A stretch of DNA of 64,000 bases. Source: Undaria pinnatifida (Eukaryota > Sar > Phaeophyceae > Laminariales > Alariaceae). Each line of letters starts with the position of its first letter. Position 1 is the first letter of the stretch. The notes beneath the pieces are model-generated. The model saw only the letters and a program-made list of their open reading frames with translations. It was not told the DNA's origin and did no database searches. The translations under genes were made by a program, and so were the position numbers. Location: positions 7,711,600 to 7,775,599 of the forward strand of contig JABAKD010000017.1 in the NCBI GenBank assembly GCA_012845835.1. Direction: 5' to 3'. Positions 1 through 64,000 of this stretch are shown here, piece after piece.

Positions 1-3000
1 CTCTGTCTTCTAATACATCGAGCACAAACCATCACACCCAACCACGGAACAGTCAGGCCACCCCGACTTGATATTTGCTAACATGGCATAGTACGCCCCT
101 ACTACCGACCTTCTAGGAGGCGAGGAAGACTCCGTGTAAACTAACCTGTGAGCCTCCCAGCTCTCCCCTCCGGCAACGCACGTGTTAGACGCGCCGGGAC
201 CTCCACCCGGATACCAAGACGCCTGCATCAATCGCAGTTAAGACACTGATTACAGTCAGATTACAATAAATAGCACACACACCATTTCAGTTAGATTACA
301 TGAGATACGGGATGTTCCGGCGGCGACACCGGCGGTGTTCGATATGACGGTGTTTGCGGGACACCAAACTTGGTTCGGTAAGAAAATATGGGATGCGAGT
401 ATTGGAACCGACGAATGCCATATTACCCAAGGTCAACTCGCTCCACCAGAAGCTAGGTTAGATTAAAACCTCCAACCGTTTTCAGAAATTCTAACCCACT
501 ATTTCTTGGGTTCGGTAGGCCTTGGGATGTGGCGTTCGTCGGTTTCAATATTGTTGTTTCATGCTTTTTACTACACAACCACGTTTGGTACATAGCGACC
601 GGCTATCGCTGTTCAAAACGAGGCCAGAAAATGCGGCGCAACGCATGAGTCAATGGAATTCGAGTCAGCACACGATGGCACTACGTGGCCTTTTAATAAC
701 TGTATTGGTGGATGACCCTACCCTCCCCCCCAGCCCATACGATTACCCCTCCGCCCCAACCGGTTCCGGCAGCATAGCATGATTCGTACCCACGAGGGGG
801 GGCACATCACGTCGCGGGTATACACAATCGCGACCGTGCCAGGCGGGGGCTTGACCTGAAAGGTAAATGACGAGTGTCTGCTTCCGCCTTTCCTATGACC
901 AAATACCTACGTCTCGTGTTGAGGGCTCGCATTCATCAGCGCGAAGACAAAAGGATTTTACTCGCTCAACAACGTCGTTTCCACGTGAAACGGAAAAACA
1001 CGATGATATGTTATTGCAAGGAAAGGGTGGTTGTGGTCTACTCTTCTAGAGCTGAAGTGACGTTTTCGGGAACACTATACACAATTTAAAATAGTGTGAG
1101 AGAAAAAGGGTTAAGATGCGTGCGGAAGACATCCCCCCAGTGTGTACCTTGTTGGCCCCAGGTCAGTATCATTTCGCACACCCCAAAAACCCGTTGGTTA
1201 TTTACAGTACAGTAGAGGTCCTTTAATAGTGCTGGTTTCGAGAAAAGGCGCCGTCTGTCGCGGCATTGCCGGTAAAATCGCTTGCCACAGATGATAACCA
1301 CCTCCCATGAATGGTAGCCTGCGGAGTAGTGTCCATTAACCTAGTAGTGCCGGGCGTGTTTGGCTGGGACACGCCAGCAGTTCTCAGGGACGTCTACCGT
1401 ACCCCTACTGTAGCGCGTGACAAAGAGGCGTACGGTACGACGGCTTTGATTGCAGATGCTACAGGATGTGTGTGTTTTGGATCGTCGCGGCGTCGACCCT
1501 GCAGCTTTCAAGGCTATGTAGACGTTCAGTTCGTGTTTGCTATCTCTTCCAGCTCACGTTGACCTTGAAGTAGTCCAGATCTTCAGTGGCGTTCCGCTCT
1601 TCCCCCAAGAAAGGTTTCACCTCTGACGTCTTGAACTCCCAACACCAGCCCTTCTGCTCGCACAAAGGCACACGCACGGTGAGTGGGTTCCATGACGGGG
1701 GTCGTTATCTACTTCACCCATTCCATTTTTTGACGAAAAGGTTTCTGCCTGACGAAGCTCCGTGGTTGGAGTGTCTTCTGGTTTACGTGCCATACCTAGG
1801 GGTCGCTGGAATTTTTATCGGAGTCCGCGTTCGGTTTTCTCGAAGCAAACGGATGGGTGAGGTGGAGATAAACAGACAGTCTTCGTAAAAAAAATATGAC
1901 GAGCATAACCAAAAGGCAGGTAGTAGGGAGTGTCGAACAAGGCAACACAAGAAGCAATGAAATGCTCCGGGATAGCGTTGCGCAGGGCTTGTCGAAGTGT
2001 AGCCGCATAAAAGACGCTGACGGCTAAAACAACCCCTGAACGACCTTTATGCTGAGGGAGAGGGCTTCAAAAAAAGCCCCCAACCTTAAGTAACAAACTG
2101 AAATTGGGTATGGTCAGGGAACAGAGCACAGGCGGTATAAGGTTGCCTGCACCGCCACTAAAATGAAGGTGGACTCGCCGTCACTGCGTAGCATAGCAGG
2201 GCGTGCCGTCTCCTCGAACTAGGAGTGGTTTCGTGACGCTGTGGGGGGTAAATTAACACCTGGCAGTGTTCTTTTACAATCTCAGCGGGCTGGAATATAC
2301 ACATACTGAAGTATAGACTATATAAATATACGTCGGTACTCATACGAGTAGGAGAGAAGGCATGATAAGCAGCCTCTCACGCTGGGTCACAGCGAAGAGG
2401 ATTGCCGACTTGGACGCCCATTCGCTGCTAAAATGTGGAGCAACAAGGCACGCCGGCTCGTCCAACAGCCGACGCTTGGTGATGCTGATGTTGCGGCGAA
2501 ATCAGCACAGCAGGTTCAATCTAGGCAGGCAAGACGAGGAGGGGAGGTCGATGTTGTTTCACAACGCAACGCAACGCAACTAACTGAGCAACCAACGCAT
2601 CCTCGAGCTGGGTGACAGCAGGGAGGATGGACGACGACTGGCAATTGTGATATTGGGTTAGAGAGGCGGAGGTAGCAGGTGGCGTCGAAAGGAGGTGGTA
2701 AAGCACCGTGCGTGGTAGATCGGCGGGAAGCTCGAAGCTCGTTGCATCTCGAGTGCAGAGCGATGCTTCGATACGTCGGCTGTGAGTTCTATACACACGT
2801 GCTTTTTTCATTCATGGTCCTTTCCCTGCGCTCTTGATTTCATTGTGTTGATGGCTCTGAATAGAGAGCAAGTAAACCTAACACAAGGGTGTGCCCGGAG
2901 TTCGTATGCCGAGGATGACTTCGCACCTACGTACGGCACTTAGCACGTAGCGCATTCAAAATATTTTGCCCAATCAACCGAAACTGACTAAAAATACCTA

Positions 3001-3425
3001 CCTTTTAGTTAATAACACACTTCTCAGAATAGTGCAGCGCGCAGTGCATGCTGTAAATCTCACGGCATCGATTGTGACCCTCACCGTCCTCTGTATAGAC
3101 GAGCATCACGCGAGTCTGCGACCGGCGGCCGTCAAGCGATGCCCTTTGTACAACATATAATTATATTATGTAAAGACGCGTGCTACGACAGAGACGCAGC
3201 ACTTTTTTTCTGAGGTAAGTTCCTCAACTTGGTAGCTAAAAACCTCTTCCAAAACTGTTTTGGAGAAATATTGAACTGCTGCATCCCGGATGCAAAATCC
3301 CATGCCCATAGGAATATAACACGATAATTAGTCTAACCATGCAGCAAAATGGCCTCTTTCCGTCATTCATAAAGCGTTCCAGACCAAAACCGATACCGCT
3401 ACCTCTATCGTAGCATGCGTCTAAG
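1..3425. other. No recognisable gene
   Basis: Only short open frames occur on both strands, with overlapping shadows and no recognisable domain. Composition is mixed and no long repeat is evident. I see no rRNA, tRNA or transposon domain here. Small host exons cannot be excluded by eye. Confidence 0.4.
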
Positions 3426-3426
3426 T

Positions 3427-3495
3427 TACTAGGGAATACTAGGGAATACTAGGGAACACTAGGGAATACTAGGGAATACTAGGGAATACTAGGGG
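3427..3495. repeat. 10-bp minisatellite (ACTAGGGAAT)n
   Basis: About seven direct copies of a 10-bp unit, ACTAGGGAAT, run in tandem with one internal substitution (GGGAACACT). The array ends where the unit becomes AGGGGGTACG. It lies in anonymous sequence. Confidence 0.9.
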
Positions 3496-3499
3496 GTAC

Positions 3500-4935
3500 G
3501 AGATAATACTGTAACGCCGTAACCTTGGCCTCGGGACACTCATCTGGATGATATAGTACACCCTCATCATTGGACAGATGTATGTGACGATAGGGATAGC
3601 GCCCACATCCAAAAACAATTTTCGACGAGTTGAGCTTTCCTCCTATGAGCACTTGTCTCTCCTCCCCACCCAAACACCTACTTTGGAAGGGATGAAGGTG
3701 CTCCCCGCTGGATGACCCAACGGCCGTAGATACTGTACGTGTAGTCTATATTGTAAACCACGAAGACGTTTCGACCATAGCTTTTTCGGTTGAGGGGCCT
3801 TGCCAGCCAGGTCTATTCCAGATCTGTTATGTATGGCCGAAATCTTCTACCTCATTTACCGCACCACGCGTCGTTGATCACACCCGGTTAGACTCACGGG
3901 TACATGCACATAATACACCTTTATCAAGGCACCCCTGGCATATCAAGCAGGAGGAACTCGGTTTTGTTACACAAGGTTAGGGATACACGGCTGCTTACCG
4001 TAGGAGTCCACTTGTTAACGCCTTCAACTTCTTGTTGATAAGTCCCGCCGGGATGGAACGTTGCGATCGCCGCGCCCGCATCTGTTAAGTTAGACGAAGC
4101 GACGCATTTTACCTCCAGATTTCGAGTGTCGCAGCCGTAGGTGTTGTACGGGCACACCCACATGTCTGGATAGGTGTACACGGTGTTCTGTACTCAACAA
4201 AACCGATAAGAGGGTGACAGGCGAGAAGAGGGAAAAAAATGAAATTTGGGACTTTTGATTCGAACAGTTTATTTATCAAACGTAAAACTAGAACATGAGT
4301 TGAAGAGTAAAACTTATGCTGACATTCTGTGCACAATAAGAGCAACAAACACGACACAGGGGGAGCGGTAATTCTGCCGAACCCGTGTATATGTAGCCGG
4401 ATACATGTACACGCTGTTCTGTATACAGCTCTACCGAGAAGTAGGGCACGAAAAACAACGGATACGGGGACGCGGGCACGAAGCCTTGAATAATAGGGTA
4501 TGCCTAGCTAGCGAGGAGAGGCAAAAGCGGGCGTAGAAAAACGCCATCCAACTCACCGAGAGTACGAAGGAAGTGCTAGGGTTCTCCCTCTTTTTGATGG
4601 CCGCAGCGAACAGCCAACATGTATCTGCGCAAGCGTATTCGAACGACGCGATCACGGCAGTTAGTGTTGAAAATATTTTCAACATTATTAATAGCATTCT
4701 ACAGAAGAGTTTCGTCTCTGCCTGATCGACACCCTGTTTGTACGAGCGAATTACGCTTTCAATTTACATCCTGCATCAAACGAAGAGATCCTTTTCGACA
4801 TCGCGTACATCGGATAAACGGTACGAGTTAGCACTGTTCAGGTCTTGCCTGCCTGTGCGCCTGAAGGTCCCTTACAGCTGTCGCGGTAATATTTCGATAT
4901 CAATAATTGGCGGAAAAATGACGGGGGCAAATACC
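3500..4935. other. Anonymous sequence with a short direct repeat
   Basis: No domain is recognisable. A roughly 35-bp diverged direct repeat appears at about 4,160-4,200 and 4,390-4,425; both copies contain GTACAC, then GTGTTCTGTA or CTGTTCTGTA. Everything else is short open frames without coding character. Confidence 0.3.
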
Positions 4936-4938
4936 ATC

Positions 4939-5010
4939 GCTACGGTTGGGGCGGGTCCCTCCTTTTTCACTGCTGCTTTTGAGCCACTCTCCAGTGTGAC
5001 TCTGTACCTC
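4939..5010 (+). mobile_element. Partial copy of the GGCTACGG MITE
   Basis: About 70 bp match one end of the MITE seen complete at 48,078-48,334 and 60,296-60,554. The copy starts GCTACGGTTGG, passes through a TTTTTCACTG block and ends with GTGACTCTGTACCTC. Its other half, with the second terminal inverted repeat, is absent, so this is a truncated relic. Confidence 0.7.
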
Positions 5011-6487
5011 TTCTGTTAAAAAGGACGATTCGTAGGCGATTTTTTTTAATGCCGTGTAGCTGACCATCTCACGTCGGTTTCATATGATAAAGCGTACAAA
5101 GAACAGCAAGACAGGTCAAGACCTCAAAGTAACAAGGGAGTCACACTCTCTACCGCTGTCTGTCTAGCCTGCCTAGGGAGTATTCGGGTACCCGCTGTTC
5201 AACTGTACTCCGTGCTACTGCTGATCATTGACTAAGCATGCTATGTAGTGCGCCTACCTGCCACCGAAGAGCTTGTTACCAACCAGCGACTTGATAGACC
5301 GCTCGTTATTGCCGCTGCAGCAACCACTTACATCAGCACCCCCCTCACACCTCAACACCCCCGACGATAAAATAGTAGGAAATTGTACATGGGATTCTTT
5401 GTGTTGCTTTCCACGGCTACACTAGCAGCAGGGTGTTTCTCTCCGCGGTCTTCTGGACAAGCCGTGAACGTATATATGTCTTGGCGTCAATCATTTCTGT
5501 ATGGAGTTCTAGTGCACCCATTGCACCCATTTTGGTGTCATTTTGAACGATCTTTTTGTATATGTTGCCAAACAGGGTAGGCGGGGGTATCCGGGTACGC
5601 TCGAGCCCGGAAATGGACAACCTGGCCTGCAGGGTAGATTTCTTTTTGTTTTCTGTCCCATCATGTGTCTTCGCACTATTTCTCCCTCTTCCTCCCTTGT
5701 CGCAACTCAAATCGGGGGCCACAAAATCAGCCTCCCCTCTCCCCACACACACTGCGGAGCCTGGCTTATCTGTATTCAATGCTTTTGGTATTTGATTGTG
5801 TGGTTTGGCTGCCGTGTTATCTTATCCGGGAATACCCGCTGGTGACCAAGGGCATTCGGATGGAAGTGTTCAGATCTCTATTCTGCCGTCCGACAATAAC
5901 TCGACAACAAACACCCAAAATCAAAATAACAGCAACTCTGTAGTAATCGACTATAAAATAACTCACGATCTCTTGATTCTTCGCGGAAACCTCTTGGGGT
6001 CCTGGCGGGTTCAACTATCTATGGTGTTTTGAATTGCCGCGCCGAGCGAGGTAGCATACACACGCAGACGGGTATTGCATTTGTTTACCAAGGAATGACG
6101 TAAAAAAATCGGTTTGGGTTGGCGCAAACTACTGTACGACACCAGAAGTTAGTATGCTTGAGCGCCAAATCATGCGCATGGTTTAGCGGGCAATGTCTCC
6201 CAAATACAGGTATCACGAAACGAAACTTGATTCTAGCGTGCGCCAACCTGTCGCTCATCTCATACCAGGTACCCGGTACAGAACCGGGTACTGTTGTTGT
6301 AAAGGAGAGCTTCTTCTATACCAGGTACATTGTTATCGCAGGGTGAGAGACTTGGGGGCATGGGGGGCTCTGGGTGAACGGCTATATCGTCAGCCGCTTG
6401 TGCGGGCTTCGTGGAGGGCCAGTGTAAGTGCCTTATTATGGTGCCACCGGGTCTGTCTCACTGCCATCGTAGTGCTGTATGTAGTCC
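5011..6487. other. Anonymous sequence
   Basis: No recognisable gene. Open frames of about 60-120 codons overlap on both strands between 5,380 and 6,350 without domain signatures. Two exact TACCAGGTAC palindromes occur near 6,263 and 6,318, the second 55 bp after the first. Confidence 0.3.
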
Positions 6488-6600
6488 CGTGACATTCCCA
6501 TGGAGATCCCATGGCAGTCCCATGGCGGTTCCATGGTGGTCCCATGGTGTTTCTATGACGGTCCCATGACGGTGCCACGACAGTGTCATGGTATTACAGT
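6488..6600. repeat. CCCATGG palindromic array, about 11-bp spacing
   Basis: CCATGG cores recur about every 11 bp: CCCATGGagat, CCCATGGcagt, CCCATGGcggtt and so on. They then decay into CCCATGacggt, GCCACGacagt and GTCATGG. The gaps between cores vary while the core is kept. Related arrays with different spacing lie at 42.0-42.5 and 45.9-46.7 kb. Confidence 0.8.
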
Positions 6601-7435
6601 TATAATGTTCTGGCACATCCTCTACCCAAGCAGCGCGGGCTACGTCGTGTGGGCCGATGCTGTTCCCGCCGTTGTTTCGACGTTCCGTCTGTTCATTGAA
6701 GTGCCTAATCCTTAACGTCAAGCACGGTCGTGTTACGTACATACGAACCCTGTGGTCGTCTACCGCAAAAGCAATACGACCGTGCTCGTCACTGGCTAGT
6801 GGGGACTTCTGGACATCCTCCACGTGGCAGTGAAGACTACACCTACCTGGTACACACGCGGGCTACCATAATAGGGGTAGCGCTTTCGGCTGAATCACGT
6901 TCTGGATGATGGAAATTCTGAACACACCATCGTCGGAATGCCAACCTTATTCTTGTTTGTTCTGGGATGACGGTAGTCGTTGAATACCTAGTGTAGGACG
7001 GGTTTTTTGTAAGAACCGCGTGTTTGATGAGAACAACCGTGTTTCGTGTTGACGCACATGGACGAGGTAAATACCTTGTACGTAACAAAACTGTTCTTCC
7101 TCCACCCCCCTCTACTCGGATTATAACAGTATAGTCTATACATACGCAGATTGGCTGTACAATGATACACCTACAATAATCATTATAACTCGCCTATTGA
7201 TCATATCATGTGATCGTATCATGCTTACTATAACTCCAGCCCTCTATGCTGACCATGTCATACTCCGGAGTACAGTATAATAATATAGTGCTGTACTATA
7301 ATATCGACCCTCCATGTGAGTTTTTTAGCATCAGTACACATAATGATTATTATGGAAAACCGTCCTGTTGACCCTGACAACATCCAGGGGAGACACCGAC
7401 CTACATCTATCTTTCATGAGGATTAAATATACATG
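6601..7435. other. Anonymous, partly AT-rich sequence
   Basis: No gene is recognised. From 7,120 to 7,320 the sequence is AT-rich with several ATGATCATA/GATCGTATC-like near-palindromes and runs such as TATAATAATATAG. I can assign no function to them. Confidence 0.3.
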
Positions 7436-7850
7436 ACGCACGCGCGAACGACCTTCCGTAATTTTTGTGCAACTTTTGTATATTAACGAAACATAGATGC
7501 ACCACGCACCCTGCAGAGTTGAATTTCAACTATTCAATCAGCCGTACTCACAGCTGACGTTTTGCAATTTTTATGCTCCGTAATATATTTCACGGCTGAC
7601 GTTTTTCAATTTTTTTTTCCGTCATGATGAGGACAAAATATAGAACACGCGCGAACGACCTTATGTAGAAGTTGTGAAGCTGTGTATTCACAGCCAGGTT
7701 TAATTCACAAATATCATATCAAAAATTAAACACAGATCAAACGTACCACGCAGCTTGCAACGTTGAGTTTCAATCATGCAATCGATCGTACGCGCAGCAG
7801 CAGCAGCAGCTGACGTTTTGCAGTTTACTTATTTTTTGTTATATAATATC
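7436..7850. repeat. Two diverged tandem copies of a ~200-bp repeat
   Basis: Copy 1 is about 7,436-7,575 and copy 2 about 7,640-7,830. Each has CGCGCGAACGACCTT near its left end. Each then has ACCACGCA, CTGCAGAGTTGAATTTCAA or TTGCAACGTTGAGTTTCAA, and ends in CAGCTGACGTTTTGCA. The right-end order (TTGCAA, TTGAGTTTC, CAGCTG) resembles the terminal block of repeat families A and B reported elsewhere in this window. Copy 2 has an added CAG microsatellite at 7,796-7,811. Confidence 0.65.
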
Positions 7851-7859
7851 GTCTCGAAT

Positions 7860-9155
7860 GAGAAGCCGCCCCAGGGAAAGATGTGAGAATCCCAACCGTA
7901 ACATGCGCCTGGCCGCGTGTTGGCAGGTGGTCAAAAAAATGACGGAACACAGCGAAAAATACTTTCTTGTGCAGTATTCTGTGTTTTACAGTCCATAAGC
8001 GCAGGCCATTGCCTTATTAATCACCCCAGTCCTAGGAGCTATTTTCGAAATGCCACGGTGATGGCAGACCCACGTGGTAGAATACCGAATAACAGAGCAC
8101 CAACAGTAACAGCGAACTGACCTAACTAGTCGGCCGAGCAGTATGCCTAGAAACGGCTGCAGACACACAACAACACTACAAAAAAAACATCGATCCTAGC
8201 AGACAACACACCCCAGCCGCGCGGACCTTGGAGGGTTAATTTTTCGCTCTCACTGGCCTAACTATATCTCGTCGCGCGAATCATTGGGGCGACGAAAGGC
8301 TGTTCACTTTTGCAGTATGCTACCTCAGATTGCCTAGAAACGACTTAGGCAGCAGGGGAACTTTCCAGGAAGAGTCAATCTTTCCAGGAATTTTTTGCTC
8401 TCTGGTTGTGTAAGGAAGGAAAATCGTGGCCCCCAGTTCGGAGATCGTGGTCCACAGACCGGCCATATAAAAAAATCCATACTGGCGAAGCCGCGATTCT
8501 GGCCCGTTTCTGGGCGGTTTCGGGTCCGGGTTGGGGTCGGGGTTAGGGTTAGGGTTAGGTTGAGTCTGCGCCGGTGCCTTGATCCCAGAATCGGAGATGA
8601 TTAACCTGGTGGCAATCCATGGCCCGACGACTCGTTGAAGATATATCCTGGTAGGCTCTGCGGCGAACTGTGGTCATGATGGTGAAAAATCACAGAAAAG
8701 ACACCTTGCCATTTGTGATGCCAACCCGGACCCATTCAACCAACAAATAATAAGCAAGCAGGGCTCTATACCCTGCTTCGTCGCGTACACCAGTGGGCGA
8801 TTTGGACAACCATTGCGTCAGATATTTCCGTGGACTCACATGCTAAAATGCCGAATATCAAGAGCATCCACAGCGCGACGGCCCGTTTCTGATATTTCGA
8901 AACCACGTCGTTTGGCCTCCTGCGGGTATGACGCACACCAGAACGTCGCAAACACAGCAAACGATAACGATATAAATCAATAACCGAAACCAGCATCTTC
9001 TGTATCATCCAGTCGTACCATACCATCATCGTCATCACACGCGGCAATACCCCCGCACGATGGGTACGAAGAGCACGGACTCACACAACCCGACGGAACT
9101 CACAGCGAAAGTACTCGACGTCTACTCAGTCGATCATGAATCATGAGTTCAAGTT
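7860..9155. other. Anonymous sequence
   Basis: No gene is recognised. A telomere-like tract lies at 8,515-8,563 (separate entry). An open frame at 8,766-9,047 on the minus strand has no recognisable domain. Confidence 0.3.
8515..8563 (+). repeat. Interstitial telomere-like GGGTTAGGG tract
   Basis: A degenerate run grades from GGGTCCGGG through GGGGTCGGGG into GGGTTAGGGTTAGGGTTAGG. It is short and imperfect and sits inside ordinary sequence. It may be a healed break or a chance simple repeat. Confidence 0.65.
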
Positions 9156-9159
9156 AATC

Positions 9160-10005
9160 TTGTATAAAAAACAAAACACACTCCAGCTGTGAGATCGAAT
9201 ATTTTGTCGAAACTCATCTTTGCAAGTTGTGTGTGACACTCCGATCGCGCGTATTACGGGTTGTGTGTCCTCATTAAGGATATAGGTCGGCGACTCCCCT
9301 TGAAACTACAGTGTAGCTATCACGATCAACAGGGTGATGTTAGGCAGTCTGTGCGCGGAAACTCTAAATCCCGTTTCTGAGGGGGACAAAATCTGACAGG
9401 TGTGGAAGGAAGTGGGAGCCTGATTTTGATCAAAAGGGGGCGGGAGGGGGGGAGGGGGCGGAGGGGACAGGTGGGGCAGGTCAATTTGTGCGTGGAAACT
9501 ATAAATCCTTCTTGTGGGGGAGGGGGGGGGGGGGATGTGCCGGGGGGGGGCGGGGGGGCGGGGGAGGAGGGCTTTAGGTCGCATAGATGTAGGGGTTTGC
9601 TATACGCGCGGTTCTAGGTCTAGGCGATGGTGCGGGTGGTGGGGAAGGAGGAGGCGTTCGGGGCGGGGGTGGGTGGGAATTGCAACAGCGGCATGGACGG
9701 CTCTAAAACGATAACGAGGTGATATCCAGGGCGTGGAAGTGTTTATTACCCTAGCGGATTTCGATATTAGATGGGGTGTTTAAGCAATAGAAAGCGAGAA
9801 AAGAAACAAAAACAAAAAGAAGGGGAGGGGGCGGGGGGGGGGAGGGTTTTGAAGAGGTTTAGGTCACATATAATGTTAAAATACACTCCAGCTATGAGAT
9901 CAAGGTTGTGGTCGACACTGATCTTCGCAATATTGGTTGTGATCCTCCGATCGCGCGTATTAATCATATATGTATGGGCTTGCTATACGCGCGGTGCTGG
10001 GACAA
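9160..10005 (+). mobile_element. Family A composite repeat, truncated copy
   Basis: The copy begins with the start module: ACACTCCAGCTGTGAGATCG, then CATCTTTGCAAG, CTCCGATCGCGCG, AAGGATATAGGTCGGCGAC and CTACAGTGTAGCTAT. It continues through a G-rich internal unit (GTGCGTGGAAACTATAAATCC) and one second-type internal unit (CTAGGTCTAGGCGATGG; GGATTTCGATATTAG). At about 9,873 it enters the next unit (TACACTCCAGCTATGAGATCA) and breaks off after GCGCGGTGCTGGG. No coding capacity is visible. Open frames across it are poly-Gly or poly-Pro artefacts of G/C runs. Confidence 0.8.
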
Positions 10006-11060
10006 TTTTGCTGAATTTTGTCGCATCCAGCTTCTGATATATACCTGGTGGTATAGGTTCAGGGTTTTCGTGCGATGAGGACCGGTAGGTGCAAGCCGCA
10101 GTGAGCTGAAGTGGCATATGGGTACCCCTCGTACCATTTCGTACCAGGTACGAGTTCGTACCAGGCACGAGTAGCAGCCTGTCGTTCGGAGTTACAAAAT
10201 AGTGCTCCCGTTGAACACCAACAAGAAGCGAAAGACGCTGCATCCCCATGTAATGCTTGTGTATCCCATTCTATTTATAAATCGACATATCCCACAAAGG
10301 GGTATCGTACAGGAGAGACGCAAAGCTGCAGAGCGACAAGCAAAGGCTGCGGCAGCGCCTTCCACCGTCTTCATCTCTAAGCGGCCGTGGGGAGGGGGGA
10401 TGGGGGGAGGGGGGAGGGGGGGAGGGGGGCTGGAAGAGGGTAGGGGGGCGTCATGCTCAAGAGATTGAAGTCTGGGTCTGGCCATCATCGTCTTGAAATT
10501 TCTGGGCCACCTAATGGCCGTCACAAGATAGCGTAAGACCGCCCTGACTTCTTCGCCATGTTGCCTTCTCTCCCCAGTGCCATTGATGATGCACTTGGTA
10601 CCCTCTATGAGCCCAATGCCGTCTTTAGGCAGTTCCTAGGGTCTTTTAGTATCACATTTTTTTTCTTTTTACTTCCTCGCTTCCTCTTCTTGTCTTGTCT
10701 TTTCTCGTTGTTCTTGTCTTTTCAGTTCTTTCCTTTCCTTTTTCGGTTTTGCGCTTCCTTGTCGTTCCTTTCCTATCCTTTATCTTTTTTTTCTTTGTTT
10801 GTTTTTCCAATTGGCTTGCGTCTGTCGTGGGGATGCGTACTGATAGGTATTACGTGCAATATATTCGTGGTTGTCTTTCTTGGGTGGCAAGCGGTATAGT
10901 CGGTTTTTCCAGGCGCGAGTAGTGACGTATGCACCAGTATGGACCTGGTACATCGTAGGCTGACTCCCGATTTCACGTTTATATGTTTCCGGTGGAGGCA
11001 TGGATTGCGGCAGCTGTAATATAAGCGTGTAACACCTTTTGGCTTGTTTTGTTTTTTCCC
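10006..11060. other. Anonymous sequence with G-run and pyrimidine tract
   Basis: A GGGGGGA-type G-rich stretch lies at 10,384-10,448. A C/T-rich stretch at 10,650-10,800 consists of TTCCT/TTTCT-like words. A TACCAGGTAC palindrome at about 10,143 is followed by a one-mismatch copy. No gene is recognised. Confidence 0.4.
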
Positions 11061-11061
11061 T

Positions 11062-11135
11062 GGGGCATTCCTCGGTTCCAGAGTGACTAGAGCCTGTCCT
11101 GTGACCACGGATTTGATTGTACGAGTTAATGTGAG

Positions 11136-11182
<47 letters not shown>

Positions 11183-11183
11183 C
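11062..11183 (+). repeat. AAC-tailed SINE-like repeat, copy 1
   Basis: A body reading CCAGAGTGACTAGAGCC, then TGTGACCACGGATTTGATTG and GAGTTAATGTGAG, runs directly into an (AAC)n tract at 11,135-11,183. The same body-to-tail order recurs at about 49,130 (+), 51,668 (-) and 53,240 (-). A conserved body joined to a simple-repeat tail is typical of retroposed SINE or LINE 3' ends. I see no tRNA-like A/B box pair in the body, so the class is open. Confidence 0.65.
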
Positions 11184-11504
11184 GAAGTATGCCGGTCGCT
11201 GCGACTGGCGCGCGTACACTCACCACATCACTGGTAGCGGTGGCAGAAAAAGAATATACGAAGCAGTAGAAGCAGCAAGCAGTAGCGTCAGAGTTCCACC
11301 ACAAAGTTTAAACTCGAGCGAGGAACGAGTTTTCAATGGAGTCCACTCAGCTGTCGGTACGAGCACAGTGGGAGTGTGGGTTCAAACTGCCAGGTGATCA
11401 GTGGGATACAAAAAAGAGGAATATGAGTTTTGGGGGATCCGCTCCAGAAACGATTAGAGTTCCAATGAATTTTCTGAGCTTTTCTCGGGGAAAAAAATGT
11501 AAAA
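11184..11504. other. Anonymous sequence between repeats
   Basis: About 320 bp between the AAC tail and the next family A copy. No gene or repeat is recognised. It includes AGCAGTAGAAGCAGCAAGCAG, a loosely AGC-rich stretch. Confidence 0.3.
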
Positions 11505-12262
11505 ACTAAAATACACTCCAGCTGTGAGATCGAAGATTTTATCGAAACTCATCTTTGCAAGCTGTGTGTGATACTCCGATCGCGCGTATTACGGGTGGAC
11601 ATTGTGTGTCCTCATTAAGGAAATAGGTCAGCGAATCCCCTTGCAACTACACAGTGTAGCTATCAGGGTCAACGGAGAGATGTTAGTCAGTCTGTGCCGT
11701 TTTTGAGGGGGACAAAATCTGACATATGTGGAAGGAAATGCATTAGTTTATCAAGCGAATCCTGTAAGTCGAATAACCGGTGGGGGGAGGGCGGGAGGGC
11801 GGAATTTTTAATGACGTGGGGGCCTGGGTTCAATCAAGAGGGAGGGGACGGGGGGCACGGGCGGGCAGCTCAATCTGTGCGTGAAAACTATATATCCTAT
11901 CATCTAAGTCGTACACCCAGAGTGAGGAGAAAGCGGAGCGTTCGAAGCGGGGGGGGGGGGGCGAAAGGGTTTTTAAACAACATGTTCAGGTCGCGTAGAT
12001 GTAGGGGTTTGCGTTACCCGTGGTGCTAGGTCTAAGCGATGGTGCTGGTGGTGGAGAAGGAGGGGGCGTTGGGGAGGAAGGGGGATTGCAGCAGCGGCGG
12101 GGGGGGGGGGGGTTGCAGCACAGGCATGGATGTCTCTAGAAAGATAAAATGAGGTGGTATCAAGTGCGTGGAAGTTTTTATTACTCTGGCAGATTTCTCT
12201 GTTAGGTGGGGTGTTTGAGCAAGAGGGACCAGGAAAAAAAAAAAAAATGGGGGGGGTATACT
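11505..12262 (+). mobile_element. Family A composite repeat, truncated copy
   Basis: The start module (TACACTCCAGCTGTGAGATCG through GGGGGACAAAATCTGACA) is followed by GTTTATCAAGCGAATCCTGTAAGTCG. Next come a G-rich spacer and the second-type internal unit with CTAGGTCTAAGCGATGG, CTCTAGAAAGATAAAATGAG and GGCAGATTTC. The copy stops in an A14-G8 junction at about 12,233-12,256. No end module is present. Confidence 0.8.
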
Positions 12263-13394
12263 AAATGATGCATTCCCAATGTCTGATATAAAACTCTAAC
12301 TTATTTTCGTCAACAGAACCAACCTCAAGATTGTCAATTGTATGTACTTACCAACATAGCCAACCTCACGCTTGCAAAATTAAATAATTAGTACCAGGTA
12401 ACAACATTATGACTGGTGTCCCAATTCATCTGCCTCTTACTGTCTAGTACGTACCCATGAAATATAGCCGTGAACCAAATGAACCAATCTTTTTGTGTTT
12501 CCCTTTCGTACACAGGTACTTCAATCAACATATCATGGAAAAACATCTACACAAAAAATGTGCAAAGCACTTGTACATTCAGTCGGTCATTGTTCTTTGC
12601 TTCAACCTTCGTTGTGTGCGGGTTTGAGCTCCGCTCTTTGTGCTAGTATCGTCCCGTAGTGACTGAGGTGAACCAAAGAACCTTAGTGACATGTTCAAGC
12701 GCATTGCTAAGCTGTTCAGGTGCTAAAAGACTGTAAGACTTCCTTCATCTGCGGCAAACATACAGATGAATATTTGGTGACGAAAGAGTGTAATATACTC
12801 GAGTGATTCAAATAGACCGAAACGATGTGCGGTCCAAGAAAAACGATAATGATATGTCATGGATGGGATGCAAGCAGCAATATCGCAGCGATCATAACCA
12901 GTCAGGAAGGACGGGACGGACTGGATATAAGCAACTGCTGCTGTGCACTGCCTATACGAAGGAAGCGCTATTTGAAGTATACCACAACATGCTGATGATG
13001 CTTACTAGTCATGCTCACACCTCGTCGACTCACAAGTCATGCTCACAACTCGTTGATTTTCCATTATGAGTAGTGTACTTCCAATTCGTGGACTCTTCAG
13101 ATGACCTGACTCAGTAACCTAGTTAGTGCAAACATCCAGTGTAGTTAACAGATGATAAAATGCATTCCACATGCGGGGAAACAACTTCGCAACTTTTGCA
13201 TGATAACACGACTCAGAAATATAAATGGTATCATCTTAAGATTAATATTTAGTACGATCAGCTGCTGTTGTAACCAAAACTCTTTCGTGCTAGAATGAAA
13301 CCGAAAAAATGAGAGAGCGGATTCCAGGAAATAGAATCATTTACAAAAAAATAACTGTTTTCACGCGTACATAATAATAGCTGTAGTTAATGTG
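12263..13394. other. Anonymous sequence
   Basis: No gene is recognised. A short tandem duplication (AGTCATGCTCACA...CTCGT) lies at about 13,006-13,055. A near-match to TACCAGGTAC occurs at about 12,392. Confidence 0.3.
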
Positions 13395-13548
13395 TTATGG
13401 ATAAATCGTTTTTTGAATCGTGGGTTCGTGTCTCACCGACTCCCGTAGTTTCTTTTTTTTTACCGTGGGACTTTTACATGTATAATATTTTGGTGACAAC
13501 ATATCCATTTGGGGCCGCGGGTCCGAGTCCAACAGACTCCCGCCCATT
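13395..13548 (+). repeat. tRNA-T-arm-like repeat, two copies
   Basis: Two units each carry a block like GTGGGTTCGTGTCTCACCGACTCCCG, or its variant with GGGTCCGAGTCCAACAGACTCCCG. A spacer with GTGGGACTTTTACATGTATAAT and GTGACAACATAT separates them. The block resembles a tRNA T-stem-loop (RNA polymerase III B-box GGTTCGANNCC) followed by an acceptor-like tail. It matches the longer array at 24.1-24.45 kb. No full tRNA can be folded. Confidence 0.6.
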
Positions 13549-13912
13549 TTGTTTTTGTTTGTTTGTTTGTTTGTTTGTTTGTTTGTTTGTTTGTTTGTTT
13601 GTTTGTTTGTTTGTTTGTTTGTTTGTTTGTTTGTTTGTTTGTTTGTTTGTTTGTTTGTTTGTTTGTTTGTTTGTTTGTTTGTTTGTTTGTTTGTTTGTTT
13701 GTTTGTTTGTTTGTTTGTTTGTTTGTTTGTTTGTTTGTTTGTTTGTTTGTTTGTTTGTTTGTTTGTTTGTTTGTTTGTTTGTTTGTTTGTTTGTTTGTTT
13801 GTTTGTTTGTTTGTTTGTTTGTTTGTTTGTTTGTTTGTTTGTTTGTGTGTTTGTTTGCTTGTTTGTTTGTCTGTTTGCTTGTTTTTTTTGTTTTTTTTTC
13901 GCTTGTTTGTTT
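13549..13912 (+). repeat. (GTTT)n microsatellite, ~360 bp
   Basis: An almost perfect GTTT tetranucleotide run is followed from about 13,846 by decayed units (GTGTG, GCTTG, TCTG, T-runs). All plus-strand frames are open and give repeated Cys-Leu-Phe-Val. This is not a protein. Confidence 0.97.
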
Positions 13913-13969
13913 GTTTCGGGTTTTCGTGTGTTTTGTTCTTTTTCAGAATGGAATTTTTATATTATAAAA

Positions 13970-14360
13970 ATTAAAATACACTCCAGCTGTGAGATCGAAG
14001 ATTTCGTCGAAACTCATCTTTGCAAGCTGTGTGTGATACTCCGATCGCGCGCATTACGAGTTGTGTGTCCTCATTAAGGATATAGGTCGGCGACTCCCCT
14101 TACAACTACAGTGTAGCTATCAGGGTCAACAGGATGATTTTAGTCAGTCTGTGCGCGGAAACTATAAAACCCGTTTTTGAGGGGGACAAAATCTGACAGC
14201 TAGCTGTGAAGGGAAAGGGGGGCCTGGTTTTGATCAAAAGCGAGCGGGTTTGGAGAGGGGCGGGGGGGGGGGGGGGAAAGGGGCAATTTGTGCATGTAAG
14301 CTCTAAATCCTTTCGAGGGGATACATCTGACGGTTTTGGCACCAGGATATTATTGGGGGC

Positions 14361-14391
<31 letters not shown>

Positions 14392-14613
14392 GGGGCGGGG
14401 GGGAAGTGGAAGGGGGGGGGGGGGGCAGCTCAATATGTGCCTGGAAACTATACATTATTTTGAGGGGATAAATGTGACATTTTTGGAGATAATACATCAG
14501 TTTATCATGTATATCCTGGGGTAAGTCGTACAATCAGTGAGTAAAGAGAGGGTGGAGTGTTCGAGGGGGTGGGGTTGGGATGGGTTGGGGGGGGAGGGGG
14601 GAGGGTGGGGGGC

Positions 14614-14652
<39 letters not shown>

Positions 14653-15598
14653 GGAAGGGCTTTAGGTGAGGGGTTTGTTATACGTGTGGTGTTAGGTCTA
14701 GGCGAAGGTGCGGGTGATGGGGAAGAAGGGGGCGTTCGAGGCGGGGGGGGGGGAGGGGGGGGGGGGGGGGAACACAGCGGCATGGATGGCTCTCGAAAGA
14801 TAATGAGGTGATATCCTGTGCGTGAAGTGTTATTAATGTGGCGGATTTCGATTTTTGGTGGGGCGTTTGAGTAAGGGAGAGCAAGAGAGGGAGGGGGGGA
14901 GTTTTTTTAGGAGGTTTAGGTCACAAATAATATTCAAATACACTTCGGCTGTGACATCAAAGATATGTATCAGCTTGTTATACGCGTGGTGCTAGGTCTA
15001 GGCGATCGTGCAGGTGGTCGGGAAAGAGGGGGCGTTGGAGGGGGGGGAGGGGGGACACAGCGGCATGGATGGCTCTCGAAAGATAATGAGGTGATATCCT
15101 GTGCGTGAAGTGTTTATTAATGTGGCGGATTTCGATATTTGGTGGGGCGTTTGAGTTAGGGACAGCAGGAGGGGGGGGGAGGGGGGGGGGGGGGGGGGGG
15201 TTCAGGAAGTTTAGGTCACAAATAATATTCAATACACTTCAGTTGTGAGATCAAAGATATGTATCAGCTTGTTATACGCGTGGTGCTAGGTCTAGGCGAT
15301 CGTGTAGGTGGTCGGAAAAGAGGGGGCGTTGTGGAAGGGGGGGGGGGGGGGGGGGGTTGGGGGGAAAATATTTGAAAACTACGTCATGGATGGTCAGAAA
15401 GATAATGACGTGATATCAACTGCGTATAGGTGTTTATTACTCAGGCCGATTTTGATTGTGAGTGGGGCGTTTGGACAGACTAGGCGGAAGGGGGGGGGGG
15501 ATCGGGGGACGGAGGGGCGGGGGGGGGAAGGGTCGGGGTTTGTTATGAAAAAGAGGTCAGTGGAGGGGGCGGGACATTTCAATATGTGCGCGGATATT
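13970..15598 (+). mobile_element. Family A composite repeat, near-complete copy lacking end module
   Basis: The start module is at 13,975-14,200. Two first-type internal units follow, marked by GTAAGCTCTAAATCC and CTGGAAACTATACATT and separated by G runs. About three second-type units follow, marked by TAGGTCTAGGCGA at about 14,693, 14,994 and 15,291. The last unit leads to GTGCGCGGATATTATATG at about 15,590, where family B sequence takes over in place of the expected end module. Together with the reverse copy at 15.96-17.37 kb it forms a convergent inverted pair. Confidence 0.85.
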
Positions 15599-15958
15599 AT
15601 ATGTATTAGATCACTACTACTGTCTTCATACCCCCGATGTAGACCAAAACCCGCCACTATGGTGCAAAAGAACAAAATAGTAAGACCACGCCCACGCAGA
15701 GAAAACTTACCTACGCACTCCACCACAAGTCCCAACAACCCTGACCAAGTCATCCATCCGCAAACCATCTACCATACATATGGTAGAGCAATGTAGTGGA
15801 AACTACAGCAATAAATTTACAAAGAAGATGTGATGTTAGATCTACTTCAAATCTCCCACCTAAAGTAAAAATACCAACACCAATCATTGTAGTGGAGGAA
15901 AACATTTGTTTTTTAATGGAAAAAAAAAGAACCCCTCCATGAGAAAAATTTCACCCAC
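15599..15958 (+). repeat. Family B repeat, left part
   Basis: The segment matches 24,830-25,200: CACTACTAC, GTCTTCAT, ACCAAAACCCGCCACTA, CAGAGAAAACTTACCTACGCACT, CCATCCGCAAACCATC, GTAGAGCAAT and GTGATGTTAGATCTAC. It is cut at about 15,958 by reverse-oriented family A sequence, so its right terminus is missing. Confidence 0.75.
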
Positions 15959-15959
15959 A

Positions 15960-16976
15960 TAGTATAATGTATTGTTTCCATGCACAGATTGAGCTGTCCC
16001 ACCCGCCCCACCCCCGCCCCCCCACCCCCCCACCCCCCCCCCCCCCACCTCCCATGATAAACTGATGGATTTTTTTTTTTTTTTTCTCCCAAAACCGTCA
16101 GATTCATCCCCTTAAAGGATTTATAGCTTCTACACACTAATTGCCCGGCCGTCCTTCTCCCGCCCCCTTCCCTTTCCCCCACCTCAAACCNNNNNNNNNN
16201 NNNNNNNNNNNNNNNNNNNNNNNNNNNNNNNNNNNNNNNNNNNNNNNNNNNNNNNNNNNNNNNNNNNNNNNNNNNNNNNNNNNNNNNNNNNNNNNNNNNN
16301 NNNNNNNNNNNNNNNNNNNNNNNNNNNNNNNNNNNNNNNNNNNNNNNNNNNNNNNNNNNNNNNNNNNNNNNNNNNNNNNNNNNNNNNNNNNNNNNNNNNN
16401 NNNNNNNNNNNNNNNNNNNNNNNNNNNNNNNNNNNNNNNNNNNNNNNNNNNNNNNNNNNNNNNNNNNNNNNNNNNNNNNNNNNNNNNNNNNNNNNNNNNN
16501 NNNNNNNNNNNNNNNNNNNNNNNNNNNNNNNNNNNNNNNNNNNNNNNNNNNNNNNNNNNNNNNNNNNNNNNNNNNNNNNNNNNNNNNNNNNNNNNNNNNN
16601 NNNNNNNNNNNNNNNNNNNNNNNNNNNNNNNNNNNNNNNNNNNNNNNNNNNNNNNNNNNNNNNNNNNNNNNNNNNNNNNNNNNNNNNNNNCCCCCCCAAC
16701 CCATTCCCAACCCACCCCCCGAACACTCCACCCTCTCTCTACTCACTGATTGTACGACTTACCCCAGGATATACATGATAAACTGATGCATTATTTCCAA
16801 AACCGTTACATGTATCACCTCAAATTAATGTATAGTTTCCACGCACATATTGAGCTGCCCCACACGCCCCACCCCCGCCCCAACCCCCCGCCCCCCAATA
16901 ATAAACTGGTGGCCAAACCGTCAGATTTATCCCTTGAAAGGATGTATAACTTACACGCACAAACTGCCCCCCCCTT

Positions 16977-17014
<38 letters not shown>

Positions 17015-17370
17015 AAGCTTGCTCGCTTTTGATCGAAACCAGGCCCCCACGTCCTTCAAAACTTCGCCCCGCCCCCTCACCTGGTATTCGACTTACAAGA
17101 TTCACTTGATAAAAGGATACATTTTCCTCCACAGCTGTCAGATTTTGTCCCCCTCAGAAACGGGTTTTATAGTTTCCGCGCACAGACTGACTAAAATCAC
17201 CCTGTTGACCCTGATAGCTACACTGTAGTTGTAAGGGGAGTCGCCGGCCTATATCCTTAATGAGGACACATAACTCGTAATGCGCGCGATCGGAGTATCA
17301 CACACAGCTTGCAAAGATGAGTTTCGACGAAATCTTCGATCTCACAGCTGGAGTGTATTTTCATCTATTA
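15960..17370 (-). mobile_element. Family A composite repeat, reverse copy with assembly gap
   Basis: The start module reads on the minus strand and lies at 17,135-17,362. First-type internal units with C runs on the plus strand lie to its left. The copy spans the N block. Flanking both sides of the gap are first-type unit sequences (AAAACCGTCAGATTCATCCCCTT at about 16,085; CCCCAGGATATACATGATAAACTG at about 16,763). The gap therefore falls inside the repetitive core of this copy. Confidence 0.8.
16191..16690. other. Assembly gap, exactly 500 N
   Basis: The block of N is exactly 500 bases, which looks like a default scaffold spacer rather than a measured length. It is flanked by C-rich family A sequence on both sides. 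The missing DNA is probably more of the same internal tandem units. Confidence 0.99.
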
Positions 17371-17371
17371 T

Positions 17372-17712
17372 AATAACTATCAAAACTCTGTATTCTTACT
17401 CCTCCCGATATTAAAGCGGGGGGACGAAAAGCAAAGTAAACCACCTACCTTACATATTAGAGAACAGTACTGTGGAAACGTCAATAATACATTTATAAAA
17501 CAGATTTGATGCTAGATCTAGCTCGAAATTTCCCACCTCTAGTAAAAAGACCAACGCGCACTATCCAATAAAATGGACAAAAAATAGGACCCCTCTCAAT
17601 AAAAAACTCGCCCATGTAATATATTACAAGTAACAACAACGCAGCTTGCGATAATGAGTATTGACCCGAAATTCGTCGAACTCGCGGCTGACGCCATAAA
17701 AGTATCGTGTAT
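17372..17712 (+). repeat. Family B-related repeat, right part
   Basis: It matches 29,880-30,205: TCTGTATTC, ACTCCTCCCGATA, AAAGC/CGGGGGGA and ACCGCCTACC-like sequence. It then has GTGGAAAC, GATCTAGCTC, TGGACAAAAAATAGGACCCCT and a terminal block GAGTATTGACCCGAAATTCG...GCGGCTGACGCC. That terminal block resembles the reverse complement of the family A start (GAGTTTCGACGAAATCTTCG...ACAGCTGGAGTG). Confidence 0.7.
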
Positions 17713-18717
17713 GAAATGTCCAAGACTATGGAGTCGGCCCCACGACGTAGTTTAAGTGACCCAGAACTTTTAATGGAGAGAACCTAAGTGCATTCCGTTG
17801 CCGCTTTTCGCCTCTTATGAGTCTATCCATTTGGGTATTTCTTGGGTATTTTTCAACAACAACTACAGAATTTTTGAAGTTGCAGAGGCCTACTAGTATT
17901 GGAACTGATCCAGGATTGTGATATTGTTCAAAATTGGATAAAAAATGCTTATAATTAAAGCATTGTCTTGAAAATTAAACTAACATTACAGTAACAGATC
18001 CATTATTACCATTCCCAAAAGTTATCTGAAGAAAACCGTCTATATAATTGGCGGTTGATGTGATTTTCAAATCATAAAATCTGTATGAAACCTATGTTTG
18101 AAAATGAAACTGACCTTATTAGAATATTTTCATGAAATATACATACGGGAATAACCCTTCCCCTCCCCCAGCGAGACTACACGCGTACACCAGCTAAGAG
18201 CTGATGCACGTCACATGTGATATCATATACAATAGGTTAAACAGGTTTCGACCCTCGCACCCGTAAACGAGGAAAGCGGCAGCACGGATTCACGATCATT
18301 ATTATTGAGGACGGCCGATCAAGAAAGTTACTGATGCTTACGGGAGCTTCTACATCTATACAAGTACGAGCAGACGCATCAGACGACGGACTACGAGTAC
18401 TTCGTTGAACTGGCGGTGAGTGAGTGAGCAAATCTAGAGGACCCTACGCACTCAATCCGAGCAATTGAAGCTAGAGAGCTGTGATCGAGGTACCCAGAGG
18501 TATAGACGCCACCACAACACAGGTTGAACCATATTAAACACCCTCGCTCACGGGACCGTAAGAGCCCAACTCAAAACCTTGATATACTCGAGTAAACAAC
18601 TGCTGAAAGTTGCCTCGATTTCAAAGCGTCTCGTTCTGAGCAACAGCGGTGCAGAGGCAACTCTCGACAGTACAAGATACTGTCTTTTATTAAAGCTGTG
18701 ACCTCTAATTCAAGGAC
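17713..18717. other. Anonymous sequence upstream of the copia element
   Basis: No gene is recognised. A direct repeat of CTTGGGTATTT-like words occurs near 17,838. Part of this region may belong to an unrecognised 5' LTR, but no boundary can be fixed by eye. Confidence 0.25.
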
Positions 18718-18718
18718 T

Positions 18719-18860
18719 TCACGTGTGATCATCGTGATACACATACCAAAGTTCGGTCCCAACGCACCTCTCATTGGGTGCGGACAAGGTCGTCATGTGT
18801 GATCACCGTGATTGACGGACCAAAATTCGAGCCCAACGCACCTCTCATTGAGAGTGCGGG
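18719..18860 (+). repeat. 74-bp tandem duplication upstream of gag
   Basis: Two copies with 74-bp spacing both contain GTGTGATCA(T/C)CGTGAT, ACCAAA(G/A)TTCG and CCCAACGCACCTCTCATTG. They lie about 800 bp upstream of the copia gag frame. The position would suit duplicated enhancer-like sequence in an LTR U3, but that is inference. Confidence 0.75.
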
Positions 18861-19209
18861 CCAAAGGAGTGACTTCTGAGAAAAGACTCGCCAACATCTA
18901 AGCGACAAGCTTTATCAAGAGAAACTCCCGGCAGTAGAGTAGCTGTAGACTCTTATCATGAAGGCGACTAGTGCAAGCGAGCACCCCGAACCCAGCAGCA
19001 TCAAGAGGTACATCGTACTGCTGTATTTTTTGTTTTTAATGTTTTTCGGAAATCTCCATAACGCCTTCGATTTCTACACAAACACCACTACTGCACTCGA
19101 AACACCTGTTTAATACAGCAGCTCTCATCATACGTGCGGCGGGGATACTGATACTACTACACTGCTGTACAAGTACCGATGTCCTCCAAGGCATCTGAAC
19201 GAACTGCTA

Positions 19210-19312
19210 TCACAAGTGATCTAAACAGACACTTCGGTGCCACCTCTGCATCTCTTCGCATAGAAGACAGAGCCTCCACACAAGTATTGTGTTCACAGGA
19301 TATTCATAGGTT
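19210..19312 (+). repeat. LTR-like direct repeat, left copy
   Basis: About 100 bp are shared with 23,812-23,914: ACAGACACTTCGGTGCCACC, then TAGAAGACAG, GCCTCCACACAA, ATTGTGTTCAC and TATTCA. A TATA-like CTATATAAAC follows at about 19,328. Direct copies flanking a copia coding region are most simply LTR remnants. The copies do not extend far enough to give true LTR ends. Confidence 0.65.
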
Positions 19313-19424
19313 ATGAGATTTCAGCCTTCTATATAAACATCGATCGGCACCAAGCGACATCTCATTGAAGTTTGTCGCATCTTCCGGGAAGTTTGAGAGA
19401 AACCTTCATTAAGCCAGCTACAGC

Positions 19425-19560
19425 ATCAGCATCAGCATCACCATCAGCGATCAGCATCAGCATCAGCATCAGCGATCAGCGATCAGTATCAGCGTTAGCA
19501 TCAGCATCAGTATCAGCACCAGCATCAGCGATCAGCATCACCATCACCATCACCATCACC
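19425..19560 (+). repeat. CATCAG/CATCAC hexamer repeat upstream of gag ATG
   Basis: Runs of CATCAG, CGATCAG and finally CATCAC units lead straight up to an ATG at 19,561. The open frame through it reads as Ser-Ala-Ile/Ser-Ile-Thr repeats. It is probably an untranslated leader or an expanded gag N-terminus. Confidence 0.8.
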
Positions 19561-20380
19561 ATGGGAGAGTCCACGACAGCAGGTGATGCGGTGGACAAGC
19601 TCGTTAGAGCTATCGACGGTATATTTAATGAGCTAACGTTCGACGTATGGAAACACACGGCTCAGTCCGTGATAAGTATGCGTCATGCCGGGATCTCTAA
19701 TATCCTGGAAGGGCGTCCTTGCCCCGAGCCCGAACTAATTAGTCCACGTCCGTCTTCTAGAGGAAGTAGGCCTTCACGAGCTGTAACTCGCAGCCAGGCC
19801 GCTGACGAAACGGACGCTCAGTCCGGGGAAACACCCTTGGCTGACAGAGCAGAAAATGTACAGCCAGACGCAGGGAGTACTCCTGTGCAGACGGCGCATC
19901 TGCTGCCATCATCTTCAGGATATTCTACACTCCCAGCCGCAACATCAGTGTTATGGGCCACAGATGACAACATCTCAAATTTGAAAGACATCAAGCACTG
20001 GAACCGCGACAACCGTGTTCTGTTCGACTTCTTGTTCCTAAGCACATCGGGAGCTGCGGCCAGCTTTCTTCTACAATTCAAGCCCATACGAGGTGAACTT
20101 GCAAATGGGAAGGCTGCTCGGGATGGTATGGTGAAAAAAAAAACATAATTCCACCCGCCAACGTAGACATATACTCAAAAAACAACTATCGCATATGGTC
20201 ATGACGGATGGGCAAGACCCAGACGTGTTTATAAATGAAGTATACTATTTACGGGATGAAATGGTGGACATGGGAGATGTATTCGACGATGGCGGCATAT
20301 TGGACATAGTGCTTGAAGGAGTCACGGCTGAATACCTGCAAATAAATATAGCGCCGAAGCAGATGATGACTTGAGTTAAA
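19561..20380 (+). pseudogene. copia gag, N-terminal and middle part
   Basis: From the ATG at 19,561 the first frame runs to a stop at 20,146. It contains a Ser/Pro/Arg-rich linker and then an (S)LKDIKHWNRDN...LFDFLFLSTSG segment. That segment resembles the copia gag region where a Trp-containing segment precedes helices. The frame breaks in a run of ten A at 20,134-20,143. Reading continues in the next frame with NSTRQRR, then MTDGQDPDVFINEVYYLRDE and a GVTAEYLQ motif typical of copia gag polyproteins. This second frame is interrupted at 20,374 by an insertion. The start at 19,561 is the first ATG after the hexamer repeat; the frame is open further upstream through non-ATG codons. Gag would form the retrotransposon particle. 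Confidence 0.7.
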
Positions 20381-20480
20381 TCGACTTACGACGCGTATGA
20401 AAATACGTGGAAGTTTAGTGAGCTAAAGCTTTATTTCTCTCCATCCGCCGAAGGATAAAGAAGAAAAAAAAAAAAAAAAA
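20374..20480 (+). mobile_element. 107-bp polyadenylated insertion in gag with 5-bp target duplication
   Basis: The segment starts GAGTTAAATCG and ends in AAG followed by 17 A. It is flanked by GACTT at 20,369-20,373 and again at 20,481-20,485. Taking away the insert plus one GACTT leaves gag reading in one continuous frame from the DDD codons into FTLDRAVK. A 3' A-tail plus a short target duplication is the signature of LINE-type retroposition of a small RNA. I do not recognise the source. An intron is less likely because the 5' boundary lacks a canonical donor, although a GTTAAA...AG pair would also keep frame. Confidence 0.7.
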
Positions 20481-20481
20481 G

Positions 20482-22058
20482 ACTTCACACTTGACCGAGC
20501 TGTGAAAACAATGCGTAATATGTACGCCAATAGAGCTATGCGAAACGGGCCTTTGCGAAAAGCGAAAGGGCGTGAATCTGCTATGGTAGTCACGTCAACA
20601 CCCTCAGAAGTCGTGACCTGTTCACACTGCAAAAAGCGAGGCCATCGATTCCAAAATTGCTTTAAACGCAAGGGAAAGATGTCGGGGAAGAAACCTCCCC
20701 CGACACCTCGAAATATTTTGTATTGTAGCCTGCATAGTACCGATCGCCACGATAATAGCGGCTGTCGGTCTCAAATGCGGGACGACAATATAACCCGTCG
20801 CCCTCGTCCTGGTCAACAAAATGGCCGGCATATTAACAACCGCAGTGCTCACGCGGACACCGCCGAAATTCCTACTTCAACAACGCATATGGAAGCTCAC
20901 GTCCCAGAGATATACGCTCCATCCACTACAGCGGCTGCGACTACAGCAGCTACTTCTACGTCCTTCGCGACTCCTCCCTGTCCATCCTCACCTCCAGCTG
21001 GTATAGGATATTCTTTCGTCGCCGCACCTCCGATCAACACCGCCGCGCAGCCCGTCGACTTCTCCATGACTGCGGACAGCGGAGCATCTAGCCACTTCAT
21101 CGACAATCAGCTTCTACCGGGCATCGAACGTATAATGAACCACTACGTACAGCTGGGCCCTCCTGTAACAATAAACGTAACGGGAAACCATCGCCATTAT
21201 GGCGTTGGTCAAGGGTTTTTGGTCGTTCAAGTGTCGGACCTCATAGGCTCCAAGCACTCTGTGCAGCTTCCTGTTACGGTCGTACCAGGGCTAGGCAGGC
21301 ACCTATTTTCGGGGGGATCAGCTGCTGCGAGAGGGGTAACTATGATCATCGCCACGAAGTCGTATCTGGACATGGGTGCATTTGCTATACCCCTACGGAA
21401 AGACAGCCACTGCTCTTCTCTGCATCATCTCGACCTCACGACTGGTTCTACCAGCCAAACACCTGAGACAGCGTTTCCCACCATTTCTAGCAAGCATCTT
21501 AAACCGGGAACCGTCCTCGCTGTTCAAGCTTCAACTGCTCTTGAAGCTACTTCCCCGCCTAAAACCGTTTCAGCCAACATCTGGCACAGGAGGTTGGGTC
21601 ATCCCAAGCAGGTGATGGCCGCGATGAAAAATATCCCAGAGTGTGGGGTAAATGTTTCAGACACTTTATCGGCGTGTGATACGTGCAATATCATTAAGAG
21701 CACTCAACAGGAACACCGTAAGACATGGCGGCCTAACCTTTCCAGCGAACATATAAAACTGCTGAGTACTGACCTGCTAGGATACGCCTACATGGCAAAA
21801 TATACCGACCATCACAGCAGGAAAAAAAGAGGTTCCTTCGTCGAAGACCCGCCTTCCGCTCTACCAACAACAGACTCGGCCATTTCTCAAGTAAGATCTT
21901 GTCAGCTGGCCCCACATCGACAAGGATCTCCGAACCAGCAGTTCGATACCGTTTCGCAGTACACCAGCAGGGCTTTCAGAATGGACAAAACAAACTGTAC
22001 GGTATCTATTTCGGTACCCATCACCTACGCGCAACCTATGGCCTCACAAGAGGAGTAA
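20482..22058 (+). pseudogene. copia gag C-terminus, protease and start of integrase
   Basis: Residue numbers count from 20,502. A CCHC zinc knuckle (C40, C43, H48, C53; CX2CX4HX4C) binds nucleic acid and is followed by basic residues. A Pro/Thr/Ala-rich linker leads to FSMTADSGASSHFID, the aspartic protease site with D192. IWHRRLGHP at about residue 360 and CDTC near 392 form the GAG-pre-integrase zinc region. TDLLG at about 423 and TDHHSRKK resemble the opening of the integrase core. After that the frame loses similarity, and the last ~70 residues look out of frame. The catalytic D-D-E triad cannot be traced and no RT follows. The frame has no real start of its own; it continues gag across the insertion. 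Confidence 0.8.
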
Positions 22059-22650
22059 TGCAAACCTTCAGCGACCTTTGCTCGAAGATCAACGACTTCA
22101 GCACGGAGAACTTCTTCTAAGCTCCAACACCTTGAAGTCGCAACTACAGTTCCGGCTCGCAAGGCCGCCTTTGACCATCGCGACGGCCTTGTAACTTTTT
22201 TCAGGCAACCTCCATGATCGCAAAAACCATTGCTTCATGGACTTCCATACAGGATTGCGGCGTTTCATAAGTGGGAAAAAACTAAGCCCGTTTTTTATTT
22301 CTGCCGTGTACGGTGTACGACCGGATTCTACCGTGTGCTGTACGACTTTTCAATCAACGACAAACCGCGATATACCGTGGACGGACAAGCGCGTTACACA
22401 CAACCGAATAGGCATTGTGTCGACAAACGATTGCCCTATTATAATTCAACTACAAGACTGCAATGGCCCGGGGAAGAACAAGGCCGACCTACACATCGCA
22501 TCACAACTTTTCTCCCCGTCTCTGTCCAAGCGCTCCTTCAGACTTCCTTCACCTTATATGCAAATGAGCTCCATCAACAGCTACCCTAACGGCACTTCCG
22601 TCAACAATCGGGACAGGCGATGAAATTGTGGGTACATTTGAAATTGCTAC
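22059..22650 (+). pseudogene. Decayed integrase and downstream remnant
   Basis: Just upstream, in a different frame around 22,030-22,120, weak integrase-like similarity persists (GLTRGVMQTFSDLCSK...STENFF), consistent with frameshifts in the core. Beyond about 22,200 I recognise nothing. Overlapping frames to 22,623 have no RT, RNase H or chromodomain signature. The right edge is arbitrary. Confidence 0.4.
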
Positions 22651-23811
22651 TTAAGTAGAGAATATTACTTAGTGCAGAAGTTCTTTGTAAACAATAAAGT
22701 TACAACTGCTCCCCAGTTACGTATTAGTAAGGGTGGAACTATGGGTCGTATGAACTTAAGCCAATGACCGTACAGCAATAAGCAATCTTCTACCGGAAAA
22801 TGCGTACGAGTATATATTCCAGCATTAAGGAGTAAAGGCTCACAAAGACTGTCCATCATATGATCTTCAGCGTACGATTAGTATCAGACAGTTTATCGTT
22901 ATATGCATATCCTAGGATCATACTGAATTGGCGTGGTTAACTTACGGCAGTGACCTTTGTTTGTTTTTTTCTTTTCGCGATATCGCTCGATGATGGACTA
23001 TGAGTACACCCATCATAGTTTATTACAGCACTATCAGTACTCGTACTTCTACCTGCTTCTCAATTTTTTGTTTTTGCGGAAGTACGAAAGTACGTTAAAC
23101 AAACAAGTGAATAGTGAGAATGTTATTTTTTGTTGTGATGAACACTTGTCCACAATTCTCTTAATTTGGCTTTAGTATTGTTGTTCTATGTTGGTACAAT
23201 TCAGAAGGCGTGTCTAAAACCCAGTAGACGAATCCTTGTGTTTTGTCTTCTAGGGCATTTATCGCTGGTAATTACACCAAGCGCGGTTTTCATACGCACC
23301 TTTCTTTGAAAGGTTACATTTAATTTATTTATTCATATATTTATTTGTTAATGTGTGAATAACATGGATACATCCATATTGCCGCGGTTGATACACCGGA
23401 CTGAATATGAGACCCATTTTTTTTATTCTTTTACGAATTGGTTTATGTTTGAGGCTTCTCTAGCAATCTGACTTCGCATTATGGGGGCGTGTTGAGAGTA
23501 TGAACCTTGGATTCAAATCTAAGTTAAAGCACAATATATCCGCACGAAAAAAATATGCAGTTGAATCTTACGTTGAATCTTACGTTGAATCTTCGGTGGA
23601 ACCTAGATGTAAACGTAGATTTGAGTAAGTTAAGGTTGTCCCGTTGTCCCGGTTTTCTACCGGACTACGGGCATTGTTCCGTGATGACCAAGTGGTGATG
23701 CAATCTACCATGACCACTCTCCCAACTCTCCCTTCACTCTCTGCTTTGTCTTCTTCTTCTTCTTCTCTCTGGCCTCAAGCGCCCTTTCCAAACTATCAAT
23801 TTTTCTTTCTT
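22651..23811. other. Anonymous sequence between copia remnant and right LTR-like repeat
   Basis: No gene is recognised. A short tandem run of GAATCTTACGTT units lies at 23,562-23,600. The stretch could include deleted copia sequence or unrelated DNA. Confidence 0.3.
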
Positions 23812-23914
23812 GTTACAAGTCATCTTAACAGACACTTCGGTGCCACCTCTGCATCTGTTCGGATAGAAGACAGGGCCTCCACACAACCATTGTGTTCACC
23901 GGCTATTCAGAACT
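23812..23914 (+). repeat. LTR-like direct repeat, right copy
   Basis: It matches 19,210-19,312 over about 100 bp in the same orientation with few substitutions. Similarity ends after CGGCTATTCA, where the left copy has AGGATATTCA. The limited length suggests partial LTR survival. Confidence 0.65.
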
Positions 23915-24124
23915 GAACTACACAAATGGCTTGCAGTGGGCCTTATTAATAGTGTTGTTTTGTGAAGGGAGGGATTACGAGGTGAGTGAGAGGGATGTGC
24001 GTTTTTCCCTTATTTTTTATTTGGTCTTGATTGTTTTTGATCCTTCTGCATTTGTTTCGGGATGTGTTTCTTGATGTTTTTTGTAGGGCGGGTTGGGACG
24101 CAATGAGTGCGGATTTTGGATTGA
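23915..24124. other. T-rich anonymous sequence
   Basis: No gene is recognised. The tract becomes T-rich toward the tandem array that follows. Confidence 0.3.
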
Positions 24125-24445
24125 ATTACAGGTTGACAGAGAATCAATTTTGAACCGTGGGTTCGAGGCCCACCGACTCGGTTTTTTTTACGGGGTAGGA
24201 TTTTTCATGTCAAGGTGACAGCGTACTAATTTGAAAACATGGGTTCGAGGCTCAACCACTCCCGGGTGGGATTTCTTTCGTGTTTTTTATAAGTTGACAG
24301 CGTATCAAGTTTGAATGGTGGGTTCGAGGCTCACCGACTCCCGTTCTTTTTATTTTTTTTCTATTTTTTAGGGGTTGGCTTTCTTATGTTAGGGTGACAG
24401 CGTATTAATTCAGAACCATGGGTTCGACACTCACCGACTCCCGTT
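24125..24445 (+). repeat. Tandem repeat with tRNA T-arm-like block, four copies
   Basis: Four units of about 70-110 bp each carry GTGACAG/TTGACAG, then A/T-rich sequence, then a GGTTCGA-centred block and ACCGACTC. The first copy (GTGGG TTCGAGG CCCAC at about 24,161) forms a perfect 5-bp T-stem with a 7-nt loop. Each block is followed by a T-rich stretch like a polymerase III terminator. Copies also occur at 13,395-13,548 and near 25,355-25,395. The 5' half of a tRNA is missing, so this is a tRNA-related or SINE-derived repeat, not a tRNA gene. Confidence 0.65.
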
Positions 24446-24827
24446 GTTTTTTTTGTTTTTGTTTATTTTCTGTTTTTTGTATTTCTATTATTTTTTCTTC
24501 TATTTTTCCCTTTTTTTTTCTTTTTTTTTTTCTTTAATGTATTTGTTTTGTTTATGTTTTAGGGCGGGACCTGTACGTGTAAAATTTTGTGGTGACAGTA
24601 TATTTTATTTCATTCATTTATTCATATTATTAATTTATGTTTTTTTTTTTTTTTTTTTTTTCCTTTTTTTTTTTTCTTCTTCAATGTAATTGTTTTGTTT
24701 ATGTTTTAGGGCGGGACTTGTACATGTAAAATGTTATGGTGACAGTATAGTTTATTTTATTCATTTATTTATATTAATTTATTACATTTTATTATATATA
24801 TATTTTTATGGTAGAACTTTTACATGA
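24446..24827 (+). repeat. Poly-T and (T)nC stretch with GGGCGGGAC repeats
   Basis: Long T-rich tracts alternate with two near-identical copies of a GTTTATGTTTTAGGGCGGGAC...TACGTGTAAAAT(T/G)TTATGGTGACAG block at about 24,547-24,600 and 24,694-24,748. These blocks are the spacer part of the T-arm-like unit, so this extends the same array in decayed form. Confidence 0.6.
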
Positions 24828-25310
24828 TATGTACTATATTAGGCCACTACTACGGTCTTCATGCTCTCGATTTATACCAAAACCCGCCACTAGAGTGAAA
24901 AATAAAACAAAACAATAAAAATGAAAAACCACCCCCAGGTAGAGAAAACTTACTTACGCACTTGACCACAAGTACCAAGAACCCTGACCAAGCCATGCAT
25001 CCGCAAACCATCCACCATGCATACGTATCGTAGAGCAATATAATAGTAGAAACTACAGAGATAGATACATACTTGAAGTACAATAGATATGATGTTAGAT
25101 TACTTCAAAATTCTCCACCTAAAGTAAAAATACTAACACCAATGATTGTAGTGCAGAAAAACATTTGTTTATAGAAGCATATGGGACCCCTCTCATTGAA
25201 AAGTTTTACCCACATAGTATAGTGTATTACAAGTACCAGCAAGCACCTTCAAAGTATGAGTACTGGCCTGAAATTCGTTGAGCTCACACCTGACGTCCTG
25301 AATATATATA
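24828..25310 (+). repeat. Family B repeat, most complete copy
   Basis: It runs from TATTAGGCCACTACTACGG through ACCAAAACCCGCCACTAGAG and TGATGTTAGATTACTTC to CACCAATGATTGTAGTG. It ends with the block GAGTACTGGCCTGAAATTCG...CACACCTGACGTCCTGAATATATATA. The right end abuts a TA-rich tract. Partial copies lie at 15.6, 17.4 and 29.8 kb. No coding potential is seen. Confidence 0.75.
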
Positions 25311-25351
25311 CATATTATAAAAATATAAATATATATTACAAAAAAAAAAAA

Positions 25352-25400
25352 AATGACAGCACATATCAATTTGGAACCGTGGGTTCGTGTCCTACAGATT
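25352..25400 (+). repeat. Single T-arm-like unit
   Basis: GACAGCACATATCAATTTGGAACCGTGGGTTCGTGTCCTACAGA-type sequence matches the T-arm-like unit of the 24.1-24.45 kb array. It is followed by T-rich and AT-rich sequence. Confidence 0.55.
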
Positions 25401-25427
25401 TTTTATTATTATCAATATATATATATA

Positions 25428-25806
25428 CCCCCTCCCCCCCCCCCCCCTCCAAACCCGCTCGCTTTTGATCAAAACCAGGCCACCACGTCCTTCAAAACTC
25501 CGCCCACCCCCCTCACCGGTTATTCGACTTGCAAGATTCACTTGATAGAGGGATACATTTCCCTCCACAGCTGTCAGATTTTGTCTCCCTCAGAAACGGG
25601 TTATATAGTTTCCGCGCACAGACTGACTAAAATCATCCTGTTGACCCTGATAGCTACACTGTAGTTGTAAGGGGAGTCGCCGACCTATATCCTTAAGGAG
25701 GACACACAACTCGTAATGCGCGCGATCGGAGTATCACACACAGCTTGCAAAGATGAGTTTCGACGAAATCTTCGATCTCACAGCTGGAGTGTATTTTCAT
25801 TTTTTA
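25428..25806 (-). mobile_element. Family A, reverse-oriented truncated copy
   Basis: The start module reads on the minus strand at 25,565-25,794, followed leftward by the CACTTGATAGAGGG and C-run block of the first internal unit. It breaks at a TATATATACCCCC junction at about 25,425. It meets the next copy head-to-head across a palindromic TA tract. Confidence 0.85.
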
Positions 25807-25821
25807 TAATATATATATATT

Positions 25822-25918
25822 ATAAAAAATGAAAATACACTCCAGCTGTGAGATCGAAGATTTCGTCGAAACTCATCTTTGCAAGCTGTGTGTGATACTC
25901 CGATCGCGCGCATTATAT
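25822..25918 (+). mobile_element. Family A start-module fragment
   Basis: Only the first ~90 bp of the start module (to CTCCGATCGCGCGCATTA) are present. They are followed directly by a second TATATATATTATAAAAAATG and a full copy. The duplicated TA-tract plus start end suggests local tandem duplication or repeated insertion at the same tract. Confidence 0.85.
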
Positions 25919-25929
25919 ATATATTATAA

Positions 25930-27494
25930 AAAATGAAAATACACTCCAGCTGTGAGATCGAAGATTTCGTCGAAACTCATCTTTGCAAGCTGTGTGTGAT
26001 ACTCCGATCGCGCGCATTACGAGTTGTGTGTCCTCCTTAAGGATATAGGTCGGCGACTCCCCTTACAACTACAGTGTAGCTATCAGGGTCAACAGGATGA
26101 TTTTAGTCAGTCTGTGCGCGGAAACTATAAAACCCGTTTCTGAGGGGGACAAAATCTGACAGCTGTGAAGGGAAAGGGGGGGGCTGGTTTTGATCAAAAG
26201 CGAGCGGGTTTGGAGGGGGGCGCGGGGGGGGGGGGGGGGGAAGGGGCAATAAGTGCATGTAAGCTATAAATTCTTTCGAGGGGATAAATCTGACGGTTTT
26301 GGCACCAGTATATTATTGGGGGCGGGGGGGGGCGGGGGGGGGGGGGGGGGGTTGGGGCGGGGGGGGGGGGAGGGGGCAGCTCGATATGTGCCTGGAAACT
26401 ATACATTATTTCGAGGGGATAAATGTGACATTTTTGGAAATAATACATCAGTTTATCGTGTATATCCTGGGGTAAGTCGTACAATCAGTGAGTAAAGAGA
26501 GGGTGGAGTGTTCGAGGGGGTGGGGTTGGGATGAGTTGGGGGGGGAGGGTGGGGGGTGGAGGCGGGGGTGGGGGGTGGGGGGGGGTGGGGGGGGGGGAAG
26601 GGCTTTAGGTGAGGGGTTTGTTATACGTGTAATGCTAGGTCTAGGCGAAGGTGCGGGTGATGGGGAAGAAGGGGGCGTTCGAGGCGGGGGGGGGAGCGGG
26701 AAACAGCGGCATGGATGGCTCTCGAAAGATAATGAGGTGATATCCTGTGCGTGAAGTGTTTGTTAATGTGGCGGATTTCGATATTTGGTGGGGCGTTTGA
26801 GTAAGGGAGAGCAAGAGGGGGGGGGGGGGGTGATTTTTTAGGAGGTTTAGGTCACAAATAATATTCAAATACACTTCGGCTGTGAGATCAAAGATATGTA
26901 TCAGCTTGTCATACGCGTGGTGCTAGGTCTAGGCGATCGTGCAGGTGGTCGGGAGAGAGGGGGCGTTGGAGGCGGGGGGGGGGGGGGGGGGGGAAACACA
27001 GCGGCATGGATGGCTCTCGAAAGATAATGAGGTGATATCCTGTGCGTGAAGTGTTTATTAATGTGGCGGATTTTGATATTTGGTGGGGCGTTTGAGTAAG
27101 GGAGAGCAAGAGGGGGGGGGGGGATTTTTAGGAGGTTTAGGTCACAAATAATGTTCAAATACACTTCGGCTGTGAGATCAAAGATATGTAGCAGCTTGTT
27201 ATACGCGTGGTGCTAGGTCTAGGCGATCGTGTAGGTGGTCGGAAAAGAGGGGGCGTTGGAGGGGGGGGGGGGGGGGGGGGGCGGAATAATTGAAACCTTC
27301 GTCATGGATGTTCAGAAAGATAATGACGTGGTATCAACTGCGTATAGGTGGTTTATTACTCAGGCCGATTTTGATTGTGAGTGGGGCGTTTGGACAGACT
27401 AGGCGGAAGGGGGGGGGGGGGATCGGGGGACGGAGGGGCGGGGGGGGGGAAGGGTTGGGGTTTGTTATGAAAAAGAGGTCAGTGGAGGGGGAGG

Positions 27495-27526
<32 letters not shown>

Positions 27527-28200
27527 GCGGGACATTCCAATATGTGCGCGGAAACTATAAATTCTCAAAGGGGACAAACCTGACGATTGAAGCAATAAGA
27601 CATCCCTTTATATCATCTGGCTTGTAATGTTTACTATTCTAGAAGGTTTGATGTTAAGTGCAGCATGCAACCCAGTGTTTAAGTGTAGTAAATAACGTGT
27701 TAAATCTTCACAGTTTGTTGTTGTATGATACAGCGATCGAAAGCTAGAATATTTTATAGAATATTTGTAGGTACCATTATTTTCTGACATCGCTAATTAT
27801 AAGAAAGAGATACGTATTGTCAAATGCAACAGGCGAGGTGATGTGGTCATGCACTGTGTTTGTCACCATCATACAGGCACCATTATTATCGACATCGCTA
27901 ATTATACGCACGAGATACGTATTGCCAAATACAGCATGCGAGGTGATGTATGTGGCCATGTGCTGCCTCCGTCATTGAGCATTAGAGGGAGGGATGCGAA
28001 TCGACGCTTGGTATACATGTGCTCAATTACGTTACCTCATTAGTCATACTTGGTATACACGCGCTCAATCACGTTACCTCGTTAGTAATACTTCGCTTGG
28101 CATAGGTGGGGAGGCGATCATGCACACGGTATGTACGAAATACCCTACGTAATGGGTTGGTAAGGTTGTTTACCGCAATTTTAACACATCTGCTTGTGCT
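25930..28200 (+). mobile_element. Family A composite repeat, apparently full-length
   Basis: Start module at 25,937-26,165. First-type units are marked by GTAAGCTATAAATTC and CTGGAAACTATACATT. Second-type units are marked by TAGGTCTAGGCGA at about 26,636, 26,926 and 27,217, each with GGCATGGATGGCTCTCGAAAG and a G run. A transition unit follows at about 27,290-27,540. The end module starts at GTGCGCGGAAACTATAAATTC (27,543), passes through TCTAGAAGGTTTGATGTTA and CATCGCTAATTATAAG, and ends near 28,200. The end module carries internal duplications of about 100 bp (27,770/27,872) and about 45 bp (28,010/28,050). No protein is encoded. Confidence 0.85.
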
Positions 28201-28208
28201 TATATATA

Positions 28209-28239
<31 letters not shown>

Positions 28240-28240
28240 G
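28201..28240. repeat. (TA)n microsatellite at tail-to-tail junction
   Basis: A run of TATATAATATAATATATATA separates the end modules of two oppositely oriented family A copies. The same kind of tract lies at head-to-head junctions, consistent with insertion into TA repeats. Confidence 0.9.
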
Positions 28241-28558
28241 TTGCATTACCATCACCTCGCCTGTTGTATTTGGCAATATGCATCTCCTTATAATTAGCGA
28301 GGTCAGAAAATAATGGTATCTACATTATTGTACCTTTCGATTGAAGTATTCTATCTTTCGATCCATGTTAACAAATTATAAAGCTTTTAACACGTTGTTT
28401 ACTACACCTAAGAACTGGGTCGCATACTACATGCAACATCAAACCTTCTAGAAAAATAAACATTACCAGGCGGGTGATATAAAGCGGTGTCTTCTTGCTG
28501 CAACCGTCAGATTCGTCCCCTTCAAGGGTTTATAGTTTCCGCGCACATATTGAAATGC

Positions 28559-28599
<41 letters not shown>

Positions 28600-29800
28600 A
28601 TCCCTCTTGTTTAAACGCACCACCTGAAATCAAAATCTGCCAGAGTAGTAAATACTACCACCCAGCTGATATCATCTCATTATCCATCTGGCCATCCATG
28701 CCATAGCTCCAACTCATCTATCCACCCCCCCTTTTGTTTTCGTTCAAACGCCCGACATACAATCGAGATAGGCCAGAGTAGTAAACACTTATAATTCATT
28801 GATACCACTCATTATCTTTCTAGCCATCCATGACGTAGCTTTCATTCACCCCCCCCCCCCCCCCTCTCCAACGCCCCGTCCTTCCCCACACCCCGCACGA
28901 TCGCCTGGACCCAGCGCCGCGCGTATAGTAGGCCCCTACATATGTGATTAATTCGCGCGATCGGATGATCACACACAATGTTGCGAACATCAGTGTCGAC
29001 TAAATCCTGGATTTAAATATTAAATGTTACCTAAACCTCTTGAAAACCTTTTCCCCCCCTCCCCCCTTCCCGCCTTTTTTTTTTTTTTTCCATCTTTTCC
29101 CTCGCTTTCTCCTGCTTCAACGCCTCACCTACTATCGAAATCCGCCAGAGTAATAAACACTTCCACGCCCTAGATATCGCCTCGTTATCGTTCCAGAGCC
29201 GTCCATGCCGCTGCTGCAATTCCCACCCACCTCCGTCCGCAACGCCCCCTACTTCACCCACCACCCGTACCATCGCCTAGACCTAGCACCACGCGTATAG
29301 CCGACCCCTACATCTTTGCGACCTAAAGCCCTCCCCCCCTGCCCCCGCCCCCCCCCCGCCACATTCCTCCCCCTCCCCCACAAGAAATATTCATAGTTTC
29401 CACGCACAAATAAACCTGCCCCACCCATCCCCTCCCCCCCCTCCCCCCCCTCCCGCCCCCCTTTCGATCAAAATCAGGCCCCCACGTCCTCAACACCTCT
29501 GCCCTCCCCTCACCGGATATTCTTACAGGATTCACTTGATAAACTGATGCATTTCCTTCCACAGCTGTCAGATTTTGTCCCCCTCAGAAACGGGTTTTAT
29601 AGTTTCCGCGCACAGACTGCCTAACATTACTCTGTTGACCCTGATAGCTACACTGTAGTTGCAAGGGGAGTCGCCGACCTATATCCTTAATGAGGACACA
29701 CAACCCGTAATACGCGCGATCGGAGTATCACACACAGCTTGCAAATATGAGTTTCGACAAAATATTCGATCTCACAGCTGGAGTGTATTTTAATGTTTAT
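28241..29800 (-). mobile_element. Family A composite repeat, reverse near-full copy
   Basis: On the minus strand the copy starts with the start module (29,565-29,790), then has a first-type unit, second-type units (29,270-29,030 and 28,930-28,640) and the end module at 28,560-28,241. The end module matches 27,543-27,860 in reverse. It lacks the outermost ~350 bp of end sequence present in the plus copy. With 25.93-28.2 kb it forms a ~3.9-kb imperfect palindrome. Confidence 0.85.
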
Positions 29801-29809
29801 AATATATAT

Positions 29810-30207
29810 TATTTTTTTGTTTTACTTTTGAGGGGGAGTAGCCGACTTTCATTGTCGAATGCTGTATAAAGAGTAACATATATGATAACTAATAATATTC
29901 TGTATTCGTACTCCTCCCGATAGTAAAGCCGGGGGAGAAAAAACAAAATAAACCGCCTACCATAATGCGATAGAACAGTTTTATAGTGGAAACTACAGTG
30001 TTAAATATATAAAATAGATGTGATGTTACATCTAGCTCAAAATTCCCCACCAAAAAAAAGAAAAAAAACTTACCACTCATCATAGTGGACAAAAAATAGG
30101 ACCCCTCCCAATGAGAAGTCACCCATATAGTATATTACAAATGGCTTGTAAGAGTGAGTATTGACCTAAAATTCGTCGAACTCACGGCTGGCGTCCTTGA
30201 ACTATTT
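29810..30207 (+). repeat. Family B-related repeat, right part
   Basis: It matches 17,372-17,712, including TGTATTCGTACTCCTCCCGATA, GTGGAAACTACAG, GATGTTACATCTAGC and TGGACAAAAAATAGGACCCCT. The terminal block is GAGTATTGACCTAAAATTCGT...ACGGCTGGCGTCC. It follows the family A start end across a TA-rich tract, as at 17.37 kb. Confidence 0.7.
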
Positions 30208-30689
30208 TTTATAAAATACACCACAGCGTTTGATTCAATTTCAAATACAAGGCGTTTTCGTGTCGACTTGAGAATAAACGACGCGTTATTCTCACACAGA
30301 ATGCTTTCCGGGGTAAGCGGAGTTTCCTCCCCCACCCTTTGTTGCCGATATCGGATGGGTGGGTCTGAAGCATCATCCTCACGAAAGATGACTACGCAGC
30401 AAGCGTTGACAATAGCTTCTCACGAACCAAGAATGATGCATTTGAACAGCCACCGTTCTTGGTTTGAACATCTACTACCCCCGCGAAGAACGAAAAGGAC
30501 TGCATGCCGTCACTATACTCTCTAGAGGCCGACGTAGCAACATTCGTTGCACACATCGCCGCCTCGAAGTCGCCAGATTCCAGGCGGCCAGGACTGCATC
30601 ACTTGAACCGAACATCCGAAGTCAACTACGATGTACGGTACCTCTAACGTTATCCGTTCCGTGCGGCCCCTCTCACCCGCGGTTCTAGC
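30208..30689. other. Possible 5' part of the hAT gene, unrecognised
   Basis: Open frames exist but none matches a BED zinc finger or other hAT N-terminal domain by eye. The stretch at 30,520-30,640 reads ADVATFVAHIAASKSPDS in one frame, which may be coding but is unsupported. Confidence 0.25.
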
Positions 30690-33600
30690 CCCGCGAAGCA
30701 GATCAAGAGGCTCATGGTGGAGCTCTACGCTGCGACTACTCGGTTCTTCACCATAAACCTCCGGAAAGAGATCAGAGCTGCTCTCCTCCCAATGGTCTAC
30801 ATCAACACTGACCTTAGGACTAGCAAAGTCTTTCGGGGACAAGTACATCGGTGAGGTTTCGTTTTGTGTCGCTAAGCTACATGCTATTTTGGGTCCTTTC
30901 GTGAATGAAAAGGTCAAAGCACACGCCAAAAACACACACTGAAACATGGCTTCCAGTGTGCTGTATTGATACTTCATTATTTTTTCTCTTGTTTGCTGTC
31001 CGACAAGCGCAACTCTCTCCACCAACAGTGTGAATAAAAAAAACAAACGTACGTGGACCCATGAAACAAAACAACTCCTCCCGTACTTACCACAGAACAC
31101 AATCACGCACCTATCGACGTCAATAAATCCCTTGGTGATTTTTTCTGCTTTAGATTTGACGTAAAAACGGTTGCTGGCGACAATCGGTCGGGAAAATAAA
31201 CTTGTCTGGCATCGGGCGCCGATCTGCAGCCATCAAAACAACAGCGTGACCGCACGCACCGCCCCATGCATTCCCCTTTTGGTCGTGGAATCCGCTGCAG
31301 ACGCGCGTACCATCCCCGACTTGGGACTCTTTAAAAACATGTGTAGGCCGTTTCAAAATAGTTAAGGTTGCTCACCCTACGCCTCGTTCAGAGGTGTGAC
31401 GTGATCTAATTGTGTGCCCACATTCCACCTCCCTCTTGTTCTCTTTCTTTGGATTGCTTTTTGTGGCAGGTGTACGCATCTTCTACATGGACGCGAGGAG
31501 TATCATCCAGACCATGCTGCTGGCCGTGAAGCATTTTCGACCTGCTCCAAGCCTCGGGAGGGCCACCGGCCAAGTGATCATGCTGTGGGTTCGCCAAATC
31601 AAGGCCCAGAATGGCCTGCTTGAGAAGAACATCGCTGGCGCCGTTACTGACGCCGGAGGTGACGTCCGGACTGGGGTCGGTGAGGTGCTTGATAGCCAGT
31701 GGTTCATCCCTCACATGTCCCACCGTGCCACCATCGACGGCACCGGTATGTCCCAGACGAAAGAAGCCTCGAATAACCTACCCTGCCGCTTCTTATTGGA
31801 GCTTTGCAAGAAGGTCGTCGAGATGGCCAACCGGTCTGCTTCCTTCAAGGTATAGCTCAATAGGGTTTGATGTGGGTGGTACCTGGAGTGGTTTGGTGGA
31901 TGCTGAACAGTCTGGATTTTGGTTGAGCAGTACTCCGAGTACCCCACACTCAAGACACACCCGCGGGGCAGGATCCATGCCGGACTTTTTCCTCGAAGAG
32001 ATATTTGTTGCATATTACGCCATCCTCCACCCTCCTAGCATGTAACATGGGTGTCCGGAAGTTGGGTGTGATTTTCTCGCTTGTGACAACCACCGTAGCA
32101 CCTCTGTCACAAATTCCGGGTTAGGCATGATTTTCGTGCTGCTTATTTTCGTGTTGTTCTCTTGCGGTTTTCGTCGCAGATCCGTTTGGAAGACGCGGTC
32201 GAGGAAGCCACGGGTGGATAAGGCTCGAAAGCGAAGCTCAAGCAAGCTGTTGCCCAGCGCTGGGTCACCATCTGCTTGTTATTACTGCTCGTGCTGCAGA
32301 GATAGGACGCGCTCGGGGTGGTGTACATGGACTGCAGCACGGTTTCCCTTTGATTGGCAAGAGGAAAGAGGTGAGGTGGAGATTTTCTCGTGTCTTCTCT
32401 TTCTATCCAAAAGGTTCAGAAAAGTGTTCCAGAAAGTGTAGTGGTACCTGTATGGAGCAGGTCCTTGCAGGTAGCGGTTCATGTTTTCGGGAAGTACTCG
32501 GACAGGGTACCCCACATGACAGTAAAAGCCCACGGCGCATCCCATAAGTTTCACGATATATTTGCATGGTGGCTGCTTGCTATTCTCCCGGTGAACGTTA
32601 ATAAAAAAAGACTTGGAACAAGATTTTCCGTCTGCTGCGTTCAAATTTCGCATGGAGGGAGAGAGATCACGAGAGAAGATGATGGTGAAAATGTTACCAT
32701 AATGCCGTAGCAGTGTTTGCTTGAAGTGAAACACTTGAACACGAAACATGCTTGGCAAGCATGTGCCACACGTGATGCGCGGTTCATTTCTATCGAGACC
32801 ACCTCATGGAGCCGTCCCTTTCTTGCATTGTAGGGGTGGTGTGATGAGCACGTGGTGGTGATGACCACCACCGTCCATAATTGACCCCTCTTGCCCTGCC
32901 CCAATTGTTGTTCGTACATCAGAGCCTGCGCCCTTGCCCGCTTAAGGAGGTGTAAGGCATCGTAAAGGTGGTCAACGACAACATCTTCTACTGCCAGAAG
33001 ACCTTGGAGCCAACTGGTCAAGGGGCCTTGAGGCGGCTCTTCTTTTTGCTAATCGACACTCTCGAGCCCAACAAACCACTCAAGATTGTGCATGTTGCAC
33101 CCGTCGGCGCGGAACGTGGCACATCTATCTCCCGTCGACCTCACCAGAAACTCACAGAAACCGGCCGCGAGACTCGCGATGCGTTCCGAGTCGCATTCGC
33201 GACGCAGTTCCTGCCGCCCTACGGGAAGAACCCGGTGAACCGCTCCCATGTCTTCGATCGAACGAAGTTCCTTAGTCCGGGCTCGCGAAGGTTAAAGTAC
33301 GTCAATTCGCTGCTTGCCTCCACCGCCGCCGTTGGCGTTGCTCTGGCTTCCGCTTCCGAAATCGGGACGAAGGTAAGAGCAGAAGTTCACAGGCTCCTGA
33401 TTGAAGCTGTGAAGGGATAGAGAGTCCGGGACAAGAACGTGGCAGAGGCTGCCACTGCCATCGTCGACACACCGGCGGCAAAGCGGGCAAGAGCTACTGC
33501 GGGGGGTAGCTCTGCTACGAAGGGGGGTCGCTCTGCCATGGAGGAGGGTGGCTCTGGTACGGAGGGGGGTGGCTCCGCTACGGGGGGGGGTGGCTCCGTC

Positions 33601-34451
33601 TCACGCCACCACACCACTAAAACGCTGCATGGTGCTGGTTTTTGGGACGACAGCGACGACGACCAGGAGCCTCCCCCTCCAGTCGACCGCGACGCCAAGA
33701 AGGAAGCGAACTCTCTTCGCAATGACTGGATGGAGATGAAGGTGAATAAACAAGGCAGTTTGGTCTGTTTCCGGTCTTGTCGAAGGTCGAACTCGTGTCT
33801 TCTTGCTGCGCGGAGGTCAGCCGTTGCCGACTTGTTCAGTGAGATTTGTAAGAGCGATTGGTGCGTTGGGATCGTGTACACTGAACCCTCCACGTGTGGT
33901 TCGGTTGGCCTTCTCTTCTTTCTGATCCATGTATAGCGCCGGTATTCTTCTTTGTTGCGTAATCCCTTGTCCTCCGTTTCCGCTTGGACGTGCAGTTCAC
34001 TATAGGGCAAAGGGATATGGACGGCGCTGAGTACTGGCGGCTTCACGGCAGACGACACCCTGTAGCCCTTCGAGCCGTCGCGTACGCCGTCTACGGTGTG
34101 CTGGCCTCCGCGGGTGCCATGGAGCGAGACTTCTTCATCGCGGACTTTTTTATGCCCCGCAAACGCGGCTCCCTCGACCCCGCTCAGTTGGAGATGTGCT
34201 TCTATTTCCGGACGCAGTACAACAGCATCCCATCCGACACCCCCCAACTCGCCGATGACGCTGTGCGGAATGCTCTCCTGGAACGGTTCAGGGACCCGGC
34301 ACTGATGCACGAAGTTCAGGTTATGGACTACGCGAAGGAACAGCACTACGACGAAAACGACGATACGATCGACCCTGCGTGGGTAGCTGCCATCCCGCAG
34401 TCCCGAGGTTCAGGGAACGAGGGGGGGAATTCACTTGGAGATGTGCCATGA
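30690..34451 (+). pseudogene. Degenerate hAT-family transposase with introns
   Basis: Five coding blocks match the order of an hAT transposase. Block 1 (to 30,850) carries a TDLRTSK-like motif and, one base out of frame, GDKYIG. Block 2 (31,470-31,849) begins VRIFYMD and contains TDAGGDV. Block 3 (32,180-32,370) has AVAQRW. Block 4 (about 32,950-33,741) has TRDAFRVAF...FLSPGSRRLK and an acidic DDSDDDQE linker. Block 5 (33,996-34,451) holds the C-terminal dimerisation region with EYWRLHG, AMERDFF and LEMCFYF. Junctions 30,850/31,470, 31,849/32,180 and 33,741/33,996 have GT and AG borders and join codons in phase. Stops (TAA near 32,220; TAG at 33,418) and at least two frameshifts mark it as dead. 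Known hAT enzymes cut and paste DNA with 8-bp target duplications. I could not locate its terminal inverted repeats. Confidence 0.75.
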
Positions 34452-35090
34452 TAGATTTTTAGGGTGTGGGTGTTTCTCTGCCGGGGTAGAGATGTTTTCC
34501 GAAGAACCAATACTTTGTTTTCAAGCGGGGTACGTGAGGGCGGTAGCCCAGCACTGCACCCCGATCATCGTGTGTCAGGTTTTATGAGTACGCGAAGCGT
34601 GCTTGTCTTCGTTGCGGGCGGCCGCAGATAATCCGTTTGCCTTGATCCATGGCTCAGTGCTTGTCGTTCCGCAGGGAGGGGAAGGGAAAGGGGCGGCTGG
34701 CCTGACCTTGTGCATTCGAGGTTGACGGCACGAGGAAAGCTGTGGTTAGGCGCCGACCGCCCAACGTTAGGTGTATGTTTTAAATTTTTCGTCTTTGAGG
34801 GCTGTTCATGTGCGTCACCAAAATTTTGGCACCGTGATACCGCTGTGATGTCTTCAGCGTTGAACCCCTCGCCTTTCTCCTTGCAAGCGCTTGTCGGACT
34901 TTTTGGGTTTCCCAACATGTCCATACGTGTTGTGTGTGCCACGCCATCAAAGCTCACGTGCCAAAACGAAGAACATCGTGACGTCAGGTTGATGATGAGA
35001 TTTAGGCACAGCTCACCACATATCGAGGCGCTATTAAAATGTGCTGCAAGAGAGAGCGAATATGGATAAAAAAGAACGGTACACTCGGCG
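34452..35090. other. Anonymous sequence downstream of the hAT remnant
   Basis: No gene is recognised. Frames at 34,565-34,957 (-) and 34,710-35,069 (+) overlap each other and lack domains. The right terminus of the hAT element could lie here but no inverted repeat was found. Confidence 0.3.
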
Positions 35091-35560
35091 AACGAAATTC
35101 ACATATTGGATTTTAAACAATACCTGCATATCGATACGTGGGCGGTCAACGCATTGAAATGGCCAATATGCATCAGTACTATTAATAGGCGACACAACAC
35201 GTACCGATACGCACAAAACGCGGACTTTGATGATGACAATGCATACCGATACTTGACCCTGAAGCGTATTGTAGCACCAATATTATATCGATAGGTCCGC
35301 CGCAAAAACGTTGGTTTGATCAAATCACATCAATATACGGCCATTCATGGCATTGCGTGCATCAAGAGATATCAACACCCGTGTGGTAAGAATATTGGCG
35401 ACTGCTGTGCTTATCGATAGTTGGGTGGCATGAAGTATTGCGTCCACCACTTCGTATCGATATGTTGTTTGGCACAGTGCTGGTGTTGTCAATACCAATC
35501 GATACGAAACGAGCGCACGTATTGACCGGTCAATATGCATCTTCAATATCGTATTGTCCT
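35091..35560. repeat. Cluster of ATCGATAC/ACCGATAC words
   Basis: At least seven ATCGAT or CCGATAC words occur on both strands within about 400 bp (around 35,128, 35,203, 35,243, 35,284, 35,420, 35,457 and 35,499), embedded in AT-rich sequence. It may be a highly decayed minisatellite. No gene is recognised. Confidence 0.35.
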
Positions 35561-36515
35561 ACGTGTGGACTCTACCACTGGTGGGATCAAGGTGCGGGCG
35601 CGTCAAATAGACCTAACTTAACCCAAGCCATAAACCTACGGGTACAGCTGGCCTAAATCCCAGCCAGCACAGCAGGGGATGAGTCACGAACCAGGTGCAT
35701 CCCCGATAATAAGTAGCAGCCTTCCCACTCCACCCTCGAAGCAGCAGCAGGACACAGTAGGCGCAATTCGCGAAAACAGCAGTAGCAGTGCCTCTGTGGA
35801 CAGCATACCGCCAATGGCAATCAAACCCTCTCCGCCGATCAGAATCCTGCATTCTCCCGGTGGTCCGCAACATGCTACATGTGGTGCAACTTCCCCTGCA
35901 CAGGTACGGCACCAAGGCGAAACTTTGTCGACCGTAACGGCTATGCCCAAAGGAGAAGCACTGACGTATGTATGTATGTGATGAGCATGGTGCACTAGAA
36001 ACAGGACTGGCAGCCGAAGACCGCGAAATTAGCGACCGTAGTAACGCGCACGGCGATGTCCTAGAAGGAGGCGCGGATATACTCGCTTGGCCTGCAACAT
36101 GCATATTTTTTTCTTCACGAGAACATTTCACCAGTGACGTCAGGATTGGGGATACGTTTCAGTCAGTGTAAACAACAGGGATAACACGCACGTCAAGCCT
36201 CCCCCCCCCCCCTCCCCGCCTTCGGATACAAACGTCGGAGCCCATGGTCTCCAAAACGAGGGAGGCACACACGTCCCGAACAGTACGATATGCAGTAGTA
36301 ACAGGCCCCGAGCGGTAGAAAAGGCGAGACCGTAAAGACGAATCTCCCTGTACGCGGTTCAATAGCAATCGGACTGTACGACCCGAGACTGTGAAGTCAT
36401 TGACTGGGGGCGCGCACAACCAAAGCCTACGTGCGTGCGTGGTGGAGTAGCAATAGGACAGGTACGAGGTTGTACCCCAGTCGCTGGAAATATAGCGATC
36501 AAAACGGTCATGCCC
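35561..36515. other. Anonymous sequence with a weak open frame
   Basis: A Ser/Pro/Gln-rich frame at 35,679-35,981 (+) could be a low-complexity exon, but it has opposing shadows and no domain. A C-run of about 12 lies at 36,199. Nothing else is recognised. Confidence 0.2.
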
Positions 36516-36516
36516 A

Positions 36517-36648
36517 TTGAAGGAGTACATACGTACGTACATTCTGTGAGGAGTGCACATAAGTGCGTACATTCTGTGAGGAGTATACATAGTGCGTATA
36601 TTCTGTGAGGAGTATACACAAGTGCGTACATTCTGTGCGCGGCGCAGT
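36517..36648 (+). repeat. ~31-bp minisatellite, four copies
   Basis: Four diverged units share GTGCGTACATTCTGTGAGGAG followed by TGCACATAA or TATACAYA. The unit length is about 30-32 bp and the last copy ends CTGTGCGCGG. Confidence 0.8.
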
Positions 36649-36999
36649 ATTTCATAGCAACTGACGAGTAAAACTTGAGGCTATCAAATTGGCGACCGAA
36701 GCAACGCAGATGGTCATGCAACGGGGAACCCCTAGTATACCTGTGCATAACAAGCATATATCAAAAGACAGCACCTTCACCCCTTGACCGACAGCAAGTT
36801 TTCCTAATGTACCATCACTGACACCACACCTTTAATACCAGGTTTTCGTGTTGAACTACCAGGTTTCTATTTGTGGAACACTCGACCTAAACCCTTGACA
36901 ACGCTCGTAACCCCTTGCTTAAGTCTACTGGATATTTGATGAACAGACGTGCACGAGTAACCGTTTCTCGTAAAGATTTTTATAAACCGAAACGAAGGC
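36649..36999. other. Anonymous sequence
   Basis: No gene or long repeat is recognised. Two ACCAGGTTT words lie about 23 bp apart near 36,840. Confidence 0.3.
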
Positions 37000-37080
37000 G
37001 TTGAGAGTTTTATCGAGTTCTTCCGATCGGTGGATGCTCCACTTTGCAAGCTGTCTATGACGCACCGATCGCGCGTTTCC
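37000..37080 (+). mobile_element. Family A start-module fragment, diverged
   Basis: TTTTATCGAGTTCTTCCGATCGGTGG precedes TTTGCAAGCTGTCTATGACG and CACCGATCGCGCGT, matching the start-module sequence TTTGCAAGCTGTGTGTGATACTCCGATCGCGCG. The CCAGCTGTGAG edge is replaced, so this is an old fragment. Confidence 0.55.
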
Positions 37081-38195
37081 TATGTTATTTCTGGCCGATG
37101 GCTTCTCTGGACGCTGCAAGGGTGAGCAAGGCGCTGTCACTCATTGGCATGACTTCCAAACGATATCGACCCATCCCCTCCAGTGCAAGGATATGGGATA
37201 GGGACATCGCATAACACCCTCGATAATATAGAACTTTCCAGGGCGTTTCACGGATCATGGCCCGACCAGCGAGTAGCACAGTGTCAGAAGCTTTCAAACT
37301 CTGGAGGGAGGGTCTAATCGGGTCGGATCCGGAGGTGTTCAAAGCCTCACGGGTCGGGTCGGGTCGGGTCGGGTCAGGAGTCTTCAAAATATCAAGGATC
37401 AGCTCAACCGCGATCCGACCCGAATCTCTGCCACTCGCAAGAAGTTACCTGGGCGGTTAAACTCCCTGATAATTTCCGAGCCCATGTCCTTCGAGCCGAA
37501 AGGCCCCCACGACGAAGACGTACGCTCTGGAAGAAAGCTCGTCGAGACCTGTCTGTCCATGGACGCATCCGTCGGCATTTTGGGCAATCCCCGACAAGTC
37601 GAGAAGATCAGCTTGTTCGTAAACTCGTTCATGGGGGTGTGTGATCTCCCGTGTTGTACTGTACCAGGCATCGTCCAGTGACGTACGGAACTGGCTTGGT
37701 ATGTCTACCATTCATTTCTTTTTTGCGACAGGAAACTCGCATGTATTATTACATTATCGTCCATTTCTTTTTTGCGTTGTTTGTGGAAAGGTTGAATCGG
37801 CGACAGCTGTGGTGGACGAACGAATTAATTACGGCCCGAAATAAAGTTTACCAGATTTGTTGGCGGGCTCATGCTGCTTTTACCACTGCTGTGCTGCCTA
37901 CTGCTGGGATAATTTCGCTGTTGGGTCGGGTGCTCTTTGGTACGCCTCTTCTATGCACTGGGGAGCCGGGAGATGGTGTATTAATTTGTACTGCGGTGTA
38001 GCCAAATCTTGTGTTGCGTAAAACCCACCGGGTTGGTACCGATAGGGACCGGCGTGCAGAGTTACCTTCTCGTGGTTAGTGTACAGTTATCATAGTACAA
38101 AGCGCTGATTAAGAAACAGGAATGCTGGCTCAGGACGGAAATCATATTTGAGAAAGGGTGTGCTCTACCGCTATCTTCAGTATACCGTAATCATG
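37081..38195. other. Anonymous sequence with GGGTC repeat
   Basis: A (GGGTC)5 run lies at 37,349-37,375. A plus-strand frame at 37,484-37,681 (MSFEPKGPHDEDVRSGRKLV...) looks mildly protein-like but I do not recognise it, and an opposing frame overlaps it. Confidence 0.25.
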
Positions 38196-38197
38196 AG

Positions 38198-38335
38198 AGT
38201 GATCGAGCGTATCGGAGTCATAACACCCCTGTGCGATAAAAATCCAAGTTTGGAATAGTTTAATTCTTTTTTCGCACAGGTATCGGAGTCATCGCACAGA
38301 GATGCGACGGTGCGATGACTCCGACTTAGAACCTT
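38198..38335 (+). repeat. TCATCGCACAGG repeat, locus 1
   Basis: It contains ATCGGAGTCATAACACCCC, then TGTGCGATAAAAATCCAAGTTTGGAATAG, then CGCACAGGTATCGGAGTCATCGCACAG and its inverted continuation GGTGCGATGACTCCGA. The same words recur at 39,245-39,590. Confidence 0.7.
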
Positions 38336-39244
38336 TCAACCACTGCGAAGTCAGGCTCTGGGCACTTGCTTGTTTGGTGGCCTCCAGCAGCAGCAGCAGC
38401 GGAGGTGCTGCTGTAGGATCAGGAGAGAAGATGCTGCTGTATGTCACGGTGCTCCGAGTGGGGGATGCGTGGTTGGTCGGTGTTGAGAAGCGTTCCCCTC
38501 ATGGGCTCCGGTGTCTTTTTTGTCTCTCCATAGGCTCGCTGGTTATTCTTAACGCTTAGTATGCATTATGTCCCTAAATATAATTCTAAAAGGCAGACAT
38601 AACAGGGTTATGCAGGGTAGGGAAGGGCAGTGCAGGGTAGTTAGATGAGGGGCGTCCTGCTTGTCCCATCATTGTCACCTGCATTATCGCCCATCTATGA
38701 TGGCCTCGGTGTGAGCGCGACATCTAATACCCCATCGTTTCACCTCAACCATGGCATGGTTTCACGTCGAATCTATAAACAACCCTTACGGCGAGGGCGC
38801 TTCATTACATCTAGGAGCAGCAGTAGGGGCACCAGAGGTGTGTAATTTTTCACGGTCTGAAAAACAAGAACTGTGTGGACATATATATGCCGGGCAATAC
38901 ATTTCGGGTTTTTACCTTGAACCGGCCTGTAGATGCCGCACCTGCACCCTCGGACGTGGCAGAGCGTGCCTGAGTGTATCTGGTCGTTGTTGGTGCACAC
39001 ATCTCGGCGCTCGGGGGATTTGTATTTTATATAACATTGAAAAATGTCAGCTGCGGGTCCGACTGATTGAGTAGTTGAAATTCAATTTTTTTTTGTTTTT
39101 TGCCGCCTGTCGAGATTCTATTTCGACGCATTTTGCGTGTGGCTGTTGATCGTTGAGCGTGTGTCAGTGTTTGCATTATATGGTTATGTTTCAACCGTAC
39201 ACAGGTAGTATCAGCAGTGCCTACCCTGGGGGTGTATTCAGTAT
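38336..39244. other. Anonymous sequence
   Basis: A short CAGCAGCAGCAGC tract lies at 38,386-38,400, followed by a GGTAGGGAAGGGCAGTGCAGGGTAG run near 38,612. No gene is recognised. Confidence 0.3.
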
Positions 39245-39592
39245 GGCACAAATTGGGATTTATCGCACAGGGGTGAGGTTCAGAAACGTGTCCCTACCAA
39301 GTCGTGGGTGGTGTGGTACCTTCAGTGTCGCACATGTGGGAGAGTTTATCGCACAGGGGCGTGTGCGCTCAAATTTCAGTAACGTTGGTGTTCGATCTGT
39401 TCAGAATTGTACACATCGGACTCATCGCGCAGGGGTGTGCGCCAGAATGGGAAATCGAATCATTGAATTCGTATTCCACATACCAGGATCCGAGTCATCG
39501 CACAAATCGGAGACATCGAACCCCTATTCGATAAAAATCCAAGTTAGGAATTATAATGTTGACCGCACCCCTGTGCGATGACTCGCATGCTT
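39245..39592 (+). repeat. TCATCGCACAGG repeat, locus 2
   Basis: Units of about 70-90 bp each contain (T/A)TCGCACAGGGG(T/C)G or a close variant: around 39,261, 39,348, 39,422 and 39,497. Near the end, CGATAAAAATCCAAGTTAGGAATT matches locus 1. The last unit is inverted (CCCCTGTGCGATGACTC). Confidence 0.65.
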
Positions 39593-40619
39593 ACGGTAAT
39601 AACGACTACAGAGTTTCTTACTTTCGCGCGGATCGTAGCCTTCCTATTGGAGAAGGGCTGCGTTCTATCACTAACGTCAGCATACTAGCGGCTCCGGAAT
39701 TTCTTATTTTCGAGCAAATCCCTGCCTTCATTAACTGCTGTTGCGTGTTCTGACGGCAACCAACAGGGAATTGTTGCAAGTCAGGCTTTGGAAAATGTCC
39801 ACGTACGATACCTGGAGCATAGCTGTAGGTGTAACTATGTGCCCTGCTATGTTTGGCTTTGCGTCAAACAGGCATATGTGAGTAGTGCGTACTGTGGTAT
39901 GCCAGGTATGGCTTAATGCTGATGCTCATGAGACTGTGTGCGGCGTCGTCCTGACGTGTCTTGTCGCGCACCTACTTAGACATGATCATAATATTCAAAG
40001 GCATTTAAGCACACACAAAACTTACTGAGCCTTCCGGCTAAACCTTTGGCGATACATGCCGTATTTTCTCCCTGTTGCCGATAGCATTCCCATGGTTTAA
40101 ACTACTCACCTAAGACGCAACCCATCTTTGGGTAAAATTGGTAATCTGTCCGGACGTTTTTGTTAGAATACACTACCCGTTGGGCTACGGTACTTATGTC
40201 ACTAGAGGGAGCCAATGTGACTAACAAGTTGAGTCCTCTGGTGCTATTATCGTCAGCAACGCCCTTTCGTCCTTGAACTATTTCGTTTGTCAAAGTGAGA
40301 ATATGAGTTTATATTGTTGATTATTAATAATAGTTGGTTCAGAGCCCTTCCTTGGCGATTTTGAGCCGTATTGTACGTGACGGGTGGTTTCCCTCGAACT
40401 TTAGCGACGAACGAGATTGGGTGCTTCCAGACCCAAAGCGTGCTAATGGTTCGTCAGTCCATCGACACGAGTAATCCGTCATATCCATGCGTAACGCCGA
40501 CCAGCCCTGCCAAGAGTAAGTCCCGTCTTTCGCACAATGGCAGGTTTATTACGAATGCATCCCCACTAAAGAAACCGTGTGGCAACGAATGACGTCCGAC
40601 GTCTCTATGAACGCAACGC
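39593..40619. other. Anonymous sequence
   Basis: No gene or long repeat is recognised on either strand. Confidence 0.3.
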
Positions 40620-41480
40620 GCGACTGAAAAAATAGCCCAACACGGATTTCTTGCAATAATCATGCCTTCTCGCTCAAAACTAACGCCGGCCCACCCAACC
40701 AACCGGAAACTCTGTCGTATTTGAAAGGACCCATCTAGTCCGAACCTTACCCTACGACTAGAGAAAACCTGTGACTGATGACTCCACCTCAACGGCGCTA
40801 CGTGCATGTTTACCGTGTAGTTATCTGCTATCAAGACCACCATGGTCCAGCAGCTGGCGTATCCTAACGTCCAGTCCCTCAAATGAATGCACTTTCCCCC
40901 ATACACTTCAACGCTGCGTGGCCAATTCAAACGGTACTTCCGTACGTGTACAAGGGACACGCCTCTTCCGACCCCTTCCCCACGAAAAAAAACATTCTCG
41001 ATCGGCCGACAACACCACAATAACGGTGCCACATCGCTGCCTACCAAAGTGCGTAGATTTCAACAGTCAACGCCACAGGCAACTGGAGTGACCCAGCAGG
41101 AGCAGTAGTTGCTTTCAACGAACATCCGAACACAACGCCGGACCATCCAATCGGCATAACTTCGTCCTTTTCCAAGGAACACACGTCTCTCTTCCGAACC
41201 TTATCGTACCGGGTAAAATGTGTGCTGAGCGATGACACAACGGCGGTAGTGGGTAGCGTGCAGCTTTCGCGCAATGCGCCCTGACTGCTATTATTGCAAG
41301 CCCGTCGCAAAACAGTGTGCATCGTAATGGTGAGTATCGTCACCCTGTATGTACAGCTGTGCAGTGATCTACTTCCAACGCCATCCAAAAAGCGCATACA
41401 CTCAAATGGAAGGCAAGAACGGAATGGGATAGATAGCCCGATATCTTGTTTAATTGACGCCGAGCTACCACCCTCCAATT
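40620..41480. repeat. Two highly diverged copies of a ~300-bp segment
   Basis: About 40,680-40,790 and 41,115-41,225 align along AACGCCGG(C/A)CCA(C/T)CCAA, then an AAGGA block and TCCGAACCTTA(C/T)C. The similarity is patchy and approximate. Minus-strand frames across both share a GW(A/S)GV motif. It could be an old duplication or part of an unrecognised element. Confidence 0.3.
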
Positions 41481-42019
41481 CCCTTCACGAAGTCAATGCA
41501 ATCGCTCATGTTGTTTGTCACTGTGCCCGGTCCGTTCCGATTTTCTCCGGACGTAGATGTTACCGTTCGGACATAAAACAACATCTACGGAAAGGCAGTT
41601 CCACGCATAGCGCGGTGGGGTATTGATTCGCTTGGATACGACATTATTAACCGGCTTCCGTGCGTTTGGCGCAAATAAATGCTGGAAGATCAATTATGCC
41701 TAAAAAAAAAAATATGGTCTCCGAATTTCTCGCATATGGGTTTACTGATAGGCTCGTGCTTGCCGTCGTTTTCCTTCTCTAAGCCGATAACCGATACCGC
41801 AAAGTGTGCGGTTCTGGATTTCTGCAGTTCTAGGCCTGAAATGTCATTTGAAACCATCTCCCCCAGCAAAAATTGTTGGGAGTTGGGAGTGAAGATCAGA
41901 TACTCCACCAATATATGATCGCATTCGAGGGCATGGCAACCCACCAAAATGATGGCTCGACGGATGCCAGTGAATGGCGTCGGTTCGTATTTCTCATGAT
42001 ATCGCGTGAGATTGCTCAG
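41481..42019. other. Anonymous sequence
   Basis: No gene or clear repeat. Overlapping frames on both strands show no domain. Confidence 0.3.
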
Positions 42020-42490
42020 GGGACTTCCCATGGGATTTACATTGCGAGTTCGTTTCAATCGACGCACCATCGTACACCCCACGACTTTACTTTCCATAGT
42101 GGGGGCTTCCCACGGAGTGCATCGTATTTCTCATGAATACCAATGGGATACTTCGCTCCCCATGGGTCCTTCCCATCACCCATTTCACGGGAGTTCTCTT
42201 GGGATATGGAAGTTGCCGCAGCAGAATCCATGGGTCTTCCTTCCCATACGATCCATAGACTATACGATTATATGGGAAAATGTGGGATCCCAGCAGATTT
42301 CATGGGAATTTCCATGGAATGTCCTTTCGTGGAGAATCCCATGGGATTCCATGGCATCGCCCGTGGGATGAATTGTGTCACGTACCACATGGAGAGGTCG
42401 ACAGGATTTCGTTGGCATATTTGTGATCTCATGGATAGCATGCACCCGCAATTGTTCTTTGGGATATGACATGGGATGGTTCATGGGAAA
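42020..42490. repeat. CCCATGGGA-type palindromic array
   Basis: Many copies of CATGGGA, TCCCATG, CCATGGG and TTCCATGGAA occur at irregular short spacing, dense at 42,290-42,365 (CATGGGAATTTCCATGGAAT, CCCATGGGATTCCATGG). It resembles the arrays at 6.5 and 46 kb but with an A/T-flanked core. Confidence 0.7.
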
Positions 42491-45400
42491 GCTAGGCAAT
42501 GTGATTGAACCGAGACGTTGTTGTCGGACATCGTTTTTGCGGGTGTGGTCGCATGTGTGGTTGTTGGGAAGTTGATCGCGTATGGGGACTACGCTTTTAA
42601 AAGGAGATAATACAGGGAGTCGATGGAATGCCAAACCAACGTGGTATGTTCGAGTTATTTTTATACTGCGGACGACTCGTACTATCGTGGACGCCGACCA
42701 TGGATGGTTTCCACCCCTGGCCAATTCGATGGAACCCAGGCTAACATGAGGGAGTCCTGGCCAATCAGACAGCGCGCTGGCCAGAAGCGGAGGATGGAAA
42801 CTGTTGGCAGCATTCTCTGAGGACACGGCGCACGTTTGCGTCTTTGTCATTATACCGTTGAGATTCGTCTCCAAATGCGCGAAACCGTGTTCTATTTATA
42901 CCAGTTGGTTAAAATAGTAGTGGTATCAACCCATTTTGTCGCCTTCTACGTTTTGTGGTAAGTTGCGTTTTGTAAGTATCAGCTCAATTCCTAAGAGGTT
43001 TATTAGCTCTCATTGACCTTTTGGACAAGTCATGGTCACAGGTGACGTCCCTCCCCGCCGCCGGTAAAACAAGCGCCCTTGTCTTCACAGTGCACGGGGT
43101 TCAGCATGTCCACTGGTCGTTGAATATCTTCATCGTCAGAGAATTGCAACGAGGCCAAGTGCTTTCTATTTTTAGCATCAATGCCCAATGGCCGTCCTTC
43201 CTAATTCCTGCAGAATGTTATGTCGGACTGAGTTGCAACGAAACAAGTGATAAAGTGAAATTTGTGTACCTGGTACATACAAAAACACTATACAAAAATG
43301 CACCAAGAACGGTTTTCATCTCCATATTTATCCATTTCCGGCATGCGCATATGACGAACATGTCGCATCAACGCCCCTCTAAACATTATGCACCAGAGAT
43401 AATGCTCTATTCACATCTTCTCATAGGGCCACGTAGTGCCGCATGCCAGGTGCGTGTGTGTGTCTTCCCCATATCACCCACGCACGCATGATGACACGTG
43501 CTCTGTGACAGGTGTTGGGCTGACTTACTCGCCAAGGTGGAGAGCTTGGATGCTGTACTTGGAAATACTCTAGGCTGATCCGGCCTGATCGGGATGCGGT
43601 GGCTTGGAAAGGCTCCAGGCTCGTTGCGTCCATTATGAGATACCCTTAGAAAATCAGAGGGTGTAAATATCAACAGACACGTTCACATTAAAGATACCCC
43701 AAGGGTGTATTCCCCGGCGAATGTCCGCGCTGTTTTTTCGATTCAGAGCGTGAATTTTTGCGCACGTCTTCCACCGCCCTTGCATTGACCTCACGTTTTT
43801 TTTTGTTTTTGTTGTCTGATTTTCCGTCATTCAAGATTATTAGGAAAATGTGGACCACCTTAGCCCATCTGTTTTCGGGGAATACGAAAAAAGAAGAGGC
43901 CCCCCCTCCCGTGGGTCAGCCCTCGGGATGGGCATGTACCCCATGTGTGCAATGGGTCTATCTCGCAAAACCGGCGTGGACATTTGGACTTTTGTGTGAA
44001 AAATGATCAAGTTACGTTATTTCCTCCAAATGACTTGTTTTTTAGTTGTAGGATTGAGCTTTGTTTGTTAGACCCTGCTTAATGTTCAACACAGGCAGGT
44101 CTGATCTTCGATTATTTGCTCGACTTTTTTTTTCTACAGGCATACCTTGGAGTAAAGTCCAACCGGATCTTGCAAAATGCTGCGTAAATTATTTTGTCGA
44201 CCCCGCCGGGAAGAAGCCTTGTAATATTATTGAGAAATTGAAGGCCTGTCATTGATTGTTCGATACGAGTTTCGCCCCTAGAGACAGCCTGAGGCCGGTA
44301 TTTTTTTTTTTGGCCATATCACCTCCTTCCACTGATCATGGGGGTCCCTATGATATCAAATATTCACTCTTGGAATAGATCCTGTGAGCGGTATCTGCGG
44401 GGGAGAGAATTTGGGTTATCTAATTTGAATCAGCGTGTGCCGTGTAGGAAGATTCACTATCTGCCTTCAAATACGTGCCGTATATGGGAAGTCTGTCGAC
44501 GAGCTTTTTCCGAACGTACGATTCTCGATTCGTGTGCCCCCCTTATTTTGTAGAAGATCGTTTGGAAAAATAACCGCAGGGTGGGTGTGTTGTGTTTGCG
44601 TGTGCTACGGTGTAGTGGTGGCTGTAGTGATACATGGCGCAAATACGAGTAGGTCTAGCCAGGACAAATCGAACGATGGCTGCAACACACGCAGCCAGAG
44701 GAAAATGCTATATATTTGTATCCCACTGTATTCCTGGTCACGGTGACGCCCCCCCCCGCCCCCCCAAAAAACAAGATGCCCCGTTTCGAAAGGGCTGCGC
44801 GGTGAATGCTCGAACGACTAAGTAAGACAAAACATCACATGAGTAACGCCCCCCTCGCCTCCGCCCCCGGCTGGTGGTGGGCAGGCACCGGAGGCGCCCC
44901 CCGACGGTCCACCCTGCCGATGTCAACACATTTGGTATACTGTACGCAGTTTAGATCCGCTCATAGAGCTTCGTCAAAGATACCGTATGACATATTATCT
45001 TTTAAAGCACCGCATCACGTCGTGCTGTCGTGCAGCACGCGGGCAGGGCACCACTGGTGTTGTCGGCTGACTGAAGATGTAACCCAACGTTGATCGACGG
45101 ATCTTGCGCGGATCGAGCAGTTTCGCCATTTATGTTAATGCTATTGTATATAATGTAATGATTTTCAAAGGAAGGGTAAGGAACCACGTCCCAGAGGGGT
45201 TATCGTACGGGCGGGCGTAGACAAAAAAAAAAACAGATTTTGATCTTAACCATATCTTCAGCATCTAGACTATACCCTTAACCCCAACACAAAACACTCT
45301 GACATTTACCTTGCCCACACACAGCTGGAACGGGCCAGACCTGGAGCCTGAATCGCGGTTTCATTTCTCATTTTTCTGTTTATCACCATTGTTTCTACTC

Positions 45401-45655
45401 TCCAGCTGAACCCTCCCTCCCCCCCGTAGCAAGAGGCTTTACCCTCAGCTACCTTGTAGACTAGCCGTAAGACGTGGCCACGGATATCTTCCCTTCTCCT
45501 ACCCGGGATTTTCCTTCATTTTTATCGCGCATAGAGTTCGGCGTTTCCGCTTCTCAGCCTTAGCGGTCGTCGATGTTCGTGGATGTTTTGCTGACTCACG
45601 CTCTCACGCTTTCCGGTATGTATAACAATTGTTAGTAGTCAATTTACGGACGAAA
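42491..45655. other. Anonymous sequence with scattered open frames
   Basis: Frames at 43,021-43,491 (+), 43,758-44,006 (+) and 44,133-44,255 (+) do not match a family I know. The second encodes a CTPC pair in a short Trp-rich peptide, and the third follows a TTTTTTTTTCTACAG acceptor-like tract at about 44,126-44,140, so small exons are possible. An exact TACCAGGTAC (minus strand) lies at 43,266. A C-run lies near 44,749. Confidence 0.2.
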
Positions 45656-45657
45656 AA

Positions 45658-45730
45658 TATCCCTACCAGCACGAGTATGCACTCGGTGAGACTCGCACTC
45701 ACGACCTTAACATTATTATTAATACGGAAT
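45658..45730 (-). repeat. tRNA T-arm-like fragment
   Basis: On the minus strand, GTGAG-TGCGAGT-CTCAC folds as a 5-bp stem with a 7-nt loop, preceded by an A/T-rich stretch containing TATTAAT. It resembles the T-arm-like repeat at 24 kb. No matching acceptor strand or D-arm is present, so it is not a tRNA gene. Confidence 0.35.
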
Positions 45731-45889
45731 AGTTTCATCTACTGTTAATAGACTGTGTCACCCATTCTTTGGCGCTAAGGTTTGTTTTTCTTGCTGAATA
45801 CCATCTATTATTACCGTTGGAATTTTCTCCCTGTTTTCCCTCTCAACACGCATGCACATCTTTCGACCTTTTGGCGGAGGTCCGCGGCA

Positions 45890-46120
45890 ATGACCTCGGG
45901 ATTTCCGTGGACGTCCGTGAGTGTTGCCACCGGCTACCGTGGAAATCCGCGAATGTCCACGGCAAGGTCCACGGATCATGGCACTTCCACGGCAAATGCC
46001 ATGGTTGTGGCCACGGCACGTGCCGTGGTTCTGTTCGTGGTAAACTCCGTCGTAACAACCACGGCAACCCATGGCAGTTCCGCGGCAATTTCCCCGGCAA
46101 CTTCTGCGGACGTCTAGCCG
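45890..46120. repeat. CCACGG/CCGTGG array on a 6-nt lattice
   Basis: Hexamers CCACGG, CCATGG and CCGTGG recur at 12-bp, sometimes 18-bp, intervals. Between about 45,958 and 46,030 they read CCACGGcaaggt, CCACGGatcatggcactt, CCACGGcaaatg, CCATGGttgtgg, CCACGGcacgtg and CCGTGG. The hexamers are conserved while the 6-nt spacers vary. Frames through it give a Gly or His every four residues, as expected from a 12-nt period. Confidence 0.8.
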
Positions 46121-46319
46121 CAGCAATTTCCAAGGTCATCCGTAGCCGCCTGCGGCTATTGCAACGGCAATCCTCTGATAGTGGTACAAGTTTTTTTACG
46201 TTTGGCATTCTTTTCCCCCAGTGATATCGTTAGGGGGAACTTCGACCGGCATTTAGCATGGGTTACGGTTTGGGTCAGGGTTACGGTTAGTCCCATGGCT
46301 TGAAAAACACAATAACGTG

Positions 46320-46695
46320 AGGCACCCGGTGTCAGCGGGCGTGGTCGTGGGTTTTGCCGTGGGTGTTTTTGTGGACCCATCCGTGGATGTTTCGGGGACG
46401 TTTCCGAGGACAACCCATGGGTATTTCCGTGGGCGTATCCGTGGGTGTATCCGTGAACGTTGCCGTGGGTTCTTCCGTGGAGATTGGCGTGGAGATTGCC
46501 GTGGAAATTAGAATGGCTAGTGCCATGGGCCCCCATAGTGTTCCGCTATTTGCCGCGGCAATCCGTGAAAGCCCGTGGAATGTCCATGGAAACCCGTGGA
46601 AGGTCCACGGTAGCCCGTGGAGCGTCGGCGGTTGTTCGTGGAACTCCGTGGACATGGCCGTGGAATGCCGTGGAGGTCAGTGGAGACTGCCGCGG
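46320..46695. repeat. CCGTGG array, second block, 12-bp period
   Basis: TCCGTGGGCGTA, TCCGTGGGTGTA, TCCGTGAACGTT, GCCGTGGGTTCT, TCCGTGGAGATT, GGCGTGGAGATT and GCCGTGGAAATT follow one another at exactly 12 bp around 46,427-46,510. Looser copies lie either side. It is separated from the first block by about 200 bp that contain no array. Confidence 0.85.
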
Positions 46696-48077
46696 TGCTC
46701 CGCCTGCTGTAGGCCTAACTCAGACCCGGGGTCTCCAAGAATGCTCTTCTGCCCCCTCCCCACCTCTGTACAGGACCTATTTTTCATCGCGAGAGTTCTT
46801 CCCTCGTCGACTCGCGTCGACCAGCGTCAGATCGTGGATCGTGGGTACCCACACTCTAAATCGCTCTTGGCACGAGGTGCCTCCAGAGAACAAAATATAT
46901 ACGCTTGTCCCCGCTTTAAAGACGCTCATCTGAAGGCAATTACTCGGTGTAAAGGCGACATTTTTTCGTGAAGCAAGGTGCCCCACATATTATATACAAT
47001 TAGCATATGGTGGGGAGCCACTTTATCGTACGGGGCCTCCAAAATCACCGCTGTGGTCCATCTGCAGAGCTGCACAGAGAGCGGTCTGCCGTGTTGCTGA
47101 CGCTACTACGTGCGGGTATGGAGAGATTCATTCCGTCTGCTGGCGGTGCTAAGCCTAACCCTAACCCAAATCGTGCATTCGTTCACTCATGAAACTCAAG
47201 TCAAGCGTGGGGCCAAGGGGAGGGGTGAGCTGCAGTCCACCAATCGCGATATATGGAAATCGTAGTTTGGTAACTGCAAGTTTTTGTTCGTGGTTATCTA
47301 TGGTCCGTTTTCATGTTGTTTTGCTTCTCTCGGTAAATTCGTTTCATATTCTACTGGCCTCGACATTTCAACAGGAGCGTGGGCTCTCTTTGTGTCAGTG
47401 CTCTGTATATGTTTTTTGTTTTTTTTCCTTGGTGTCGTCCATCTTTTTAGATATTTTCTGCTTCATGACTTGGTGTATGTATGTGGTTTCGGGCGCCGGT
47501 GGTCCTCTTTTCGTCCCTTTGGTACATACATGACGTTTGACAAGAAGAAGAGGTGTCGTATCAGTTGCAGCAACAGCATGTGGTTGTTTTTCAGACGTTG
47601 ACGGTGTGACTGTCTGAAAGATTCTCAACGTGAAAGGCAATGAGAGAACAACACGGCAAAACAATTTTTGCAGAAAGCAAAATTTACAGCATACCTGAGA
47701 GAGCACTACAGAATAATCAGCAACCACAGCAGAACACATCGCTGTCGTACATATGAAGAAGTCGTTCTGCAACAACACTCCTATTGGCAGTGCAGTATAG
47801 ACTTATACGGTACAGTATTTGGGAGTACTGAGCTTGGGAGGTCAGGGGGTGATCGACTGTCTTTTTCAATTCTTTTTTTTTATCCTCCGGCGGATGGGGA
47901 AAAATCTGTCACTACAACATTGAACTTGGAACCACCTGCAGCGGTGTGGTGGTCATTTTTGCGGTCTTTTAGTGCCATGGTAAAATCGGGTTTCCAGAAA
48001 ATCCAGACACCGAAAATACGGAGGTGGTTTCATGAGTTGGAACCCGTGAATCACTTGAAGAATCTAGGCCAGACCAA
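46696..48077. other. Anonymous sequence
   Basis: No gene is recognised. A short CCTAACCCTAACCC telomere-like word lies at 47,152-47,166. Open frames at 47,189-47,600 (+) and 47,395-47,778 (-) overlap each other. Confidence 0.3.
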
Positions 48078-48334
48078 GGCTACGGTAGGGGGGGTACCCC
48101 CGTTTTCACTGGTGTGTTTGAGCCAGTTGCACGAGTGACTCTGTACCTCACAAATGAAAATGGTTTAGGCAGTTGTTTTGGAGCAGCTTAGATTACCTTT
48201 GCATTGCGGATTGATTTCGCCAATATAAAACATGAAGAAAACGCAAGATCGCAAAAGAATAAAGGGGTTACTCGCGCGAGTGACCCCTAGCCACTGAAAT
48301 TCAAGGCCCAAAAAGGGACCCCCCTACCGTAGCC
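48078..48334. mobile_element. 257-bp MITE with GGCTACGGTAG terminal inverted repeats
   Basis: It starts GGCTACGGTAGGGGGG and ends CCCCCCTACCGTAGCC, a terminal inverted repeat of about 16 bp. Inside each end is a palindrome: AGTTGCACGAGTGACTC on the left and GGTTACTCGCGCGAGTGACCC on the right. A reverse-complement copy lies at 60,296-60,554 and a partial copy at 4,939. No clear target-site duplication is visible and nothing is encoded. Such elements are moved by a transposase encoded elsewhere. Confidence 0.85.
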
Positions 48335-49129
48335 TGCGTCGCCACCCCGATCATTGTGTCTTTTTCCTACGAACTTAAAGTCAGAGAACATACGTTGTAG
48401 GAGAAGTACTCAGGATACGAGGAGACTGTTGTCCGCGTCGTCCCGAGCGGCTCGGCCGTCGGGACTGACAGCCGCCGCTCTAGCCGAGGAGCGGACTTCG
48501 CGGACTCCTCATGTCGCAAATGTTCGATACTCGTAACCAGAAAAATAAAATACGACGGCTGTTCTGCGGAGGCGGAAGGCGAGCAACTTTGGGAGCCGCG
48601 GGTTGGGGCTTGTCTCGGGGGCTCACCTCCGTGGCATGAACTGGCGTGAACTGTGACATGAGTTTCCGGGTCGGGTTCACAGGTTTGCTTGCCTGCGCTT
48701 ACCCTGTAAAACCTACTCGTAGAAGTCTTGGCGTTGTGAATACACCGGGTTTTGAGGAGAATCGCTCTTCTTATGGGGCGATCATTGACTAGTGTATGGT
48801 GTGATTCTCGGTTCGATTGCTCTTTTTTCACTGCATGCCCGCGGGTCGTTACTTTGACGGAACTCCGGACAGCTGGCGCATTCGTCTGTGCTCACGATTA
48901 CCGTGCGGTTCGTACGGTGCAGGCAGCCCAACGACCGCAGTTTGTAGCCGCGAGTTGGTTAGTTGTGGGAACCGGGGAACTCTATGCCGTAGTTGGGTGA
49001 ACACCCGCGGCCATATGAGTTCAGTTTGCGCATTGGATTATTTCACTTGTGCGCCTTCTTCGTATCGTGCGTTTTTAGGGGGGAGAGCGTAGTATTTCCC
49101 GGATGAATTTTGACTTCATTTGGTTTTTC
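48335..49129. other. Anonymous sequence
   Basis: No gene is recognised. Frames at 48,354-48,536 (+), 48,367-48,831 (-) and 48,752-49,092 (+) overlap or oppose one another without domains. Confidence 0.3.
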
Positions 49130-49220
49130 GGATCTTCCTAGGGCTCCAGCACCTTTGTGTGACCACGGACTCTAGATGATCGACAAGAGGTAATGTGAGA
49201 CGAAAACAACAACTACCAGT
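49130..49220 (+). repeat. AAC-tailed SINE-like repeat, copy 2
   Basis: GGGCTCCAGCACC, GTGTGACCACGGACT, GATGATCGACAAGAGGTAATGTGAG and ACAACAAC match the body and tail order at 11,062-11,183 with substitutions and a shorter tail. Confidence 0.6.
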
Positions 49221-50049
49221 ACACATCAGGTGTCCTTCGCGCTACAGCCAATCATGAATGCGTACGTACCAGTAGTCGGCACGCACCATCGTGCAGCAGC
49301 ACTACTGTATGCATATACCAGGTATACAAAAAGATTCCCACTAGCAGATTGAAGCGCACCGCCAATGAATAGCAGCCGCTTCCCGTTGCCACATCTGCTG
49401 TGTCGAGTGATTGATTGATTCAGAAATCCTGCTGTTGTTGCGTCGCTCTGCGAGTGCTGGGTGCTGCTGATGGGACACTTCCTGCTTCTTCTATCTACTC
49501 GTAGATGATGAATGTGTTTTCACGTGTAGACAACCAGCATGCATGGTGACCAGACAAATGGTCTAAGGCTATCCGTAGTTTCGTAACACAGGCGACCCCC
49601 ACTTTAAAGAAATATATATATTTTTCAAGTGTCTTTAACGCGCGGAAGTGTGTTCAAGATTGCGGGGTCACTAACTCACCGTCCTCGGGCCAACGTAGGC
49701 GTAGCATATGTGAAAAGACCCGCATTCGCAGCAGGAGTGCGACCACGAAACGGTGTTGTTTGAAACCTACGATGTCCCACAATGTTATTTGAAGGGCGCA
49801 ACTACTGCTGCTGCTGTACTCCAAAACGTGCATACCATCGTTTGAATATCCCTCTTCCACCGAAAGGCGGGAAGGGGTGCAGCACGACCTACATTGATAG
49901 TGTAATGTGTACGGTAGTGCGCTGGTGTTGTCGTAGACTAGGCTTTTATTATTATTGAGGCGTTGTCCTCACGGTGAACGTCACATCCGTTTTCGGAATT
50001 CTAATAAGATACAGGCACAGGCCACCTGCCACAATGAGACCAAACAGAA
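49221..50049. other. Anonymous sequence
   Basis: No gene is recognised. A near-match to TACCAGGTAC lies at 49,315 about 100 bp past the AAC tail. Confidence 0.3.
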
Positions 50050-50772
50050 TTACCCACACTTGGGACAACACCATTTATTTAGTAAAATGTCGGCAACGCA
50101 GACAACACCAGACGTAAAAATCGGGAAAGCACACCGAAAAAGAGGACGCCGCTCCTTCCCAAAGGTAAAAACGAAGGCAAACACAAAACAAATTATGCTT
50201 AGTTTAGCTAAACGAGGCTTCACCCAAGACAAACAAAAAAACACTAAACGACGAACGCGGGCGTCCAAAGTGCAGTTGTCCTGCCAAATTTTCGACGCCC
50301 ACATGTCCCGAAGAGTCACCTGCACCTCGCCCCCCTCCTTCGCTCTTCGCTTGACTTGAGTTCCATGAGTGAACGAATGCACAGTCTTGGAAAGAAGGTA
50401 CGCCGTTTCGCTGTACTCGCCGTCTCTTCCGTTCGCGTACAAATAGGAGCGGGCATCCCCAAGACGAGAGCGGACCTCGGCCTCTGAAATCGTCGATTTC
50501 ATGCACGACTCTTGCCTACAGTCATCGCCTTCCTCTTCACTGGACACATCGTCTTCGACGTGTACTTTTCATATATTCTCCGTTACCTCTTCCATCTCGA
50601 GTTCAACTTCTGCCCCAAAGACCTCTTCATCGTCCTCTACACCATGCCGCGTGACCACTGCGCTCCGCACTTCGTCTTCAGTGGGGCCTGAGGCGCTCTC
50701 GACCAACAAGTTGTCCGTCAACACTCGCTGCATGACTAGACTTGATTTTGCACGTTGGTTCGCCACATGGCT
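50050..50772 (-). pseudogene. Unrecognised coding-like stretch interrupted by a stop
   Basis: Two minus-strand frames are in the same phase and separated by a TGA near 50,569-50,571. The upstream part (50,766 to 50,569) is acidic near its end (DDEEVFGAEVELEMEEVTENI-like). The downstream part continues with VEDDVSSEEEGDD, then a Lys/Arg-rich region and a hydrophobic C-terminal third. Composition and continuity across the stop suggest a decayed exon or a gene with an intron there. A plus-strand frame at 49,955-50,359 overlaps and is taken as a shadow. I recognise no family. Confidence 0.3.
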
Positions 50773-51564
50773 TCAAGCCCGCAGTAGACGAACCGCCAGC
50801 AGGTGGGAGGAATCATTCCACACCCACACGCAGTAGCAGCAGCAGCACACCGCTTTTGGTGCAGTCTACAGGGGTGCTACAGCAGTTTTTTGGGGGCCCG
50901 TATGGTGGAAAAATGGACCCCCCAGTAATATTTCCCATCTGGGGGGCACCATGCTTCTTCTGGTATTTTGTGTCCTTAAAGCGGGGAGTTAGCTTAAGGA
51001 GAGTGTATTTAGGGCGGGGACGACTGTACTTTCATAATTCCCAGTATCGAAAGTGTACAAGAGAGAATTCCGCCAATATTCCCAATTAACCATGCGCATA
51101 GCATACGTAAGGCAAAACCATGAAAATATGTGAAGCATACGATGGGAAGAAAAGTCGCAACTATAGCAAAAACGGAAAATTCATTATTATCCCGTTGAAC
51201 CATATACAGTAGGTAGTATATGGCATACTTACAGATACTTGAGGCCAAAGAGAGTGCACGGGAACGCCCTGGAACCCTAACCCTTACCCTAAATCCAGAC
51301 CGGTAAGAGTACAAGCAAACGATATTGCCCGCAGGCAAAAAGAAGGATATGGCAGTCTGTAGGCTGCAGGACACATGCTATAGGTTGGCCACCAGCCGAT
51401 AGTTGTTTTCTAAAAGATGTGGGTCACAGGCTACCTTACCCTCTACCATAGCTACGGGTATTTCCACCAGGATGCAACGCTCTAGCTACGAGAGGAGGCA
51501 GCAGGATAACACGTACCAGGTGCTTTTGGATCGCACGATGCGATCATTGACACATTTTGTCCCA
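50773..51564. other. Anonymous sequence
   Basis: No gene is recognised. CCCTAACCCTTACCCTAAAT at about 51,275-51,294 is telomere-like. A near-match to TACCAGGTAC lies at 51,512. Confidence 0.3.
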
Positions 51565-51668
51565 TATGTTATCGTTGTTGTTGTTGTTGTTCTCGCATTA
51601 ACTCACATAATCAAGTCCACGGTGACACGACAGGCTCTAGTCACTCTGGAGTGGAGGAATACCCAAGT
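51565..51668 (-). repeat. AAC-tailed SINE-like repeat, copy 3
   Basis: On the plus strand GTTGTTGTTGTTGTTGTT is followed by CTCGCATTAACTCACATAATCAAGTCC, ACGGTGACA and CTCTAGTCACTCTGGAGTGG. This is the reverse of the 11,062 copy. The tail is about 6 units. Confidence 0.65.
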
Positions 51669-51824
51669 GAAAAAAACACGCACACATATGCACAAAGTAC
51701 ACATACAAACAAAATCAAAAGTGGGACACGCATGTACCATAGCTGACGCAACTCATGACTCCGCCAAAAATTTTGAATAAAATAGTGTCAAATATATGGT
51801 TCCTACGCGCCACTGAAGTATTAC

Positions 51825-51985
51825 ACGCAGCTTGCAAAGCTGAGTTCTGGTCGAGAATCCTTTTTGGTCGATCTCACGCACACAGCTCAAGTCTATTTTT
51901 TAAAAGAAATTTTCAACACGTCAGCTGTGAGTTCGACCAATTTCGGGTCTATACTCATCTTTACAAGCTGCGTTGTCGGTTTGTA
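51825..51985. repeat. Convergent pair of family A/B-like terminal blocks
   Basis: 51,835-51,895 (CGCAGCTTGCAAAGCTGAGTT...CGATCTCACGCACACAGCT) and 51,922-51,975 (GTCAGCTGTGAGTTCGACC...ACTCATCTTTACAAGCTGCG) are inverted relative to each other. They carry the same word order as family A starts and family B ends. Only about 30 bp separate them, so this may be a small terminal-repeat-only element. Confidence 0.6.
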
Positions 51986-52027
51986 ATATACTACGTGTAT
52001 TTATTGAAAATGAATAAATGGGCAAAC

Positions 52028-52400
52028 CATCGAAAGCGGTATACCGCCACCAGTTCGCGCCACCGTCGGGTACAGCAGAGTACACCTAAGTTTTTGACCG
52101 CGATCCGCGACGCTGATTGGTCAACTCAGCCTCGTGTCGGTTTTTGACACCAATTCCTTGCCGTACATCGTACCGCGGCTTCTGAGCTCGGCCGTCACCT
52201 TTTCCTGGCGCGACCCGTAACGCCTTCTGTCGCAAAATACACCATGCGGACCGACTTTGCCCCAGGCTCTTCACTGCCCAAATCCTTTCCATTTTCAAAT
52301 GAATCTCAACCGTGAGCTCAACATCATGTAGCATCCATAGAACAACGCGCTTTCGAATTGCCTCATATTTCGTACCCCTTCAGAGCTATCATTGCAACAC
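52028..52400 (-). repeat. ~370-bp repeat, copy 1
   Basis: It is the reverse complement of 53,825-54,210 with many substitutions, sharing AGAGCCTGGGGCAAAGTCGG, CGCATGGT, CGCGGTACGATGTA and TTGACCAATCAGCGTCGCGG on the minus strand. An open frame runs through most of it (52,334 to 52,086). Differences between copies fall at all codon positions, so the frame is probably not maintained by selection. Confidence 0.75.
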
Positions 52401-52489
52401 CCTTTCCGCACACAGCACGAACGGCTGCTCAACCATACATAGCTCGCACAACCCACATAGACGTGTAATATATTACTCGGAGTATTAAC

Positions 52490-53155
52490 ATATAATACAA
52501 TCCAGCTGTGAGATCGAGTATTTTGTCAAAAAAAAAAATATGCAAGCTGTGTTTGATATTTCGATCGCGCGTATTACGGGTTGTTGTGTGTCCTCATCAA
52601 GGATATAAGTCGGCGACTCACCTTGCAACTACAGTGTAGCTATCGGGGGCAACAGGGTTATGTCAGGCAGTCTGTGCGCGCGGAAACTATAAAACCGGTT
52701 TCTGAGGGGGACAAAATCTGACGTCTGCGGAAGGAAATACATCAGTTCATTAAGTGAATCCTGTAACTCGAAAAACCGGTGAGGGGGGAGCGGAGTTTTT
52801 AAGGATGTGGGGGCCTGGTTTTGATCAAACGGGAGCGGGGGTTGGGGGGAAAGGGGGGGGGGGAACGGGTGGGGCAGCTCAAAATGTGCGTGGAAACTGT
52901 AAATCCTTTAAGGGGATACATCTGACGGTTTTGGAAAGAATGCACGAGTTCATCATGCGGAGGGAGGGGCGGGACGGGCGAGACAGCTCAATCTGTGCGT
53001 GGAAACTAGACATCCTTTAAGGGGATAAATGTAACTGCTTTGAAAATAATGCACCAATTTGTCATGTATATCCTGTGAGTCGTACATCCAGTGAGTAGAG
53101 TGCGGAGTGTTCTCGAGGGGGTGGGGGTGGAGTGGGGGGGTGGGGAGGTGGGAGT
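52490..53155 (+). mobile_element. Family A, truncated copy
   Basis: Start module at 52,495-52,725, with a run of A replacing part of the CTCATCTT block. Two or three first-type units follow, with GTGCGTGGAAACTGTAAATCC and GTGCGTGGAAACTAGACATCC and the CCTTTAAGGGGATA block. The copy stops at GGGTGGGGAGGTGGGAG and joins the AAC-tailed repeat. Confidence 0.8.
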
Positions 53156-53240
53156 TAATTGTTGTTGTTGTTGTTGTTGTTTTCACATTAACTCGGATAA
53201 TCAAGTCCGTGGTCACAGGATAGGCTCCAGTATTGGGTAG
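53156..53240 (-). repeat. AAC-tailed SINE-like repeat, copy 4
   Basis: GTTGTTGTTGTTGTTGTTGTT is followed by TTCACATTAACTCGGATAATC, AAGTCCGTGGTCACAGGATAG and GCTCCAG, in reverse orientation. It directly abuts the truncated family A copy, with the simple-repeat tail at the boundary. Confidence 0.65.
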
Positions 53241-53824
53241 GCATGTATGGATGGCAAGGAAAGGCCTGGGGCAGAGAGACAAAGAGGTAGTGAACGTCGC
53301 GCTACACGCGAACGACCCTGTTGGCCTACACATACACCCGTTGACGTCCGCCGACCACCTTGCGAGTTCGTACACAGCATATAATTATGTTGAAATCCAC
53401 GCAAGGAGAAGACGCCACCACCTATACTTCCTCAGACAAGAACTTGAGCATAATTGAGATGCCCGGAAATAACCTACAATAATACACTACCCATGCCCTT
53501 AAACCTATGAAACGAAAAAAACGTTCTTGAGTGGTGGCGCCATCTGTGTGGTCGTACACTGCTGGTTGTGTACGAAACAACGGCTTTCGATTATTGAAAT
53601 AAATGTGGACCTTGAAAATATCGGCAGTATATTACATGCAGTCTTGTACATATCCTTCTGCATGTAGTCTTGTAGCCATGCAGTCAGTCTACCGACACAG
53701 ACATGTCGAGTAGGTTTGTTTCAGGTGAAAGCACAAGAGGTATGCATGCATGCTCCGGCTTCGAAGCGTTTTGCCGAGGCGAGGAAGATGGGTTGTTGAA
53801 TGTAAAAATAGTGAGATTCGTTGG
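53241..53824. other. Anonymous sequence
   Basis: No gene is recognised. A ~20-bp direct repeat (CATGCAGTCTTGTA/CATGTAGTCTTGTA) lies at 53,636-53,675. Confidence 0.3.
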
Positions 53825-54210
53825 GGGTAGGTGTATCCATATCTCTGAAGGAATCCGAAATATGAAGGAATAAGAACGTGCGTTGTTGTTCTATGGATGC
53901 TACATGACGCTGCGCCTATGGTTGAGGTTCGGTCGGTATTCGAAAGGCTATCGGCCGTGAAGAGCCTGGGGCAAAGTCGGTCCGCATGGTATATTTTGCG
54001 ACAGAAAGCGTTATGGGTCGCGTCAGGAAACGGTGACGGCCTAGCTGAGAAGTCGCGGTACGATGTACCGCAAGGAGTTGGTGACAAAAACCGGTACAAT
54101 GCCCAGTTGACCAATCAGCGTCGCGGATCGGGGTCTAAAACCTGGGGGAATTTTGCTATACCGAACGGTGGCGCGGAATTCTGTTGGTATACCGCTTTCA
54201 GTCGTCTGCC
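53825..54210 (+). repeat. ~370-bp repeat, copy 2
   Basis: The partner of 52,028-52,400, inverted. The open frame 53,897-54,214 parallels that in copy 1. The ends read CTCTGAAGGAATCCGAAATATGA on the left and GGTATACCGCTTTC on the right. No terminal inverted or target-site repeats are evident. Confidence 0.75.
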
Positions 54211-54224
54211 CTAACCGTAAATAT

Positions 54225-56645
54225 ATATGTATATATATAATTTTGTTTCAAAAATACATAACACTCCAGCTGTGAGATCGAATATTTTGTCAAAACGCAT
54301 CTTCTTTGCAAGCTGTGTGTGATACTCCGATCGCGCGTATTACGGTTTGTATGTCCTCATTAAAGATATAGGTCGGCGACTCCCCGTGGAACTACAGTGT
54401 AGCTCGTACCAGGGTCAACAGGGTTATGTTAGCCAGTCTGTGCGCGGAAACCATAAAACACGTTTTTGAGTGGGACAAAATCTAGCAGCTGGGGAAGGAA
54501 ACGCATAAATTTATCAAGTGAATCCCGCAAGCAAAATAGCCGGTGAGGGGAGGGCGGAGTTTTGAAGGACGTGGGGGACTGATTCTGGTCAAAAGAGGGG
54601 CGGGACGGGGGGAGGGGGGGGAGGGGACGGGTGGGGCAGCTCAATTTGTGCGTGGAAAATATAAATCCTTTCTGTGGCGAAGGGGGGGGGAATCTGACGG
54701 GGTGGGAGGGCTTCAGGTCGCATAGATGTAGGGGTGTGCTATACGCGTGGTGCTAGGTCTAGGCGATGGTGCGGGTGGTGGGGAAGGAGGGGGCGTTGGG
54801 GACGGGGACGGGGGGGGGGGGGGGGGGGGGTTCAGCAGCGGTGTGGACGGCTCTAGAAAGATAATGAGGCGATGTCCAGGCCGTGGAAGTGTTTATCACT
54901 CTGGCGGATATCGATATTAGGTGGGGCGTTTAAGCAAGGGAGAGCGAGGATAAAAACGCGGAAAAAAACAACGGGGGGGGGCGGGGGGGGGCGGGAAGCG
55001 TTTTCAAGAGGTTTAGGTCAAATACAATATCAAAATACACTCCAGCGAGATCAAGGATTTGGTCGACACTGATCTTCGCAACATTGTGTGTGATCCTCCG
55101 ATCGCGCGTAAAATCATATGTGTAGGAGCTTGCTATACGCCCAGTGCTTGGTCTAGGCGATCGTGCAGGGTGTGGGGAAGGAGGGGGCGTTGGAGGCGTT
55201 GGAAGCTAGGGAGAGCAAGAAAAAAAAAGGGGGGGAGGGGGGGGGGAGGGGGTTTCAACAGGTTTAGGTCGCATAAAATATTATAAAATGCACTCCAGCT
55301 ATGAGATCAAGGATTTGGTCGACACTGATCTTCGCAACATTGTGTGTGATCCTCCGATCGCGCGTATTAATCATATATTTAGTTAGGGGCTTGATATACG
55401 CGCGGTGCTGAGTCTAGGCGATCGTGCGGGGTGTGGGGAAGGAGGGGGTGTTGGAGGGGGGGAGGGGGGATGAATGAAAGCTACGTCATGGATGGCTAGA
55501 AAGATAATGACGTGATATCAATTGCTTAGAAGAAGTGGTTTTTACTCTTGCCGATTTCGATTATAAGTTGGGCGTTTGAACGAACTGGGCGGGGAACAAA
55601 AGCGGGGGGGGAGGGCGGAGATGAGTTGGAGCTACGGCATGGATAACTCGATGGAAAATGAGATGATATCAGCTGGCTGGTAGTGTTTACTACTGTTGTG
55701 GATTTCGATTTCAGGTGGGGCGTTTGATCAAGAGGGATCGGGGGGGGGGGGCAAATCAATATGTGCGCCGACACTATAAACCCTGCAAGGGGACGAATCT
55801 GATATTTGTAGCCAGAAGACACCGCTTTATATCACCCGCTTGGTAATTAATGTTTCTAATATTCTAGAAGGTTTGATGTTACATGTAGTATGCAACCCAG
55901 TTCTTAAGTGTAATAAACACGTGTAAAAAGCTTCATAATTGGTTATTGTACATGGATCGAAAGATAGAATATTTCAATCGATATGTATGTACAATCATGT
56001 AGATACCATTTTTTTCTGACACCGCTAATTATAGGAAAAATATACATATTGCCAAATACAACAGGCGAGGTGATGAGGTGATGCAACGTCACCGCCATTG
56101 AGAACGAAAGGGAGAAATACGAATCGTTATTGTTTTGAAAGGAACGCTTAGTGTACACGCGCTCATTTACGTTACTTTGTTAGTCATACTCCGCTTGGCA
56201 TAGATTGAGAGGCGATCATGCAAGCGGTATGTACGGAATACCTTACGTAATAAGTTGGTAGTGCGGTTTACCGCAACTTTGACATATCGGTCTGTACCTC
56301 CTTTTCACGTTATTATTGTCTCACATGTACGATTTTACGACTATGATTTTTACCGTGCCAATGTGGGGCTCTGAGGTCGCCAACTCTAATACAGGGGTAC
56401 ATCTTACAAATACACCGAGCGAGATGACGTGGGCATGCGATGTCACCACTATTGAACGCGAGGGTGACATCATTTGTTAGGCACATTATGCTACCGCGTT
56501 TGGTATGGATTGGCAGGCGATAATGCAAACGGACGGAGGCACGAAATACCCTGCGTAATAGGTTGGTAGTGTGGTCTACCGCAGTGCTAACATATCTCTC
56601 TACTCCTTTGTTATTATCTAGTGTACGATTATACGCCCTGTTTTC
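54225..56645 (+). mobile_element. Family A composite repeat, longest copy
   Basis: It is preceded by TATATATGTATATATATAA. The start module is at 54,262-54,490. First-type unit at about 54,650. Second-type units carry CTAGGTCTAGGCGATGG or close variants at about 54,757, 55,150 and 55,410, each containing CACTCCAGC...GAGATCAAGGATTTGG and ACACTGATCTTCGCAACATTG. A transition unit lies at 55,490-55,740. The end module starts at about 55,760, with CATTTTTTTCTGACACCGCTAATTATAGG near 56,005. The outermost segment is duplicated: 56,170-56,350 and 56,500-56,645 share GGCGAT(C/A)ATGCAA, CGTAATA(A/G)GTTGGTAGTG and TACCGCA. Confidence 0.85.
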
Positions 56646-57117
56646 TCCCCACTGTCGTCGAAGATGTTGTGGTCCTGTAGATGTCGCGTCCATGTCTGGT
56701 ACTCTTGTGTGAGTGGTGCTCATGAAAACATGCCCTAGCGGGAAGTAGATGATCGCTGAGTGGCGTTCCTTTCCTTTACATCACGCCAGGTAATATTTGT
56801 CAACGCAACCGCTCGCTTGAAAACGACTATATACATACAGGGGGGCTTCGCCGCGGCGGGCTGACGCCCACCTGTGGCTCCGGACATGCCCGTAAGACAG
56901 GTAGCAAGCGAAGCGCAGAGGGACCGTAGAAGTGACAAGTTACTGGCAAGGGGTACGTTTTGATATTATATCAGTTTGTTGTGGTGTCTGCAAGTATGAT
57001 GAGGTGGAGCGAATTTGGACAGGTTTTGTACATAGTGAAGGGAGAAAGCAATAGAACGGTCCAAAGGTAGAGAAACCCATGATGATTTTCGTATCATGTG
57101 TCAGATACATATATGTA
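56646..57117. other. Anonymous sequence
   Basis: No gene or clear repeat is recognised. Confidence 0.35.
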
Positions 57118-57850
57118 TTGTAATATTATATGTGACCTAAACCTCTTGAAAACCCTTCCCCCCCTATATATATTCCTCGCTTTCTTTTGCTTAAACGCCC
57201 TAATATCGAAATCCGCCAGAGTAATAAACACTTCCACGCCCTGGATATCGCCTCGTTATCGTTTCAGAGCCGTCCATGCCGCTGCTGCAATTCCCACCTA
57301 CCCCCGCCCCCAACGCCCCCTCCTTCCCCACCACCCGCACCATCGCCAAGACCTAGCACCACGCGTATAGCAAACCCCTACATCTATGCAACCTAAAGCC
57401 CTCCCCCACCGCCTCCGGCCCCACCCCGCCACACCCCCCCCCCCTCCCCCACAAGAAATATATAGTTTCCACGCACAAATTGACCCTTTCCCCCCCCCCC
57501 CCCCGCCCCCCTTTTGATCAAAATCAGGCCCCCACGTCCTTAAAAACTCCGGCCTCCCCTCATCGGATATTCGACTTGCAGGATTTACTTGATAAACTGA
57601 TGCATATTTTTTCATAGCTGTCAGATTTTGTCCCCCTCAGAAACGGGTTTTATAGTTTCCGCGCACAGACTGACTAAAATCATCCTGTTGACCCTGATAG
57701 CTACACTGTAGTTGCAAGGGGAGTCGCCGACCTATATCCTTGATGAGGACACACAACTCGTAATGCGCGCGATGGGAGTATCACACACAGCTTGCAAAGG
57801 TAGATGAGTTTCGACAAAATCTTCGATGTCACAGCTGGAGTGTACTGAAG
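57118..57850 (-). mobile_element. Family A, reverse truncated copy
   Basis: Start module at 57,612-57,842 (minus). A first-type unit and one second-type unit follow leftward, ending at TATATGTGACCTAAACCTCTTG (57,128), which is the exact internal unit boundary seen in other copies. It meets the next copy head-to-head across TATATATATTATA. Confidence 0.8.
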
Positions 57851-57875
57851 TATTTGTTTTTATAATATATATATT

Positions 57876-58222
57876 ATAAAAATTAAAATACACTCCAGCT
57901 GTGAGATCGAAGATTTCGTCGAAACTCATCTTTGCAAGCTGTGTGTGATACTCCGATCGCGCGCATTACGAGTTGTGTGTTCTCATTAAGGATATAGGTC
58001 GGCGAATCCCCTTACAACTGCAGTGTAGCTATCAGGGTCAACAGGATGATTTTAGTCAGTCTGTGCGCGGAAACTATAAAACCCGTTTCTGAGGGGGACA
58101 AAATCTGACAGCTGTGAAGGAAAAGGGGGGCCTGGTTTTGATCAAAAGCGAGCGGGTTTGGAGGGGGGCGTGGGGGGGGGGGGGGGAAAGGGGCAATTTG
58201 TGCATGTAAGCTATAAATCCTT
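57876..58222 (+). mobile_element. Family A, truncated copy
   Basis: The start module at 57,889-58,110 and the first G-run unit end at CTATAAATCCTTTATATATATG, where a TA tract interrupts the usual CCTTTCGAGGGG. This supports breakage or insertion at TA-rich sequence. Confidence 0.8.
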
Positions 58223-58357
58223 TATATATATGTACGATTACCGGCGGGTAATAGAACGGGACTACTAGACTACAACATCAGCAGCAGTAATCGCCAAACC
58301 AACTGGTATACCTCGAACGGAACGTACTGCTGCTGTATCATCATTTTTTATTTTTAG

Positions 58358-58669
58358 AAGTCCAACCATAAGTACCTGGACCTACCTCCTCTCTTCTCCC
58401 CTGTAAGCGAGTACTCCTATGTGTATATTGGCCACGAGACTGTCATGGATCACGCAGCTCGCAGCGTTAAACCCAAGCCGCTCAACTGTTGCAACACAGT
58501 ATCGACCGCTCAAATGGTCGAACTCACATATTACGGAAATGAAATATTTTTGCAAAAACGAGTACTACAGCAGAGAGGCAGCTCGGGCACGGTGCAAGCA
58601 CGCCTGAGGCCGCGTCGGACACAGTCCGCGTCGGCTAGCAAGATAAGGAATTTTCGGGCCGAGGAGTAA
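58358..58669 (+). CDS. Possible terminal exon of an unrecognised gene
   Basis: A TTTTTTATTTTTAG acceptor-like tract ends at 58,357. From there 103 codons are open to TAA-free sequence and a stop at 58,667-58,669. The peptide starts KSNHKYLDLPPLFSP, contains HETVMDHAARSV and MVELTYYGNEIFLQK, and ends in a basic Arg/Ser/Ala region (RLRPRRTQSASASKIR). No family is recognised. An alternative frame overlaps at 58,419-58,607. Upstream exons were not found, and it may derive from a mobile element. Confidence 0.25.
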   Translation, partial: KSNHKYLDLPPLFSPVSEYSYVYIGHETVMDHAARSVKPKPLNCCNTVSTAQMVELTYYGNEIFLQKRVLQQRGSSGTVQARLRPRRTQSASASKIRNFRAEE

Positions 58670-58869
58670 CTCTCATCGCAAGCGAGGACGGCAAAAGCTC
58701 GACAATATGTCCAAGAAAGCTGAGGAGTGTTCTCCGAGCAGCAGCTGCAATTTTGTACATGTTTTTCGATTTTTTTGCATATTTTTCTATTTTTTGTTTT
58801 CAACTGGTACCTCAACAACGTGCGCTTGTTTTTTCAAATTAATTTAATTTTGTTATTTTGAAACAAAAA

Positions 58870-59012
58870 GCAGTACCAATCACTGTACATATATGATACG
58901 TACCCGGCGATACCATGCCGTGCACTTTACGCGAGTACTATTGGCAGTACCAATAACTGTTCCTGTGTGATACTTATCAGAAGATGCCGCTCCTCACACT
59001 TCACCCAAGTAA
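58870..59012 (+). repeat. ~70-77-bp tandem duplication
   Basis: Two copies begin AGTACCAAT(C/A)ACTGT, continue with TGATAC and GATACCATGCCG or AGATGCCGCTCC, and end ACTTTACGCGAGTA or ACTTCACCCAAGTA. It lies at the edge of the satellite array. Confidence 0.6.
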
Positions 59013-59089
59013 GTGCCAAACACGGATGTAGAGTGTATCGTGTCACGCATATACTTTGTTTCTTTCTTGTACGACCTGCTGTAGCATTG

Positions 59090-62000
59090 GTAGTTGCTGA
59101 TATACGGCTATCACGGGTTGTAATTGTAGTTGCGTTGCGGGCCGCTGCGTCTGGTACGACGGCTGTGCCTGATGGGGTTGCTTTGCTGATCGCTGTTGAC
59201 ATACAGCCGCCGCCGACACGGCTGTGAGGATGTACACCCATCATTGGATCGGCTGTGCCATATGTGTTTTCTCTCTGCTGATGATCGTGGTTGGTGTGTG
59301 GCTATGCCACTCACGTTTTCGCTTTGCTGATCGCGGTTGACATACCATTCTGGTCGACACGGTTGTGTTGTCCAGACGCGCTTTCTATTTGCTTCCCATG
59401 GCTGATATTCGGATGTGCTTGCTTGGCAACATAAGTAGGCGGGTGTGGCTATGCCCTAAGGGGTTTGCTTTGCTGATTGTTGTTGATACACAGCGGCGCC
59501 AGATACGTTTTCGCCTTCCTGACCGCGGCTGATAGACCGCGCTCTTGATGTATACCTGTGCCACATAGACTTTTGCATTTCTAATCGCGGTTGATACGCC
59601 GCTTTGGTCGACACGGCTGTGTCGTCCAGAAGTGCTTTCGCTTTGGTTTATGATCGCTGTTGATGCACAGCTGAAACATATATGATTTTGCCTCGCTGAT
59701 CGCGGTTAATTTCCCGTGCTGTCAATATACAGCTGTGCCATATAGGCGTTCGATTGGCTGATCGCGGGGGATATACCGCTCTGGTCGACGCGGCTGTGTC
59801 GTCCAGAAGTGCGTTCGTTTTGGTTTCTGATTGTTGTTGATACACAGTTGTGCCAGATATATTTTCACTGTGCCGATCGCGGTTGATATACCGCGTTGGT
59901 ATCCGTTGATATACCGCGCTGTTGATATATAGCTTTGCCTTCTAGGATTTTGCTTCGCTGATCGCGGTTGTTACACCGTTTCGGTCGGCACGGCTAAGTC
60001 GTCTAGAGGTACTTTCACTTTGGTTTCTGATCGCTGCTGCTGTAAAGCTGGGTCAGATGTGCTTGCGCCTGGTCGATCGCGGTTGATATACAGTTGTGCC
60101 ATATAGGCTTTCGCTTTGCTGATCGTGGTTTAAACACCACTCTGGTCGACACGGCTGTGTCGTCCAAAAGTGGTTTATCTGATCGCTTTTGTGATATACA
60201 GCTGCGCCAGATATGCTTGCGCTTAGCTTATGGCAGTTACCTGAGGGGTTTTCTTTGATGACTGTTGTTGACACACAGCTACGACAGATGACCCAGGCTA
60301 CGGTAGGAGGGTCCCTTTTCGGGCCTTGAATTTCAGTGGCTAGGGGTCACTCGCGCGAGTAACCCCTTTGTTCCTTTGCGATCTCACGTTTTCTTTATGC
60401 TTTACATTTTGACGAAATCCATCCGGAATGCAAAGGGAATCAAAGCTGCGCCAAAACAAGTGCCTAAACCATTTTCATCCGTGGGGTACAGAGTCACTCG
60501 TGCGAGTGGCTCAAGCACACCAGTGAAATCGGGGGTACTCCTACTACCGCAGCCTTGGTCAGATATACTTTCGCGGTTGGTGTACCGCGCTCTTCATTGT
60601 ACAGCTATGCGATATAGGCTTTCGCTTTGCTGATTGCGGTTGACATACCGCTCTGGACGACGCGGCTGTGCCGTCAAGAAGTGCTTTTGATTCGGTTTCT
60701 GATCGCTGTTGATGCACAGCCGAGGCAGATATGCTTTCCCGTCGCTGGTGGCGGTTGATGTACGGCGCTATTGATAGATAGCTGTGTCTGATAGGATTTT
60801 CCTTCGCCGATCGCGATTGACATATCGCTCGGATCAATACGGCTGTGTCCTCCAGATATGCTTTCGTTTTGGATTCTAATCGCTGCTGATACACAGCTGA
60901 GGGAGATATGCTTTGGCCTTGCTGATTGCGTTTGATATTCCGCGCTAATGGTATACAGCTGTGCCATATAGGCTTTCGCTTGGCTGATCGCGATTGGTAT
61001 ACCGCTCTGATTGACACGACTGTGTCGTCCGGAAGTGCTTTCGCTTTGGTTTATTTTATTTTTGTGGTATACAGCTTCGCCCGATATGCTTCCACCTTGC
61101 TTATCGAGCTGCCTGAGGGGTGTGCTTTGGTGATTGCTGTTGATACACAGCTGCGACAGATGTGGTTTCGCCTCGCTGATCGAAGTTGGTATACCGAGCC
61201 GTTGATATATAGCTATACCATATATAGGCCTTCGCTACGCGGATCGTGGTGCGTATACCACCCTGGTCGACACGGCTGTGTCGTTCATAAGTGCTTTCGT
61301 ATTTGTTTGGTTGGCGTCGGGGTTGATGTACAGCCGCGCCACATGTGGTATTGCGTTGCTAAGAGCATTTTCTGGAGGAGATGGCTTCGCTGATCCCAGC
61401 TGAAACAAAGCTGCGCCAGATATGCTTTCGCCTTGCTAATTGTGGTCAATAGACCGCGGTATCGATATACAGCTGTGACATGTAGGCTCTTGCTTGTTGC
61501 TGATCGCGGCGGATATATCGCTCTAGTCGACACGGCTGTGTCGTCGAGAAGTACTTTCGCTTTGGTTTTCTTAAAGCGGTTGATATACAGCTGGGCCAGA
61601 TAGGCTTTTGCTTCGCTGGTCGAAGTTGATGTATAGCTCTGGTCGGCACGGCCTTCTAGAGGGGACGCTTTCGTTTTTGCGGCTCATGGTTGATGTACAG
61701 CTGGGCTAGCTTTGCTACACAAGTTTGGGTGGGCGCGGCTGTACCGCAGGGGGTTTCGTTCGCAGATCGCTGTTGACATAAAGCTGCGCCAGATATGCTT
61801 TCGCTTCGCTGATCGCCGTTGATATACCGCTCTGTTTGTATGCAGCCGCACCGGATATGCTTTCACGTTGGAGATACTGGGTGATATGCCGTTCTGGTCG
61901 ATACGGCTGTGTCGTCCGGAAGTGCCTTCGCTTTGCCGCTCATTGTTGATATACGGCTTGGTTAGCTCCGCTTCAGACATTTGCAGCTGCGGCTGTCCCT

Positions 62001-63780
62001 GAGAGGGTTCGCACTCCTGATTGTTGTTGATGTATATCTGCGCCAGATATGCTTTCGCTTTGCTGATCGCGGTTGACACACAGCGCTGTTGATATGCAGC
62101 AGCGCAAAATATACTTTTGCTTTGCTGTTCGCGGTTGATATACCGCTCTGGTCGACATGGCCGTGTCGTGCGGGCTTTCGCTTTTGGTTTTCTGATCGCT
62201 GGGGTACATAGCTGTGCTAGTATGCGTTTGCTCTGCCGCACGCGGCTGACATGCTGCGTTGTTGATACACAGCGCGAAGGATACTGGTATCGCTGCTCCT
62301 TTGTCGTCGTGCCGACGCGCGTTGGTTACAATTTGATGATTCGCGGGTGCTACGACGTAGAAGGTTAACCCCTTTCTGCTGCAACGGCTTGATATTCTGC
62401 GGAACGAGACGCGGAGGAGTTTATGGTTGACTTTCGAGCGTGCGTTGCCGGACATTGTGCCCTAAACCTACACTCTCAATGATCGCTTTGCTGATCGCCG
62501 TCAATGTACCGCTTTGACTGACACAACTGTGGCATGGGGGACTTCGCTTTGCATCTCGTTGATGAAATACGACTGTGCCAGTTGAAGGTTCGTTTTAGTA
62601 ATTGGCTTTGCCGCTGCTGTGGGGATATGAACCCATCACTTGGCCTGCTGTGCCCAACGTGCCAACGCCCTGTTGATCGGTGTTTACATACGGCTTTGCC
62701 AGATATATTTTACCTTTTCTGATGTTGGTCGATGTACCGCCCTGGTCGACACGGCTGTGTCGTCCAGAATTGGCTTTCGCTTTGCTGCTCAATGTTGATA
62801 TACGGCCGTGCCAGTTGTATTTTCGCTTTGCTGACTGGTTAGACCGCTCGCCGACACGGCTGTATTATGGTTGCTACTGCCCTGGTCGCTGGCAATATAT
62901 AGCTATCACACGCACGGCGGTGCCAGCGAATTCTGCTTTGCTGACCTTGGCGCGATTGGGCAGCGGCGTTTGTTTGGCCAATCTCGGCACGTCGTGCTGT
63001 AACCTCGCTGGTTGCTGGTTAGTTGCGGTTGATACACCGATATCGCTGACAAGGAGTTGCCGGAGATAGTTTTGTCATCGCTGGTTGCTGTGGTTATCAA
63101 GATGTTGACGAATCTTTTCGTGGCCACTACTGCTGCTTCGCGGCTTGCGGTTGAAATGCAGTTATGGCTGACATGAAATAGTTGCGACCGCTATACCGCT
63201 TTTTACTGTCGATAAAGTTCATGCTGATGCAGTTGGTCTAAGGTGGTTGCGTGTTTCGCTCGTTGTGTTGCGGTGGTTACACAGCTGTGGTTGATGTGCA
63301 GATCGCTGTTGATATACAGTTATTGCTGGCACGGCGGTACCAGATGCTTTAGCTTTGCGGATTGCTTTGGGTACCAACCGTCTGGGACTTCAGAGGGCAA
63401 CGTTCGTTGACAAATATAACGGACGATTGCAGGGTCACCCACACGACGTTACCCGGGCTGCTAGCTCAAGAGGTGGGGACTATAGGGTGCGACTCCAACC
63501 GGAAGAGCTGCTCGATGTGCGCGTAGCATGGAACATCGTTTGCTACGCACTCTTGCCATGGCAATGACTTCATTTCTGACTTTATCGCTGCTGCGTGGGC
63601 CCCAAAACCGATTCATGAGGGTACACAACCGTCGCTGACACGGCTCTGTAGACATGCAACCATAATTGACAGTGCTGCTGTGCCAGAGATGGTTTCGCTT
63701 TGCGGGTCACTGTTAATATACAGCTGTGCCATTGTTTCGCCTTGCGGGTCGCTGCTAACATACAGCTATTGCCTACAAAG
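59090..63780. repeat. Degenerate satellite with three-subunit higher-order repeat
   Basis: The core GCTGATCGCGGTTGATATAC recurs throughout, followed at short distance by GCTTTCGCTTTG-like sequence. Three subunit types alternate. One has CCGCTCTGGTCGACACGGCTG and TGTCGTCCAGAAGTG. The second has CTGATCGCTGTTGATACACAGCTG and GCCAGATATG. The third has CCGCGCTGTTGATATA and GCCATATAGG. One set is about 175-180 bp. The array is interrupted once by a MITE at 60,296-60,554 and becomes more diverged beyond about 62,400. Minus-strand frames stay open for long stretches because the units lack stops there. I read this as satellite DNA, not a protein gene. Confidence 0.8.
60296..60554. mobile_element. 259-bp MITE inserted in the satellite
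   Basis: It starts GGCTACGGTAGGAGGGTCCC and ends GTACTCCTACTACCGCAGCC, giving terminal inverted repeats with a few mismatches. It is the reverse complement of 48,078-48,334 along its length. Inner palindromes are GGTCACTCGCGCGAGTAACC and GTCACTCGTGCGAGTGGC. Satellite sequence lies on both sides, so insertion postdates array formation. Confidence 0.85.
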
Positions 63781-64000
63781 ATGTGTTGTCTACTATTAAT
63801 ATAGGACCTTCGGGTTTTCGATTCCAATTTGTGAGATGACCACCAAAGACAAGAGGGTTAACACTAGAGAAATATGTAATGCCTACTCCCCCCTCCGATC
63901 CAGGGTAACAGCCCCACCGCCTGCGACCCAGACCGATAGATCCACGGAGAGAGAGACAGAGAGAGAGAGAGACTGCTGCCGCCGGGTGGCCCTTTACCCT
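63781..64000. other. Window end, GA microsatellite
   Basis: No gene. A (GA)n tract with a few CAGA interruptions lies at 63,944-63,972. Confidence 0.6.

Follow-up and report, generated by a model that had tools for sequence, protein, structure and literature searches.

The window analyzed here, a stretch of 64,000 nucleotides from contig JABAKD010000017.1 of the brown alga Undaria pinnatifida, contains copies of a composite repeat, family A, as well as copies of other families with a homologous terminus. EsV-1-7 genes likewise indicate a brown-algal source. The following family A copies were located by self-comparison and module mapping; strands refer to the putative sense strand.

9163-10001, minus: 5'-truncated copy, fixed (putative 3') end at 9163
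11500-12256, minus: 5'-truncated copy, fixed end at 11500
13953-15593, minus: copy with fixed end at 13953 and three units of the second type
15964-17375, plus: copy with fixed end at 17375, interrupted by an assembly gap (500 Ns at 16191-16690)
25430-25808, plus: short copy, fixed end to fixed end with 25811-25915
25811-25915, minus: truncated terminus of 105 bp, in tandem with the copy at 25915-28200 (identical over about 105 bp)
25915-28200, minus: long copy with fixed end, first-type units, three second-type units and E modules
28240-29809, plus: copy opposite in orientation to 25915-28200, fixed end at 29809
52483-53154, minus: diverged copy
54238-56827, minus: longest copy of the window
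57114-57864, plus: copy with fixed end at 57864
57865-58223, minus: short copy, fixed end to fixed end with 57114-57864

Modules of family A

The sequence-only reading had described a composite family in which a start module is followed by first-type and second-type tandem units and by an end module (E). Its start modules were recovered as exact 19-mers on the plus strand at 9178, 11513, 13978, 25837, 25941, 54261 and 57890 and on the minus strand at 17338, 25774 and 29768, with one mismatch at 57825 (minus) and, in a diverged form, at 52,497 with 3 mismatches in the 25-mer. The description of a composite family whose internal tandem repeats vary, and in which no protein was seen, holds: long copies keep the order from start through first-type and second-type units to E modules, window copies have between 1 and 3 second-type units, and a diverged start is present within later units. 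The exact 25-mer of the terminus has 9,049 matches in the 511-Mb genome and its reversed control has none, which excludes chance occurrence of the modules.

Other parts of that reading had to be revised. The "end module" is internal, lying inside long copies with homology that runs on past it, and occurs twice within one copy (27788 and 27893). The "start" is the fixed and probably the 3' end of the element, so that the polarity is reversed. Random breakpoints, named beforehand as speaking against a defined element, occur at one end only, the other end being fixed. The unit array, considered earlier as a possible satellite seed, was seen only within the element. Target-site duplications, one-end truncation, the sharing of the terminus by other families and pairs joined fixed end to fixed end lie beyond the first description.

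One fixed end, truncation and flanking duplications

The loci sampled (20 of ten kb and 30 of three kb, on one contig) were chosen around exact terminus matches, and the sample is thus enriched for young copies; since L001-L030 partly overlap L031-L050, copies were made unique by flank. A full mismatch scan, used for both the duplication test and the length count, gave 93 terminal copies, with 16 internal S2 units (the diverged starts) removed and 86 copies eligible. The fixed end is constant against differing flanks. Truncation at the opposite end is continuous, at distances of 45-2,567 bp from the fixed end (median 525, 86 copies), the upper values being limited by the reference set, whose longest member is about 2.6 kb and in which the L048 copy was entered as about 2.1 kb.

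Flanking matches of at least 7 bp (range 7-19 bp) were found for 19 of the 86 copies, compared with 5.1% of mismatched (off-diagonal) flanks (0 of 5,000 permutations), and matches of at least 9 bp for 5 of 86, compared with 0.8%. No match of at least 7 bp was found for the other 67 copies, which counts against target-primed reverse transcription (TPRT). Insertion sites are AT-rich. At L033 a 19-bp duplication lies inside family B, copies of which are uninterrupted elsewhere. The repeat that holds the L048 copy also occurs in empty form, at a second place in L048, at L018, L035 and L038, and in the window. This insertion with a known empty site spans 3.7 kb, and its far 0.7 kb consists of an LTR-type repeat; the joint between this repeat and the rest is continuous at two other places and nearly so at two more.

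Genome-wide, the modules ordered outward from the fixed end number 31,009, 18,149, 2,690 and 867 (reversed-pattern controls, 0), although truncation alone does not account for this gradient, because the terminus count, which allows up to 3 mismatches, also captures S2 units lying inside copies (3 of the 15 counted in the window) and because the modules have diverged unequally. Subtraction of the internal-unit share seen in the window leaves very roughly 25,000 termini. One fixed end together with falling module counts fits TPRT with 5' truncation.

Related termini, self-insertion and paired copies

Families B, D, F and H have a terminus homologous to that of family A, with a common 3' end of about 80-100 bp. 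The window contains the following related features.

24826-25330, plus: family B copy with homologous 3' terminus
17369-17717, plus: family B copy (self-comparison, terminus homology)
29881-30217, plus: family B copy (self-comparison, terminus homology)
15593-15973, plus: family B body without the terminus
7501-7798, plus: two family D termini (terminus homology)
55026-55110, minus: S2, fossil self-insertion (5'-truncated terminus) in a second-type unit (filled/empty unit comparison)
55273-55369 and 9872-9962: further S2 fossil self-insertions (filled/empty unit comparison)
51806-51995, strand not given: two diverged relatives of the terminus, joined by their fixed ends

Family A has a central VNTR array with a variable number of units. 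Second-type units with and without S2 were compared, and in L048 S2 is flanked by CACATAT and CGCATAT. The diverged start within second-type units is a fossil self-insertion that was later multiplied together with the unit.

Among 26 close pairs of copies, 12 abut by their fixed ends at AT-rich junctions and 12 have the same orientation. Within the 12 inverted pairs, the two arms are barely more alike than re-paired arms (similarity 0.869 versus 0.852; permutation p about 0.05), and most pairs therefore look like separate insertions. On this ground a self-primed hairpin origin was rejected for the inverted pairs in general; it may apply to two pairs with 0.98-1.00 identity. The AT-rich fixed ends of family A look like insertion hot spots.

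Mode of spread and comparison with known elements

These features point to family A being a non-autonomous element that spreads by TPRT, most likely mobilized in trans by a LINE, a reading to which we assign a probability of roughly 0.7. The RNA would be the C-rich (sense) strand, ending in the "start" module with the sense sequence ...GGAGTGTATTTT[CA/AA]TTTTTATA. The endonuclease of the helper would nick mildly AT-rich DNA, copying of the RNA 3' end would begin at the nick, and synthesis would mostly halt early, leaving a short duplication whose length varies (7-19 bp among the observed cases). A preference for the element's own AT-rich tail may have produced the fixed-end-to-fixed-end pairs, and one self-insertion into a second-type unit, multiplied with that unit, makes up part of the variable internal array.

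A Pfam scan of 10 window frames for the element's own reverse transcriptase (RT) or endonuclease (EN) gave only gag_pre-integrase, below its cut-off, and no RT or EN frame was recognized by eye in the L048 copy. The family A 3' end was absent from two LINE families, each represented by the stretch fetched at one locus. Of 3,526 RT candidates 150 were scored, and none of these lay within 23 kb of the 100 distal copies listed (of 867). ARAGORN found no tRNA in the window, and no Rfam family, the hammerhead ribozyme included, reached its gathering score in the window or 15 of the sampled loci. At a lax threshold, Rfam matches in 52400-58300 were hairpin artefacts only, and "miRNA" matches near 57,800-57,930 were rejected as artefacts of the inverted terminus pair. 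Covariation gave no support to a conserved RNA structure of the terminus, such as the stem-loop that LINEs of the stringent type recognize: in 18 sequences 81.5% of cells pair, compared with 13-40% in slid versions and 81.3% in shuffles, both-side changes are absent, and RNAalifold finds no pair. No match to a known autonomous element with these modules as fragments was found in comparisons other than Repbase and Dfam, and a literature search with narrow terms found no description of family A.

Several other origins were weighed against TPRT by a LINE. Helitron- and helentron-derived elements (HINE, DINE and the bivalve pearl elements) have conserved modules around variable tandem repeats, as family A does, and its AT-rich insertion sites would also agree with such an origin. 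However, those elements have two fixed ends and are not known to make target-site duplications, whereas family A has a single fixed end, an opposite end that varies continuously with a truncation gradient, and enriched duplications of variable length (7-19 bp); this type, proposed in the sequence-only reading, is therefore not supported and appears very improbable. Likewise very improbable is a foldback or other long-TIR DNA transposon, which would have paired inverted termini around each copy and duplications of constant length; a start(+)...start(-) pair, as at 25,915-29,809, would then be a single element. Several such pairs occur in the window, L039 and L046, but much of the sample consists of solo copies that have a single terminus (L034, L038, L040, L042, L044 and L047 among them), duplications of varying length flank single-terminus copies, and the halves at 56,827-57,114 are parted by other DNA. 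The frequency of these solo copies led us to drop the foldback reading.

With a Penelope-like element (PLE) as helper, the outcome would likewise be TPRT-like, and partial tandems and inverted copies would belong to its normal structure; we consider such a helper unlikely. Penelope has been described as forming partial tandems, with pLTRs in inverted orientation, palindromes at the junctions, a TATATATA motif and duplications of 8-10 bp (PMC3846280), and the 12 same-orientation and 12 fixed-end-to-fixed-end pairs of family A recall it, as do its TATATATA-like junctions and short duplications; PLE/Chlamys elements are moreover reported from Ectocarpus (PMC12477816). The missing match, in the window and 15 loci at the Rfam gathering score, to the hammerhead ribozyme expected in a pLTR argues against such a helper, and so do the inverted-pair arms, which indicate mostly separate insertions and not one self-primed event. 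Similarly doubtful is a reading in which family A is no non-autonomous family of its own, its modules representing the 3' untranslated region of an autonomous LINE that has been partly lost. The one-sided truncation, the extension of long copies past the E modules and the 3.7-kb length of the L048 insertion would suit this, but the L048 copy has no RT or EN frame recognizable by eye, and its LTR-type far segment has the same joint at other places.

LINE-dependent SINEs have a 3' tail in common with a LINE, and families A, B, D, F and H resemble them in their homologous 3' end; family A differs in that, so far as its copies reach in the 5' direction, no RNA polymerase III head derived from tRNA, 7SL or 5S was found (ARAGORN and Rfam, in the window) and in a length far above that of a SINE. 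By description, its closest known counterpart would be the Ectocarpus family RTEX-N1, which is non-autonomous and LINE-dependent. RTEX-N1_Ec32 is described as about 600 bp long with a 3' end in common with RTE-X elements (PMC12477816), and the likeness lies in its being a brown alga's most abundant single family, non-autonomous, with thousands of copies, a conserved 3' end and a supposed LINE dependence (PMC12477816), whereas family A copies reach several kb and have two kinds of G/C-tract internal repeats. The SVA/LAVA VNTR composite retrotransposons, described as occurring in hominoid primates only, are similarly non-autonomous and composite, show LINE-type integration and have in their centre a GC-rich tandem array that varies in length (PMC4432496), but family A lacks an Alu-like 5' part (no Rfam match at gathering score) and a LINE-1-type poly(A) end, its sense tail being ...TTTTTATA. 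The resemblance of the variable arrays would be one of form, with no homology implied.

We propose tentatively, at somewhat less than even odds, that family A represents an independent, SVA-like lineage of brown algae: composite, with an array consisting partly of fossil 3' recognition ends and with a captured 5' LTR-element segment in some long copies. If so, the internal 3'-end copies could act as additional starts of reverse transcription, array growth would be fed by self-insertion, and the common 3' end would set the bodies A, B, D, F and H in competition for a single helper. An algal array derived partly from self-insertion would offer an independent case for the role of arrays in mobilization, and family A a case for how several non-autonomous families use one 3' end. 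Annotation is also corrected, as copies could easily have been taken for Helitron-like elements or satellites. As a separate observation, one of the two LINE loci checked for the terminus, C33, includes a stretch 83% identical to positions 10657-11156 of the window, and an (AAC)n run lies within this stretch.

Abundance and the single fixed end

Family A is real and very abundant, since the exact 25-mer of its start module has 4,632 (+) and 4,417 (-) matches in the genome (511,146,479 bases in 68 contigs, the window being G000:C23:7711600-7775599) and the reversed control has none. A sequence search of the window found the start modules where the sequence-only reading had placed them, and self-comparison gave about 12 related blocks and their relatives. 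The common block in 82 non-redundant start matches, which include some internal S2 units (diverged start copies within second-type repeat units), opens about 16–20 bases before ACACTCC and carries the tail ...ATAAAAATKAAAAT; the DNA beyond differs. Among 54 copies without a neighbouring terminus, A+T is 0.91 in the terminal 20 bases and 0.63–0.65 in the adjoining 16 bases versus 0.55–0.57 farther out, so that the target is mildly AT-rich.

The other end is variable, with homologous lengths of 45–2,567 bp (median 525) in 86 eligible copies, the upper values being limited by the reference set. Genome-wide counts of 25-mers with up to three mismatches were 31,009 for the terminus itself, 18,149 some 195 bp from it, 2,690 at about 1.5–1.7 kb, and 867 in a module about 2.0 kb (L048; L numbers denote genomic loci) or more away, with zero for each reversed control; a degenerate 22-letter pattern for module E3 has 1,297 exact matches, and the modules compared differ in divergence. 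Part of the terminal count comes from internal S2 units, which make up 3 of the 15 counted in the window; very roughly 25,000 termini are left after allowing for them.

A flank match of at least 7 bp at both ends was observed in 19 of the 86 copies versus 5.1% with mismatched flanks, a value reached by none of 5,000 permutations, and one of at least 9 bp in 5 of 86 versus 0.8%. The 67 copies lacking a match of 7 bp or longer perhaps reflect decay, target deletion (L038, by eye) or a far end that is only approximately placed. Clear duplications are found in L032 (12 bp and 7 bp), L045 (11 bp) and L033 (19 bp), where the family A copy splits an element of family B whose intact form occurs elsewhere. 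The 3.7-kb copy at about 1196–4934 of L048 sits inside another repeat, the empty form of which recurs elsewhere in L048 and is also found in L018, L035, L038 and the window.

A single fixed end with continuous truncation at the other and duplications of variable length is the hallmark of target-primed reverse transcription (TPRT). By this signature the fixed end would be the 3' end of the RNA and the C-rich strand the sense strand. All 11 window copies tested have runs of five or more G on the antisense strand and none on the sense strand. The observation in the sequence-only reading was largely right, but its two-ended, Helitron-type interpretation is turned round by the same three features. 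Family A looks like a LINE-dependent family of TPRT type with a variable internal array.

Internal array and 5' side

The novel part of family A is an SVA-like array made partly from its own 3' end. Second-type units lie between the motifs TTTAGGTC and TATACG. Their short form typically measures 35 bp (TTTAGGTCGCATAGATGTAGGGGTTTGCTATACGC) or 25 bp; in the long form, about 130 bp in length, the terminus recurs at one and the same place as a 5'-truncated copy, tail included. The flanks of this copy are CACATAT and CGCATAT in the long unit of L048 and CATAT on both sides in the 9858 copy of the window. S2 also has a shortened form, 70–73 bp long. A scan for units returned 33 matches (19 short, 14 long), a few of which are unrelated joints (e.g. 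L038 1774-, L033 7039-). In six copies open to comparison (window 9.6, 14.7, 26.6 and 54.7 kb; L041, L049) the insertion is absent from the first unit and present in a later one; L031, with two short units, is the exception. This comparison of filled and empty units within the element identifies the diverged start noticed earlier in the second-type unit as a fossil self-insertion multiplied with the unit.

The module CATCGCTAATTATA, previously taken as the end of the element, is internal to long copies (27788, 27893, 28289- and 56020), and homology goes on past it in L045, L046 and L048. Homology runs through L048 3499–3500 in 40 of 40 places scored (the best 40 of 1,498 candidates). Farther on, some long copies carry an LTR-type repeat, attached on their 5' side, with these coordinates:

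L048 4223–4557: LTR-type repeat of 335 bp, beginning at the joint
G000:C22:2563226-2563568 (L062): LTR-type repeat

The repeat has many copies of about 340 bp (sense TGTAGACAC...TGTCCACA), and 38 matches among 40 scored candidates start at the 4223 joint. In six stretches with such beginnings (seven copy ends) the first base is identical and the flanks are mutually different. Stretches on contigs C22 and C61 are unbroken across the joint with family A; those on C32 and C25 are colinear but have about 0.2–0.35 kb extra there. A second LTR, 93% identical, lies about 2.5 kb farther to the sense 5' side at the C22 locus, where the LTR at the joint is assigned by sequence match. The LTR beginning at the joint, together with the places continuous across it, indicates a chimeric make-up, part family A and part LTR element, for some of the long copies.

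Shared terminus and candidate helpers

By sequence comparison, homologous termini also occur in families B, D, F and H, whose bodies are different, as expected if one helper serves several non-autonomous families. A common RNA fold of the terminus, when tested, had no covariation support. We prefer a LINE as the candidate helper, by analogy with Ectocarpus, where the most abundant single family is reported to be a non-autonomous element of about 600 bp whose 3' end is conserved with RTE-X LINEs (PMC12477816). The same study lists CRE, RTE and Chlamys PLE elements in Ectocarpus. A Penelope-like element (PLE) is a possible helper, since PLEs commonly show partial tandems and neighbours in inverted orientation (PMC3846280). 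Among 111 termini of all families in 262 kb, close pairs comprise 12 in the same orientation (within 120 bp), 12 fixed end to fixed end and 2 facing. Arms of inverted pairs are barely more alike than re-paired arms (identity 0.869 versus 0.852, p about 0.05), so that the pairs are most simply explained by repeated insertion into AT-rich tails. With regard to the preferred LINE, a terminus of the family A type was not found 3' of two LINE families (one locus each, within the stretches fetched). The genome has 3,526 RVT_1 candidates, and none of the best 150, which were scored, lies within 23 kb of 100 listed of the 867 distal copies. One RT match (G000:C22:21636853) falls inside an open frame reported as 6,858 residues.

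Other features in the window and genome

At 13554–13916 a long (TTTG)n array, about 91 units in length, comes just before the fixed end of a family A copy, and a 500-N assembly gap (16191–16690) lies within a family A copy, adjoining its C-tracts. Repeats ending in (AAC)n (10555–11183, with related pieces at 51566–51675 and 53159–53231; L063) are 83–85% identical to a stretch downstream of a C33 LINE with a 1267-aa open frame, and on this likeness the runs of (CAA/TTG)n may represent 3' tails of LINEs. Diverged repeated units at 24126–24470 and 13393–13461 have T-rich spacers and a motif like the tRNA B box (GTGGGTTCGAGGCCCACCGACTC); no tRNA was found in the window by ARAGORN. A 543-aa open frame (20427–22055), with a weak gag_pre-integrase match below the Pfam cut-off, is perhaps a Copia-type remnant.

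The EsV-1-7 domain is expanded in brown algae. For its cysteine-rich repeats (PF19114), the best 150 of 2,170 candidates in the genome scored as matches; 14 control genomes gave none, those named being prokaryotes, so that this has little bearing on other eukaryotes. PMC12477816 describes a class resembling zinc fingers, known mostly from giant viruses elsewhere, which has proliferated in brown algae. Two arrays of 177-bp tandem units, with differing TRF consensus sequences, occupy 59464–59895 and 60573–61049 of the window.
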